Source: Trichostrongylus colubriformis (Eukaryota > Nematoda > Chromadorea > Rhabditida > Trichostrongylidae). From it: a stretch of DNA of 64,000 nt. Location of the stretch: positions 45,394,203 through 45,458,202 of the forward strand of contig OZ022257.1 in NCBI GenBank assembly GCA_963978905.1, given 5' to 3'. The notes beneath the pieces are model-generated. The model saw nothing but the letters and a program-made list of their open reading frames with translations. It was not told the DNA's origin and did no database searches. The position numbers were made by a program, and so were the translations under genes. This document shows, one piece after another, positions 1 through 64,000 of the stretch. Position 1 is the stretch's first letter, and each line of letters starts with the position of its first letter.

Positions 1-1499
1 AACAGCTCTCGAGCAAAGCAGTTACCTGCTTCCTGCCCAGGAAATATGAAAATAAAACCCTAAGGCACCTATACTTCCATGAACCCTGCGACGATGACCC
101 TTGCAGTACATTTACGAAATCCTTTAAAAGTTTTGTTTTGTAACGTCACCGCTTCCATCGACTCGAAAATTTACGCCGTTATTTGCTTTGCATTTCTTGT
201 TGTTTTACGTTTTCTATTATTTTGCCTTCTCTTTCATCATCCCCAACGTAGAAGAGTATGCAGCCTACGCCTTGTGACCATGTGAAACTCCGCCTTCCTC
301 GGTAAACTCCGCTTACGAGGGCGGAGTTCAGCTACAGAGGAATATGGTTCGATATAACTACTTCTTCTGTATCTTCTCCATTCATACGATCCTACACTTT
401 TAAGAGCCTATCTTGCTCTTCATAATTTCTTAAGATTATGTTTCTCGTAGCTCCATTCGCACTGACGTCTGCAGGTGCCGCATAGGGTGATGACCCGCAT
501 GCGTACAGGTTCGATTCCCGGTCGAGGCAGGTAAGGTCAGGTTTGACTAGAGAAATTCTCGACGTGAGGTCATATTCTGGGTTAGAAAGTGAGTGGGAGA
601 ATTTTGAAATTTTAGTCGAGGTCCTACTTTTCAATGATTTTCCTCGACAATAGACTTTGATCCTGGCCCAAGGTCAAACGTTTTGCTCACAATGTAGATT
701 TCTTAAGCAATATTTAATAATCGAAATTGCGTTAGAAATCATCAGCTATCTAAAAAAATAAAAGCTGCGAAAAAAGAGGACTTTGTTTTATTAGAATATC
801 TTTCCTTGTTAGAGAAACTTTCCTGAATACTGTATTCAGCCCAATTCTTTTGCTGATCTCTGCAGAATTTCGTCACCTTATTTCATGGTTTACCCTTTCG
901 CCCTTCCACTGACCCTCATACGCTATAATCCGAATTACTTTCTGTTTAATAATCATCTTTGAAGTATAGTTATTTTCACCATTGAAATGGAACCACTGAA
1001 AGCCTTCAAAAAGTGAAGGCTCGAAGGATCTGCTCTGATCGTGTTTCCAATGAATCTCACGTTTATGAACGGAAGAGCACGTAAACAGCATTGACTGCAG
1101 TAAACGCGGTGTTTCACAGAATAATTGATGTAGCGGAAAACGGGCGTGTTAGTCGGCGTGGGCGCGAACGCTTCCAATGTGGTGTAGATCTATGAGCCTA
1201 CGAAAGCACTCGCAAACCGTTTTGAATGATAATCCATACCATCTTCAAGAGTGTTGAAATCTAAAGTTTCAGAAAACTGCTTCTTCCATGTATGCAAACC
1301 TAAACCTAACAAGATATATGTGAGAAAAAATGCATTTGGCCATTTTTAAGCTACAAAAAAGGAACTAACTGCCTAGAGTAGATTATGGTGTTTGTCGTTT
1401 CATAAAATTTGATTTTTTCTGTGATTGGGCTCGAGCGAGACTATCGCCGTGAAAATAAGACCGCCGGTATTCGGCCATTCATCCACGGCCGACATGAGG
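1..1499. other. Gene-poor AT-rich DNA
   Basis: I see no convincing coding exon here. Open frames are short, lack family resemblance and are not joined by phase-consistent splice sites. The only recognisable item is a tRNA-like segment around 455-535, listed separately. Confidence 0.5.
455..535 (+). repeat. tRNA-like (SINE or tRNA pseudogene) segment
   Basis: A perfect polymerase III B-box word, GGTTCGATTCC, lies at about 512-522. A small hairpin (GGGT-GATG-ACCC) sits where an anticodon arm would be expected. The acceptor and T stems do not pair well, so this is not a functional tRNA. A tRNA-derived SINE head or a decayed tRNA fits best; a chance B box is also possible. Confidence 0.3.
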
Positions 1500-1660
1500 G
1501 TACATAGCCAGGTGCGTGCCATTAGGACAGAAAGTTTGCGTTGCGGCGTTCGATGTGTAACGTGATTGTGCGATATGCGTAGGTGTATTGGATGGGTTTT
1601 GACGCAATGACGATGCTCTCCCTACCCCTTACTCCAGGCGCAAGCGCTCTAGGATTCGCC
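1500..1660 (+). repeat. Dispersed GC-rich repeat, copy 1
   Basis: This stretch resembles 60290-60440. Both share a core reading roughly GTGCCATT(A/G)GGACAGAAA, then TTGCGTTGCGGCG, a variable CG-rich segment, then ATGGGT..GACGCAATGACG in this copy. Reverse-orientation pieces occur near 5305-5340 and 62790-62850. The copies are diverged, so this is an old dispersed family, probably a non-autonomous transposon. Confidence 0.5.
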
Positions 1661-3149
1661 TAACACGGCCAGAGTGTGTACCCTAACCTCAGGATTTCGT
1701 GCCGCGCCGTGAGGCGTGAGAGGCGACGCGAGCGAGCCACTGCAGCTGGTCCCAAAGCGACAGACTTTGAATGATCGATGCTATGAATGCGTTATGAAGT
1801 TTCCATATAATCGCTTCAGGACTCAATTAAGGCTTTTCCTTGGCGTCACACGCGACATGTCGAGATACAAAGACCCGGCATAAAGATACACACCCAATCG
1901 TCCATATGCCTCTGGACACTTGAATCGGTGCAAAATCAAATGTGCTTCCATCGTTTTGGCACCAAGAAAGACCTTTCCATTTGCTGGACGTGTCATCAGC
2001 AACGATCGCAGTGCCACTGCGACAGTCTCTCGACGTCGGCACCATCAAAAGCACCCACCTTTTTAAGGGGTTTACGGTCCTACTTTATACGTATTTGCAT
2101 GTTATATGATGAATTAAATTTTCGATAAACTGAAGGAACCACAGCGGTCATGGTTTGTCTCCATTTTCCTCCATATCAAAGAATTGTAAGCCAAACACGA
2201 CATCCGTGACCCATTTCGCTCAACTAGTTTGTGGGGAGCCGGAGGAATATTTCGAGCTGTTTCGGAAATAGTTTTGATACTTCCTGTATCGTCAATAAAT
2301 TCTCCTTCCAAGGGTCTATAATCCTTTCATGATGCGTCGTATATCCTGGGTTAGTGCTTCTCTTCGATACGATTTACGGCGAATAATCCGCCAAAAAAAA
2401 CGTCCCGAAGCTGAATGAGATGACGTCGGAATGAGACAATCGCTGGAAGGAATCGATACGTACACGCGAAGCCAGCCAGCCGAAAAATTCCATTGAAAAG
2501 GGCCCCCTATTCTAATAAACTTTGGTGGGCGAAATTCACACAGGCTTCCGACAAATTACGTTACATATGTATGTACTTAGCCAATCTCGTCATTGTTATC
2601 AGAGCTTCAAAGTGAAGGTTGGCAGGTGAGGTTCGCAACTTTAGGGAGGTAATTCGAAAAAGGGCGTAGCTGCCACGAAATCTCCGTTCATGTGCACTCT
2701 TTTGGTGGTAATTCATTGATCAGATTCAAGCATGCTTGAATGGAGCTGACACTTTTGTTGAAAGGGCAACTGGCAAGCCTGTTTAAAGTGATCAAGGGAC
2801 TTAGTAGGCGGTCGCAATGGGCCGCGCGACCACCATGTAGGGTTGAGCGCTGAGGATGCATATGTTCTCACTTCACAGATCCCAATGAAAAGAAAAAGTG
2901 ACTTATTTGGAATCCAGTTCTTGCAGTACAGCGGCATCTTTTGTCACTGCAACACTGTCACATGATTAGATACGTGAGGATTACTTGTCAATATCCCCAC
3001 CCAGGAACCCATATCACTTCTCTTTCCTTTACCTGAGTACTGATACTACGAACAACATTTCAGTCCGCAACGTCATGAATACCCGCGCTTCTGAGGCTAA
3101 CCCGAACAACCCAACTCCCATCGACAAGATACATCGGGTATGTATCCAT
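1661..3149. other. No gene recognised
   Basis: Short open frames occur on both strands, but none has recognisable motifs or splice-linked continuation. I see no clear repeat structure. Confidence 0.45.
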
Positions 3150-3154
3150 GAACT

Positions 3155-3525
3155 ATACCAGCTGGGTGTGTGCACTTACGATAAATTTTCGCTTTGCGGC
3201 GTCGCGGCGCCGTCAGCACAACTTGCCGCGGTCAGTTGGATTCCGCTCAGGAGCAAGGGTGTGGTGCCATGGGGGTCCTTCAAGAAATAGCTGTTTATCT
3301 CATCATTACTCGGACAACAGTAACTTTTGTGCCCTAAAAAGACAACCTAGCGACATAAAAGGTAAAAGAGACGATAGCATTATGTGATAACAAAACTAAT
3401 TAAGAAACAGCTAATTCGCGTAAAGCCCCAAATATACGCAATCACACGCGAAGAAATCCGCGGCGTCGCTCGGTGCGGCCGCGCTAAAATTTGTCGTAGG
3501 TGCACACATCCATACCAGCCCCCCG
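3155..3525. repeat. Foldback (inverted-repeat) element, GC-rich arms
   Basis: The left arm near 3160-3210 (GTGTGTGCACTTACGATAAA, then TTTTCGC and a GCGGCGTCGC run) recurs reverse-complemented near 3440-3515 as GCGGCCGCGCTAAAATTTGT, then CGTAGGTGCACACATCC. The arms enclose about 220 bases without a gene. This is a foldback MITE; its exact ends and target-site duplication are not resolved. Confidence 0.5.
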
Positions 3526-4448
3526 CGCAGAGGCTGTATCCTTCATAATAGCTTGCAAAGTGCCCTCATGTCTACTATCTGAGTTCACGATAGAGGTAAT
3601 TCAGGAGAAGAGAAGAGCCATAATTCAAGTATTCAAAGAGTTTCATTATATTTTTTCCGACCAAATGGAGTTTTTGTTATAAGTCATTACCGCTTGGCTA
3701 GGTCATCGCGCAAGGTGAACTGCGCGCCGAGAGCGCCAGGTATCTTGCCGGTACCGTTAGAAATTGATAGCGGGCCAGGAGACTCGAGCGGCCCCTCGCG
3801 GCCATGACCTGACAGTGTTGGACAGTCCGACTACCCATGGAAATTCAAGTTTTGTTCTGAGAGCACCACGTCCCGTCGAGAATGTCGATAACTTTATCAC
3901 AACTTTTCCATCACTTTCTCCGAAAATAATGTCCTGTGTGATTTGTAGTCCCTGAACGTAGTCATTTTCGGAATCGACGTCTCCACTTTTCTGCGTACAA
4001 CGACAGCGGCTTTTGTTTTCCTATTAGGAAACGTGGAGGCTGAGTTGATCCCTCCAGTCATTTGTTTACGTCATGCATGAGCTCGGCTTTTGTTCGTCAT
4101 CAGTGGTCTGTGTTGACATCCAGATCTTCATATCGTGGTTTGACACGAAAATACTAATTATTTAATGGTAACTGGGAGATGATCAAAAACAAACGTGGAT
4201 TCCATTTACGTGTTGCGCTGGGTGGAGATGCGACCACGAAAATGGTTTTCACTTTTCCAGGTATCACCCCTGCAGTGGATTGCTGGTGTACTGGTAACAA
4301 GCGGAGCCGCTATTACACCTTGAGGTATCAGATCCGTTCGAGCTCAGCCAGGCTTTCCAACTGCAAGGAACAGAGCAATCGGTGCCGTTATTGTACGATG
4401 GAAGAAGATCAAAACGTTTATCGGCTGATTTCACACGTCCCAGCCCCT

Positions 4449-4765
4449 TAAAGACAGTGATAGGGGTAATGTGGGTAGTGAGAACGCTTGATGTAAGTCA
4501 CCCAAATAGAGGCTACGGATTTGGGAAAGGGGTTATGTGGCGAAATTCCAAGCGAGAGGAGCGCCTGTGAGCTTTGAAGGAGGCGTCTTTCCAACGGCTG
4601 CTCACATCTTTATCCCAGTGAGCCCCTTGGCGGGAAGGGGATCTTATTTCTTAGGCTTTTGACATCTTCATTCCGTTTACTCCACATTCATACTAACGAG
4701 CAGCTCGATATTCATATTCAGTAATCTTGTACCATTCTGCCTTTATTATCCCTCTATTACTGCCC
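4449..4765 (+). mobile_element. TTAA-flanked MITE family, diverged copy
   Basis: The left end, TTAA then AGACAGTGATAGGGGTAATG, matches the ends of the copies at 30829-31357 and 61726-62277. Internal pieces such as TGTGGCGAAATTCC and GGGAAGGGGATCTTATTTCT also align with them. The right end near 4745-4762 (TATCCCTCTATTACTGCC) is a degraded inverted copy of the left. It is shorter and more decayed than the other two. Confidence 0.5.
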
Positions 4766-4973
4766 TATTACTGCTCTTGATATGCGGCAACGCTTCCTGA
4801 TGGAAATACATAGTATGGCTCGGTCCCAAAAAGGAATAATCGCTTGCCCGAGCTTTATCCCTTGCCTGTATCAATCTTCTCAATCGGCTACAACCCTGAT
4901 CAGTAATTCCAAGGTAGAAGAAAACATAAGTGATCATTTGGGCATTTATGCAGGCAGATCGAGGGAAGCTAAT

Positions 4974-5095
4974 TTTGTCCGGGTGAGCGTCGACAGATCC
5001 AAATTTCGCTTCGCGGCGTCGCACCGCGGCGCCGCTCGCTGCGGGCGGCCGCTCGAAAATTCAACCAATCGACGCCCACCCAACTTGTCCACGCG
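4974..5095. repeat. Short GC-rich foldback
   Basis: TTGTCCGGGTGAGCGTCGAC on the left is mirrored by GTTGGGTGGGCGTCGATTGG read from the other strand on the right, with CGCGGCGCCGC in the centre. The centre resembles the arms of the 3155-3525 element, so the two may be related. Confidence 0.4.
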
Positions 5096-5344
5096 AAGAT
5101 CAGCTGAGGACGCAGGGGTGTGTGTCGTTAGGGCAGTGGCCGCATATGACGTAACACCCTTTGGGTGCGAGCTAGAGGCGCAGCATCAGTGTGTTCTTGA
5201 GTGCTTGCACCTAAAATAGGACGTGAGGCACAGTCATCGTCTTAGGACCTTACTAATACGGTCCCAGTAGCTCGCACCCATCACTTCCCATGCCAGATGA
5301 TGCACCACGAAATTTGTGTCCTAATGGCACACATTCGGGTCTTA

Positions 5345-8300
5345 GGAGTCTCATTGCCGGCTTTTCGTCCATTTTATTTCGTTTTTTTTGCTGGTGCCGC
5401 ATTAATCATTTTCAGCATCTCCACCATTATTGCCTGCGGACGAGCTTTTATAATCATCACATTCCCTGCAACTGACTTCTACGCCCCTCCTAATTACTGA
5501 TGAAAAGACTGATTATATTGATTTGATCGATGAAGTACATAGTGATTCTGATTGCGATTGCTCAGAGGGCGTTTTCTTAATCAAATATTTCTTGGAACAT
5601 GCTGAGCCTTGGATTTCTATGACGCATACTGAAGCTGCTTTTTTTTCAAAAACCAAAGCCAAAATAGTATGAGCTCAAAGAGGTTCAAGTTAAGGTGCTA
5701 TTGTGTCAGCAAAAAATATTGGCTCGCACAAGAAGTTCCCCCCCCCCTCCTCCCCGTTTTTCACCTCGAATATTGTGCCTTGATTTTTCACCTCTAAATT
5801 TCCTGACTTTTCAGATTGTTCGGGTCAAACTTTGTGGAGAAAACCCTGCTCTTTCATCCTCATATAACGACCAGCGACGATTTTCAGAAGGCGCGCTATT
5901 GCAGCAGTTTTTTCAAGCCATAGAAATGTGCGATTTTTGGGTGGTGGCACAAGCTGTTTCAGAACTTTTAGGAAGTACGTCGCTCTTAACTAGGGATGCA
6001 ACAGCTAGTTTGGGAAGAATGATACCGACCGTGGAAGACAGGAGAGTTGTTCCACAAATTTGCGTGTGGAGAGGCAATGGTCCCAAATAATGCATGCCTT
6101 GATCACTTCTCCAGAGCGTAGTGACCGCCGAAATTCTGGGAGCTAGTCCTTACAAAGCAGTGCAACCTTACAATGAAGAACCGACAAAAGTTCAGCAAAA
6201 ATACGCTCACCATCGCTAAGCAGGTAAAGTCCCAGCACTTTCCGCGGTGACGCCAAGCCCCACATCCCAAAATGGACATCCAAAAAAACTGCACAAAACA
6301 ATGCGCGGGATTCTGTTATACTGTCTGCAAACCTAGGATACGTCCATTACAGATCACTACGTTTTAGACTCTGTAGCATCTTCCAGAAAAGAATGGTTCC
6401 AAGAAGAGAGGGATGTCAAAATCGCCTCCCAGAAGTTTTCAGATTTCAAGGAAAGAATACATATTTTGAAGAAATAGGACCTGCGCTGCAATTGTAGAGA
6501 ATTGTGTGCTGAATATAATTTTGGTTCCGTTAAAGTCGTTTGTGTTTTTATGATCACCCAAATTTAGGCAATGCAAACGGCGATTACTTTTTCACCGGCC
6601 TAATACTGAAAAACCGAGTGAGCGAGGACTGCACCCATGCACTTTGATAACCGATGATGGCCTCTACAAAAATCAAGACTGAAGGGCCGTGCAAGAATTC
6701 CTTACGCTAACCACGTGCGGCAGTAATCCCTCTGTGCGAGCTTAATCTCGTCGGAGCCAGCCCATGACGAAATCTGGAGTTGGACGAGAATTTCGGGTAG
6801 CAGCGAGTGTTTCAATTATGGCACAAATCTATTGCGGCTCCGCTGAATGTGTGTGTGTGTCTGGTGCGTATGTCCATCACAGCAATCCTGCCATCGCCAT
6901 CATCGAGCTACCATTACCCTAGTGGGAAGAGATGGTGACAAATCCCTCACTCTGGTATTCACTACAATACAGCGCTTCGGCGACGCCAGTTCCTGCTCAC
7001 CGAAATCATTACTCATCGAAGTAACTTTTTTTCTCAAAGGGACATTGCAGTAGAATTTTATTATACTTGATGAATTGATGAGCTCCTGCCTGGTGCGGCC
7101 TTCAAAAAGAACTTCCTCGTCGACGACGATACCTTCCATTGTTTGCAAGATATTCAGCAAAAACAGAGCGTAAAAGGGTCCAGTCGCAGCAGCGCGCAGT
7201 GATTAATCTGATGAGATGGAGGAGGCGTGACGTCACTCCCTCGAGAGAGCTGGGACAACTCACCTCTAAGGACAGATGATTGCGAATTTCAGCCTTTGGG
7301 AGAGGTTCAGCTAACAAGAAAGAAATGTCCGTACACGCGCTTCTTTTCGTTCTCATCACCCATGCAAATTTTGGTAATTTATAGGTGGCTTGTGCTGCGC
7401 ACACATGGTGGTATTTCACCTTATCATTTTCGGTTCTCTGTTTAGTTATTACCTATGGTTATCGCCCTCAGCCTCTCCTTCTCATTTCTTTCACTACTTT
7501 TCTAATGCTTTCTCTAGGATGCCAAATATTTCATTCTACATCGAATATTCGAATCGGTCGTTTCCCACTAAAAAAAGGCATAATCAGCTCGTAAAGTGAA
7601 ATCTGCACTACGCTCAACAGGGTGTGTACCGTTATGTCAGAATTTCGCAACGCGACGTGTCGCAAGCGATACGATGCGGACGAGCTAAAGCTGCTGTGTT
7701 GTTGGATCTCACAGCAATTTAGAAACAACTTTGCTTGACGTCCTAAGCATTCCCGTGTCACCGCTCTAATTGTAAGACCCGGAACGCTGCGCATAGCTCC
7801 CATACACCGCGTCGCACGCTGCTTGTCGTGGTGTGAAATCTTGACATAGGGGTACACAACCTGGGAATCCGTACGGAAATGTGAAACCTTCTATGCCCAT
7901 TGAAATATTTAATTGCGAGCAAATTAGTCCAAACATTGCATCGTACTTGAAATTCTGTGGACCTCAATTTATGAGTCTATAGAGCAGTTGCTCGTGCAAA
8001 CTTTCACGATTCTGGATACTAGTAGGTTGCATGGCTTGTCTTGTCTGAAATGTCGATTATTGAGCGATCTCTTGTTTCTCCTTGTTTTCAGTTTGCCTCG
8101 ATGACTTCCATTTTGTCTCTCGCGCCCATTTCAGACTGCTGTCCCTACACTAACATGAATTCTCGATACTGCAACACGAAATTCATCACATAGCACGATT
8201 TATCACATATTTACACATCCACGCAAATATTTGTTTATCATAAAATTTTTAACCCCATTATTTCACTAGGACTTCTAGTGGTGTTCAGCCCATGCCACCC

Positions 8301-9060
8301 CCTTCCAAACAAAAATATTCGTTTAACAGATTTCAATGGCAGATTTAGGATCATCGTTCGAAGATGCATATGGCCGTGCCCATTTTTAGGAAAATTGAGT
8401 GGCTACGGTGAGGGACACGGTGCAGCGTAGTAACGAGGAAAACTTCTGGAAACGATCGTCTCTTGATCGAACATCTTCGCCTTATGCTACCTGTCCTTCT
8501 GTTTCTGCTCTCAACCACTATCTCTAGAAACCAGCTTCGAGTAATCCGAGGAAAATAAGACCTTTACATATCCCAAGCCCGTGCTTGACCCTACCACAAC
8601 AAACTTGCATCAGTTTCTTTTCCTTTTTTTGCTTCCGTAGGGATTATATGTATAGTCCAAAAGTGCAGGAAGTGGACACCATCTGGGAAGGCTTGTGACG
8701 CAGACAGATTTTTTTTAGGAAAATTGAGTGTTGTTGAATTATTCTGAACTATTCGTGGCTTCAAATATGTCTTCTAACGGAAACCAGGAACATATCGTTT
8801 ACACGCTACCCCGTGACCGTGGAATTGATAACTTCTGGCATATTTTCCAGCTTACGAATTTCCAGTTCTCATTCTTTTCATTCATTTCGCCCATGCTCAT
8901 TCTATTCGCACTGTTTTCTCCTCTGTGCAACACCTGCTCAAATCTCAGTACGCGCTTTTGATGCAGACGTCAAGGTTCGATGCCGATATTGGTCAACCGG
9001 CTCAGCACGTTATACGTGTGAGTGCTGATGCCATGGTAAATATACCATTCAAAAGCCTAG
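5345..9060. other. No gene recognised
   Basis: The longest open frames, for example 5695-6090 (+) and 7531-7857 (-), show no motif I recognise, and the sequence around them is AT-rich with no phase-linked exons. A short C-run lies near 5739-5748. Distant coding relics cannot be excluded by eye. Confidence 0.4.
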
Positions 9061-9070
9061 TTAAGTTGAA

Positions 9071-9148
9071 GGGGTATCGGTAGTGTATTGGATTAGCACA
9101 GATCCCCGCAAAGGATGAAGTGCGGGTTCAAGTCCCTTCCGACACCAA
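9071..9148 (+). tRNA. tRNA-Cys-like sequence (probable pseudogene or SINE head)
   Basis: The acceptor arms GGTATCG and CGACACC pair in six of seven positions. A four-pair anticodon stem closes the seven-base loop CCGCAAA, giving anticodon GCA (Cys). The B box GGTTCAAGTCC matches consensus. The T stem pairs poorly and the D arm is irregular, so a working tRNA is unlikely. A tRNA-derived SINE or pseudogene fits better. Confidence 0.35.
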
Positions 9149-9457
9149 AGCTTTTGTCCATAACTCCCTGTCAGCATCCTTGTGGTAACTTTCGCATCGC
9201 GAGCTGCGGCGATAAACAGCAGTTATCAAAAATCAAAAATATCAAAAAAATTCCTTTTTTCGTTTCCACTTGAGGCAAAAAGCAAAAAGCAATCCAAAGA
9301 TCAATACAATTTCGGAATCAGCTTTTCGCTTAGGTGGAACAGGAAAGAATGCCGTAAAGGCGCACTCAAATGACGATCAGATAGCCGAAAACCAATCTGA
9401 AGCAACGAAGACCCCTGTCCAATTCGCCCTCTTGAGAGCTTACTAATTTCCTACGGC

Positions 9458-9727
9458 ATGGAGGAAGAATTACTTGAACGTCTTTTCCAGGGCCGATCCG
9501 TCGGCTTCGCCATGATAACCCATAAATCCATCGATTTCCGGTTGATTACCGAATTTCACTTTTCCAAGGTCATTAGAGGAAGGAATGCGCCTAGCTGTCA
9601 ATTGAAAAAAACGTTTGCAGATATAAAATATTCCCAAATAAGACTGGAGGAAGAAGAAAAACAGAAAAAGTGGACAAAAAGGAGCGCCTTAAAGACACCA
9701 GGAGGGGGTAATTTTGGCTTGCTGTAG
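9458..9727 (+). other. Unassigned 89-codon open frame
   Basis: A complete ATG-to-stop frame encodes a charged protein with a Glu/Lys-rich stretch near its end (RLEEEEKQKKW). I recognise no family and see no partner exons. It is recorded because its composition is more protein-like than its neighbours. It may simply be chance. Confidence 0.15.
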
Positions 9728-9882
9728 AAAAGACGTAGTGTGGACGAGTTTGAGTGGCCGCCATTGCACAAACTCGCCAATCTGACGCCTTGGCATGGTG
9801 CCAAAAGAAGATGATTCTATTATAGATTTGTTTTTTTCCTTTTCACTTTGTTCTTTCTTATATTGTTTCTAGATGTACTTAC

Positions 9883-10114
9883 GGGTCAATTAAAGTCGGG
9901 GGGGGGGGGGGGGGGGTGGGGAAGACGCAGAATTTTCACCCACGTCAAAGCTTCTTTCCCTTCCTAGGGTTAGGCTAAAGCAGATGAGACCTATGCTTTG
10001 ACAGATGCTTTTTAATGTGGGAGGAGGGGGTATCAATTTTAGCCTAAGCCTAGCAAGGGAAAGGAGCTTCGACGTCGACGCAAAGTTGCGTCTCCCCCCG
10101 ACTTTATTTGACCC
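9883..10114. mobile_element. Foldback MITE with poly-G tract
   Basis: The ends are inverted copies: GGGTCAATTAAAGTCGGGGG on the left and CCCCCGACTTTATTTGACCC on the right. The arms continue inward with AGACGCA, then CAAAGCTTCTTTCCCTTCCT, mirrored on the right by AGGGAAAGGAGCTTCGACGT. The left arm contains an expanded run of about 18 G interrupted once by T. There is no coding content. Confidence 0.7.
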
Positions 10115-12735
10115 TTCTGAGATTTTCAGGTATAGAAATGCACAATTAAGAAGATCCATAAGTACAAGTAAAATATGTCACTAGAAAACAGTCTAAAGAG
10201 GAAACAATGCAAAAATAAGGTCATATCAGGCCGAAGACAAGCTTTAAAATGAACGAAGCGTGGCTCGGCCATGGAAGCTTGCAGTTCGGACGGAAGCGCG
10301 CCCTGGGGGCGAATAGCGCCCTATGGCGCGTTTTTCAACGCCGGTTTCGTTACACATTGTATCTACCGAACCCATATGTTTGTTCTCAGACGCCATTGCT
10401 TTTGTAAACGTTATTCCGCCCTTGCCCCCCTCCCGGTGCCTTTAAATTGAAGGTGACATCAAGTAGTTCGAATTCGTACCCGTGCGCAACATGTTATGAC
10501 TGAGTACTACTTACATTTTGGCCTGAAATCAATTCGATCGTAGTATTATCCAGTATCGCCTGAAATACTTGCACAGCTTCATTTTTCTCAATAGCAGAGA
10601 TTTTTCCACCGAACTTGCATAATCTCACATGAGAATCCATCTTAGCAGTCATGAAAATTGGAAATAGGAGCTAATCAAATTGATAGGACCTCGCTAACAA
10701 AATCGAGAATGAACCTCTACTTAGAAGAGATAGCTGGCAATGAGCTATTTCTACCAGTTGTCGGGTCGTGGATTAGCGAAAAGGGAATAAATGTATAAAT
10801 TCATTTTCTTGGTGATCTCTAAAAGAAGGAATCGCAGTGGTATCTCATGTTCAGGAGAAAATGGCATTTTGATCGATCAGCTCACAATAGGCTGACGTAT
10901 AAATGGTAAAAGTATGCATTGTAATTCATTTGAAATTCATCAGTGAAGGATTTTAGTCATAGTAAAGGTTTTTCCGATTCTGGGTAACGTGGCATTTGTC
11001 GCTTCCCGTGTCAAAATTCTCCGCTTTGAGCAAGAGCATTCAGAGAATGGAATTCCTGCCTCTCTACTTCTTCCGTTGCGGTGGGAGAATTAGCTACATT
11101 CGTGAACCATGCTCCGCCAGTCAATTTTGAGAACTGCATGGTTATGGCCGTATAGGACAACTTCATTGCTTCCGGAAATAATTAATTGTGCCCAAAATTT
11201 TTGTGGGGTTTTAAGGACTACTTTTTTCAAGGCAGTGTCTGCGCTGCTCTGAAAAATCGTGGCACTGCTTTGAAAGCAAAAATTCGTACACGTGCGTCTT
11301 GTGCGTCTTTCAGAATCTCGCCATAATCTTCCAAACAAGGTTGATCGGGTTCTCAGGTTACAACCAGATTCACCAAATTAAATTTCATTATTGACTGACA
11401 TTTCGATGCCCGTCCACTCCAGAATCCAAAAGAGCGAAGCCTTCAAGGAAACTACTCGCTCGAACGCCATTTCATGTTGCAGAAAAAATTCTCCATAGTT
11501 TCGCATGGGCGCGGACGCAAACTGAACTATAAACTGAAATCGCGTCTGAACGAATTGCTTTGAAGTCTTCGATCTTCTAGGGTCTAGAGAAGGCGACGAT
11601 GCCGATACGTCGATCAAAAATAAAGTTTGATACTAATCCTGGTTGGAATCTGAGCGCTCGGACAACCTCACTACTGCAACTTCATGGGAACAAACACCCT
11701 GTATTCCATTAGAACACTGAGCCTGCGAACATCTGAAGGGCAGTTTTTCAGGAAGTGTATGAAACTTGGAAGTTTCCTGCCGTTTATTCACATTTTGACA
11801 TCGGATCTCAATTTGTTCCAAACAGTCACATTTTTCAGAATTCTACTGATCTTGTCCTCTCGAATCGGCTTATTTATGAAAAGCCATAAATTTGGAGATG
11901 CTTCATTGATACATTTGTTCCATATATTATCTTAATGCTGTTGCTTATTTATTACTATCAATTCCTCAAATTCTCCCTTATCCTTGGCAATATCTTATTT
12001 TAGTCGCGGCGTTCGAAATTCCCAATAGCCCAGCAGTAGCTATGGAGGCCAACAGCGAGTGAAATCTGGTTGTTTATGTACTATGGGACTTTGCATGTCC
12101 CTCCCTCCCTACGGACACATGAACCAATCCATTGCTACTGCTACCGCTACTGCCATTGCTATTGCTATTACTGCTATTCTATTGCCTCACACAGCACCAG
12201 TTACCGATACTCAATACGTCTACGTCAGCGCCGCTTGAGGTCGATTTCCTCAATGAACTACTCAATTCTCATTTTGGCTACGGCCACAATCACCGTCACG
12301 AATCTCTCACATTGTCATTGGCAACTTGCGGCCGGCACACAACCAGTGCACATATGAGAACTCTGTGAGGCACCGGACGTAGGCAGCATAGGCGGTGGTT
12401 TTCTAATTGGCTTTCTGGTGGCAGGCTGGTGTGCGCTCACGGCCGTAAATTCGACTCTCGCGCACTATAGCGAGGGAATTTCAGAGGCGAATGAGCTACT
12501 ACGCACACTTTCATCTAACCGCAACCACACACCGCCTAATGAGTGCAGATGTAGATGAGAGGATAGCCCAGAGATGACCAGCGTCAATTATGGGTTGAGG
12601 AATGCTCAAGGGAAGTCGTGTACTACGTATTTTGGATTGGAAAAAAGAAATTTTCGTCCTGGAGGAGGGGGGAACCTCAAGCAACACTGATCTAATGAAA
12701 ACTGATAAAAACTACTGCAGGTGAAAGAGACAACG
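10115..12735. other. No gene recognised
   Basis: The DNA is AT-rich, with short frames on both strands and no recognisable product. A run of CTACTGCTACCGCTACTGCC-like imperfect triplet repeats lies near 12135-12180. A weak tRNA-like B box (GTAAATTCGACTCTC) lies near 12446. Confidence 0.4.
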
Positions 12736-13232
12736 TACAGTAGCGCTCAAAAGTATTTGACCAACTGGTTTTTCACTTGGGTTTTTCACTTGAAACTTCT
12801 TTGCGACTGGACAGATCTAAGAGAAATTTTAGTATGTTGTACTTGGAGACACTGCATACTTAATATACTATCTTGGCGCTCAACGGTTTAGGTTACGTGG
12901 TTATATGAATTTTTTTTGGTTTTGGAGTGCCATCCCTATGCCGTCCCGCTATGCCGCTGTCGTGGTCTTTCTACAGAATATTGATGTTTTTCAGGGCTTG
13001 CTAGTTTTATTTTTGTAAAGAAGATCGTTTTTTACCAAGCCTTTTCCTTTTTTCGGTGGTCTTGTAGTAAATTCTTGGAAAAAACCATGAAAAGAGTAAA
13101 GCGGCACCTGAAGTAGAAGGAAATGTTGGCAATAGGTTCAGGCACCACATATTAAAAATTTGTCAAATTTGGTCAAGTAGAAAAAAGTTATGACAAAAAG
13201 TATTTGGCCGAATACTTTTGAGCACTACTGTA
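12736..13232. mobile_element. Tc1-like MITE with TA ends
   Basis: The left end TACAGTAGCGCTCAAAAGTA and the reverse complement of the right end, TACAGTAGTGCTCAAAAGTA, differ at one base. The inverted repeats run for about 27 bases. The interior of about 440 bases has no transposase frame. TA at both ends fits Tc1/mariner target choice. This is a non-autonomous derivative of an element not seen in this window. Confidence 0.85.
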
Positions 13233-14450
13233 TTATAATTAGGAAAAATCGGAGAAACGTTTAGAGTTAGAGTTATGGAGTATCTGAATGTCATATATAC
13301 CTCTGCTATCCACGTTATGTTCAGATAATTGATTGCTAAGCGGCGTGTGAAAAAGAAAGTGATGGATATGCAAAACCTCTGTTACTACAAAGGCGCTTAC
13401 GGTTGGCTTGGAGGCACTCGAAGATTGTCTGCAAATTCCATGCTCTTTCCCATAAAAGAGGCCGGTATATCTGCGATTCAGAATAACATCCTTTTTCATC
13501 AATGTTTCATCAAACCTATGAACAGCGAATGCGCACAGACTTTATTTGCATCACCACGGTCAGCAGAATCTCTTTGCTTCCATTCAGCATTGCCACATCC
13601 ACTGCACATTCTGGTCGAGCTACTTTTTACCACTGCTTTTCTCCCGTTTCTAGCCATGTGGATTTTCTCCAATTTTTGGGTTTTCACCCCTTACCCCTTC
13701 TCCCTTCCCCTTTCGACAGGAGGCGGGTCGTGTTTGTGATATCATACAGACCGGCACATTTCTCGCTCCTCCCGATTTTCATTGAGTTCTCTATCTTTAG
13801 TGTCGAGTGTTCATGAAAAAAAAACAGAAAGTTTCTGCGGTTCCAAAGCTGAAAGACGCTCGAACAGTTCCGAGATTTATTTTGAGTTTTCTTTCTGCCC
13901 TTCCAGCACTGGTATTCGAATTAGCTGGTATCTAGTTTGATAGGGGAGCACAGGTGCTTCTGAGTCTGAAAGCAGCACACAAAGTCCAAATGATTTTGAA
14001 AACTTTGTACTCACATCTGAGCAAACGACCAAAATACCGTGTGCATTTTGGTAAACTGGGAGTACATGCAGTGGGTTGCTGTTGGCTACCCAATATTGAT
14101 GATTTGTAAAGTTGTGTTGTTAAAGCAGAAGCTCCTGACCGTATTCAACAAATGTCCCTTGGAGGCATGGGATGCGGTAGGGTAAGGAGAAAAAGGAAAA
14201 CAGAAAGAACAGTTCGTCTTGAAACGGATATTCGATTTTTGAAGGTTTATGGCAATCGAGGAAAAATGGGTAGGTCGTGGTTTTTACGAGCGATCTCTCA
14301 CACATCACCGTTCCGAGCTCGCTGTACTGTAGGATTCATTCATTCTCATTCATGTTAAACAAAAAAATAACAAACAAAACTAAACAAATGAAACAACAAA
14401 GAGAGGAGCAAGGGCTAGGAAGGTTTTTATCAGGAAGATCGACTTTGAAT
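13233..14450. other. No gene recognised
   Basis: The longest frame (13329-13739, +) encodes a Phe/Leu/Pro-rich sequence without motifs and looks like chance. I see no repeat with clear ends. Confidence 0.4.
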
Positions 14451-14507
14451 AAAAACACTTGGAATGAGTTAAACATTCCATATGTTTAACTCATTCCAAG
14501 TGTTTTT
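14451..14507. repeat. Perfect 24-bp hairpin, 9-base loop
   Basis: The arms 14451-14474 and 14484-14507 are exact reverse complements (AAAAACACTTGGAATGAGTT, then AAAC) around a nine-base spacer. It is too perfect and too short-looped for a typical MITE. A snap-back template-switch event, or a recent hairpin insertion, would give this form. Confidence 0.85.
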
Positions 14508-14721
14508 AATCAAACTTCGATGTTTTGTAGCTTTCAAGTACATATAAGTGCTAGACCTCAGTAAGTTCTTGAATATCACCGAAGTCTCAGAATAGAGGTG
14601 TCCTTGCTTGTCCAATGCATAGTGCAAGTCCATATACTCACACTGGCATCTCCCTTCTAGCTGCTTTTGTTCCACACATACGTTCAGTTGCGGCTTATCT
14701 TTCTCTCGGCATTTGTTCTTC

Positions 14722-15608
14722 TATTAGGTTAAGTCAATATGAATCGGACAAATCGACAAATTTTAATCATTATCGTACAACTTTTTACGACACCTGGGAT
14801 TCACTTGAAATATGCTTCCTCTTTATCGATCACCTTCTGCTACGGGTTAGGCAGATAATGGATGCCCCTATTCCAGAAGGCCGAGGACTGGAGCTCGAAG
14901 AAGTTGTCGAGTGCCGTCTTGACGTCGTCGCGAGTTTTGAAGCCTTGGCCGTCCAGGACGTTGGAGGCGGGAGAAAAGGTGGAAAACCGAAGGAGCCAGG
15001 CCTGGGAGTACGGTGGGTGTGGAAGCAAGGAGCAACTGTACGACAGCAGCTCGGCCTTGGTCGATCTTGCAATGTGCGTTCTCGCGTTGTCATGCTGGAA
15101 GTAGACATGTGACCGCCGCCGTTGCGAATTTTGGACATTTGCCTTTAACTCTCGTAACTGACGAATGTCGACGTCGGCGGATTCTGGTGTACCTTCGTCG
15201 AGCAGCCCCCCGTACTGTACGCCATCTACGCTCCACCAAGTACGGTCTTCATCTTCGATGTAATAGTCGCCCGACGCAAACTTCGAATGCCACAAGTACA
15301 CTGTACTTCTGGCGGGTGCATGCTCCTTGTGAACTTCCTTTAGACGTCTGTCGATATCCGCGGATTCCTGGCCAGATAGCGTTGAAATAGTATGACGTTG
15401 CGGATGTGGTCTCTGGACGGCTTGAAATCGAGCGGCATGGTGGCGGAATGAAATTATTTTGGAGTGCATGTTTGACTGCACTTTGAAGATCCTTTCATAC
15501 TCATTGTAACGGTACCTCGGGCAACCATTTTTGTTAGTTCGTTGCTGAGTTATGATCTTTAAAAATGATCACTACCATTTGTCCGAGCCATATCGACTCA
15601 ATCTAATA
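14722..15608 (-). mobile_element. Internally deleted mariner transposon
   Basis: The left end TATTAGGTTAAGTCAATATG and the reverse complement of the right end, TATTAGATTGAGTCGATATG, form inverted repeats of about 31 bases, both continuing to TCGGACAAAT. At about 0.89 kb it is shorter than a full mariner (about 1.3 kb). The transposase relic inside runs on the minus strand. TA at both ends fits mariner insertion. Confidence 0.8.
14840..15481 (-). pseudogene. Mariner transposase relic
   Basis: The minus-strand frame encodes pieces typical of mariner (DD34D) transposases: the N-terminal ESADIDRRLKEVH..YLWHSKFASGDY region, the second catalytic Asp region YFQHDNARTHIA, then a PHPPYS block and the closing FELQSSAFWNRGIHYLP. 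The third Asp region after PHPPYS is scrambled. The segment with the first catalytic Asp appears deleted. The protein is inactive. Hookworm mariners such as bandit are a natural comparison. Confidence 0.8.
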
Positions 15609-18600
15609 GTTGTTTCGTGTTTCGATCGGTCTCTTACTTTCATTATTGGAGCGTTTCTTAGTGGTATTTTTCATCTTAGTTCCGGCATGTTAATTTGCAA
15701 TATGAAATAAATAAACAAACAAACAGCGCAATTTTGTCAGATTACCTGGCGTGATTATGGCGCACTGATTAAAGTATGTACCTAATCCAGACCGTGGAAT
15801 CGACATCGTTCTCCTTGTGCTGATAGTGTACAGACGACGTGAATTTTGAGGGGCTTGCTATTCAGCTTAATTTTTGTCTCCAGAGCTGGTAATGCTTCGT
15901 TGCAATATTGCCAATCGTTTTTCAATGGACAGCCATCCTTCAGGACAAATTTTGATAGCAGTATAATTGTCTAGTAACAGAAATTAATTGGGATGTCGAA
16001 ATTTTCCCAGATTGGAACCATTTCCTTCGAAAAAAATAGTATTAAAGTGCCACGAACCATTCAGTTCACCTTCTCACCATATCATATCGAGCGAGTGGAT
16101 CTGAGAAAGCTCGCCAGTAAACTACCCCCCCCCCCCCCCCCCGAATACATAGTTTTCAAATATTATCACAGAAATAATCGCTGCAAAATAGTCCACCTGC
16201 CCAGTCGAAAGTGACATGTATGGGAATTCGTTGTATGACGCTATCTGTCATCGATGCTCTCTGCCGTTGTCTGATTTTTCTTACACAGCCGCATGACATT
16301 TTTGGCAACATTTGTCCATCAACGACATTCGTGGTCGGCTTAAAAGCTCTTTGCTCTGAGCCGCAAGATAGCCTTGGATTGTCATAATAAATGAGAATTT
16401 CCTGAGCGACATAGTTTTTTCTTGGAGTGTTATTGGTTCCACACGGAGGTTATTGAAGTGGTGAAACTCACGGAGAATGAGGAACCCTCTACCCGTTCCT
16501 TAAGAACACATATACGCCAAAAATTCTGATCCATGTCTTTTACACTCTGTTTCCTTTACCTACCGCTGATGATTGCTCCTTACTTCTGGGGAATGAAAAA
16601 ATTACATCGTACAAAGTTCTGTCGAATATATTTGGAAACACTAGTGGCCGCTATCGTTTATTTGCCATTCTCTTTTTATGAAGAAACTCCCTTGAAACAA
16701 CGGTGCGTAGCTGTTTTCTCTACAAAGGTTTTATGGTTCACTGTCGATAATATTCAACCCCAGGCGCTCTCACAAAAGCTCATAATTCCTAATTTTCTAA
16801 CACTTCCTTCAAATCTGTGCATATTATCTGGGATCTACTGAACTTACCAAATTCTAAGTAAGCATTTAGCTTTTGCCCACATAAAATTTATTAAAAATAA
16901 ACAGATGGTTAACAAGAAAGTAAAGTTCACACGCAGTATTTTCTGGTCCAAGGTCTTCGTCGTGTACAGATATATGCGGCTAATAAACCAGCCAATTTCC
17001 ACGCATTCTTTAGAGATGCAGTTAGTGAGAAATGTCACGATGGAGGCCGCGTTGCCGAAACATCATGATGGTGATAAGTCAGTCTAGTTGAGTAGGGTCT
17101 AGTCCAAGCCGTTTGTTGCACGGCTCGTGTAATCAGTGTATTGATATCATCGGTCCAAGCTATCTTTAGCTCAAACTTCTATTTTTTGGGATTTTATGAA
17201 AGAGCGAAGCAACTGTCAAGAACAGCCACTCTACTGATGATGTTTTTGACACTCACAAATGATGCGAGGCATTTGGGAATCCAGTGTTTCGACAGCGATG
17301 GACTCCATTTGGAGCTCACTGGACTAGAGCTCGAATTGATTCATCCCACTTGTGAACTGCAGAGCAGCATGAAGAAAAGGGGTGGGGTGAGCTAGCAATC
17401 CATGTATACAAGCAGGAAGGCGATGATTATGATGTCTAAATAGGACGCGAGATAAAGGACAGAAAGGATAAAGTTTTCGGCTTCCATCATTCCCTTATTG
17501 GGGTGTGTTTAATCTATCACCTCGATTTCTGCGCGCTCAAAATTGAGTGGACACCCGCGCTTTATTCCCAGTGACCCGAGGGGCACTATTGCGTCCAGTA
17601 GATTCCTCTTGACTGACTGAGCTTAACCTCTATCTCGCTCGACTATTATCCCAGTTTCGTTACACAACCAACATCGCGATTTTCGAGTGAAAGACCTCTA
17701 TTTTCCTTTCTCAGGTACGTTGAAGCACCTAGAGCCGCATTCACATCACTGTTTTGAATGCCCTTGGATCATCGGGAACTGTGTTCCTGGAGTGATTTTG
17801 AGCAGGCAAAAATTTGGATATTCCATTCATACTACTGCTGAAAGTACTGCACGTCCTCAAACGCAAATTCATTCCATTTAACCATCACAGACTCGAATTA
17901 AAAATCTATCGGTTCGGCCTGCTCCATAGTTCCAGAACAAAACGTTGAGCTATGCTGCAAGCTTCTACGGAGCGATTTCGCCTTCTGCAGAGATCTCGCA
18001 AAAACCAAATTGAGCTTTGCATAATAGAGGTGCAAGGCTTGAGTGTAACCTGAAGAATCTGCAGCTGCCATTATAAGGGTTAGAAATGTTCTTTTTGGAA
18101 GAAGGATCCATTTTTGCTTGAACTTCCCCACTGAATAGTACTTTAGCCAGAACAACAAGAGACCGCTGAAGGCTCACAGTTCGCAAAGTTGATTTGACAT
18201 GTCTTTTAGAGTGTGCTATTACAATTTGTTTTATGTCACCATTGTTTAGCGCTTGCAGGCCCCTTTCTTGTTCACCGCATAACTCGTATAACAGTAGGGC
18301 TTTTTTTATTCTCTTGACCTAGGAATGCGCCCTTCAGCAAGTTACTGCATGTTTACTCAAAACACATTATCAATTCCATGTAGTTCGGTTTTCGACAAAC
18401 TTACAATACTTTTAGTCTTTATTGTGGAGGGGTGTGGTTTTCATGATAGTGAATAGATATTGTATGCTATTGCTAACAGTAAGGTGTTATATCCCTATCG
18501 TATCCTGGTATATCGTAACTTTCCCAAATTCAACTGTTGTCGGTTGAGCACAATAATTTGGGACAGCCATAATAACCCATTCCGCTATTATTTAGAGGTA

Positions 18601-20265
18601 CTGTAAGGGGGTTATGAAGGCAAGCGGAAATGGGAACGATCGAGCTCGGAAGGTATAATCTGAGGCAAAACTCGCATGGAAAAAATGCGTATTGCGGTCG
18701 TTGTCGCAATCTAAATGCGCTCTACTTTGAGTGACCCAGTTACTGCGAAGGAGGGCTAATGCCTGCTGCCAGCTGCTGTAACCTCTTGCCGTTTGCATCT
18801 AATTTCACTTTTAGTAAAGCAGAGGGAGCGAAATGGCATGAGCGATTGGCTTGTAGGAATTTTTGTTCACTGCTTCCACAGAATTTATAAAAATGAGGTA
18901 TCTTAACTTATATAGAAAAGATGCATTTCTTACTTCTTCGAAGGATCATTTTTCAAAGGTCTTTTTCTCATCGCCGAAGCAACGGTCGACATTGCTTGTT
19001 TCATCTTTATTTTTTGGTTTTTCTCATTGTTTTTCTTCTTTCTTGCACTTTTTGAACTATGCAGGATGTTGTGTTCCTTCATACACATGTTTACTGGCAC
19101 TTACCTTCTTTCATATTTTTATTTATCTATTACTTCCTCATCGGTACTCCTTTACATTGCACTGTTGTTATGGGAGCTTCACACTTTTGGCCATTTTGAA
19201 CCACAAAATCGCTTTTCTCAAAACTCCTGTTGATGAGGATTTCATGTTACTATCTCGTTGGAGTTCTTCATCCCCGAGGAATTTAGTCAATTATTAGATT
19301 TTAGTTTTCATTTAACTTTTTTCATTTTAGTTTTCTCTTCACTGCCAAAGTGATATATAGCCGTAGCATCTCGACCTTGTTCCAGTGCGAGAAAGTGTGC
19401 TCACAACCTTCGGCAACGAACAAGCGTTGATGCTTCTCATTGTGTCTTCCTTTATTTCCACTGGCGCATCTGTTTTTTTTTTGGGTAACAAGCCCCCACG
19501 ACATGAAATGTTCATTCTCGACCAATTTCTTGTTTTCTCCTGCAATTTTATTCAGAAAATTAATACACAGTTGGTACCTTTTTTTAAAAAGAAATTTGGA
19601 TAAACAAAAGGGAACCGCTCATAAAACTGAGGAAAAGCAAAGGTCGATGTATGATAAACACCGCAACCTTGCCGTCATAGCCGTATGTCTGTCATTTCCA
19701 GTCTGTCAAGCCTCATTTCTATCGTATCCAGTTTGCAAATTTGATCAAGTCGTTAAATTGCGAATTTTATTCGATTTATTCGATGTATGCCTAGGAAATC
19801 CCCTTTTTAGCTCCATATCGACACGATCTTCCTCACGGATTAAATCAACACGAGCTCTTCGGCCAAGGCGGACTCTACTGTTAGACCACGCCCAACACAT
19901 CAACCCCTTCAACACGACTAGGAAGGTGAGAGTTGCATCCAGGGACATATCAATGGTTGATTTAGTTTTGTAGCAAAAATTATCTTTTTTAATATATTGG
20001 GAAAAGGTTCACGAACGAATATTAGGGAAAATGGAATAAGGATATAGGTCAGGGGAAATAGAAAGTTGCTATCTTTTCGTATTGCATGGAACGTACATTT
20101 CATGGTGGCGGAGAGACGGGCATCAGATCATTATCGGTGGAATGTTACTACAAAGCGTTCAGCCATAACCTTCAGCGAACTTGGATGTGGGGTATAAACG
20201 CCCTCGATGCAACTTATCCCTTATGGATAAAGATGGCATCAGCCTCTCAAAATGTGATGTACCTC
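15609..20265. other. No gene recognised
   Basis: A pure C run lies at about 16125-16142. Hydrophobic open frames near 16533-16841, 18863-19297 and 19440-19973 are T-rich and look like chance products of AT-rich DNA. I found no phase-linked exons. Confidence 0.4.
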
Positions 20266-20400
20266 CACTTGCATTTTCCCCGCCATGTGAAAGGTTCATC
20301 TGAAGTTTTGCATTTTCCCCCGCCATGTGGAAGGTTCCTCGACGAAGTTTTGCATTTTCCCCGCCATGTGAAAGGTTCCACGACGAAGTTTTTATCTTTC
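20266..20400. repeat. Short tandem repeat, three copies
   Basis: The unit CATTTTCCCCGCCATGTGAA, followed by AGGTTC..GAAGTTTTG, occurs three times in a row with a spacing of about 36 to 43 bases and small differences. There is no coding role. Confidence 0.75.
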
Positions 20401-21461
20401 TCCGGACTCTGTCGTCACTGTATGTGCACTCTTTGTCGGAAATAATGTTTTACGTATGCCTTCCCAGCAGTTATGTTGTTTTGTCATTTAATGACAAGAG
20501 AGGTCTTGCAGGAAATGGAGCGCATTTCAAAAACGATTTTCTTTATTATACGGCGATGCGGACACGAAACATATAACCGACATTCATTTTCCTGAGCCTT
20601 TCTAATGCCAAAAAGAGAGGGAAGAAAATATTTTGAAACGGCGATTTTTTATGGACTCATGGTGTCGCGTATTCCTTGTAGCGCCGGGTGGAGATTGCTC
20701 AATTTAGCGTGGTAAAACAACAAATTGATGGGTCTGTAGTTCGGATCCATCCAGTGCGGAACTTTGCATTTTCTCACTTTTTATTTTCATGTCTGTTTAT
20801 GCCAAAAGACTATGATATTCGTTGACAGCGTCACAGATCGATTCTAATTACAAGTTTTCAGCGACTCTGGTGATCTAATTGTCTGAACGCATAGCTGCCC
20901 GTAGCTCTCATAATTCGCGTTTTTGTAAGGATCCAGCAAGTCCAAATTTTGACATCAACTTCTAGAAATTATGTTTGGCAATGATACCTGATCCTTTTTC
21001 TATTTGTATATGTGAATAGCTAATAAATTCGGCAGAATTCAACGGATGTACCCTCCATGGGTGCCCATCGCTATCAATGAAGCATCATCAAAATCAGTCA
21101 TCACTCAAGCAAGAAAAATAATTAGTATTTCTCAGCATACGGTTCTGTCGTCTTCTTTTTCAACTGTGAAGTGAAATATATACCCAGTGCTCAGCTCAAA
21201 ATTTCGAAGTTTGGTCAAAATGTCGATCAGGCTGAAAATTTGCCCCTGGAGCTAGTTCGTCCCCTGATTACAAATATCCTGTCCCTTTCGCGCGAATGCC
21301 TCACTCATGTTCTAAGAACCTTGGCAGGCTCAATACACTGGACTCTAAAATGTCCTGAAGAATATTATAGGGAAGTAGGCTCCTCTTTTGAAAGTGGTCA
21401 TTGTACGTGATTTTCGTATTCCAATATTTGCGGATCCAGAAATTGAAAATCCGAGTTTTAC
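20401..21461. other. Region upstream of the channel gene; no exon recognised
   Basis: I see no coding exon and no clear promoter motif. It may hold the 5' untranslated region or promoter of the K2P gene, but nothing in the sequence shows this directly. Confidence 0.3.
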
Positions 21462-21653
21462 ATGGAACTGCCCTCAGAGGAATCAAACCAACAACCCTTT
21501 TCGGCATTTGTACGGCCATCGAAGAAAAATGGAAATCGGTTGTATGTACGTACCCCACCCGATGCAAAACAACGCTCCAAAAAGCGCCATGTCGTGGAAG
21601 ATCTCCTCGTGAACTACCACACTCTTCAGCAACAGGATACACCTTCTAATAAA
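21462..21653 (+). CDS. Candidate 5' exon A of the K2P gene
   Basis: An ATG-started frame encodes 64 hydrophilic residues (MELPSEESNQQPF..., ending LQQQDTPSNK) before a possible GTTTAG donor in phase 0. The M1 exon starts in phase 0, so this could be an N-terminal cytosolic exon. It cannot be joined in frame to exon B, so the two would be alternative starts. The donor is weak. Confidence 0.35.
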
Positions 21654-24600
21654 GTTTAGCAACAATCTTTCAACCTCATCAACTCGAACTGTTTCAGACA
21701 GGAAGACGGTTGCGTTTCGCGTGGATGCCGCGCGACTAACGTCACGCGAATGCACCTGATAGCTCCATGGACCAGCAACTCCGAGAGATCGAGGGCCTGC
21801 TGGAATCGAGTGCGCATCCAGAACCTGAAGACGCTACCACAAGAATCAAAAAAGTATTCCTTCCATTTTCTCAAACTGTAGTAGGGTGAATGAAACACCT
21901 CTATAATGTACTTATGCCGAGAAACCGTAAATGGTAGATAGACATTTTCTAAGAAATTACACAGCTTTCAACCATAGCTCACTTTGTGGTTCAAGAAATC
22001 CTGCCGTAGAAGGTTCAAGGAGCAGCTCGTGTGTATTTGTCTCCAGTAGTCTTTATTTTTCCAGTAGTCGGTAGTCTTCCACAGTGCGCTTCACAGAGCG
22101 AGAGCGAAGAACTTCGATTCTTAATCTTTGCTCACTGTGGAGGCGATGGTCAGGAATAAATGCTCACACCTTGGCTGGAGGCAACCCTCTGGAAGTGGTT
22201 CCTGTACATGCTGCCTATCAAATACTAAATCAGTTTTGCGGAAATTCCGCAGAAATTTGTTTTCTCCTCGGTTCTATAATGATACAAAATTACCCACTAT
22301 ATTAAACTCCCATTTCCTACCCATCCCACTCTTGTCCCCATCTCTACAGGTCGTTTTTCATGTAATGTCAAAGCTCCGCCCGCCACCCAAAATGCTACTC
22401 CCATCGTGCCCAGAATCCTTTCACGACGTTCAAAAACTCATCGCTGACTAAGTCCATCTTCTCCCTACGTTTGGTGCTCATTCAAACCCTATCAACAATT
22501 GGGCCAAAAGCGGAACATTCCAGTGCAAGCCCCGCCCACCGTGAGAGGAGCTTAACTTGGTCTATGTGTGGTCTTTACTTCCTGTCCCATGCCCTGCCCA
22601 TTCTTTACTTATCGCCATCTCCACAGGTCGTTTTTCATATAATACCTATCGTGATAAACGGACAAAAACGAAGGGGCTAAGGAACGGACAAAGGGACCGG
22701 CGTACAGGCAGACGAAGCATTTCATATATAGTAGGGATTATTTATGAATTGTAGCTGTAGACTAGATTTGGAAGAATCAGAATCAAATTTCCAAGTGCGC
22801 TTACTTTCTCAGCTTTCTCGCATAGCAATCTCGTCGAAAAGCCACTTTATCACTCTCGGAAACACACTGATGATTCGGTTCCGCCCATGAATTATTTAGG
22901 AAATAACATTGACATAATAGTATAGACCTATTTTTACCGTCTTGCTTATCACCATTATTTTCTATTATGTATTTAGTACGTCAAGCTTGCCCTACCACAT
23001 GTGGCCCTCGTTGCCGTTGTGTGTTTGTATGCAGTGATCGGTGCATATATTTTCTATCGTCTCGAATCCCCGAACGAAGATCGAGTAAGTTCAAGCATTT
23101 GCTTCAGACTTTGAGAATAAATACATGATTGACGACTGTCTCACGACAGTTACTAGCTTCCATTACCAGAAATAGAACTTTTTCACATGCAAGAAAATCG
23201 AAGATAGAGGGAGCCACAACTTATGACTTGTTTTGGCACTCGTAGACTGCTCAGTAGGGTACACCGAGAGTCGAGTATTCCTCGACGGGGAAGTAGTTTT
23301 TGATCGAATCGGAGGGTGGGGGGACTGCGCTCAGAGATCAGCGATGAGAACTATTAAATGGCCAAATAAGTGACCATAACTTCGCTCAGACACAACTTCA
23401 TTTGTCGAAATGAAAACCTTTTGAATCTACAGGATTTTGCCAACAGTATGGTAAAGAAAATGTGCCATCACGATCAAATTCTGGATTGCGAGAATTAACA
23501 ATGTCGAGAATGGCATTTTTACCGGGCATAGTATCGGTGAATTTTTTCTGACGCAGGTTTGCATCGAGAACCCGGAAAAGTGGTAATCCGTTGGGGATTA
23601 CCACTTTGAGGGGGGTCTGGGGATTAAGGGGGATGAGGGAGAGTCTCGATGCCTAACTGCATCAGTTTTTGCTGGGTGCGCAAAACAACGCAAAACCCCA
23701 CACTTCGCAAGTCACCCGGCAGAAACTGGTGCAGTAAGGCATCAAGACTCTCCCTCAGCACCTATCCCTGACGGATTTACGCTTTTTCCGGGATCTCGAT
23801 GCAAACCTGCGTCAGAAGGAGTTCGCCGATACTATGCACGTTGAAAATGCCCATCGTTGAATTTATTAATTTTCGCAATCCAGAATTTTATCATGATTGC
23901 ATATTTTCTTAACCAGGTCGTTGACAAGGTTGTGTAGATTCTAATGATATTTATTTCAACAGATAAAGCTGTGTCTGTGCAACGTTATGGTGTTTTTTGA
24001 AAAAAGTGGTCTGTATTGGCCACTTATTCTACATACACCTAATAAAATTCAACTTTCAATAAGCAGATGAGAAGCGAAGGGATTTCACCTCAAATCCGTT
24101 TGGTGAAATTAAAAATAAATTTTTGCCTCAGGAAGGGATTTAAAGTAATAGAACACATTGCAACTAGGCAGTCCGGCAACAATTACTGTTATTGTAGAAG
24201 GTGAAAAAGGGAGTCGTATTCGGTTGGCGTTGAAGAGGGAGGGGGTCGTACTGGAGAGGCTACTTTCCTCGACACCTGGGAGTGCCCGGCTGCTCGGAGA
24301 TCAGAGAAGCAGTCTCGTGTCTTATGTGGGTTTCCTGTATAATATAATGTACGACGCACCCAACCGCCTGTTGGCATTCCCATGGGATGGAATTCTTCGA
24401 CTTCTTAAGGAGCGATATCGGCTTATCAACCATCTCCAGTATAAATTTCGGTGAAACTTTATAACTTTTGTACAATCTTCATCTGCTCTGGCACTGATGT
24501 GAAAACTTATTGAGCATTCATACTGTACAATAATGTTTTCAGTTGAAAGCTGTGGGAAAGGCGTTAATTGGCGACATGAGGACTAATTTGATAGCGAAGA

Positions 24601-27600
24601 TCAGGAACGGTAGGTTTTAATTCAGTTCCATTGACATAAATTTAATTGATCGCACTGCAGGCTGTTAGACTCGTATTCACGTCTTTTACGCTTTCATTTT
24701 TCTACGCAAACATAGGGAATATAGAGTGTCTTGACCGGTGCGCCCCTTCTCACTGTATCGGGTGGGCCAACCGCCCTAGACCGCGGCAGAATGTAGGTAA
24801 TGCCAGGGTCCACACCCTAATTGTCACGCCCAGCGAATACACTTTTCGCCTGCGGAGCTCCCAATAGCGTGCACTTTTACCTCATGTTGGAGGAGAGACT
24901 ACTGATTGAGATGATTCAGCTCCTCTTTGACTATCGCTATACAGCAGAAAACCGAGATATGTTACCGTTTAATGAGGAATACCAACTCTACAGCCAAACA
25001 CATGAATGGCATTACATTCAGAAGAAAAGAGGAAACCATGTGTATAAGGAATGAAGGATAATCGTTGATCCAGAGGAGAAGAAGGAGATCCCAGGCGAAG
25101 GAAGGAGATGGAAAGGCCGGTCCACCAAGCTAGTGAAGACGCTTGAGCCTTTTGATCTTTTTCTCTTTATCATCAGATGACTGCCATTCGCTTGGTCTTG
25201 AAGAGACTACTCTTTCCGTGACGATAGAAAGACAGCTGGCACTGATTGAGCGGGAACCGGGCGAATGGATAGTTTCCTGCGCTTCTCGACCGTTTACAGT
25301 AGGCGTTTGCATCATGAAGATAAAGCTGGAATCTAGCCAAGGGGCGATTGATCCCTGGTACAGGCTTCAAACCCAAGGTAGATTCTGTGTGAGTCACGAC
25401 ATGAGAAAAACAGATCTTGTTGTCAATGTATTCAATTAAACTGCATTCAAGTTAAATTTCCATCAACTCTGATAATTTTTGGTTTGTTTTGGATCCATCT
25501 TAATACATATTTCTGATGTTTACATTATGTATTGTTTGCATATCTTTAGCTACACCTTTGTATGAATATGACAGTTATGGTTAGCTTCAATTTTTATTTA
25601 AGATTTTTTATTTATTTTGGATCTATATTAATATTATAGATGACTTCGTTATGTATTGTGTATTCGTCCATAGCTCAATTTGAGTTCGATCGTCCGGTTT
25701 GCTTTCAGGGCGAGGCAGTCAGAAGGTGTGGAAAGATTCCATAGAGGATGAACTATATCGATTTAACGACAAGATTTATAAAGCATTCAAAGAACAATAC
25801 GTACGGTAAGCCTTAACCAGTACCAAACGATAAGCATTAGCGCATTGCGGGCATTTCAGATATGCTGACGTGCGCATTGTTCCTAGTCAAGAACTGTTGC
25901 GAAAAGATGATTCAGATCGCCCGAAAAGACATAGGTGCTGTTTATGTTTTGTTGTTATTGATCCTGACTAAGAATATGAAAAGAGAATTTGTTTGGTTTC
26001 AGAAATAATAAGTTACGAGGAGAGAAGAGCGAAAAGATGTGGACAGCTAGCAGTGCATTGTTTTTCGCCGCCACCACGATGGCAACCATTGGTTTGCCGC
26101 TTTCTAATTTATCAAACTTAACTCCGCACATTTTTATTTGTCATTTTTTTGAATTTCCGCTAATTAGATAATTGATTGAAATTTTTTCCGGGAATTCGAA
26201 TTACATCAAGTGTGTTCGAAACTTCTAGTTAACCTTTAAATCTCATTGGTTTGAAATGTCAAGCATATGATGGCTCCGTATTTTTGCCGATTCGATAGCG
26301 TTTCTCCCTCAACCTGGGAGCCTTCCGGAGGATGTCATAGGATATTCTAAGTCGCTCACATATTACAATCTAAATTCTGAAACTTGTGCAAACGCCCGCT
26401 TCTGTCTCTCAATCGGAAATGCCTAATTTTTTTTTCAATGATTTCTGAAGATTTTCTTCGGTTATTCTTTCGCTTCGTCCTTCAACATTCTCAGCTTCGC
26501 TGAGCACGATCATCAACGAAGGTTATTCTGAATTGTGTTTCTCAAAGCGCATTCTTGGTGCGAGGTGGGCACTGCTGTAGTGATGACCTTGTTCAGCACT
26601 GAACTCCGTATAAGCCAAACCCAAGAGAAGGCAGTGGGCAAGAGGCTCCCCAACTCTACATTGCATACTTTCAGAAAGCCGTGGTTCATACTTCCTAGGG
26701 TTTCTTTATCTTCCTCGATTTAGCCTGTAATTAGTTGTCTTTTGTTGCTGTTTCTCTGTTTTCATTCTTATGGTTCAAGTGCATTATTGGTGTGTTTATT
26801 TCAATTCTTGACTGCGAATCATTTTTGAAAAGTTCTATTGCGATATTATTGACCTCGCAAACAGGCTCGCGCCCCTGAGTAAATGAAAAAAAATTGGGGA
26901 AATTCTCGAAAGAATATTTCAGAAACAACTAGCAAACAAAAACTATTTCAAAAAACAAAAACAAGAAAGAAAATAAAAGAATTAAAAAATAAAAAGCTAT
27001 GTGTTATATTCTCGTTTGATGACAGTGTAATTTCCATTTGTAGAAGAAGGGAAGTCATATCGTATGGGATGCTAATCGAATTTTCTATGGAGTTACAACG
27101 TTTTTAAGGTTACGGCAACATCGTGCCGGCGACGTCTTCGGGTCGAATCGCTTGCGTTGTTTTCGCACTGTTCGGAGCGCCACTAGCTATCATTACTATC
27201 GGAGGTTCAGAATTCTGGTCTTTGCTCGGGTGTAACGACAGTAAATGTGTTATCCTGATCCAGATTTGGGTAAATTCCTCTCCGAGTGCACAATATGGCT
27301 CTACAAGGAGATGAAAAAAGGACGAGCACTACTGTACGCTCGATGGAGACGGTTTCGGGGTCTTAATAAAGGTAGGTTTGCGTTATGATTCGCTTCAGGT
27401 TGCTCTTTCTTGTTTGTCCCCTCAATGGATAAATGATCGGATATTGAGTTTAATTGAAAATCTATACAGAGAACGAAGACGCCGAATCACAACTATCAAG
27501 TTCAAGATCGTTGGATTGGGAGGATTTGGTTCTGGATAAAACAGAAGTGCCTGTCTTCATGGTCTTCACAATTCTATTGGTAATTTCTTTCCGCTATCAT

Positions 27601-30600
27601 CACTCATCTTTTGGAATAGCTCTAGTCCCCTACTCCCTCTGCTTGAAAACAGTGTTAGGGGTAGACAGGGCCTAATATTGAAAGATAGGAGTGTCGAGGT
27701 TTTACTGGTTCGAATGGAAAGAAAAGTGGAAGAAAAGCGGTAAAAAAACCCGAAAAATGAGACCCTCTTCTGAACGTTGACTCCGAAAGCAGGCGGGGTG
27801 TGTCAGCGAAGGGGGTGGGACCTGTTAGGGCAATGGCAGCTGTGGAAGTAGACGGCTCTTACTAAACCTAGGGGCACACCTCTATCGAAAAATTCTGCGA
27901 CATTCAGTGCTTCCATGCCCTTAACGTTCATTTTGGTACTCACTTTGGGGTTCACATTACTCATATCACCCCTTCTACGACCTTTACTGAGTAAGAAGTA
28001 CATACGGTAACGCTCAAAAATTAATGTGCTTATGAATTTCACCCATATCTTCAGTCGACGTTGCATATCTGATTCAATTTTATGTGTTCCGGAGGCAACC
28101 GTTATTCAGTAAAGCGAAGTATCCCAGCTGAGTACAGCGTCTGTTGGATTGAAAAATTCATTAGACTGAAAATTGAAAATGATCATCTCCGTGCCTCGTG
28201 AGGTTGGCATGATTCCAAATGACGTGCGTCAGTATTCTGATCTTATTCTGTGTTACTTTCTGCACATCGTCCTTGTAAAGTTATAAGACATTTGTGGCTG
28301 AATGAATTTTCGAATGGTTTAGTATTTCCTAAGTTTCAAGCCCATTGATTCCTAGGCTCTACCCTGCACCCTATACCTAGGATACTATTCAATGGATACT
28401 TTTCAAGGATTTCTACAGTTGCCTATGAAATAGGTACAACAAAAAATCGAACGACATGTGCAAACGTCGACCAAAGTAATGGTCGAAATGCAAAACCGCA
28501 TATATTTATTACCGCTATGTAAATTCTTAGTGTTAATGGAGTCCTAAAATATGCGCCATGCATCCGGAAATCAGGTCAACTATAAGTGTTGGGTGACTTC
28601 CTATGACAGCACTCTACAAAGACACGCGGAATATTTGACTCGTTAAAGGCGTCGGTATATGCTATACAAATCGAAGAGAATTTGCTCAGTCATGAATATG
28701 TTTAGTGCTAGCTCTGACTTCCATGGATTTCGGGCTCTACCGCCTGCTCCCGTCTTCTTACCTATCCGGCAGCTCGACAGAGCAGAGGGGCACCTCCAGA
28801 CAAGGAATTTTTAAGAAACGCCTGGGGACTGCTTCAGAGAGTTTTGTGGGTGACAAGGTTCTCCATCAGAGAAAGGTCGTGAATGTAGTAAAGACACAGT
28901 TTCCGTATACCTGAAGAGATTTCTTCAGCATACCAACAACAACAACAGCAATGAAAAGGGTCGTTTCGGTTTGGAGGGGGTCGTATTCCTCAAAGTATTG
29001 CTCAACTAGCAATTCTTACTGTCGTCCAGGTCGTATCAGAGCATTTTCAGCTACAGGCCAATGCGGGCGATTTCCTCAAAAGCCTTTTGCTTAGAAAGCG
29101 GGTTTCTCCTCTGTAAGGCCAAACAGGAGGCATTGCTGATGAACACTATGCATGGCTCATGACTGAGTATTGCCTGTTTTTGTATTCATTTGCAGAAACA
29201 TAATCCGAAGCTGATTAGAGAGAATCCTTCGGACGCTAGTTCTACACGGCGATCCACAATGAATAAAACGGTCACTGATATATTTGGTTTTCACCCACTT
29301 CGCTGCATTTTCTAAACTAGTATTTTTCGAGTAGGTTTCTGCTGAGGGCTGCTCAGTATCCTGTGGTACCCCTGAAGCCTCCAGGTATCCTTCGCCATCC
29401 CCCTCTTTTGTGGCGAGTAAACTGTGGGCGGTTCAACCTTCGACAAAAAGCGATGTTCATTAGAAAAATTCCGATCCTGCTCAGCCACAGATTGGCAGTT
29501 TATTTGGGTCTCGAACTGCTATACGAAGAATGAGCTATGAAATCGGTGGTTGCATCGCAAAGGCATTGTGTTGGCGCTGATATACCGAACGATTGTGAAT
29601 CTTGAATAGTCTAAAAGAAACAGCATCAAAGAAAGCTCCTCGTAAAGCTAATAGAAATAGGGCGTAGTATACAATTTGCTGCACGAATTATGAATCACCC
29701 TGATTAATGAAAATGTCAAACTAACATTTCCACTTATTTCACTCATGTACCGCCTCAACCACAGAAGTTTCAGCTCTATATCGCATTTGGTGGAGTTTTA
29801 TTCTCTTTTCTCGAGGGATGGACATACATGGATGCGTTCTACTATTGTGAGTTCAAACACGATTTCTATGCCACCAATGTTTTGCTAAACGTGATTCAAA
29901 ATTATGCTATGGTATATTTTGCTTAGCGAATCGGCATATAAATTCTGCAGAGCTCAGGCGCATAACTCCGAAACTTTTGGGATCCGTAATACCATTTTTA
30001 TCGCTTCTCATCTATGTATCATCGGGATCCAACTCACACAGGATGTGTATTTACCAGTTCTCCTTTACTGTCGCTTAGCTACCAGTCGTTCCCTTTGAGC
30101 AGCGCTATGAGCAGTTACCAAAAATCATAACGTGACGGTGTAAGCTTCCTGAAAGTTGTGCGAGACAGGGGAAGAGGGGGGAAGGGGGGAACGCAGTCGA
30201 GAATTTGCGAAGAGAGGCCGAAAGGATTGACTAATCGAGAGGATAGTTCACGATTATCGAAGATGAACTGGAAAAGAGGGGAACCCATATTGAGCCCAGC
30301 TGGTGAGGAATGAGAGGAAGAAGCAAAAAGAGCAATTTTATTTGTGACTTCATTGCCGTGACATACATTTCTACGTATAAAACTTTCACTAAGTAAACAG
30401 TTTTTGGGGATGGTGAACAAATTCGGATGTTTAACGTTATTCCTTTCAGCATTCATTTCGCTTACCACCATTGGCTTTGGCGATATTGTTCCAGAGAATC
30501 ATGAGTACGTTATTTTTGATACATATTTCGCTAGCACCTTACTTTTGTTCTCTTTTTTGCTTCTATACTGCTACCATACTGGAATTATCTTTGTGACAAT

Positions 30601-33600
30601 ACATATATCTCTAAAATCATTCGTATGCATCGAATAATTTCATTGAGCAGATTTCTATATCTCTTAGAACATCAAAATTTTGTGGGATTGTATGTTGAAA
30701 TAAATTAGTAGCTAGTTTATTTATTTAACCACTTTACGCAATGACATGTACTTTCAACCAAAACAGAGTTCATGATGGGAAAGTACGGGAGTTGTATATG
30801 AAAATTAGGAAAACTCAAGAATGCTTAAAGACAACATTAGGGGTAATGCGGTAATGGAGAAATCCCTACAAGAAGTAACTCACATGGTAGTCCTGGGCCT
30901 TGGAAGGCTATCTGTGGCGAAATCCCGGTGAAAAAGCGCCCCTCCGAGCTGTAGAAACGGCGCAACGGATCATTGATTTGTTGATCCCGCATCCCGATGA
31001 CGTATTTCCCGATTGACTGGGGTGGGAGCGGCCAAGGAGATGCGGCAGGATCGAAGGTTTTGCAGCGCGCTTTCGCAATTTTAGCTCGAGGCTCACTCCA
31101 AAAAATAGATGCTGTCGTATTTCCAAACATTCCCTTGTGTTAACTTGGCAACATGCCAATGGAAAACAAGATCAGACTACCCGCCTCTTGACGGACAGGT
31201 CGTCCGCGTCGAGAATCAACGGTGGGAAGGGGGTCCTATTTCTCGGGTTTTTGGCCACTTCCATCTGTTTTTTCCCCACTGTCCTGTTACCAGGCATCTC
31301 AACTTTCATATGCACAACTTCTTTTACTTTTCGTCCGACTTTCCCCTAATGATGCCTTTAACTTGAGAACCTTGACGTTATTTGTCGGCAATCCAGGGGT
31401 TTTTAGACCTCAGTAATTGAATGCGACCTGTAATAAACCAGAAGTGAATAAAATAGCGAAGAGAGCAAGAGTACTAATAACGACCGGCTCTGGAAATTGT
31501 CGACTAACCACAGGAGGAGAATCAGGGAATAATAAGTGCAATAATTGACATAATATTATGTTGTAACGAAAGACTTGTGGGAATTTTTTTTCAAAACATC
31601 AATAACTCTCGTTTCCTTCGAGACAGTTCTAGGCGGCTCAGGAATATGGTAGAACGTTCTCTAAGCTTTCTAGCAATATAATGACTCAGATTCCGTGGAG
31701 AAAGCTACAATGCCCGTAGTCGACACCCACCAAACACGCGGTGACATCTACTGTGAGTAGTCTCGCGGCACCAAAGAGACGGAGGCTTGCGACGCCAACA
31801 ATGCTGCATTGGGCAAGGGATGTGTGGGCCACGAAACCGTGCGCCGCTAGTTCATCAGCTTCAGCAACGGCAAGATTGACATGGAAGATAAGCCACGCTC
31901 GGGACTGTCATGGTTCTTGAGCGCGGAAGGAATGCTTTTCCACGAGGTGCTGGTACAAGGCGAGACGGTCGCCGCTGCCGTATACACCTTCCAGCTTCAG
32001 CGCTCACCATCGCTGTTTGGTGAAAGCGCCATGAAAGGTCCGCGATCATCCTCTTTCATAACAACGCCCGCTCCCACGCCGCGAAGAGTACCCAGGCCAA
32101 GCTACAGGAGCTCGGCTGGGATGTCCCGCCCCACCCGCCATACTCTCCACGCATTGCTCCTCCTAACTATAACCTTTTCCTATCCTCTGAAATCTTTCCT
32201 GGCCAAGAGGCAATTCGTTGATTATGACTCGCTAGCAAAGGCGATCGCGGACTTCTCCAACTCTCAGAACCCAGATTTTTGGAAAGAGAGAATCAACGAT
32301 CTACGTATGTGGTGGCAGAGTGTTGTCGAAATTCATGGCGAATACGTTGTTGCCTATTTATCTTTTGTTGGAAGAAATGATAATAAAAAGTGGTATAGAA
32401 TGAAAACTTTTGGTACAACCTAAAATAATAATGATAGATGCTGGTTCAGTTATATCGTCCTGATGCTCGCATACCTCGGCATTGGCTTAGCAGTGACAAC
32501 TATGTGTATCGATCTTGTCGGAATACAGTATATACAAAAGATTCACTACTTCGGCAGAAAGGTTAGTTTTAGTCACAGCTGATGATTGGTCAGTGTAATA
32601 AAACTATTAGTCCGGCAGGTCAGGGTGCCATACCGTAATGAGTACCTGACTTTTCGTGTTCGTGACATGTCATATAAGGTTTTATAGATGCACACGAAAT
32701 TTTCGGGATAAAATGTGCACTACCACTTCCACTTGGAACCTTTGCCTTGCGTCGAAAATTTCTACTTCTTCACAATTACTGCAGTTGCTCAGTTTAGTTG
32801 AGCTCAGTGGCTCTAATGTAGTTTTGAGGGGGAGGCACTCCAATGCGCCATTTTCGCTTGATTTAAGCCTAGGCTTTAGCTGGAGGAAAACCGATTCCAT
32901 TAGGGGGAGGTATACTCTTAAATGTCAACTGATGTTCAAAAAAGGGTACATGAAGTGGTACGCGACGGTGCACCGAATAGTGGCCTATACTAACGGCAAC
33001 AGCAACTATCAAGCTCATTTATTGCCCAAAATTAGTTGAGCGGCAAAACCTTTCAGCTTACTGTGTAACATTCTGACATACCAACCTATTTTCGGAAGTT
33101 CACCTCATTCACCTCTACAAATTAAAGCAAAGTGAAGCGATTCATGGAGAAAACATAGCTCACAATAGAAGCTTAGTAAAAACTCTCACTGATAAAAATT
33201 GGTTTAGTTCCGAGGCACCGATTTGCTGCACTTATTGAAACGTAAACGAATGATCGAGCGACGTTTGGCCATGGGTCAAGGCGAGGAGATTCTTCAGATG
33301 TACATTCAACAAATGCAGAATCAATTGTGAGTGGTAACTGCTACTTATTCATATTCTATAGGGTAATCTATAATTTATATTTTAATTATAATTTATAATT
33401 TATATTTATATAATTTATAATTAATTAATTATATAATTTATATTTATAATTCTAATTGTAGATCACCCTACACCCTGTTCCATAGAGACTTCGGGAATTT
33501 CAAGGATTTGGCATGTCAGAGCCTGCTATAGTGCGTTCGTAATATAGTTACCAATTTTCATGGTGCATTGCTCGTTTAGCTCTTCAAAACGCGACAAAAT

Positions 33601-36600
33601 TTCATATCGCTAGCTGAGATGAGCAAGAATTTCTCTAATCAAGATCGTTCATCGTTAGAGATTGAACCGCTGCCAGCTTAATATGCAGTGAAGAGAGGAA
33701 CAATAAAAGATGCCTGGGAGTTTCAGAAGTACCGCAAAGTGAAAATTATACCACAGGATACAATGCGGCCCTTGGCAAAAACGCACAAGTGAGATTTGCA
33801 GCGAAGGTCGGATGAAAATCGAATATATACCACTGACTGCCTTAAAAGAAGGAAAATGAAGCGGAAAAGCGATCAAAGTTTTGTCTACTCGACAGAAAAT
33901 TCCCCAGCAAGATCCTCGTTCATACTTTATGGGTCACCCTGTAGAGAATAAAAGTCGCGCCCACCACGTATATATCGGAAGAGACTCACCACCATTTTTT
34001 GCACATTAAGGTGGCGTGTATGACAACGGGGTCTACAGGAAGAAGTGCTCAAGTGTAGAAGGTCGGGGCTGATCCAGCAAAAGGAGCTTTCAAGGCAATT
34101 TGAAAAGAATCACAAATTCCATGTTTTCTTAACTTTTCTTCTAAAAGAATTAGTCATGCGCTACACACACTACATACATATCACTGCCGCACAACACAGA
34201 TCCGTGTGGTTCCAATCGATAAGGAGTTATACGATGCACCCGTACGCACATCCACCACCAAAATCACATGCTAAAGTAGAAGTTTTATTTCTCTACCTCC
34301 AGTCATTTAATTTGATATATTATTGTATCGCAGTACGGCTTTTACATTTTCATGAAAAAAAGTGATTGTCCTCCACTTGCGAGAGAACTCCCAGAGGTTT
34401 GGTAATAATTCTGTGAGTGAATACAGTTTTGAAGAGGGCAATCATAATTGAATACGTTTGGAAAACACATAACATAATCTTGCTAATTTCGCTTGAATTT
34501 CAGACGAACTCATAGCTTCCATCTATTTTCAGGCCTGAACCGGTGGTGGTTGAACAGCAATGGGAAGAAGACAAGACTTCTAGTCATATTGAGTAGGTTT
34601 ATGGTCTTCAATCACTACTTGTTTCCAAGCTCCTGAGCGCTTTACTTTTTCTGTGATTTTTCATCTTAGAACTGCGTGATCTTCAAAAAGATTTTCAGAT
34701 GGCAAATCGACGACGCCTTGATGAGTAGCTATTATAGTTTTGATTTCCCGCTAGCAATTCGTGTGCCTTCACCAAATGTGCTTTCAATAAGGAGGTATGT
34801 ATGAGTTCGATTACTTCAGAGATCAATCACTTCAGCTTTCATCTTATTATTTCTTACCATTTTTATATGATACTTTTAACTGTTGTTCCATGTTGCTGCG
34901 ATTTTCAATCGGATTATATGTATATTCTATATTTTAAGGAAAATTTCCATAGTTTTCCAAAGTGTGTCAATCCTAACGCCGTCTAGATCCTTTAATTTTT
35001 CCGACCCATACTGATCTTTTCAGTAGCTTTGAGTTCTGTAAATATCACCAATTTCTACAACTCTCGCTTTCGCTTTGCTCGCTTTTGCTTTGTCACTACT
35101 CCATTCATACTCAAATGCCCTCGACACCTTCAAATCTGCTCTTTCAAATCATTTCGGACCTATTCTAAACTAGTTTGCTCAGTACTAACCTATCTACAGA
35201 TTCCTTTTCCTAACGTATACCTCCATGCGCTTCTCGGTATCCGAACACGCTAAAACTGTTTACTCTCAATATATCAAAGCAGTGGAATTTCCCAAAAAAA
35301 AAACAGTCCCTCCATTTTTTTGACTTTATTTTTTACTTTTAGTTATCGTCCACCCAGCACATACAGCAACTCATCTGCCTCTGCGAGATCTCTGTGAGTT
35401 GACTTTGAGATAGAATTCCTTGGTATCACTTGCCTGGATTTGATCCGGGCCTGTCTCGCATAGAAGCGCATTCCACATTTTATTAGGAGGCTGGCGTAAG
35501 TTGAATCGCTGAAAGCGATCGGATACATTCGAGATCATCATCTAGTACGTTTTGAGCGTGGCTTGATCGCCCCTAAGCGCTTTTTCCGACAAAAAAAAAA
35601 TGAACCTGATGGCGCCGACCTCCTGATCAGCATGTAGTGCTCCCTTGGCTTCATATACTGCCAATTGTGGATTAATTGGAATACCAAGATTCATTCAGAA
35701 TGCTCAAAAGACGTTCTGAATCACGTGGAGAATCGTGGGACGAGTCGGGTCCGTCCATTTCTGAACATTGCTCACTTTCCACTGAGCCATCAGTGCATAT
35801 CAGACAGGTTTGTGAGACACTTCCGACCTAAGGAGATATGGAGGTGGAGACATTTTCCAGGCATACTGGGATAATTACCAGACACCTACGGCGTCGCCTT
35901 CATCGTTCGATTACGAGATGCCATTACCAAGCCCGGACTATCAGAAAATAGGTTTGTTACTTCTAGGATCCTCACCGAGATCCTGAATCTATTTCTTTTT
36001 CAGCGTTGTGCGCTCGTCGCTCACGGCGACTACGTTCGTGTCCGTCGGGCATTACGGTACCACCGTCGCAATCTGTAAGCAATCGCAGTGTTCCGGTGTC
36101 ATCCCGTCGTCAACCGCGTTTCTGCACGCCGTCCGATCCGCTTTTGTTGTCTGCTCCGCTGTCCTTCCGTATCTCCGAGCCATTTATGCTCTCAAAACTT
36201 GCCGTTCAATGCGATTCGCCGCCGCCACCACACCCGGCCACGATTGATTTTGAACCGGCACCGGTGGCGTCGTCGTTCGTGGCGAACAGTGAAGTGCCAG
36301 AGCTGGAGCTGTTCTATCCGCAGTGTTGCCTGCCTAATGCTTACGTGCATGAGCCAATTCCTCGTCTCCAGCTCGGTGAATCACCGCCGTCAACATCGCG
36401 GCTCTCGTCGCGATTTCACTCAACGCTCTTTACAATATCGGAACGTCGTACTTCGCATGTTGTAGCTCAAGAAGAGAGTCCCAAGCCGTTGATGCATCGG
36501 AAGAGAAAAGAACGACAGGAGAAGATCGAAAATCCACTTCATGACGTCGATTGGCTTAATGTGAGCCCCCGCGTGATGCAGCTCGTCAAGCATGATCTGC

Positions 36601-39600
36601 CGAAACTTTTCGAGCATGTCCGGACCGACAACTCATCCCCATCATCTGTTGTGCTTGTCAGTCCGCGTACTGTGAGTCGCGCTTTATGTCGCTTTCATGT
36701 CAGCCACTAAATGAACACCTCCACCGTATTCTCTAATTCGCTACCGCCCTTTTTAGCGGTCAACTTCTCTCGTCTCCAAGACGCTCCGAAAAGCGCCTTC
36801 ACGGGTGCACGAGAAGCGGTATCGCGCAAGGGATAGTTAGTGAGGGCTTATAAATGACAGCCGCACCCAGTCTGCCTTTCAAAAGCTAGCTACCCATCTT
36901 GCTTCTGCTCTGGACCCGGAAAGCAGCGCAAACCGTTTTGAAGTAGAGGCGCCGAGATGTTTTTTCGTAAAGGTTTTCTTTGGGTGTAGTATGATGTTCA
37001 TTCGGTGGCTGTTTGCTTTGCTTCTGTACTTTTATAAAAAATATTTGCATTGAATAATGATAGATTGAAAAGGAAAACTTGAACATTGAATTTTCATTCT
37101 GTTTGCTATTTTGCAGGTAGGTTTCATTGACGTAACCAAGTGTCAGTCGTAATGAGCTTTGAAATTCACTTGTCTTAAAGGAATCTTCCACGGAAATTGA
37201 ATTCCTCCGCTACCCAGTGTTCAAATTTCTTTCGTGTTCTTTTGTACAAATGCATCGCCCAAAAGCCCACCCAAAAGTTTAAGATCATAATACCGCTGCA
37301 TTCACGTGTACTATCTACTTATTGGCGTCGTAAGACTCATTGCAATACTCGAACTATTCTTGCAAAACTCAGTTGTTGTCCTCGTAAAGGTGTTAATACC
37401 GGTTAATTCCTCGGAAGAACAATTTTTGCTGATTTGTTGTCACCTTATCTCGACAACATTACTGACGTTGCTGCAAAGCGAGAGCTCGGAACGTATATTG
37501 ACTACTTGAAAAATAATTCAATATTACATTCCGTTCCGACTTGCTTCCTCTCTCATTACAGCCCTGACTTGTGTATGTAACTGCGCCCTATATGTTGAAT
37601 ACGATCCCCTATCGAACTTCATTAACACGCTTGACTTTTAAGTTAGGTTCTTAAACGATTACGGTATTCTACATACCTTATTTTAGGAGCTATCGGTCTA
37701 AGAGCATACTACAAGAGCAACTAAGGTATAGATATCCCATGCATACGTCGAAAATTTTACGCCTCTAAAAATATTGCTGCTTAACCACATCTATTCTGCA
37801 TTCTGCTTCCCAAGTGCTTTTTCTACGTCTACTACCTTAGCAAAATAATGAGCAAACAAGCATATATATTAGAATCATATAACAAATGCAAGTAAATAAA
37901 CAAAGCAAAACGTGATCATGCTTCGCTTTCATCATGACTTTAACATGTGAAAAGTCGGTGTCCTAGTGCTCCTCCGTTTTTCAAATAGAAATAGCTTTCT
38001 TACCTTTTGATCTGAGTATTTTCCTAGGTATCTTTCCCCGCATGGAACTTATTCGCTATGCTTGCATCTGTAGATTCCGTTCGGAATGAAATGTGATCTT
38101 TCTGCTCGCAGTTTTTAGTTACGCTTCGCAGATTTTTATCGTCAGAATATTCTAAGAACATGACGAAAGATTTTCGGTTTTCTATGTATTCATAGTGGTT
38201 GACTGCCATTTTTAGCCCGTCGGTGTGGCATGCATGGAGGATTGGGATTCATATATACGAATGCTAGAGGATTACAACAAACCCTACGAGCGGTACGTTC
38301 CTTCGATTACCAATGTTACTGACAGGATTACTCCCCTGCCTGTTCTTATGATGATGAGTATTTTGGCAAAATCTGTGTCACTTTTTTGTACCTTTCCTGA
38401 GTTAACTTCCCTCCAAAATATCTTTCAGCCTTTCAAAACCAATTTCACTTTTTTTCCAAGTATTTAGTTCTTCCCACAAGTAGTTTTAGAAGTGTTCACT
38501 TTCTGTTTAAGTTTTTTTTGCTCACCGTAAAGATCAATCATTTTGGCATGTTCGGTAGTTTTTTAGATCATTTTTCTTCACATTTTCTATTTTTTACCCG
38601 CACGCTTATTGATTGGTTTGAAGCGTGGTCCACGAATCGCCACCGATGCACGTGAGGATGGCGATGTCACACAATGCCGCCGTACCGATGAAGCTCTCTA
38701 CGACACCAGTGAAGTTGAAGGCCGTGCCACAGCCCGTTACGATTCCATCCACTACGGTGAATCCGCCCCGAATGGAAACTCCACCCACAGTGAAGACTCC
38801 ACCCATCATGCAGAGTCCTCCGAAACTTTCACCTCCACTCATGACTTCACCATCTCCACCACTGCCTTCGATGCCACCATCGCCTCCGTCGCCACCTCTC
38901 GTCTCATCTACACCTCCACCGAAGGATCCTACTCCATCACCACGACAATCGCCCCCACCTGCGGCTCCAACTCCCACAACTCCACGGTTACCTACACCAG
39001 TCACACCACCGGCAGATCCACAGTTCAATGCTCACGCCATGGCATCTACGTCTCGAGTTTCAACTCCACCCAGAGAGCCAAGTCCGCCACGAGTTCACAT
39101 GCCAGTAAAGTCGCCCACCCCACCCAGGATTTGCACACCTGTATTCGTGGAAGTGCTGACGGAAATTGAAGTGGTGCCAGAAGAGCACGAGCTCATCATG
39201 GAGCAGGACGAATCGGAGGATATGTTGAGGTTTAGCCGTTTTTTTTCTTATTTTCTTTACCATCCTATCATCTCAGCCTAATGGTCGTCAGCGACATCAT
39301 GCAGTCAATATTGTCGATTGATTTAGTGGGCGGGCTGGCTAGAATAATGCCCATCACGCCCACTGGTACCAAATTTGAATGCATGATGTTGCTCACTCCG
39401 AATGTCCGTGATAAGGACACGATTGAAAAGCATCTGTTCTGTAACTCTCTCAAGAAAATCGAACAGTTCGGCTGTGTTGAAAAGGGTGGCGGGTGTTTAT
39501 GTGATCGAGATTGTGGTTGTTGTTCGTGGCAACGTCACACAACTTTATGACTAACGCAATACTAACAGCTATCACTTCGTGAAGAAGTAGTGATGGTAAT

Positions 39601-42600
39601 GGTGGTGGTGGTCGTTCTGCTGCTTTTCGTCCAGTGTTAGTTCCAACGAGCACTTTTTCTTTTCTTTTTTGTCTTTCTTTTTCTTTTTTGTTTTTTCTTG
39701 TTTATTTCGCGTTTTGGTGGTTGTTTGATTCTTTTCGTTACGTGATAGTCGCACTATCTATGTTCTATTGCGGTCGTGCTTAACTATACTGTGATAACTA
39801 TTAACACTTTCATCTTACTTCTAACCGGCTAGTTCGTCTCGTGAATGGAATTCGCTGATGTTCAGACTTGAGAGAAAATTTCGCGTTGTCCTATCGATTC
39901 CTTGAAGGGCAATGAAAGAATCTTGCCCGGTGAGGGTTCTTCGAAAAATTTCTGCCCGAAGACTCCTAATACGCCAGACAAAGTGAGAAGATATGTGGTA
40001 AATAAGCGCTCGTCTGACTCAGTTCGCGCTGAATATCGCTAGCTCCCTTTGAAGGCTTGCGCAAATTCCGCGGGTTAACACTTTCTGGGGTATGTAGTGA
40101 TGTGCTGCACATGAGCGCGGTCGGCATCGTGAACCGCAAGGAAACGCGTGTTTGCGGCCTCTGTACAGGGGGTGCCGAAAAAAAATAGTTTTTGTCCTCC
40201 ACTTTCACCCCATATTAGTCGAACTTTGGCGAATTCCGAACAGGTATTTTCATCCCTGAAGTGAAGAGCAGACCTCACTTCACTGTTCTCCGTTACAGCC
40301 TTCTGAACGAGCAGGAACGGTTGCTTCTTCCGAGTGAGCAAGATGTGTCACATCAGCTGGGCAAAATCCGAAACTTCATCGCCCTTGTTCACAGCCTTGC
40401 TGAGGTCCCTCCACTCTGGGTTCCTGAGGGGATTCATACTGGGTGATGCTCTTGAATATTCCGTTTTTTCCGGTTCCCCAATGCCCTTCGTTTCCGAGAG
40501 CCAGAACGTGCCATTACCACTGAGACCCCTCCGAGGGCAGGTTTGAGGCATGAAAAATGATACTTCGGATCATAGCAGCCTTGTCCAAGCAGCATGGGCT
40601 CTGTGACTTCCATGATCCGAAGGGGCAATCTTTAGGAAGCTCCCCACAAAAGACCTACCAGGGAACTGGCTCCACTGTTTTAAGGGGACCTTGATACCGT
40701 GGGTGCTCTGAACCCCGACTGCGCCGCTTGAAGGCTCAATATTTTTATGAAAGTGAAGGTAGTGAGTCTCAGCTTGCTCCTGCTTCTAGAGGAGCTATCG
40801 GGAGTATTTCGCCCCTAAAATTTTATCTTTTCGTTTTCCTATGTTCTGTATACATGGCGGATGTAGGCCGTGAGTGGAATTATTTTTTTTGGCATCCCCT
40901 GTAAACGTTGTGCTGCCGATGATCTATTCAATAATTTTAAGAATATGGGATTTTATGATTCTTCATAACGGTGCTCACAAGATTCCATGGTATCCTCTTG
41001 ATGATTCTACTAGGTCGAAAGAGAAATTTTGGCCGGTTTTCGCAAATTTACTTGGGAGCCCATGGCTCGGACTCAAATTGTATCTTTTTCCACAAAATGA
41101 TCATCATTGGATGACTCATACTATTGCCAACATAATGCATATTTGAATTACCCACTTTGATTAAAGTCTGATGGTTTACATTGCGCAACTGCTGAAAAGT
41201 GGACTTCAAATCCATGCTTCCATAACACGCTGCTGTTGAAGGAGCTGTCGAGATGTTAAAAAGGGGTTCAGGTAGCGTCAGGTTTTACGGCGATTGGTAA
41301 CGAGTGGGGTCTCTAACCTGCATCTCCTTTCTTGTTTATGAAAGACGATCTGTGAAAAAATTCGCTCGTGCATGACTGCTCCGAAAGGTCGAGCAGCAAT
41401 TCTTTTTCAAAATTCGGCGATCTGGATCCATCCGAGGTGATCAACCACATTCATAATAGGGAATCTAATTTGTTTGGATATCCCCTGTGAATATGGACGC
41501 TCATCGTTTTCTGCTCTTTTATTAGCGCTTTGATCAACTATCATCCGGGCAACTTATTTCTCTCTGCACCTCTAAAATCAGTTCCAAACAAACTGTTCCA
41601 TCCGAAGCGCTACTTTTTCCCCTTGCGGTTCTTACATTTGTAGCTGCCACCGCTGCTCGACCAAACTAGAACACGTGAAGTCCAATAACTTAGAAGGTCC
41701 TTTTTGCTGTACTTCAAAAATCCTTCAACTTCAAATTCTTCATGCAATTACAGAGAAACTTTATTATTGAGAGAGAGTGATTTTTTCTGTATCTGAGGGG
41801 TACAATGGATGGGTTGATCTAGGTTGAGCTGCTTTGAAATTCGGATTAATCATGTAAATACGCTAAATCGGCCAGAACTTTCCTTACAACCAAGTATATT
41901 TTGTCGGACATTAATTGCCTGAAAGGAGGCTCACGTTGATTCAAAAGTCATGAGAGAAACTAGAACTGGAAAGGTATGTTTTTCCAAATGGTTGTGCGAC
42001 TTCCAAAGAGACGATAAGTCGCAAAGTTCGCGTTGCAAGGCGCGCCTAACGCTTTATATCTTCTCCTCGCTACGGTACGATTTTATGTGGTGGGTGCCTG
42101 CGGCGGAGTAGACGTAGAAGGCGGAGCACGTTCACCACTTGGTTTATTCGTTGACCCATCCTTTCAAGTGTGCGCAGGGCACCAAAGCACTTTTCGGCTG
42201 AGGTCGATGATCAGAGGGCCTTATTTTCCGGGTTTTGGGTGTTATTACAGTCCTCGATCGGGGAAAATTCTCCCCATCGTGTGTTTGAAGTGTTGCGCTC
42301 TACTCTAGGACGTCGCCTTGATTGTATAGTGATTTCTCGGTTTTGAAATGCCAATCCTTCCCTAGGACATCCCTCAGTGAAGACATCAGCGAATTCCCAC
42401 ACGTGAATCGTGCTTCATAAAGTATTGATCGCAACGCTAATGACACGCTCTCGAAATTTAGCCAACCACAAACCGATAGTTCGTCTGAAGAAGAGAATGG
42501 CAACGGGATGGATCTTGATCTGGGTGCTTTCGAACTCGTCGATTCTGGTGTAACTGCTGAGACGTTGCTCTCCACTGAAGAACCGGTCATTTATCATAGG

Positions 42601-45600
42601 GTTTGTACGATTTCAAACTGTTCCTACTGAAAATCAAAAATTAAAACACTTAGGATCTTCCCGTGCATTCCGTTCACCACGATACTGTGCAAACAGAGGC
42701 TGCCCTGGCGAATCTCATGTCAGCACCATCCAGTATGCTGACAGGGGCTATTCCGCCAACAATGGTTGAGGTAATTTGTGAGATTTTTTGCTGATTCTAG
42801 AAGCGCGTCATTATTATGATTTTAAATTATTGTGAACCAGAACCGCATTTCACATTTGTATGAAGACCTCGCTATCTTCTCGTTACTGGTGGAGGGATCT
42901 TAGCACCAACCAGACTCTTTTGCAAGAAAGTCTGATCGAAACTACTTAGCACCCTTCCACCAATGACGTCTATGATGGCACCCACCTTAGCGACCGTATG
43001 CCTTCAAAATAGTCATAGTATGCTATTTGCTCATCATTTTGTTTGTATTTGAGCACTGGGGCAGTAATTTAGAGACATTCAGGTGTGTAGAGTAATAAAT
43101 ATAGTGCAAAGATGAACTCAGGGGTGTACGAGAAGCCATCATTTGTTATTTTTGAGGTAGAACGGGCCTCAAAAGTGTCCAGTAGGTAGATTACAAAAGC
43201 GCTAGGCACGTTTCCACCACCTGATCCTTCCTCCAAAATGAGGCCTTGACAGTGATGGAGGTGTGCGATGAGGTACTATCTTAGGCACTGTTCAGGGTTC
43301 GTGATTCAGGCGATCAGGTGGAATGGAATAGACATCGATCAAGCAATTGGGCGATTAGCGATCATCAGCCTAATCGATGCGTACTTACGTTTCCGTTTGA
43401 TCGCCCAATCGTCCATTTGATTTGTATCTGATTTATTTTGCTCAGTTACAATCGCCTAGAACGCAGAGCGGTGGCAAACTCTGAACACTCCCTCAGAGTT
43501 CGGCTCTTGCAGCTAGCGTGATGAACACGCCAACGCGCCGAATCGAGACCGCACTTTGTTTCACCTGCTCTGTCGGTTTTCACCTTCTCATTGCAGGACA
43601 ACTACTGCTTTGTAGTGGACGGCGAAAGAGTGCGTATGGGTGATATTCTCGGCGATGACCAATGGTGGAGACATACGTCACGACCGACGAAGTACTTCTA
43701 TTCAGAAGACCTCAGGCAATTCCATCGTGTGAACTGTATCGCTGTCAAAGGCAAGGTGATCACAGCCAAGTTGGCCACATCTGCACTTCAGGTAAGTTGG
43801 TTTGAAAATTTTCAAAGAATCGTCCAGGGAGATTCGAGTTTTTCTTACTCCCATGCAGTTATTGTGGTTATTCATTGCAAGCCCTAGCACGCGAAAAATC
43901 AAAATCCTTTGTCGGGGATCACGAATTCGGGGTTAGAGGGCTCACGCCTCTGTCATGGATCCTCAGAGGGAAGGTGTCATTTCTGGGCTGGGAGATGGGA
44001 ATCGCTCCTAGTGCGGTGTTTTTCAAAAGATCAGAGTTAGAGAGAGCCGTGTTTTTCTCTCAGGTACCCAGAGTGAACGGACCTTAGCGAGGTTGTGAAC
44101 GAGGGCGACGAAATCCGCAATTTTGCCGTGTTGAGGTGACACATCATGTACACTCGGAATAATCTCCCGATCCTGTTCGTGGAGAAGGCTGTAACGGAGT
44201 TCACTGATGAGTGGAGGAGAACAATTACCTTTTTATTGGCACCTTGGCACCCCTATATACAGGGTGGGGCAAAATTACGGAAACAAGGCGCGGGCGGGGG
44301 AACTTTGACCTCTGAGGCGCTTTTCGCATTTGAAAAGCTCTTGCTTATTTTTATTCGATTCAGCGCAACCTTCTCTACTAACCAGCACAAAAATTTCATA
44401 TTTGATCTAAAATGACAATGCCATCCCCTCACCGGAATTCCCTCATCTATGCACCATCAAGGACTTCAGGCGATTGACATCTCCCGTCGTCTAAAGGTAT
44501 CACAAAGCCTTGTATCGAAATCAGTCGCAAGGTTCACAGAACTAGGAAACCTTTCCGACCGACCAGGACGTGGAAGACCGACTTCTGTCACGATCAGGGC
44601 GGACATCAAGAGAGTGCGTGATCGTCTGCGTTTGAAGCCAGTGCGGTCGCTTCGGAGATGGCAGAAGAAATGTCGATTTCCACGTGACAGATGGGCAGGA
44701 TTGTGAAAGATCACTTGGAAACTGAAGGCACACAAGCAAGGAGGAGGACAGTTTCTTTCTGCCGACAGCAAAAGGAACAGAAACCAACGCTACAGGAAAT
44801 TTTCCTAGATTTCATTGCCTTCGATGAATGGTCTCCCAGTTCCGAACCTCAACCCACTCGGTTTCTCTGTATGGAGTGTCCTCGAGCATAAGGCATGCTC
44901 AAAACCTCATCCCGACCTTAATTACTCGAAGGCAGCGCTGAAGAAAGCATGGGATGAGTTGGACGAAGGCTATCTCCTCGCCACGGTCAACGCGTTTTCG
45001 GAGCGTCTTCGAGCCTTTATCGGAGTAAATGGAGATGGTTTCAAAAAAAAAGTAGTACCGTTTGTTCAGTTTTTTCTGGAGAGTAAATCGGTAATGATTA
45101 TGTTTTTGTTCGAGCTGAAATAAGGTTTTTGGGTAGCATCAACTTAGTTTCCGTAATTTTGCCCCACCCTGTATATTTGGCTTGACTGCAAGGAGGTATT
45201 AAAAACTCAAGTTTCCGTGAGCAATTTCTTTGATTTTGCCTAACTCTCTCACAGAACCCAAGCGCCGTTTCCAGGTGCAAGCGGCTGGTGCCGCCTCGTC
45301 GTCGTCGACGCCGCGTTCATCTGTAAGTGGCGCATCGGCGCGTTCACACGGTCGTGACAACAAGGTACCATTGGCGCACGTCTACAAAGTGATACGTTTC
45401 TATTCGTTTTGGAAGACTTGCACATCCTTCCATCGTATCGTCACAATGATTGATCGAGTCACAGATGATCGTAATGTGAACCCGGACTTCAAGAAGCGTC
45501 TCTTTGTACAGTATCTTTGGCGAAATGCCAAGCCTGTTGAGAAGGCACGCGTACAGAAGGAATTTGATCCGCGACGACAACGACTGCTACGATTTGTCAC

Positions 45601-45637
45601 CGATCCTGCGGCTCGAAAAAGGTTTCAAAAAACGTGA
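21462..45637 (+). CDS. TWiK-type two-pore-domain potassium channel with giant C-terminal tail (spliced gene)
   Basis: The gene-level span covers about 24 exons, listed separately. Chained by codon phase they give roughly 1270 residues. Using the 21767 start: M1 about 36-58 (ending IFYRLE), a long extracellular cap, P1 with TIGYGN near 172, M2 ending in the K2P signature ITIGDLGKF, M3 about 268-292, P2 with TIGFGD near 312, M4 ending MCIDLVG then IQYIQKIHYFGRK. These mark a plasma-membrane K+ leak channel of the nematode TWK group. The tail after M4 is about 900 residues, whereas typical K2Ps are 300-500 in total. It has Ser/Arg-rich, Pro-rich and unrecognised modules. Two junctions are not phase-consistent. 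Whether it is one gene or a channel gene plus a downstream gene rests on phase agreement, not on transcript data. I do not assign a C. elegans twk orthologue. Confidence 0.8.
21767..21853 (+). CDS. Candidate 5' exon B of the K2P gene
   Basis: The ATG at 21767 opens 29 codons (MDQQLREIEGLLESS... ending TTRIKK), followed by a GTATTC donor in phase 0. Joining to the M1 exon gives ...TRIKK-YVKLALPHV, a basic stretch leading into M1 as in other TWK proteins. An in-frame stop lies about 40 bases upstream, consistent with a start exon. I favour this over exon A. Confidence 0.5.
22977..23084 (+). CDS. K2P exon: M1
   Basis: Follows a TATTTAG acceptor and ends at GTAAGT, phase 0 to 0. It encodes YVKLALPHVALVAVVCLYAV then IGAYIFYRLESPNEDR. 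The hydrophobic span and the GAxIFxxLE ending are the M1 hallmark of K2P channels. Confidence 0.9.
23428..23936. mobile_element. Foldback MITE in the first K2P intron
   Basis: The two halves are long inverted copies. The left TACAGGATTTTGCCAACAGT and the reverse complement of the right, TACACAACCTTGTCAACGAC, mark the ends. Inner arm blocks such as TCTGGATTGCGA, TTCTGACGCAGGTTTGCATC and GAGAGTCTCGATGCC are mirrored around a centre near 23690. A small secondary hairpin (AAGTGGTAATCC/GGATTACCACTT) lies near 23578-23607. TA at both ends. There is no coding content. Confidence 0.85.
24543..24609 (+). CDS. K2P exon: extracellular cap, part 1
   Basis: TTTTCAG acceptor, phase 0 in and phase 1 out at GTAGGT. 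It encodes LKAVGKALIGDMRTNLIAKI then RN, an amphipathic segment where the cap helices of K2P channels lie. Confidence 0.8.
25709..25805 (+). CDS. K2P exon: extracellular cap, part 2
   Basis: CTTTCAG acceptor, phase 1 in and phase 2 out at GTAAGC. It joins in frame to the previous exon and encodes GSQKVWKDSIEDELYRFNDK then IYKAFKEQYV. The charged helical composition fits the cap. Confidence 0.8.
25860..25934 (+). CDS. K2P exon: cap to P1 linker
   Basis: ATTTCAG acceptor, phase 2 in and out at GTGCTG. It encodes RYADVRIVPSQELLRKDDSD then RPKRH, and is separated from its neighbour by an intron of only 54 bases, typical of nematodes. Confidence 0.8.
26003..26091 (+). CDS. K2P exon: pore helix and first half of P1 filter
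   Basis: GTTTCAG acceptor, phase 2 in and phase 1 out. It ends with KMWTASSALFFAATTMATI. The filter Gly codon is split by the intron and completed by the next exon as TIGYGN. Confidence 0.9.
27109..27204 (+). CDS. K2P exon: P1 filter and M2
   Basis: TTTTAAG acceptor, phase 1 in and out at GTTCAG. It encodes GYGNIVPATSSGRIACVVFA then LFGAPLAIITIG. It completes the first filter and carries M2 up to the ITIGDLGKF signature, which continues in the next exon. Confidence 0.92.
27264..27371 (+). CDS. K2P exon: M2-M3 cytosolic loop
   Basis: ATCCAG acceptor, phase 1 in and out at GTAGGT. It encodes DLGKFLSECTIWLYKEMKKG then RALLYARWRRFRGLNK. DLGKF directly after M2 is characteristic of TWK channels. 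The loop is strongly basic. Confidence 0.92.
27470..27579 (+). CDS. K2P exon: loop and start of M3
   Basis: TATACAG acceptor, phase 1 in and phase 0 out at GTAATT. An acidic/Ser-rich loop (ENEDAESQLSSSRSLDWEDL) leads to VPVFMVFTILL, the first part of M3. Confidence 0.88.
27580..29764 (+). other. Long K2P intron, no element resolved
   Basis: About 2.2 kb lies between the two halves of M3. I found no coding exon or terminal-repeat element. A possible unmatched repeat lies near 27780-28070. The intron ends with a clean CAACCACAG acceptor. Confidence 0.6.
29765..29846 (+). CDS. K2P exon: M3 and P2 pore helix start
   Basis: Phase 0 in and phase 1 out at GTGAGT. It encodes KFQLYIAFGGVLFSFLEGWT then YMDAFYY. 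The W-x-Y-x-DAFYY motif before the second pore is typical of TWK channels. Confidence 0.9.
30450..30508 (+). CDS. K2P exon: P2 filter
   Basis: CTTTCAG acceptor, phase 1 in. It encodes SFISLTTIGFGDIVPENHEY, with the second filter GFGD. The donor is best placed at GTTATT after ...GAGTAC, leaving phase 0. The following M4 exon needs phase 2, so either a small exon is missed or there is an indel. Confidence 0.85.
30829..31357 (+). mobile_element. TTAA-flanked MITE in a K2P intron
   Basis: It is bounded by TTAA on both sides (30825-30828 and 31358-31361). The ends are inverted: AGACAACATTAGGGG on the left and CCCCTAATGATGCCT on the right. It aligns over its whole length with 61726-62277. A TTAA target is the habit of piggyBac-class elements; no transposase is present. 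Confidence 0.85.
31690..32420 (+). pseudogene. Mariner transposase relic in a K2P intron
   Basis: Scattered mariner motifs are legible in order: MEDKPRSGLS near 31880, NNARSHAAKSTQAKLQELGW near 32063, PPHPPYSPRIAP near 32130, then FSNSQNPDFWKERIND near 32255. Stops and frame changes separate them. The Asp expected after PYSP is replaced by Arg. No clear terminal repeats remain. It resembles the relic at 14840-15481, so probably the same subfamily. Confidence 0.75.
32438..32561 (+). CDS. K2P exon: M4
   Basis: Two acceptors are possible, GATAG before 32438 or TTCAG before 32450; both read the same frame and need phase 2. It encodes (CWFS)YIVLMLAYLGIGLAVTTM then CIDLVGIQYIQKIHYFGRK, ending in phase 0 at GTTAGT. 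MCIDLVG..YI.KIHYFGRK is the conserved end of M4 in nematode TWK channels. Confidence 0.88.
33208..33326 (+). CDS. K2P exon: proximal C-terminal helix
   Basis: TTTAG acceptor, phase 0 in and phase 2 out at GTGAGT. It encodes FRGTDLLHLLKRKRMIERRL then AMGQGEEILQMYIQQMQNQ. The basic amphipathic stretch just after M4 is expected in TWK proteins. Confidence 0.85.
33357..33473. repeat. Short AT-rich foldback in intron
   Basis: TAGGGTAATCTATAATTTAT on the left is mirrored by AATTGTAGATCACCCTA on the right. The centre is an AT-only run of repeated TAATTTATA words. It may be a very small MITE. A single end-like piece (GGGTCACCCTGTAGAGAATA) occurs near 33930. Confidence 0.4.
34533..34592 (+). CDS. K2P exon: acidic tail segment
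   Basis: ATTTTCAG acceptor, phase 2 in and out at GTAGGT. It encodes LPEPVVVEQQWEEDKTSSHI. Confidence 0.8.
34699..34794 (+). CDS. K2P exon: tail segment
   Basis: GATTTTCAG acceptor, phase 2 in and out at GTATGT. It encodes EWQIDDALMSSYYSFDFPLA then IRVPSPNVLSIR. Using the earlier TCTTAG acceptor would end the protein after three more residues, so the 34699 acceptor is preferred for the long form. A short form is possible. Confidence 0.75.
35343..35393 (+). CDS. K2P exon: short Ser-rich tail exon
   Basis: CTTTTAG acceptor, phase 2 in and out at GTGAGT. It encodes SYRPPSTYSNSSASARS. Phase agreement with both neighbours is the main support. Confidence 0.7.
35699..35807 (+). CDS. K2P exon: Ser/Glu-rich tail exon
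   Basis: CATTCAG acceptor, phase 2 in and phase 0 out at GTTTGT. It encodes MLKRRSESRGESWDESGPSI then SEHCSLSTEPSVHIRQ. The RRSES motif is a plausible basophilic kinase site (inference). Confidence 0.75.
35861..35951 (+). CDS. K2P exon: tail segment
   Basis: TTTTCCAG acceptor, phase 0 in and phase 1 out at GTTTGT; the intron before it is 53 bases. It encodes AYWDNYQTPTASPSSFDYEM then PLPSPDYQKI. Confidence 0.75.
36004..36671 (+). CDS. K2P exon: large Ser/Arg/Pro-rich tail exon
   Basis: TTTTTCAG acceptor, phase 1 in and phase 0 out at GTGAGT. It encodes about 222 residues. It opens with an Arg-rich patch (CARRSRRLRSCPSG), continues with Ser/Pro-rich low-complexity sequence including CDSPPPPHPATIDF, and ends with a more ordered part, DVDWLNVSPRVMQLVKHDLP then KLFEHVRTDN. 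The base composition is visibly more GC-rich than the flanking introns. Likely a cytosolic regulatory region; no catalytic domain is recognised. Confidence 0.8.
36672..38215 (+). other. K2P intron
   Basis: About 1.5 kb without a recognisable exon. TTAA then AGGAATCTTCCACGGAAAT near 37175-37197 matches the terminal sequence of the TTAA MITE at 63478-63902, suggesting a solitary end or short remnant. Confidence 0.5.
38216..38292 (+). CDS. K2P exon: conserved-looking acidic/aromatic segment
   Basis: TTTTTAG acceptor, phase 0 in and phase 2 out at GTACGT. It encodes PVGVACMEDWDSYIRMLEDY then NKPYE. Confidence 0.75.
38624..39229 (+). CDS. K2P exon: long proline-rich tract
   Basis: TTTGAAG acceptor, phase 2 in and phase 2 out at GTTTAG. 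It encodes about 202 residues. The middle 130 or so are dense in Pro, Ser and Thr, with repeated SPP, TPP and PSPPLPSMPPSPPSPP motifs. The end turns acidic (VVPEEHELIMEQDESEDML). PxxP motifs could bind SH3 or WW domains, and many SP/TP sites could be phosphorylated (inference). Reading the opposite strand gives an artefactual Gly-rich frame. Confidence 0.8.
39277..39550 (+). CDS. Possible alternative terminal exon
   Basis: A strong acceptor (polypyrimidine tract then TCTCAG) follows the 39229 donor by only 47 bases. In the phase left by that donor (2), the frame stays open to a stop at 39548-39550, adding about 90 residues (SLMVVSDIMQSILSIDLVGG..., TKFECMMLLTPNVRDKDTIE). It could give a shorter channel lacking the C-terminal module. 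The opposite strand is also open, so this could be chance. Confidence 0.4.
39551..42461 (+). other. Long K2P intron containing a dispersed repeat
   Basis: A repeat at about 40170-40560 is found again, inverted, at 43885-44255 (listed separately). A possible short unassigned exon (GACATCCCTCAGTGAAGACA from 42365) precedes a GTGAAT donor but does not fit the phase of its neighbours. The rest shows nothing recognisable. Confidence 0.5.
40170..40560 (-). repeat. Dispersed intronic repeat, copy 1 (inverted relative to copy 2)
   Basis: Its reverse complement aligns with 43885-44255 through several blocks: CTCAGGAACCCAGAGTGGA, GTGAACAAGGGCGATGAA, GTGACACATCTTGCTCACTC and AGAAGGCTGTAACGGAG. I estimate roughly three-quarters identity by eye. 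No transposase was recognised. Both copies lie in introns of the same gene and face each other. Confidence 0.65.
42462..42600 (+). CDS. K2P exon: start of C-terminal module (copy I)
   Basis: AAATTTAG acceptor, phase 2 in and phase 0 out at GTTTGT. It encodes QPQTDSSSEEENGNGMDLDL then GAFELVDSGVTAETLLSTEE and PVIYHR. The phase agrees with the 39229 donor. Confidence 0.75.
42654..42770 (+). CDS. K2P exon: C-terminal module, segment 2 (copy I)
   Basis: ACTTAG acceptor, phase 0 in and out at GTAATT. It encodes DLPVHSVHHDTVQTEAALAN then LMSAPSSMLTGAIPPTMVE. The VYSV/VHSV and IPPxMV words recur in the downstream copy (55074-55442). Confidence 0.8.
43597..43791 (+). CDS. K2P exon: core of C-terminal module (copy I)
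   Basis: ATTGCAG acceptor, phase 0 in and out at GTAAGT. It encodes DNYCFVVDGERVRMGDILGD then DQWWRHTSRPTKYFYSEDLR, QFHRV and NCIAVKGKVITAKLATSALQ. The downstream copy shows DN(Y/F)CF, DG(E/D), ILxxxQWW, T..FYS.DL..FH, so this is an evolutionarily constrained domain. I do not recognise it. Confidence 0.85.
43885..44255 (+). repeat. Dispersed intronic repeat, copy 2
   Basis: The counterpart of 40170-40560 in opposite orientation. It ends just before the Tc1-like element at 44258. Confidence 0.65.
44258..45173 (+). mobile_element. Internally deleted Tc1/mariner-class element in a K2P intron
   Basis: Perfect inverted ends TACAGGGTGGGGCAAAATTA then CGGAAAC (27 bases), with TA on both sides. The length is 916 bases. 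A 5' transposase fragment encodes the DNA-binding helix-turn-helix (LQAIDISRRLKVSQSLVSKS, then GRPTS). The 3' fragment has the end of the catalytic domain (LNPLGFSVWSVLEHKAC, then AFSERLRAFIGVNG). The middle, with two catalytic Asp residues, is missing, and the third position reads Gly. A non-autonomous relative of the element at 47226. Confidence 0.88.
45255..45637 (+). CDS. K2P terminal exon: end of C-terminal module (copy I)
   Basis: CTCACAG acceptor, then open to a stop at 45635-45637. It encodes PKRRFQVQAAGAASSSSTPR, a Ser/Arg linker, then KVIRFYSFWKTCTSFHRIVT, MIDRVTDD, DFKKRLFVQYLWRNAKP and a basic end (RRQRLLRFVTDPAARKRFQK). This frame needs phase 1 in, whereas the previous exon leaves phase 0, so a small exon may be missing between them. 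FW.TC..FHRIV and FKKR.F.QY.WR recur in the downstream copy. Confidence 0.8.
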
Positions 45638-47225
45638 TCCCCTGCTGTCTGTATCTATATTTATCTGTGTGTGAGCGTGCCTTCTGCCTTGTTTCCCTTC
45701 TGCTCCATTGCGTTTTCATTCCAAACTTGATGAAATATAGAGGAACTTTTCGCTCTACGTCACCTCGCTTGTATGTCAGTGGTCCAGTGTCACAGCGAGG
45801 TTGGAATTCGGTGATCCATTCATTTTCTATTTTATCTGAAGATATTGTTAAATGCATGAAGTGCGTCAGAATGCTAGTGTATGTGGGACGTATATGTCCG
45901 TTTTCCTTGTTCGTATGTCTGCAGTATCGCTCCGCCCACTTCTACATTCGCTTTTATCGTCATCTCAACACATCTTCTCGTATTGTTCCTATCGCAACGG
46001 GTCCGATATGTCCGTCATCTTCACGGACGGTCACCACGCTCAGGTATAGCGCAAGATGCTCTGTATCCGAGATTCTAAAGCGGTTGACACTATAGGCATT
46101 GTTTATTTCCTTACCCATTTCCAGTCTACTATAGCAGTTAATAGATAAGATAGACAAAAAGAGCAAGTTTTAGCGGGGGATGGACGTACGATTGACAGGA
46201 AGAGCAAGTTCTAGGGGGATAGACGTTTTCGAGCACTAAAAACTTCGACCGTAAGTGAGTCACCATATTGAGCTATGCTTATTACAGTTGTTTGGATTGG
46301 AGGGAACACGGATATTCTTCCACGAAAGGCTATGTTAAAGCAAAAATGACACATTCGCGAGCAACTAAGAAAAAACTGAGAGAGTCGCCCAAGTGACTAA
46401 GACCTTCTTTTAGCAAATGGTCACTGGATCGTGACCCCCTTTCTCAGAATATTGTGCGTGTTGTCATGAATTTGAACGTAGATCAGCCAGAGACGTGACT
46501 ATCTCTGATGTGAGGGTAACTTGTGTTTCCTGAATCTACCACGCCCATCTCCCGCTTACGCGCACTGCTCTTCCTGTTTTCCTGTCGTCTAACCTTCCAC
46601 GGTCCCATCGCATAACTACCCACATGCGCTTCTCAAGTCGCCTTTCCTTCCAAAGGAACTAACTGTCGTGTGTGCATGTCAATATAGTTGTATTTACAGT
46701 ATGCTTTTCTTTGTCACATTCGGCTATCATACTCCTTCACCACTGTACTTCTACCTTCTCCTACTATAATTATATGTTTTATTTATTCGTTGTTGCAAAA
46801 GAGTGCTACCGGATATCATACGAATTTATGCGTACTGTGCATTTCTGCTCCTGTATACGTCTTCTATGTGCTATGAACTGTGTTTTGTAATATCGAAGGT
46901 GCGTGATATATAAATGGTGTGCTCATTGCCGCTTCACGCTTTTTCCCTGTTCGCCATATTCTGTCCTTTCCTGTCATTCCACTTCTTTCTTGTCTTCACT
47001 GTTTTTGTCTATGACGACGGTAAGAGTGCAAGCGTATTTCATTTCCTTTTCTTTCCTGCTCATTGATGATCACTGGAAACCAAGCGATCCAGCGGGACAT
47101 ACATTCTATCATGAAGTGAAGGCTCCACAAGGCATCTAGTAGAGCGATATGATAGCCTTGTACTAAGGATTATAGTCGTACCCTTCATGCTCAGGGAATA
47201 TCCTTGGATAATCTCATCTGAGAAG
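45638..47225 (+). other. 3' flank of the channel gene
   Basis: Probably contains the 3' untranslated region. I found no canonical AATAAA close to the stop. Open frames here are Cys/Ser/Phe-rich and look like chance. Near 46140-46225 two diverged copies of AAAAGAGCAAGTTTTAG.GGGGAT occur. Confidence 0.4.
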
Positions 47226-48502
47226 TACAGGGTGGCTGGTAAGTATTGGCGCGTTCTTTTTATTGCAATTTTCCTACATTTTTGTTTAATTCTTCTCTAT
47301 TGTTATATGTCATTTTGTAGCACTTTTTTTCTGCTTTCTGATAGTATTTGCCTTCAGAGGCCATGAAACCTTGCATTCATCGAAAAGCTATTGCAAGATT
47401 ATCGGAGGAGGGCGAGACCTGCACAAGCATATCTCGTAAGCTAAAAATCCCTCTAAGAACCGTCCAGAGGATTGTCAGGCAATGGAAAGCTAATGGAAAT
47501 GTTGATGTGACGAAGCCACCCGGTCGACCTTCTTCTGTAAATACACGCAGGATTCGTTCCATCATCAAGAAGAGGATTTCAAGAAATGACGGTGGAAGCA
47601 TGAATTCCATTGCAAAAAGTTTACAGATTTCCCGCTGGAGTGTCCAAAACATCACCAAGAACTCGCTAGGTCTCCGTAGTTATCGTTTATACAAGGGACA
47701 ATATCTATCGGACTCGGCCAAGCAGAAAAGACTTAAGAATTGTAAGAAGATGCTCGAACTTCTGAAGACGCGCCGCATCTCTGACATCCTATGGTCGGAC
47801 GAAAAAATTTTCACAATTGGGAATGCTCACAACTCTCAAAATGATCGCCAATTGATCAATCCGCTTCTCAAAAATTCTCGTAAAAGAAGAATGTCCACTA
47901 AAACGTTATTTTCGAAAGGAGTCATGGTATGGGCTGGAATATCAGCTACAGGCAAGACACCACTTGTCTTCATAGAGGAAAATGTAAAAATGAATGCTCA
48001 AATTTACCGGGATGAAATTCTGAAGAATGTTGTGATGCGGTGGAAGCAGAACAACCGCAACATGATCTTCTAACAAGATTGGGCCCCGGCCCATGGAGCA
48101 AAAACCATACTGGCTTATTTGGAGCAGGATTTCCCAGGATTCCTCGACAAAAATCATTGGCCTCCCAACAGCCCAGACTTGAATCCGCTAGATTTCTGTG
48201 TGTGGAGCGTGATGGAAGACAAACTCAAGAATAAGAAAATACCTAGTTTGGACTGCCTTTGAAAAGAACTAGTGAAGATATGGGACGATATAGACATAGA
48301 CTACCTGCGGCTCACGGTCGACTCTGTCACGAAACGTTTGCAAGCCTGCATCAAAGCTAAGGGAGGACACTTTGAGAAATTGTTGTAGATATTGTTGTTT
48401 GCACTATTGTCAATGTTTTTAATCAATAAAATCATTCCCACAATGCATAGTTTTCATTTTATGACGATTTTGCTAACGCCAATACTTACCAGCCACCCTG
48501 TA
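47226..48502 (+). mobile_element. Near-intact maT-like Tc1/mariner transposon
   Basis: 1277 bases with perfect inverted repeats of at least 26 bases (TACAGGGTGGCTGGTAAGTA then TTGGCG). A single transposase gene fills the interior. It ends in TA at both sides. It shares the outermost TACAGGGTGG with the 44258 element, but the inner TIR bases differ, so it is a distinct family. Intact TIRs and few lesions imply recent activity. Confidence 0.92.
47363..48388 (+). pseudogene. maT-like transposase with two in-frame stops
   Basis: Encodes about 340 codons in one frame from ATG 47363. The N-terminus carries a paired-like helix-turn-helix DNA-binding region (IARLSEEGETCTSISRKLKI), then the linker motif GRPSS. 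The catalytic core has Asp in DILWSDEKIFTIG, Asp in QDWAPAHGAKTI and Asp in SPDLNPLDFCVWSV. By my count 37 residues lie between the second and third Asp, matching the DD37D (maT) group rather than DD34D mariners or DD34E Tc1. TAA at 48071 and TGA at 48260 break it; each is one C-to-T change from a sense codon. No frameshift is seen. Confidence 0.88.
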
Positions 48503-48756
48503 GTGTGAGTAAGGGTCATGGTAAGGCTGATCATTTTTTGGATAAAAAGATTGTACTATGGTGTCCACTCTTCCGAATCGGCATATCTGTTTTCCATTTT
48601 GAGCAGAGATTCCGAGCTATTTCTCTAAGGACATGCTTGCCGTTCCACATTTACATCTTTCACTGGACTCGTGAGAGCACAAGTCGGAGGGGGAGGGGGG
48701 GGGGCTGTGGGCATCATACTACATTACATACCATATATACTGATACTTCGATGATT

Positions 48757-49902
48757 TCCTGCCGCCAGTGTTGCCCTAGCGTGGACCAATTCGCCATTTC
48801 GCTCGATTCCTGCCGACTTGCATCCAGTATGGTAGACCGTGTTCTGAATGGTATTGAAAATGTGTCAATCCACCTTGTTGGCGGTCTTCCCAGCGGTCTC
48901 GTCGTGTTATTCAGTTACCCGCCAACTTCATCGGCCGTGTGAGCAAAAGGTCGACCAAACGGTGCTTCAGCTTGTTCATGTACTGCAACGGGTCTTGCAA
49001 TGGCGACTTCTCTCCTATATCCGCACTTTCCTCGAGAAGAGTCTTCCCAGTTTCTGATGGGTCGACTTTGGATTCTGCCCTCTTGATTGGTTAATTCCGT
49101 TGCGTAGTACTGACGGCAGTACTGAGGCGCTCAAGATTGACGCAGATCTGCACCTCTTAGCTTGTCAGTCACTTCACGGCTCGAGTTGGTTTGTCCAATC
49201 GCTCGCTATGTGTCATTTGCCTTCCTAGGTATACATAGAGATGCAGCCCCTGATTGGTGATTTCTGGCATTTTTGCTGTCGCTTTCCGTTACTGGTCAGC
49301 CATAATTTTCGACTTCTTCATCTCCGAACCGATTCGTCCCAGCTACGCTGAACGCCTCTTCATCCCCAAACCGACTCTCGTAGCAACGCATAGATCGCTG
49401 ATCACTGTTTTCATCTTTGTGATGTTACTCGATATCAGAACGATATCACTAGAGAAGTAGGATCGATTATCCCATCAATTGGGTGCCTTTATCTTCCCAG
49501 TGCGGATCGGCTTCACGTTTTGCATCATCGCCGTAACCATTTCAGGAAATGCAGTATCTCCTTTGTGTACTTCACTCTCGATGCGGACTTCCGGTTTTCG
49601 TTCAAACAACTGAATCGCGCTTCAAGTTCGAGAAGCGAGCAAGTGAATGTAAGCTTTGAGAACACCAGCATGCGTCAGGGCGTCAAGGACAGCATTTGTC
49701 TCAACAAAGTTGAAGACTCCCTTGCAGTCCACAAAGGCACCAGTGGTAAATGACACTCGCGACTGCTGTCGATAAGCTGGGAAAAACTTCGAATGTGATC
49801 TAGGCGAGCGAAGATCGTGTCAAAACCGGCCTGCTTCACTGGTTGGTAGTCATCAGTTTCCATGCCTTCGTTGAGAACTTTTATGCAAGTCTCATACGTC
49901 AT
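48757..49902 (-). pseudogene. RTE-like non-LTR retrotransposon relic (reverse transcriptase)
   Basis: Read on the minus strand, the 49900-49640 part encodes a decayed reverse transcriptase segment: VKQAGFDTIFARLDHIRSFS (the AGF..DHI motif), LIDSSRECHLPLV, then after a frame slip FVDCKGVFNFVETNAVLDAL, matching the FVDYKKAFD palm motif with substitutions. At 49030-48757 the minus strand gives the C-terminal signature LGRPPTRWIDTF, then DASRQESSEMANWSTLGQ. Between them the frame is broken. The endonuclease end is not clearly visible. Confidence 0.75.
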
Positions 49903-51750
49903 GGCGGGTGGCTTTCTCGAGTGGCAGTATCGATTCAGAAGTATTCCTCATGTTTGGTGGCTTACGAAGAGAAAGGTAGTAGTTGAGGTGCTTCGCATGA
50001 GAGCTGCGTCCAAGAGTAGATATACAGAAATGCTGACTGGACTGGGAGCAGGCGTTATATCGGGAACAATATGGGCGCCGACACAGAAGTAAGTGTGAAG
50101 GTCCCTGGCAGCGTCAACGTCACCACTATGAAGTAGACGCTGAAAGCAGGGTTTATGAAGAAATGCAATTTTGTGTCTCAATACTGAACGTGTAGATCTT
50201 TCTTCGAGGTCGCAGGTGTAGAAGAAAAGGGTGATCCATTTCAATGTCAGCATCCAATCTAGATAGAAAAATTTCTGTGCAACCCTTTTGCAAGACTGCG
50301 CGGTGAAGAGAGAACTGATCCATCCCGATTGCAACGTTACTGAAGGAAGAATTGGTAAATGTTCATATGACACAGGTTACCATTTGAATAATTGTTAATT
50401 GGAGATTTGTATATGGTAGCCGATACCAGATCAGTCATCTGTGAGGACATGTCACGCTTCTTCATAAGAATAGTATCGAAAGGGACAAAGGTTTTCAGAA
50501 GCATTACAGATTGTTACATGACTTGCAATGGATCAGGAAGAACTTTTGATCTGTCCAGTCGTGTAAGAATGAGAAGATCTTCCGCATCGCAAAAAGGCAA
50601 AGTGTCTTAATAACTGAGGCAACCATTGAGCTGGATGATAAGCGAGCTAGGCAGCAACCTGAGTTGAGGTCATCAGCGACCTTGACGACTCTTTGAATAT
50701 TTCGTTTCAGAATTTTCTGCAGTGACCGCTCAAGTGCTTCTTAAAGTCTGCACAAAAATATACCACGTATTCAAAAAATACTTATGGGAGTTGTGTAAAC
50801 GACACAACTTAGAGATAACCGATAGAGCAAATGATGTAAATGTTTTGGCAAGCCCGCATTGAGCGGAAAATTGCTTCTAGAGGTTTACAGTGGCTTATGA
50901 TCCTGGTTGTGACAAAAATTCTCAGCGATAAGCGTGTGAAAAGCAGTACATCTTTCGCGAAGTACACTCGCGAGCGTAGGGTCCAGATAATCCACAGTTT
51001 CTTTTCTTCTCCTTTGTATTTTTTCTTCTATGCTTTTCAGGATACAAAGGGGCGGAGAAGCGGTAAAGATGAACATGTTCTTTATTGAGAATGATAATAT
51101 CTCTAAAGATTTGCGATAATTACCTCAATGAGAGCATGTGATCTACGCTTTCACCTTCTACATCTTTCTACTTCTTGCAATGCAGCATCGTACTGGGCCG
51201 CAGCTTCTATCCGCTCTTTTCTAATAGCTTCCAAATGTCCTTGCTGGTGGCAGCTATTCTCAGGAAATCTCTTTGACGCAGATTCGTCGAAGATGAAACA
51301 TGTATGTTTGCTGTAATTATCGACAACGGTGAGGATGCCACGTCAAGGCCACCTCTGATAAAAACTCCGCATATTGAACGGTAAGTCACGAAATGTAAGA
51401 GTAGTGAGGCAGTGTAATAAGTAGCCATGATTATTCGCTCATTTTGCTTTCAATTTTTCGTTGTTTCCTCGATTCCATAAGGGAGGACCATAAGGGCCCC
51501 ATAGAGTGTGCATCACTACGAGAAAATACTGAAAATTTTTCCTGTGCAAGGAGTTGAAGACACAATTTACGATCTTTGTCATCAGTGAAGTATCTAGGGA
51601 TACTGAATAATACAGAAGTGAAGGAAAAGTTGAAAGAAAACTTTAAAAAACCCCTCAGTAGAGCCTTGCCAGCCTTCGTATTGGATGAGATAACAGCACA
51701 GGAGTTTCCACAGTTTCCTTCTTGGTCTTCCACCCGCCATTCACCGTATC
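49903..51750 (-). other. Coding-like minus-strand fragments, unassigned
   Basis: Minus-strand pieces with protein-like composition occur at about 51733-51431 (RYFTDDKDRKLCLQLLAQEK), 51300-51160 (HLEAIRKERIEAAAQYDAAL, then QEVERCRR) and 51076-50885 (SIEEKIQRRRKETVDYLDPT). They could be the upstream part of the RTE relic or exons of an unknown gene. I recognise no family and cannot chain them. Confidence 0.3.
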
Positions 51751-52229
51751 ACCTATTCCGTGTTGGCGTTATTCAGGATGTTCTCTGAAAATAAAAAGAT
51801 CCGCAACAAAACTCACGTTGGGGGCTCCTTTGTGTTTTTAATGTTATTGCGGCATCACTTGGCTGCACTTCGGTTTTGCGACTATCGGAGGGCCGTGAAA
51901 GTGTGAAAGGTGGGGAAACGAGCACAAGGCTGGCTTATGATTGGGTACGACGCTTTTTGCATCTTTCTCGTCGGTGGTACACAGCATACGAAAAGACTTT
52001 ACTCACCGTGACGGAGTACTGTCCCGTTTCCTGCAAGTGCTATGGATAACGGAGAACTATGAGTGGAAAGACCGATTATATGGCGATAAACATTCCTGTC
52101 AGCCTAGCACAGATGGTTTCCGCGTAAAGCTGCTACATAGTAAGGGATGCTGCTGATTGTATAGTAGCTCGTGAAGATCTTGTAAAAGAACCACCGACGC
52201 ATAAAATGTGGTAAGATCCTAAAGGTACA

Positions 52230-53028
52230 CTACGCGATGATCAGATTAGTGGCTTACTTTTTGGGGCAAGCAGATCTTGGATAACTGCTCAGGCCGCACC
52301 TCTGTTGTATAGGGTGTGCCAGTGAGGGCGCTCGATCTTTGACAGCTCATGACGCACACGTTGTTTGTGGAAGAGTTGTCAAACCAGTTGTTATTATTCA
52401 GTGTATCTTCACAAACCATGAACCGATTCAGCCACGAGCAATGTGTGCAAGCCATTAAAAATTATTACAAAAGTCATTCATCGGTTTGAGCAACGTTGCG
52501 CGCGCTCCGCGGAACGTTGCTCCGAAATCGGCAATATGGATGTCGAGGATATGTGGTTTCAGCAGGACGGCCCTACGAGCCACAAGCGCGCGCCACAATG
52601 GATCTTCTTCACGAGCGCTTCGGAGAAAGGGTTACCTCACGCGGAGGCGACATCAACTGGCCACCGAGATCGCGCAATTTAACCCCACTGGACTATTTCT
52701 TGTGGGGTTTTTTTTAAATCGCGAGTCTACGCAAACCAACCACAAAACACTGATGAGCTCAATGTCAACATATGCCACGCCATCGATGAAATACAGCCCG
52801 ACTTGTGCGTCAGAGTGATTGAAAATTGGTCTTCTCGTATGCGCTCCACCAAGCGAAGCCGAGGTAGCAGGTGTGATTTGGGTGGGTGGGCGTGGCTTGG
52901 TTGTGTTCAAGCGGACATAACACCATGATGATGCACCGTGCATCAGCAACAAAGGTGCAGTCTGAGTAGTTATCAAAGAACCTACTCGTCACAAGTAATA
53001 AAATCACTGTTCTGATCAACGCGTAGTT
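52230..53028. mobile_element. Foldback MITE interrupted by a mariner-class insertion
   Basis: The left arm starts TACGCGATGATCAGATTAGT. The right arm ends TCTGATCAACGCGTA and carries, inverted, the same blocks (GATAACTGCTC, CCGCACCTCTGTTG). The arms match the ends of the element at 61562-62442. The left arm is cut short at about 52308, where a foreign transposase-bearing segment begins; the right arm is longer and reads TGTTCAAGCGGACATAACAC. Confidence 0.7.
52310..52850 (+). pseudogene. Deleted mariner-class (DD41D-like) transposase relic
   Basis: The ATG near 52420 opens MNRFSHEQCVQAIKNYYKSH, typical of the N-terminus of this group. A deletion then leads to DMWFQQDGPTSH (second catalytic Asp). 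After a frame slip it continues MDLLHERFGERVTSRGGDIN, WPPRSRNLTPLDYFLWG (third Asp), and KSRVYANQPQNTDEL. About 40 residues separate the two Asp residues once the slip is allowed for, suggesting the rosa-like DD41D group rather than DD34D. The outer end TAGGGTGTGCCAGTGAGGGC begins near 52310. Confidence 0.75.
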
Positions 53029-53301
53029 GCCTTTACCCGCTTCACTTTCAGCTGAGAAAAAAATGCAGCACAAGGACCATCACCACCACCACCACCGTAA
53101 TCATGCGATTTTCCTCGTAGTTGATACTCGAATGAATGTTTGATCTATCAGTAACAAATTAGCCTGTACTCCGAAATAATAATTAGTGAACATTTAGGAT
53201 TTTTATCTTGAAAAAGCGTTTTACAGTGTGACCTACGAACAGATCATTCCAGATTAATGACACAGTCATCACTCTGATTCCTTCCAATATTAATATTTAA
53301 G

Positions 53302-53366
53302 AGACGATTCTGAAGACTCAACCATCGATTTTCCTGTGAAAGTGAACGTGCTTCCCGTGAAACATC
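53302..53366 (+). CDS. Copy II exon a
   Basis: ATTTAAG acceptor, phase 2 in (as for the 42462 exon) and phase 1 out at GTAAGC. It encodes DDSEDSTIDFPVKVNVLPVK. The phase-2 entry is what makes splicing from the 39229 donor possible. Confidence 0.6.
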
Positions 53367-56300
53367 GTAAGCTTTACTTTTGTCGTTATTATAGAAGAGG
53401 CTTGCCTACTGATTGAGGAATCGCTCACGGAAATTTGATTTTTTTCAGTTACCCGCATAATTATGTTTTTGCTTACTACAGGTCACATGCATAGTTTCAT
53501 GCGGTTCAACTAGACGTCCGAGATACATCCCTCAGTAGTGTCGTCCAAGGGGGTGAAAGGGAATATCGTGAGAGGGGCCACCAATGCAGTGTGGGCGGTA
53601 AAACAACACTGAAAGCAAAGTTCTGGATTGCGCTCCTTTCCGCCGACAACTATTTAAGTGCGGTTTAGCGATAAAGCGAGTTGGAGTTATTTCGGACTTT
53701 TGATTTTTGTGCTAGAACGAAGGGTTTTTGGGTTCTTTTTGCGTTTTCGTTAAAGTAATGTATGTGATGCAGTTGTTTCTTTCGAGGGAAATTGGAATTG
53801 TGGAAGTTCCGTGCACGCTCTCTCAACATGGAAGAAACACTGCTACGAACGTTGCTATCGTCCAGGCAGTCATGAAGTGATCCAAGCAAGAGAATTAGCT
53901 TCTTGAAGTCATCACACTTTTTGATGCGATCCTTTCAAATGTTGCTATCGTCCAGCAGTCATGAAATGATCATCCAAGCAAGAGAAATAGCTCCTTGAAG
54001 TTCATCACTTTTTTAATGCGATCCTTGCACAATACTTAGTCCTGATCTGTAGTATGAATCAAACTAGGACCAAGACAAAGGGTTGGACCTCGGCAGCGCG
54101 CGAGGAAAGCAAATCAGACAGGCAGAGAAACGGCTCTTGTATCTGGTCGCACAGTCTCTACCATTTGCCGATACGTTTGCGCACTCCGTATGAGAGAGAT
54201 CATGTAGCGAGGCGACCGATGATCGGTAGGAGAACCAACGTTGAGCAAGGTGGGCAATTGGGCAGGTATCGAAGGAGAACCATGAGGCATTGGTGAAGCA
54301 GAGGAAGAGCGACGGTCGTTGTCGTGAATTTTTGGCGGCACTTGGGGTTTTATCACGTAAGCTTCTTGTCTCCAGATCACGCTAGTGTTCGGGTATGTGC
54401 ACTTATGACGGAAAGTCGCTTTACGTCGTCGCACTCGCGACGCCATCAGTACGACTTGCCGAATTTATTGTCCTTGGGAGCTCGGTAGAGCGTGGGTGCG
54501 TCACCTCTGCACTTTCACCCATGCCACACTGCCTCATGCACCTATGTCACCCTGCCTCCTCCACCCATACCACACTGCATCGCTCGAAAGCTGCCATGCG
54601 CTGTCACTGGCACTCGCACCCGCCGGGCCGCTCGTCGTGCGCTGCCGCGCGGAAATCCATCATAAGTGCACACACCTCTACTGTTCGAGCATTGCTTTGA
54701 CAGAGGTACAATGATCGCAGTCTACCCCAATCGCAAGTTCAGCTATAATTTTTGGCGATACCCCAAATAAGCCCCGACGCACTCGACAATGAACTCCTGA
54801 CATAGGTGCGGTATCATCTATGTCACTTCAGCGGACTCTAACATGAGTCGCTCGCCTTGCCTCAATGTTATAAGTTCAGCAACGAGTAAAAGAAATGAAG
54901 GAGTGTGAAAAGCGGTGAAGTTAAAAATTCTCATCAGGTGCGCTGGAAAAGAGATGTGGATCATTGTAGGATGGTGGTGGTGCATGTGGTGCATTTACAG
55001 GAGAGCAGTTGTCTCTACTTGTCTCGTGCAGAGCGCTTCTTCAGTTCTTCCTACACTAACTGAGTTTTTTAAGTGAGTATAGACGCTGATGATGTACTCT
55101 ATCATTACGGAAACACATGTGAGCCCATTCCTGTGTATTCGGTGGACGAAAAACCGCTAGATGGACCATCCACTCTCACCAACACCCTCAAATGCCCGGT
55201 ACAGTACATTAGTAAGGTGAGACAAAAATCTCCCATCGCTGGGTCCTCGTGTCCGTGTTTTCTTATCCTTCCAAGTGTGAAGTTTTCAGATCCCACCGTC
55301 AATGGTCTCCGATAACTTTTGTTTCATTTGTGATGGTGATGAGGTGTCTGTAGAAGAAATTTTGAGCGAATGTCAATGGTGGAAGCAGACCAGCAGCAGT
55401 ACACGATTTTACTCATCTGACAATTTAACCACTTTCCATCAGGTACGCTATCCTAATTTTCAGAAAGGATGCGTAGATAGCTTTGCGCATGATCATGTAA
55501 TATGGATATACTCAATATCTACGAAGCAGTCTATGGAAAGACAAACGAAGTTTCCAATCAAGGGAAAGAGACCTGGACAGACATAAGCGCCCATTAATTT
55601 TATCATGCATTGGCATACAGCTCGCGAGTACTGTACCCTCATGCTCGGTCTAGATCGCCCTTAGAGTGTCGTATTGAAGTGTACTCCTTCTTTTCGGTAC
55701 TGAAAAACTATTCTACGATCTACCATTTTCTGGGGGCGTCACCATTTCTTTCTAATGCTCTCTTTATGGTGGGGGTGTCGCGACGACCTCGGGGTATTAA
55801 CATTTAGTCTTGCATGCATCGGCGACTTCCCAGGGTAAACACCTGGCGATGTGATTGACTGGAACTGACCTGTGCGGGTCCTGTGCTGTGACCTCACCCG
55901 TTGTGCGCATCTTTGCTCCTGACCTGATGGGGTGCCGCGACTGACCAAGCGACCTCTGCATGGACTTGTCTGCTCAGTAACCCAACCGACACTTCTACTC
56001 AATGTGCCTCCCACACCAACTGTTTGTATTTCCTTCGTGCTTGCGTTATATTGTTAAAGAAAAAGCAGTCAGTGAGCATCATGGAAAGAGCAAGTTTCTA
56101 TGCAACAATGAAATGCTCTGCTGTTGAGCGCAATTCCTAAGTATCTGTCTATTCTAATTCTTGAGTTCAGGTCACGCTGTTGACATGTCGAGGGGAGACA
56201 CGAGGTGCCTACCGCTCAAGGGTACAAGGAGGAGCTATCGCAAAAGTTTCGCTAGATAAGGTGAAATCTCACTTTCATTTTTTTCTCAGTGCTGGAAATT

Positions 56301-57705
56301 TCTACAAGGATTATGGATCAGCCTCTAGCTTGAATTCCACCCGGAAAATTCCACATAATCAGGCAGATTAGTATTTTTTTCAACGACGCACCTCGTGCTA
56401 TGTGGCGTAGTCAGATTCCTTGGGGCAGACAGATCGGCCCTTCCAAAGTTCCCTCTATAGCGGCGCCACGATTAGTGATGGGCATTGTAACCGCTTGAAC
56501 TGAGACCAGACAACTAATCGTAACCATTGTTGATCGCAAAATCACGTAGCGACGTGATGTACGCCCTTACCGCTTGTCCCTTCCCCCCTATGACCTCTTA
56601 CTCGCCTTTTTAGCCTGGTTCTGCTTTTTGCTTTTTTCTTTTTTTTCTATACCACCTGAAAATAGCTAGAAGACTTCAAACTTGGCAGATGTGAAAAGTT
56701 AATGTTTTTTTACTACGCTGTCTCCATTACTGGAAGTGATAACCTATCTGAGGATATGGTAGAATGTGCCTTTAAGGTCTTCCGAGTATCGCGTTACTTC
56801 AGCTCATGGAGGACATGCCCTGGATTCCACCGAATAGTGTCCACCATTAATCCTATCACTGAAGGTAACCAATGTTTCTATTAATGTCATTCTCATTTTT
56901 TCACCCATTTCTAACGCGCATTTTCCTTATTTCTAAATGATCCTAATTGTGGATTAGGCTGCTACCCCACACGAAACTGCGATACTACGATCGTGCGGCT
57001 TGCATGTGTCAACACGCGCACTTCACTCAGGCCGCATTCATACTTTGCGCCGGAAGGGCGTGGCTGCTGGCCTGTTGCTCGAGTGATTGATTCATAGAAT
57101 TGTGGAATCAATACGTACCCAGTGTGCACTCGACTGCAAGTGTTCAAGGGTGGTTCAGTGGGAATCCAAATTATCAAACGCAAAGCAGCAGAAAAAGCAT
57201 TCTATGTGAATCCGGGTGTATATCACTAGGACAAAACCGTCGCGTGGCCGTGTTCGGCACGCGACGGTTTTGTCCTAGTGATATACACCCATGTAAATCC
57301 AGTGGGCTCATGTATTGGGGACGTTCTACGCATCTCAGTCATATCGCACAAGATGAAACCATTACAGTCTACTTCAGATTCTCAGGCAGGCAAAACAATT
57401 TCTATTAATCGTCTTATACAACAAAAGCAATAAATTGGAAAATGTAACTAAAGGTCGCGAACTACCGCGACAACAAGTGAGCGGCAAAATGTTCGCAAGG
57501 TATAACTGCTGCCTTGTGTGAACATTATCTAGACATTGTAGAATTTATGCATTTTGGTTCGGTCATCTTCCTCAAAGCATTTTTTCTACATATCTTTTGA
57601 GTGTCACAGTTTATTAGTGAATATCACAAGAAATTTTCAGAAGGAGAGAGAAACTATGAATTCAAAAAGCGGATATTCATACAGTACTTCTGGCGATCAG
57701 AAAAA
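53302..57705 (+). CDS. Second copy of the K2P C-terminal module (copy II, spliced)
   Basis: Six exons can be read: 53302-53366, 55074-55216, 55290-55442, 56171-56260, 56737-56864 and 57641-57705. The first four join in phase, as do the last two; the 56260/56737 join is unresolved. The product tracks copy I (42462-45637) segment by segment: VYSVDE.., IPPSMVSDNFCFICDGDEVS, ILSECQWWKQTSSSTRFYSS, FHQVTLLTCRG, FKVFRVSRYFSSWRTCPGFH, then FKKRIFIQYFWRSEK. Intron positions partly differ. No ATG, channel exons or signal peptide are evident. It may be a separate paralogue, an alternative 3' end of the channel gene, or a partial duplicate. Confidence 0.7.
53851..54028 (+). repeat. Tandem duplication of about 90 bp inside copy II intron
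   Basis: GTTGCTATCGTCCAGGCAGT through GATGCGATCCTT occurs at 53851-53940 and again at 53941-54028 with a few substitutions and small indels. Non-coding. Confidence 0.8.
55074..55216 (+). CDS. Copy II exon b
   Basis: TTTTTTAAG acceptor, phase 1 in and phase 0 out at GTGAGA. It encodes SIDADDVLYHYGNTCEPIPV then YSVDEKPLDGPSTLTNTLKC and PVQYISK, aligned with the 42600-42770 part of copy I. Confidence 0.75.
55290..55442 (+). CDS. Copy II exon c (module core)
   Basis: GTTTTCAG acceptor, phase 0 in and out at GTACGC. It encodes IPPSMVSDNFCFICDGDEVS then VEEILSECQWWKQTSSSTRF and YSSDNLTTFHQ. It is collinear with IPPTMVE plus the 43597 exon of copy I. Here the IPP segment and the core share one exon, whereas copy I splits them. 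Confidence 0.85.
56171..56260 (+). CDS. Copy II exon d
   Basis: GAGTTCAG acceptor, phase 0 in and out at GTGAAA. It encodes VTLLTCRGETRGAYRSRVQG then GAIAKVSLDK, matching FHR-VNCIAVKGKV... of copy I, where no intron interrupts this point. Another possible coding piece lies at 56290-56370 but does not fit the phase. Confidence 0.65.
56737..56864 (+). CDS. Copy II exon e
   Basis: CTGGAAG acceptor, phase 2 in and phase 1 out at GTAACC. It encodes DNLSEDMVECAFKVFRVSRY then FSSWRTCPGFHRIVSTINPI, matching KVIRFYSFWKTCTSFHRIVT of copy I. Confidence 0.8.
57037..57062 (+). repeat. Solitary end of the GCGTTCATACTTTGCGC foldback family
   Basis: GGCCGCATTCATACTTTGCG matches the terminal sequence of the element at 59718-60116. 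No partner end was found nearby. Confidence 0.4.
57214..57290. repeat. Perfect 33-bp hairpin, 11-base loop
   Basis: The arms 57214-57246 and 57258-57290 are exact reverse complements (GGGTGTATATCACTAGGACA, then AAACCGTCGCGTG). It lies in the last intron of copy II. Near-identical words TGTGAATCC and TGTAAATCC flank it. Confidence 0.85.
57641..57705 (+). CDS. Copy II exon f
   Basis: AATTTTCAG acceptor, phase 1 in and phase 0 out at GTAGGT. It encodes EGERNYEFKKRIFIQYFWRS then EK, matching DFKKRLFVQYLWRN of copy I. Confidence 0.8.
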
Positions 57706-58185
57706 GTAGGTTCACTTATATCAACTATTCTTCATAAATTATTCGGAAGAAATTTGTAGAAGAAGGTTTGCTCAACATCCTTATCCTTGTAGTTATCGAA
57801 CCCACGTGTTCTACCTCCCAAGTGCTGGAGATAGGCCTTCGCAGACTAGGAGGGGTGTGTATCGCGAAGACAATACTTTCTACACGACGTAGGAAGCAGT
57901 GGGAGCGAGCTAGACGTGCCTTATGCAGCTGTTTCCTTACAATAAGGCGATTACCGCTCCTACACCTAGAATGAGGCTCAGGACATGGTAATTGTTGAAC
58001 GATTTGTCTTTTCCACACTTTCCAAGAAACTTTTCAATGCTACAGCGATGACATATTTTGTGATTGTAGCTAATTAGCATAGCTACTTGACAGGACCGCA
58101 CGGCTAGTCATCGCTTTATATTATCCACAGGGAACACAACTTCAGTCACTGAGCTACAGGCCCCCATACACAATAACGATGCTAG

Positions 58186-58331
58186 TTCCCCATCTCAAGA
58201 AAGAAATTTAAAAAGCAGCGATTACAGCCTCATGATCGTGCTTTGGTTTCCAAGGAGTACCTGGATTTTCGAACATCCTCTTCAGAACCACGGAACAGTC
58301 TTGTGCCACCGTCCACATCAACAGTTTCTAG
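58186..58331 (+). CDS. Possible copy II exon g
   Basis: The GATGCTAG acceptor at 58185 fits phase 0 from exon f. It encodes FPISRKKFKKQRLQPHDRAL then VSKEYLDFRTSSSEPRNSLV and a Ser/Pro-rich end before a GTATCA donor in phase 2. The basic start and position recall the EKARVQKEFDPRRQRLLRF end of copy I, but identity is low. An earlier CCACAG acceptor at 58130 would end after about 25 residues. No stop was found for the long form. Confidence 0.4.
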
Positions 58332-58932
58332 GTATCATGTTTATAATTTTTAGCAAATTGGATATACTATATAGTAAGTTTAAAGATAAATAACTGTGGG
58401 ACGGCAGTGTCTATGAAGAGTACACTTTGCGTCTCTACAGCGCATGTTGCTCGGATAGAATGCAAGAGTGATAGGAGTATCACAAGGCTCTCTCCAATTG
58501 TTTCTCTTCGTAAAACGCCGCGTGTACCGTAACTTGACTGTGAAAATCGCAACGCCGTTCCTGCACCAACACCTCATCCATATGCTCACATTGGAATGAA
58601 ATTATATGTATTCCTAAGGTGCTTTTATCGGTTTTCTTTGAGAACAATAATGGCTACAGATGCATATGTGTAGATGAGTGCCAAGAAGTTTAGCTAAGTT
58701 ACTTTTGAAAGTGCATATTCCAGCCTATTTTTTAATTTAGGTCCACATGACTAGTGATATTAAAAGTATGTCCATGGCTATGAACACATGTCGAAGAGAA
58801 AAGCGCAGTTTGCGATCAACGTTAGTTTGCTTCCCACTCTACGTCTCCCGCCACCACCGCTTTGGTCCTGGAGTTCTACCTCGTGGCCACGCCTCTGCGG
58901 ACAGTCCCACCTCGTACCCAAGGAGAGATAGG
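58332..58932. other. No gene recognised
   Basis: AT-rich sequence with no clear exon following 58331. Confidence 0.4.
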
Positions 58933-58984
58933 AAGCAAGGAAGTGGCTGAGATAGGGGGCTCTATCTCAGCCACTTCCTTGCTT
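58933..58984. repeat. Perfect 23-bp hairpin, 6-base loop
   Basis: The arms 58933-58955 and 58962-58984 are exact reverse complements (AAGCAAGGAAGTGGCTGAGA, then TAG). It is the third such hairpin in this window. Confidence 0.85.
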
Positions 58985-59717
58985 TTCGCGTGAAACTTTG
59001 CATGTCGAATATAGCACTTTTGGAAAACTCAGGTCAGCGTTTCGAAGTGGAGAGGCAACTCATGCTTTCAGCAGCCATTACAAAGTCATGACCTAAACCA
59101 GCCACTGTTGAGCCGATTCCAGTGGTGGGCTTTACCCTGCTCCAGTAAGAAGTGCGGCAAAAGAAAGCATTACGCCCGCGCTTCCTGACATTGATTCCAT
59201 GCGCGTTTTCTTCTGAAGCAGCAAGCTTCCTCTAGAAAATCTCAATCAACTCAGATGGATGTGATGTACAGAATCAGCATCCCCCGCGCCTCTTCCCTCT
59301 AAGTTGAGTGGAAATTTTTCACTTCTTTGCAAATTTTTCATCATCAACAAGAAAAAAGCAAAACTATATCAAAAATGTGGTAAAGATAAATGATGTAGCA
59401 GTTGCTAGGCAGAGAAGAATCACCGTCGAACGAAAAAAAGGGTGTAGTCTTTCAGAAGCTCTTATCCATGGACGAAAGCATGGACAACACAAGAAAGTCG
59501 CGACTCACTTGGAAACGTTCTCTCCGGTGTGCCTGGGACGCGATCGACAGTTTCACACAAGTTCCACACCGTCGCCAATTCACTTAAACTTGCTCGATCG
59601 TTTCGTCGACGTCAGAGCGTAGCTGCTTTACCATCGACGAGTAACAATAACCCATCACGGCTGTACTGAAAAAGTGAGATGTATTCTGAATAAGCACCAA
59701 CTGCTGCGAGCGCGTAT
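58985..59717. other. No gene recognised
   Basis: Short frames only, including two overlapping basic frames near 59308-59622 that are mutually exclusive and unmatched. Confidence 0.4.
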
Positions 59718-60116
59718 GGCCGCGTTCATACTTTGCGCACCGACGCCCACATCGGCGGCGAAGTCTACGAAATCATGTCTCTGAGTCGACCACGCTCGCA
59801 CTCTGGTGACGCGCTCCGTTTGTAAAACGCTCGACGCAGCCACACTACAGTATGATGATCATGGTGACTGCACACGAATTCGAATGCGAACTTTGGCATA
59901 GTGCCAAGCTATTTAAATTTCGCTTACAAATTTGTGGGCTCTGCCACGAACATCATACTGTGGGTTGAGCGTTTTACAAATGGAGCGCGTCACTGAAATG
60001 CTACCTTGGTTGGCGACGAGTACATGATTTTGTCACCAGTGCCGGCGTAAAATTGCCGCCATCGCACCGGTGTCGGCATCGGTGCGCAAAGTATCATATG
60101 AACGCGGTCTAAGGCC
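59718..60116. mobile_element. Foldback MITE
   Basis: GGCCGCGTTCATACTTTGCG then CACCGACGCC on the left is mirrored by CGGTGCGCAAAGTATCATAT then GAACGCGGTC on the right. Inner blocks (GACGCGCTCC, TTTGTAAAACGCTC, CAGTATGATG) are also mirrored, so most of the element can fold back. No transposase. Confidence 0.75.
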
Positions 60117-60289
60117 ACCTCATATGTTGCAGGATCGCATCGCACGTCACCCTTCAACTTTTCACCAGTGATGTGAACCCAATATACTAAAAGCTTTACT
60201 GCTACATATTCCAGAACTTTTCGAAGGTGTCATTCAGGTATTTGAGCGGAGAGCGCTGTTAAAGTAGTTTTAGGTGTTGCGCTCGGTTG

Positions 60290-60440
60290 TGTGCCATTGG
60301 GACAGAAAATTCGCGTTGCGGCGACTGGCATGCGACGCAATAGTGCGAGCTATACGCGCCGCACTGGATGGGCACTAAGGCGATGACGGTGCTCCGCGTC
60401 TAATTCTAACATAAGCATAGTCTAAGCGCTTCAGGGCTCA
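60290..60440 (+). repeat. Dispersed GC-rich repeat, copy 2
   Basis: Counterpart of 1500-1660, sharing GACAGAAA(A/G)TT(C/T)GCGTTGCG, then a CG-rich stretch and ATGGGC..GGCGATGACGGTGCTC. Better preserved CpG content than copy 1. Confidence 0.5.
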
Positions 60441-61561
60441 ACTAGTAGGGCACTCCTATCTCTCACCATCTCGTCGCGCGCCAAACGCGATCACTCGAAT
60501 TTTCTGATCCTATTGGTACACACCCGATCAGCTCATATGTAGGCACCGCATTTGGAATTTGAATATTTTATTGTTACCTTCATGTTGCATTGTTACTCAC
60601 TTAAGAATTCCATAAACAATTCGTTGTATGAATATGGAATAAATGTCCTCTTAATTGGTGAACGTTTTTGAAGTTACTTAAAAGAATCGCCCATGAGAAT
60701 TGAAACTCTTCTCCTACCCACACATTTACTTATTTGCTTATTTATTCATCTATTTATTTATTTCGTTACGCCACTGGCATTAAAGAAGAGAATATCGGTA
60801 ATGCAAAACGAGCGAATAGATGTTCAAGCTCTTCTGTCATTCATAGATTTATTTATTAGTTTATTTCATCACATCACCAGACGTGCCATTTTGAAAGGTA
60901 ATGTTGTTGGTAAACAAGCAGATTAATGTTAAAAGAAAGAAGACGAAACTCAAAACTCAACACTACTCAGCGTCATGGCTAATTACCAGCTAATGAGATT
61001 CTTACACCTAAATTACAAAACTGAGACCGAATGAGGGAGATCTACCGCCTTTGGGCAGAGGTGATGTATAGCAGGTGGCGCTGTTTCCATTCTCATGGTG
61101 GGGGAACCAGATCACTCAGCAATCCTCGTTCAGGTCATCCAAGCCTTTCATCACACCGGGTCTCGGGGATTGGTACTAAGCCTGTCTGGAAGGATAAAAC
61201 CACTCAATTGTACTTCCCCACTAGCCGCAAGTCATTGTATAGGCTAAATCGCATCCTCCTGCTACCTTGACTGCGAACGGAAGTGGGGTGCTTAGCATAT
61301 TCCGCAGAAGGGACTAATTAAAGCTCACATTTTTTCCTTCATTTTTACCGCGTTCAGCACGTCAACGCTATCTTCTGGATTTCATGTCTACATCCCGTGA
61401 TCACTCGGAACCCATTCTTCCGTTGTCAGCACCTGGCAATGTGTGCTCGTCACGCACTGACATTTCGTGTAAATACGTTGAACAGGGTGATGGAAAACAG
61501 CAAGTATCATGAGCCGCAGACATTCCTGCTCATCCTCCCTCGGAGTTTCAGAGCCATACCA
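60441..61561. other. No gene recognised
   Basis: AT-rich, with TTTATTTA-type simple stretches near 60725-60770. No exon or complete element is visible. Confidence 0.4.
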
Positions 61562-62442
61562 CGCGATAATCAGATTAGTGGCTTGCTTTCTTGAGAAAGG
61601 TAGGTCCGTGAATAACTGCTCAGGCTACACCTTGGCCGCTGCAGCACGGTGCATCCTCACGGTGTTGTGCTTGCTCGAACACAACCAAGTCTTTCCTTCG
61701 CCATATTGGCAATTTGCTCGCTCAAAGACAGCATTAGGGGTAATGTGGTAGTGAAGAAATCCCTACAGGAAGTCACTCACATGGTAGTCCTGGGCCTAAG
61801 CAGGCTGTCTGTGGCGAAATCCCGGTAAAAAAGCGCCCTCCGAGCTGGAGAAACGCCGCAAAACGTCGCAACGGCCTATCTGTCCCGCCTCTTTGATTTG
61901 TCGATCCCGCCTCCCGATGACGTAATTCCCGATTGACTGGGGTGGGAGCGCCCAAGGAGGTGCGGCAGGAACAAAGATTTTGCGGCGCGCTTTCGCAGTT
62001 TCAGCTTGAAGCTCACTCCAAAAAATAGATGCTGCCGTATTTGCAAACATTCCCTTGTGTTTACTAGGCAACATGCCAGTGGAAAATTAGATCAGACTAC
62101 CCGCCTCTTGACGGACAGGTCGTCCGCGTCGAGAATCAACAGTGGGAAGGGGGTCCTATTTCTCGGGTTTCTGGCCAATTCCATCCGTTGTTTTTTCACT
62201 GTCCTATTACTAGGCATCTCGACTTTCACATTCACTACTTCTTTTACTTTTCGTCCGGCTTTCCCCTAACGCTGCCTTTACGGTCAAGTGGGATTTTGTT
62301 GGGTGGGCGTTATATGGTTGTGTTCAAACAGGCGCAATACCGTGAGGATGCACCGCGCAGCCGCAACAAAGGTGCAGCCTGGACACTTATCCCGGGCCCA
62401 CCCCTCCCGAGAAGCTGAGCCACTAATCTGATTATCGCGTGG
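61562..62442. mobile_element. Foldback MITE split by a nested TTAA MITE
   Basis: The ends are CACGCGATAATCAGATTAGT and ACTAATCTGATTATCGCGTG, perfect inverted copies. The arms extend about 130 bases each (mirrored words AGGCTACACC, GGTGCATCCTCACGGT and GAACACAACCA). A complete second element (61726-62277) sits in the loop. Confidence 0.85.
61726..62277 (+). mobile_element. TTAA-family MITE nested in another MITE
   Basis: It starts AGACAGCATTAGGGGTAATG and ends TTCCCCTAACGCTGCCT; the flanks read TCAA and TTAC, each one change from TTAA. It aligns end to end with 30829-31357. Confidence 0.85.
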
Positions 62443-63473
62443 TTTGCCATCGAATGGATCGGCAAGGCCTGGTGCACAGAGGCGAACTCAGTCAGGAAGA
62501 TCTCGCGAAGGAAACCGTATTTGCCGCAAAATAAGAGTCTTACGCGTCAAGTCAACATGATAGCTGAAGCTGTTCACACTCAGATGAAAGCTAAAGGTCT
62601 GAGAAAACTACATGTGCCGGGGTGTTCATCCTTAGCACAGAAACTCACGTGGTCACGCTCGGCGCCCGGCGAGATGGTGCGAGGTGAGAGAACCATACGA
62701 GTATTACTAGAGTCCTGGAGCGATTACGCCTAGAGTAAATCGTGAAACCATAATCGCTTCAAACCCATCAATACGAGGCGCTTAGCTGGCACCATCTCGA
62801 CGCACGCCGGATGCCGCAATGCGAATTCTTTGTCTTAATGGCACACATCACATCTAGCGCAGTTCCCGGTGAAAGGCGCAACCATGGGGTTTAGGGTTCA
62901 CCGCTCCTAACAAGCTCCGCCGCCCCAACAAAGTCCGTCGTCTAGGGCAGACTTCGCCGAAGAATGGAAGAATGTGTAGAATAATGAGCATGATACATAA
63001 ATGATAATTGTTTTATCACTTGAATGAGTATCGATTGTATTTACGTGACATGTCGGCTTTTGCGGTGAAAAAGATCACCGTACATAACAAAGATTGAAAT
63101 GAATGATGCAACTGAATTGCCCCTACCACTGCCTTCAAACAGACTAGTTAGAAAGATTTTAGTGGCTCTATTTGGATATGGTGTGGTGTGCACAGAAGTA
63201 TTTTGCGCTCTGTCCAGCATCTTCTCTTCTCTCGCCGTTTTACTTTGTTCTTTCTCTGCTTTTACACTGCTGAGCACCCCTGCATTCCTACTTCACAGTC
63301 TGCAAGATTTATCGCATATATTTTTTCGCTTATACTGAATCCGTTTGTGGTGACGTTCACCTGCGTGGTGGGTGGTTCTTCTGAAGTGAAAAGTTTTTCT
63401 TCTGAAGTGGAAAGTTTGTTTTCGGAGAACATGTCTTCCCAGTTCTCACTTTCTCCTTACCACTCCCGGTGTT
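62443..63473. other. No gene recognised
   Basis: It contains a minus-strand piece of the dispersed GC-rich repeat near 62790-62850 (TTGTCTTAATGGCACACATC). No exons were found. Confidence 0.4.
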
Positions 63474-63477
63474 TTAA

Positions 63478-63902
63478 AGGAATCGTCCACGGAAAATGGG
63501 TTTTTGTGTTACCCATATATTTATGTTGTATTTGCCTAATGTTGGCCTCATGCAAAATTTCACGCGAAAAAATGTGAATCTGGCTGAGATACAGCACCAC
63601 AAAGTGCGGCCCAGTGGGCGGGGCCTCCGTGTAAAAGCCTCGTACCGCGTCCGCCGTGGTCTGAGACGCATTGTAGGAACAGAAGGTTACGTAAACAGTC
63701 CTACTCTCCATTCTCAACGGCGGCGGAAGACGGGACGAGGCTTTTATATGGAGGCCCCGCCCACTGTGACCGCACTTTGTGGTGCTGTATCTCAGCCAGA
63801 TTCATATTTTTTCGCGTGAAAATTTGCATGAGGCCAACATTAGGCAAATACAACATAAATATGTGGGTAACACAAAAACTCATTTTCCGTGTACGATTCC
63901 TT
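63478..63902. mobile_element. Second TTAA-type foldback MITE
   Basis: Flanked by TTAA (63474-63477) and TCAA (63903-63906). The ends AGGAATCGTCCACGGAAAAT and ATTTTCCGTGTACGATTCCT are inverted. Long arms mirror each other (GTGTTACCCATATATTTATG, TTGGCCTCATGCAAA, CAGCACCACAAAGTGCGG). It differs in sequence from the AGACA-type family. No transposase. Confidence 0.85.
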
Positions 63903-64000
63903 CAAGCCTGAAATCGAGGAGACTTTTCGAAAAATACGATCTTCTGGAGAGGAGATCACTGGTACAACACCGCCTCAAATTGACCACTGCGACGCTAGTT

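Follow-up and report, generated by a model that had tools for sequence, protein, structure and literature searches.

Composite terminal exons with intronic polyadenylation let a single splice donor decide whether the C-terminus is short or long. The locus described here differs from this general arrangement, because what it adds is paralogous to the module just upstream. Its closest described counterpart is twk-2 of Caenorhabditis elegans, of which it is, by our reading, the predicted ortholog. According to PMC9049526, movement is defective in twk-2 mutants, and twk-2 is expressed together with twk-40 in AVA and AVE neurons; the paper also places G181 in filter 1 and I208 at TM2.6 of TWK-2a. 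Both residues occur at these positions in the C. elegans record P0017 (1519 amino acids). Because both residues match the TWK-2a numbering, P0017 was taken as TWK-2. The C. elegans records used here (P0014-P0017 and P0025) are named only 'Potassium channel domain-containing protein'; among the homologs, P0029 was named Twk-2 by its submitters, and some others were automatically named TWiK 7 or KCNK18. A survey of listings and abstract openings yielded no paper on the tandem modules, which does not prove that none exists.

We analyzed a 64,000-nucleotide stretch of the Trichostrongylus colubriformis genome (the window) and found a single two-pore domain (K2P) potassium-channel gene in it. All coordinates given here are positions in the window, and all features lie on the + strand. 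The gene model was grown from the exons of an earlier sequence-only reading, with GT-AG introns required. From the start codon at 21767, the short form runs through 25 exons to 45637, encodes 1255 amino acids and ends after module I, the first of two C-terminal modules. The long form has 34 exons (21767-59669), includes modules I and II, and encodes 1590 or 1594 amino acids, depending on whether the donor at 45621 or at 45633 is used. Neither model contains an internal stop, and all 34 long-form exons have GT-AG ends. The channel itself occupies 21 exons, N1 to E17 (21767..39229). We observed two selectivity-filter pore loops in exons E3-E4 and E8 (GYGN, with GYG near 27110, and GFGD near 30475), and Pfam Ion_trans_2 matched the core in two stretches (1.1e-35). 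An intracellular tail follows, and then the proline-rich exon E17 (38624-39229, phase 2-2). The E14 region was modeled as two exons (35699-35807 and 35861-35951). The predicted gene product is a K2P/TWK channel. The earlier description of a channel gene with a duplicated C-terminal module therefore holds, given the K2P core match and the paralogy of the modules.

The comparison with P0017 was collinear and included module I, with 51% identity over residues 3-782 of the window's protein and 72% over its residues 1002-1254. Like C. elegans TWK-2, the T. colubriformis protein has a K2P core and a long tail; the long C. elegans records carry module I and then module II (1519, 1448, 1302 and 1231 amino acids), and the short one (P0025, 1016 amino acids) has module I only and ends in FQKM directly after it. 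The two species differ in that FQKI is retained between the modules of the C. elegans long form (FQK-IFVEDD in P0017), and in that the module II core is only 44% identical between them. The gene also resembles a K2P channel of Angiostrongylus cantonensis (P0001, 1520 amino acids), in which the channel is followed by module I, a bridge, module II and a Ser/Arg-rich tail. Residues 1-1584 of the 1590-residue long model aligned with residues 1-1520 of 1520 in P0001 at 66% identity. P0001 differs in having an RKRF-VED join that lacks FQK, and a bridge that lacks Met.

Module I consists of exons E18 (42462..42600, incoming phase 2), E19 (42654..42770), E20 (43597..43791) and E21 (45275..45637 in the short form), the last of which reads to ACG TGA with its stop at 45635-45637. 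The corresponding exons of module II are II-1 (53302..53366, incoming phase 2), II-2 (55074..55216), II-3 (55290..55442), II-4 (56171..56260), II-5 (56777..56864) and II-6 (57641..57705). The earlier claim that 42462-45637 and 53302-57705 are collinear copies was borne out: both are stop-free, and they share 36% identity over 200 aligned columns (BLASTP 1e-43). The alignment score was 336, compared to 31 +/- 4.7 (maximum 50) in 500 shuffles. Nucleotide self-comparison gave no match between the two copies at 1e-5. Every exon of both modules stays open in the frame expected for it and is bounded by GT-AG. These alignments indicate that modules I and II are true paralogs.

The repeat as first delimited was real but incomplete at both ends, where we found one more exon before 53302 and one after 58331. 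The former is the bridging exon B (51282..51380, FVEDETCMFAVIID...HIER, phase 2 in and 2 out), which was 51% identical to Angiostrongylus over 35 amino acids (1e-6). It holds the FVED...IER stretch that links the modules in relatives. The penultimate exon, II-7 (58228..58331, PHDRALVSKEYLDF...STVS), ends at 58331 and corresponds to PCDRALISKEYLDF in P0001. The long-form terminal exon II-8 (59456..59669) ends with a TGA stop at 59667-59669 and was 64% identical to Haemonchus contortus P0048 over 66 columns (2e-23). A putative poly(A) signal, AATAAA, lies at 60638..60643, about 970 nt past the long-form stop. A partial T. colubriformis protein (P0051) matched the module II query at 99% identity over 56% of its length.

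To place the duplication in time, we used a tree of 33 module I rows and 15 module II rows, in which the split between the modules had 100/100 support. Because the module II rows come from Caenorhabditis, Diploscapter, Auanema and strongylids, the duplication is older than the split of these lineages. By this tree it is old and precedes the parting of Caenorhabditis and the strongylids. The tree left out near-copies (P0007_I, P0014_I/II, P0015_I/II, P0016_I/II, P0025_I, P0037_I and P0012_I) and rows whose end was not recognized (P0010 II, P0029 I, P0042 I and five II-only proteins). Rows missed by the search pattern were also absent (P0019 II, the second copy of P0040, P0041 and P0043-P0046); the module II rows of P0018, P0020 and P0021 were included. 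BLAST also found a second copy in two Aphelenchoides proteins, neither of which is in the final tree. The second copy of one of them, P0029, fell among the module I rows in an earlier tree, with a branch length of 2.32, which is very long, and an unsure placement. Core identity to C. elegans was 79% for module I versus 44% for module II, and core identity to Haemonchus was 96% versus 92%; the module II core is well conserved, being also 88% identical to that of Nippostrongylus and 82% to that of Necator. By these identities, module I is the more conserved copy.

We consider it likely that 21767-59669 is one K2P gene with two 3' ends, which yield a channel with module I alone or with modules I and II in tandem. 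In this model E21 would be a composite terminal exon, with a single weak 5' splice site where module I ends (45621 or 45633) probably acting as the switch. If that site went unused, translation would stop a few codons on, at 45637, the message would be processed in the intron and the channel would carry module I only. Use of the site would link E21 to B and onward to II-1 to II-8, eight exons in all, and the resulting longer channel would carry both modules one after the other on its cytoplasmic tail. In that case module II would be an optional extra and no substitute for module I. Both reading frames, the splice consensus, collinearity with relatives and the presence of both forms in C. elegans records agree with such an arrangement. 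We infer that both forms are in use in this worm and that donor strength has a role; the worm would then probably make channels with one or both tail modules. The earlier suggestion of alternative 3' ends is upheld in the sequence, with the correction that the ends are probably nested (I, or I plus II), exclusive ends being unsupported.

The two candidate long-form donors (45622..45639) follow 45621 (aaaaag/GTTTCA) and 45633 (aaaaac/GTGATC); they are 12 nt apart and identical in phase. The short-form stop overlaps the second, its TGA being part of GTGA. Both the short form, which reads past the donor, and the long form, which uses it, are open. Wherever a phase-2 intron opens with GTAA or GTGA, read-through adds one residue before the stop, in agreement with the M, L, S or T at the end of short forms. 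Among 46 homologs retrieved with module I, ten end in FQK plus one residue (FQKM, FQKL or FQKS), and 13 show a recognizable join from module I to VED. FQKI is kept at the join in seven of the 13, four of them C. elegans isoforms, and RKRF leads directly into it in six. Both styles have a candidate donor in the window, after 45633 and after 45621, respectively. In relatives the join starts where module I ends, at RKRF or FQKI, and not at the proline-rich exon ending at 39229.

Donor scores were 3.7 for 45621 and 2.8 for 45633, and the 28 other donors of the gene scored 1.7-9.9 (matrix built from 28 donors of the gene, with N1-N3 and E14a left out). Because 18% and 27% of all GT dinucleotides in the window score equally high or higher, respectively, the E21 donors do not stand out alone. 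They are plausible as weak donors, named through homology and not through score. The acceptor of exon B also scored low (2.1; the acceptor matrix included one mis-set acceptor, E14 at 35833). The low scores of both E21 donors and of the B acceptor count against the two-ended model, as does the length of the E21-B intron (5.6 kb), which contains a mariner-like element. Downstream of the short-form stop we found no AATAAA up to 47300, and only the variant hexamers TATGAA (46872) and TATAAA (46909) were present.

Public strongylid annotation separates module II from the channel, which also counts against one gene with two ends. The main rival is that strongylid module II is a separate transcript, made from an internal promoter or with a trans-spliced leader at B or II-1, and encodes a short cytoplasmic protein without a channel. 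We consider this unlikely. In its favor, a short-protein search with module II returned ten annotated II-only proteins, from strongylids and Heterorhabditis. Because only proteins of about 150-475 amino acids were within reach of that search, these ten matches cannot weigh the readings against each other. The II-only proteins of Nippostrongylus and Oesophagostomum begin at a Met inside exon B, and in the Nippostrongylus annotation the channel and module II carry separate, consecutive locus tags. The II-only product of Necator shares its locus tag with the channel, and neither the module I search nor the channel-length module II search yielded a long form from Necator; Angiostrongylus provided the only long strongylid model among the module I and channel-length module II matches.

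Several observations argue against a separate transcript. The other N-termini among the ten proteins are unlike one another, as expected of gene-finder guesses, and P0048 and P0051 start without Met at the exon II-1 boundary. Angiostrongylus, Diploscapter and C. elegans lack the exon-B Met. FVEDE, which lies between the B acceptor and the first ATG of B, is conserved, yet it would be untranslated if that ATG were the start; its conservation speaks for the join from E21. Gaps of 5.6 kb are long within nematode operons, and the distance between E21 and B is long by that standard. The sequence-only reading had noted no obvious start for copy II, and we agree, as copy II reads as a downstream part of the channel gene. 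The separate downstream proteins of public strongylid annotation are most likely the end of the channel, which corrects the reading of the locus. Slightly less probable still is that one strongylid twk-2 locus gives three products, namely a short channel (I), a long channel (I and II) and an internally initiated module II protein that lacks the channel. If this were true, the free module II protein could compete with the channel tail for partners.

The sequence-only reading had also proposed that either module could be spliced from the donor at 39229. In such a scheme, E17 would lead to module I or to B/II-1 as mutually exclusive 3' ends. The phases are compatible, splicing from 39229 to 53302 keeps an open frame, and the products that skip module I have open frames of 1325 and 1292 codons, counting the stop codon. 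The shared incoming phase 2 of 42462 and 53302 was correctly read, but it is weak evidence, as a tally of junction phases gives phase 2 for 12 of the long model's 33 junctions. We searched channel-length proteins (candidates of roughly 590-1870 amino acids) with module II set behind the channel as query. Module II was found in five, and module I preceded it in all five; none of the five had module II without module I, although absence from records is no proof. Module II also occurs in 16 of the 46 module I homologs, each time after module I. Pfam channel domain PF07885 was present in 13 of these 16, and four of the 16 are C. elegans isoforms. Because all 46 were fetched with module I, its presence there is by construction: this set gives order and spread, and the count of five out of five is the fair test of exclusivity. 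In addition, splicing from E21 to B already explains the acceptors at B and II-1. Exclusive ends are therefore very improbable, and the claim was not sustained. That copy II is a decayed duplicate is the least credible reading of all, since its faster evolution (core identity to C. elegans of 44%, against 79% for module I) is outweighed by nine open exons with intact splice dinucleotides and by 82-92% core identity to Necator, Nippostrongylus and Haemonchus.

Returning to one gene with an optional second module, the modules presumably serve in regulation or anchoring of the channel. Neither module of the window had a Pfam match at E<=1, and four II-only proteins, P0012 and P0029 had none at E<=10. 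Nematodes account for 45 of the 46 module I homologs, which is every named match (P0026 has no name). The absence of a Pfam model, the nematode origin of all named matches, the 72% identity compared to 51% for the preceding protein and the old duplication together suggest that the C-terminal module is probably a nematode regulatory domain of the channel. The short and long ends would offer a simple handle on the role of the second module. No reliable fold for the modules came from Foldseek or VIA: the predicted model of module I (P0012; mean pLDDT 52.8) had no structural match at 1e-3, and that of module II (P0047) had no significant PDB match. The module II model is strand-rich and confident over about residues 61-240.

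The proline-rich exon E17 (38624-39229) has phase 2-2. In an alignment to our gene model, the Haemonchus homolog P0005 passed from residue 788 to residue 790 opposite window residues 784-986 and thus apparently lacks E17. Because of this phase and the apparent skipping in Haemonchus, E17 may be a cassette exon.

We also compared the window sequence with P0051 (GCK32_006567), the public T. colubriformis model of module II. This model omits exon II-5 (56777-56864), its frame is shifted past exon II-4 (56171-56260), and the terminal exon (59456-59669) is out of frame. Judged against the genomic sequence, P0051 looks mis-annotated.

We observed elements resembling transposons within introns of the gene. 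The intron between E21 and the bridging exon contains an element at 47226-48502, which we take to be Tc1/mariner-like, with perfect 26 bp terminal inverted repeats (starting TACAGGGTGGC) and a transposase-like ORF at 47345-48070 that continues at 48074-48259. The element in the E20-E21 intron (44255-45176) has perfect 30 bp inverted ends and contains transposase-like fragments. A remnant at 52422-52815, in the intron preceding exon II-1, presumably resembles a mariner transposase. Separately, a dispersed repeat was present in two window copies, at 30823-31360 and 61720-62280 (86% identity over 562 columns).
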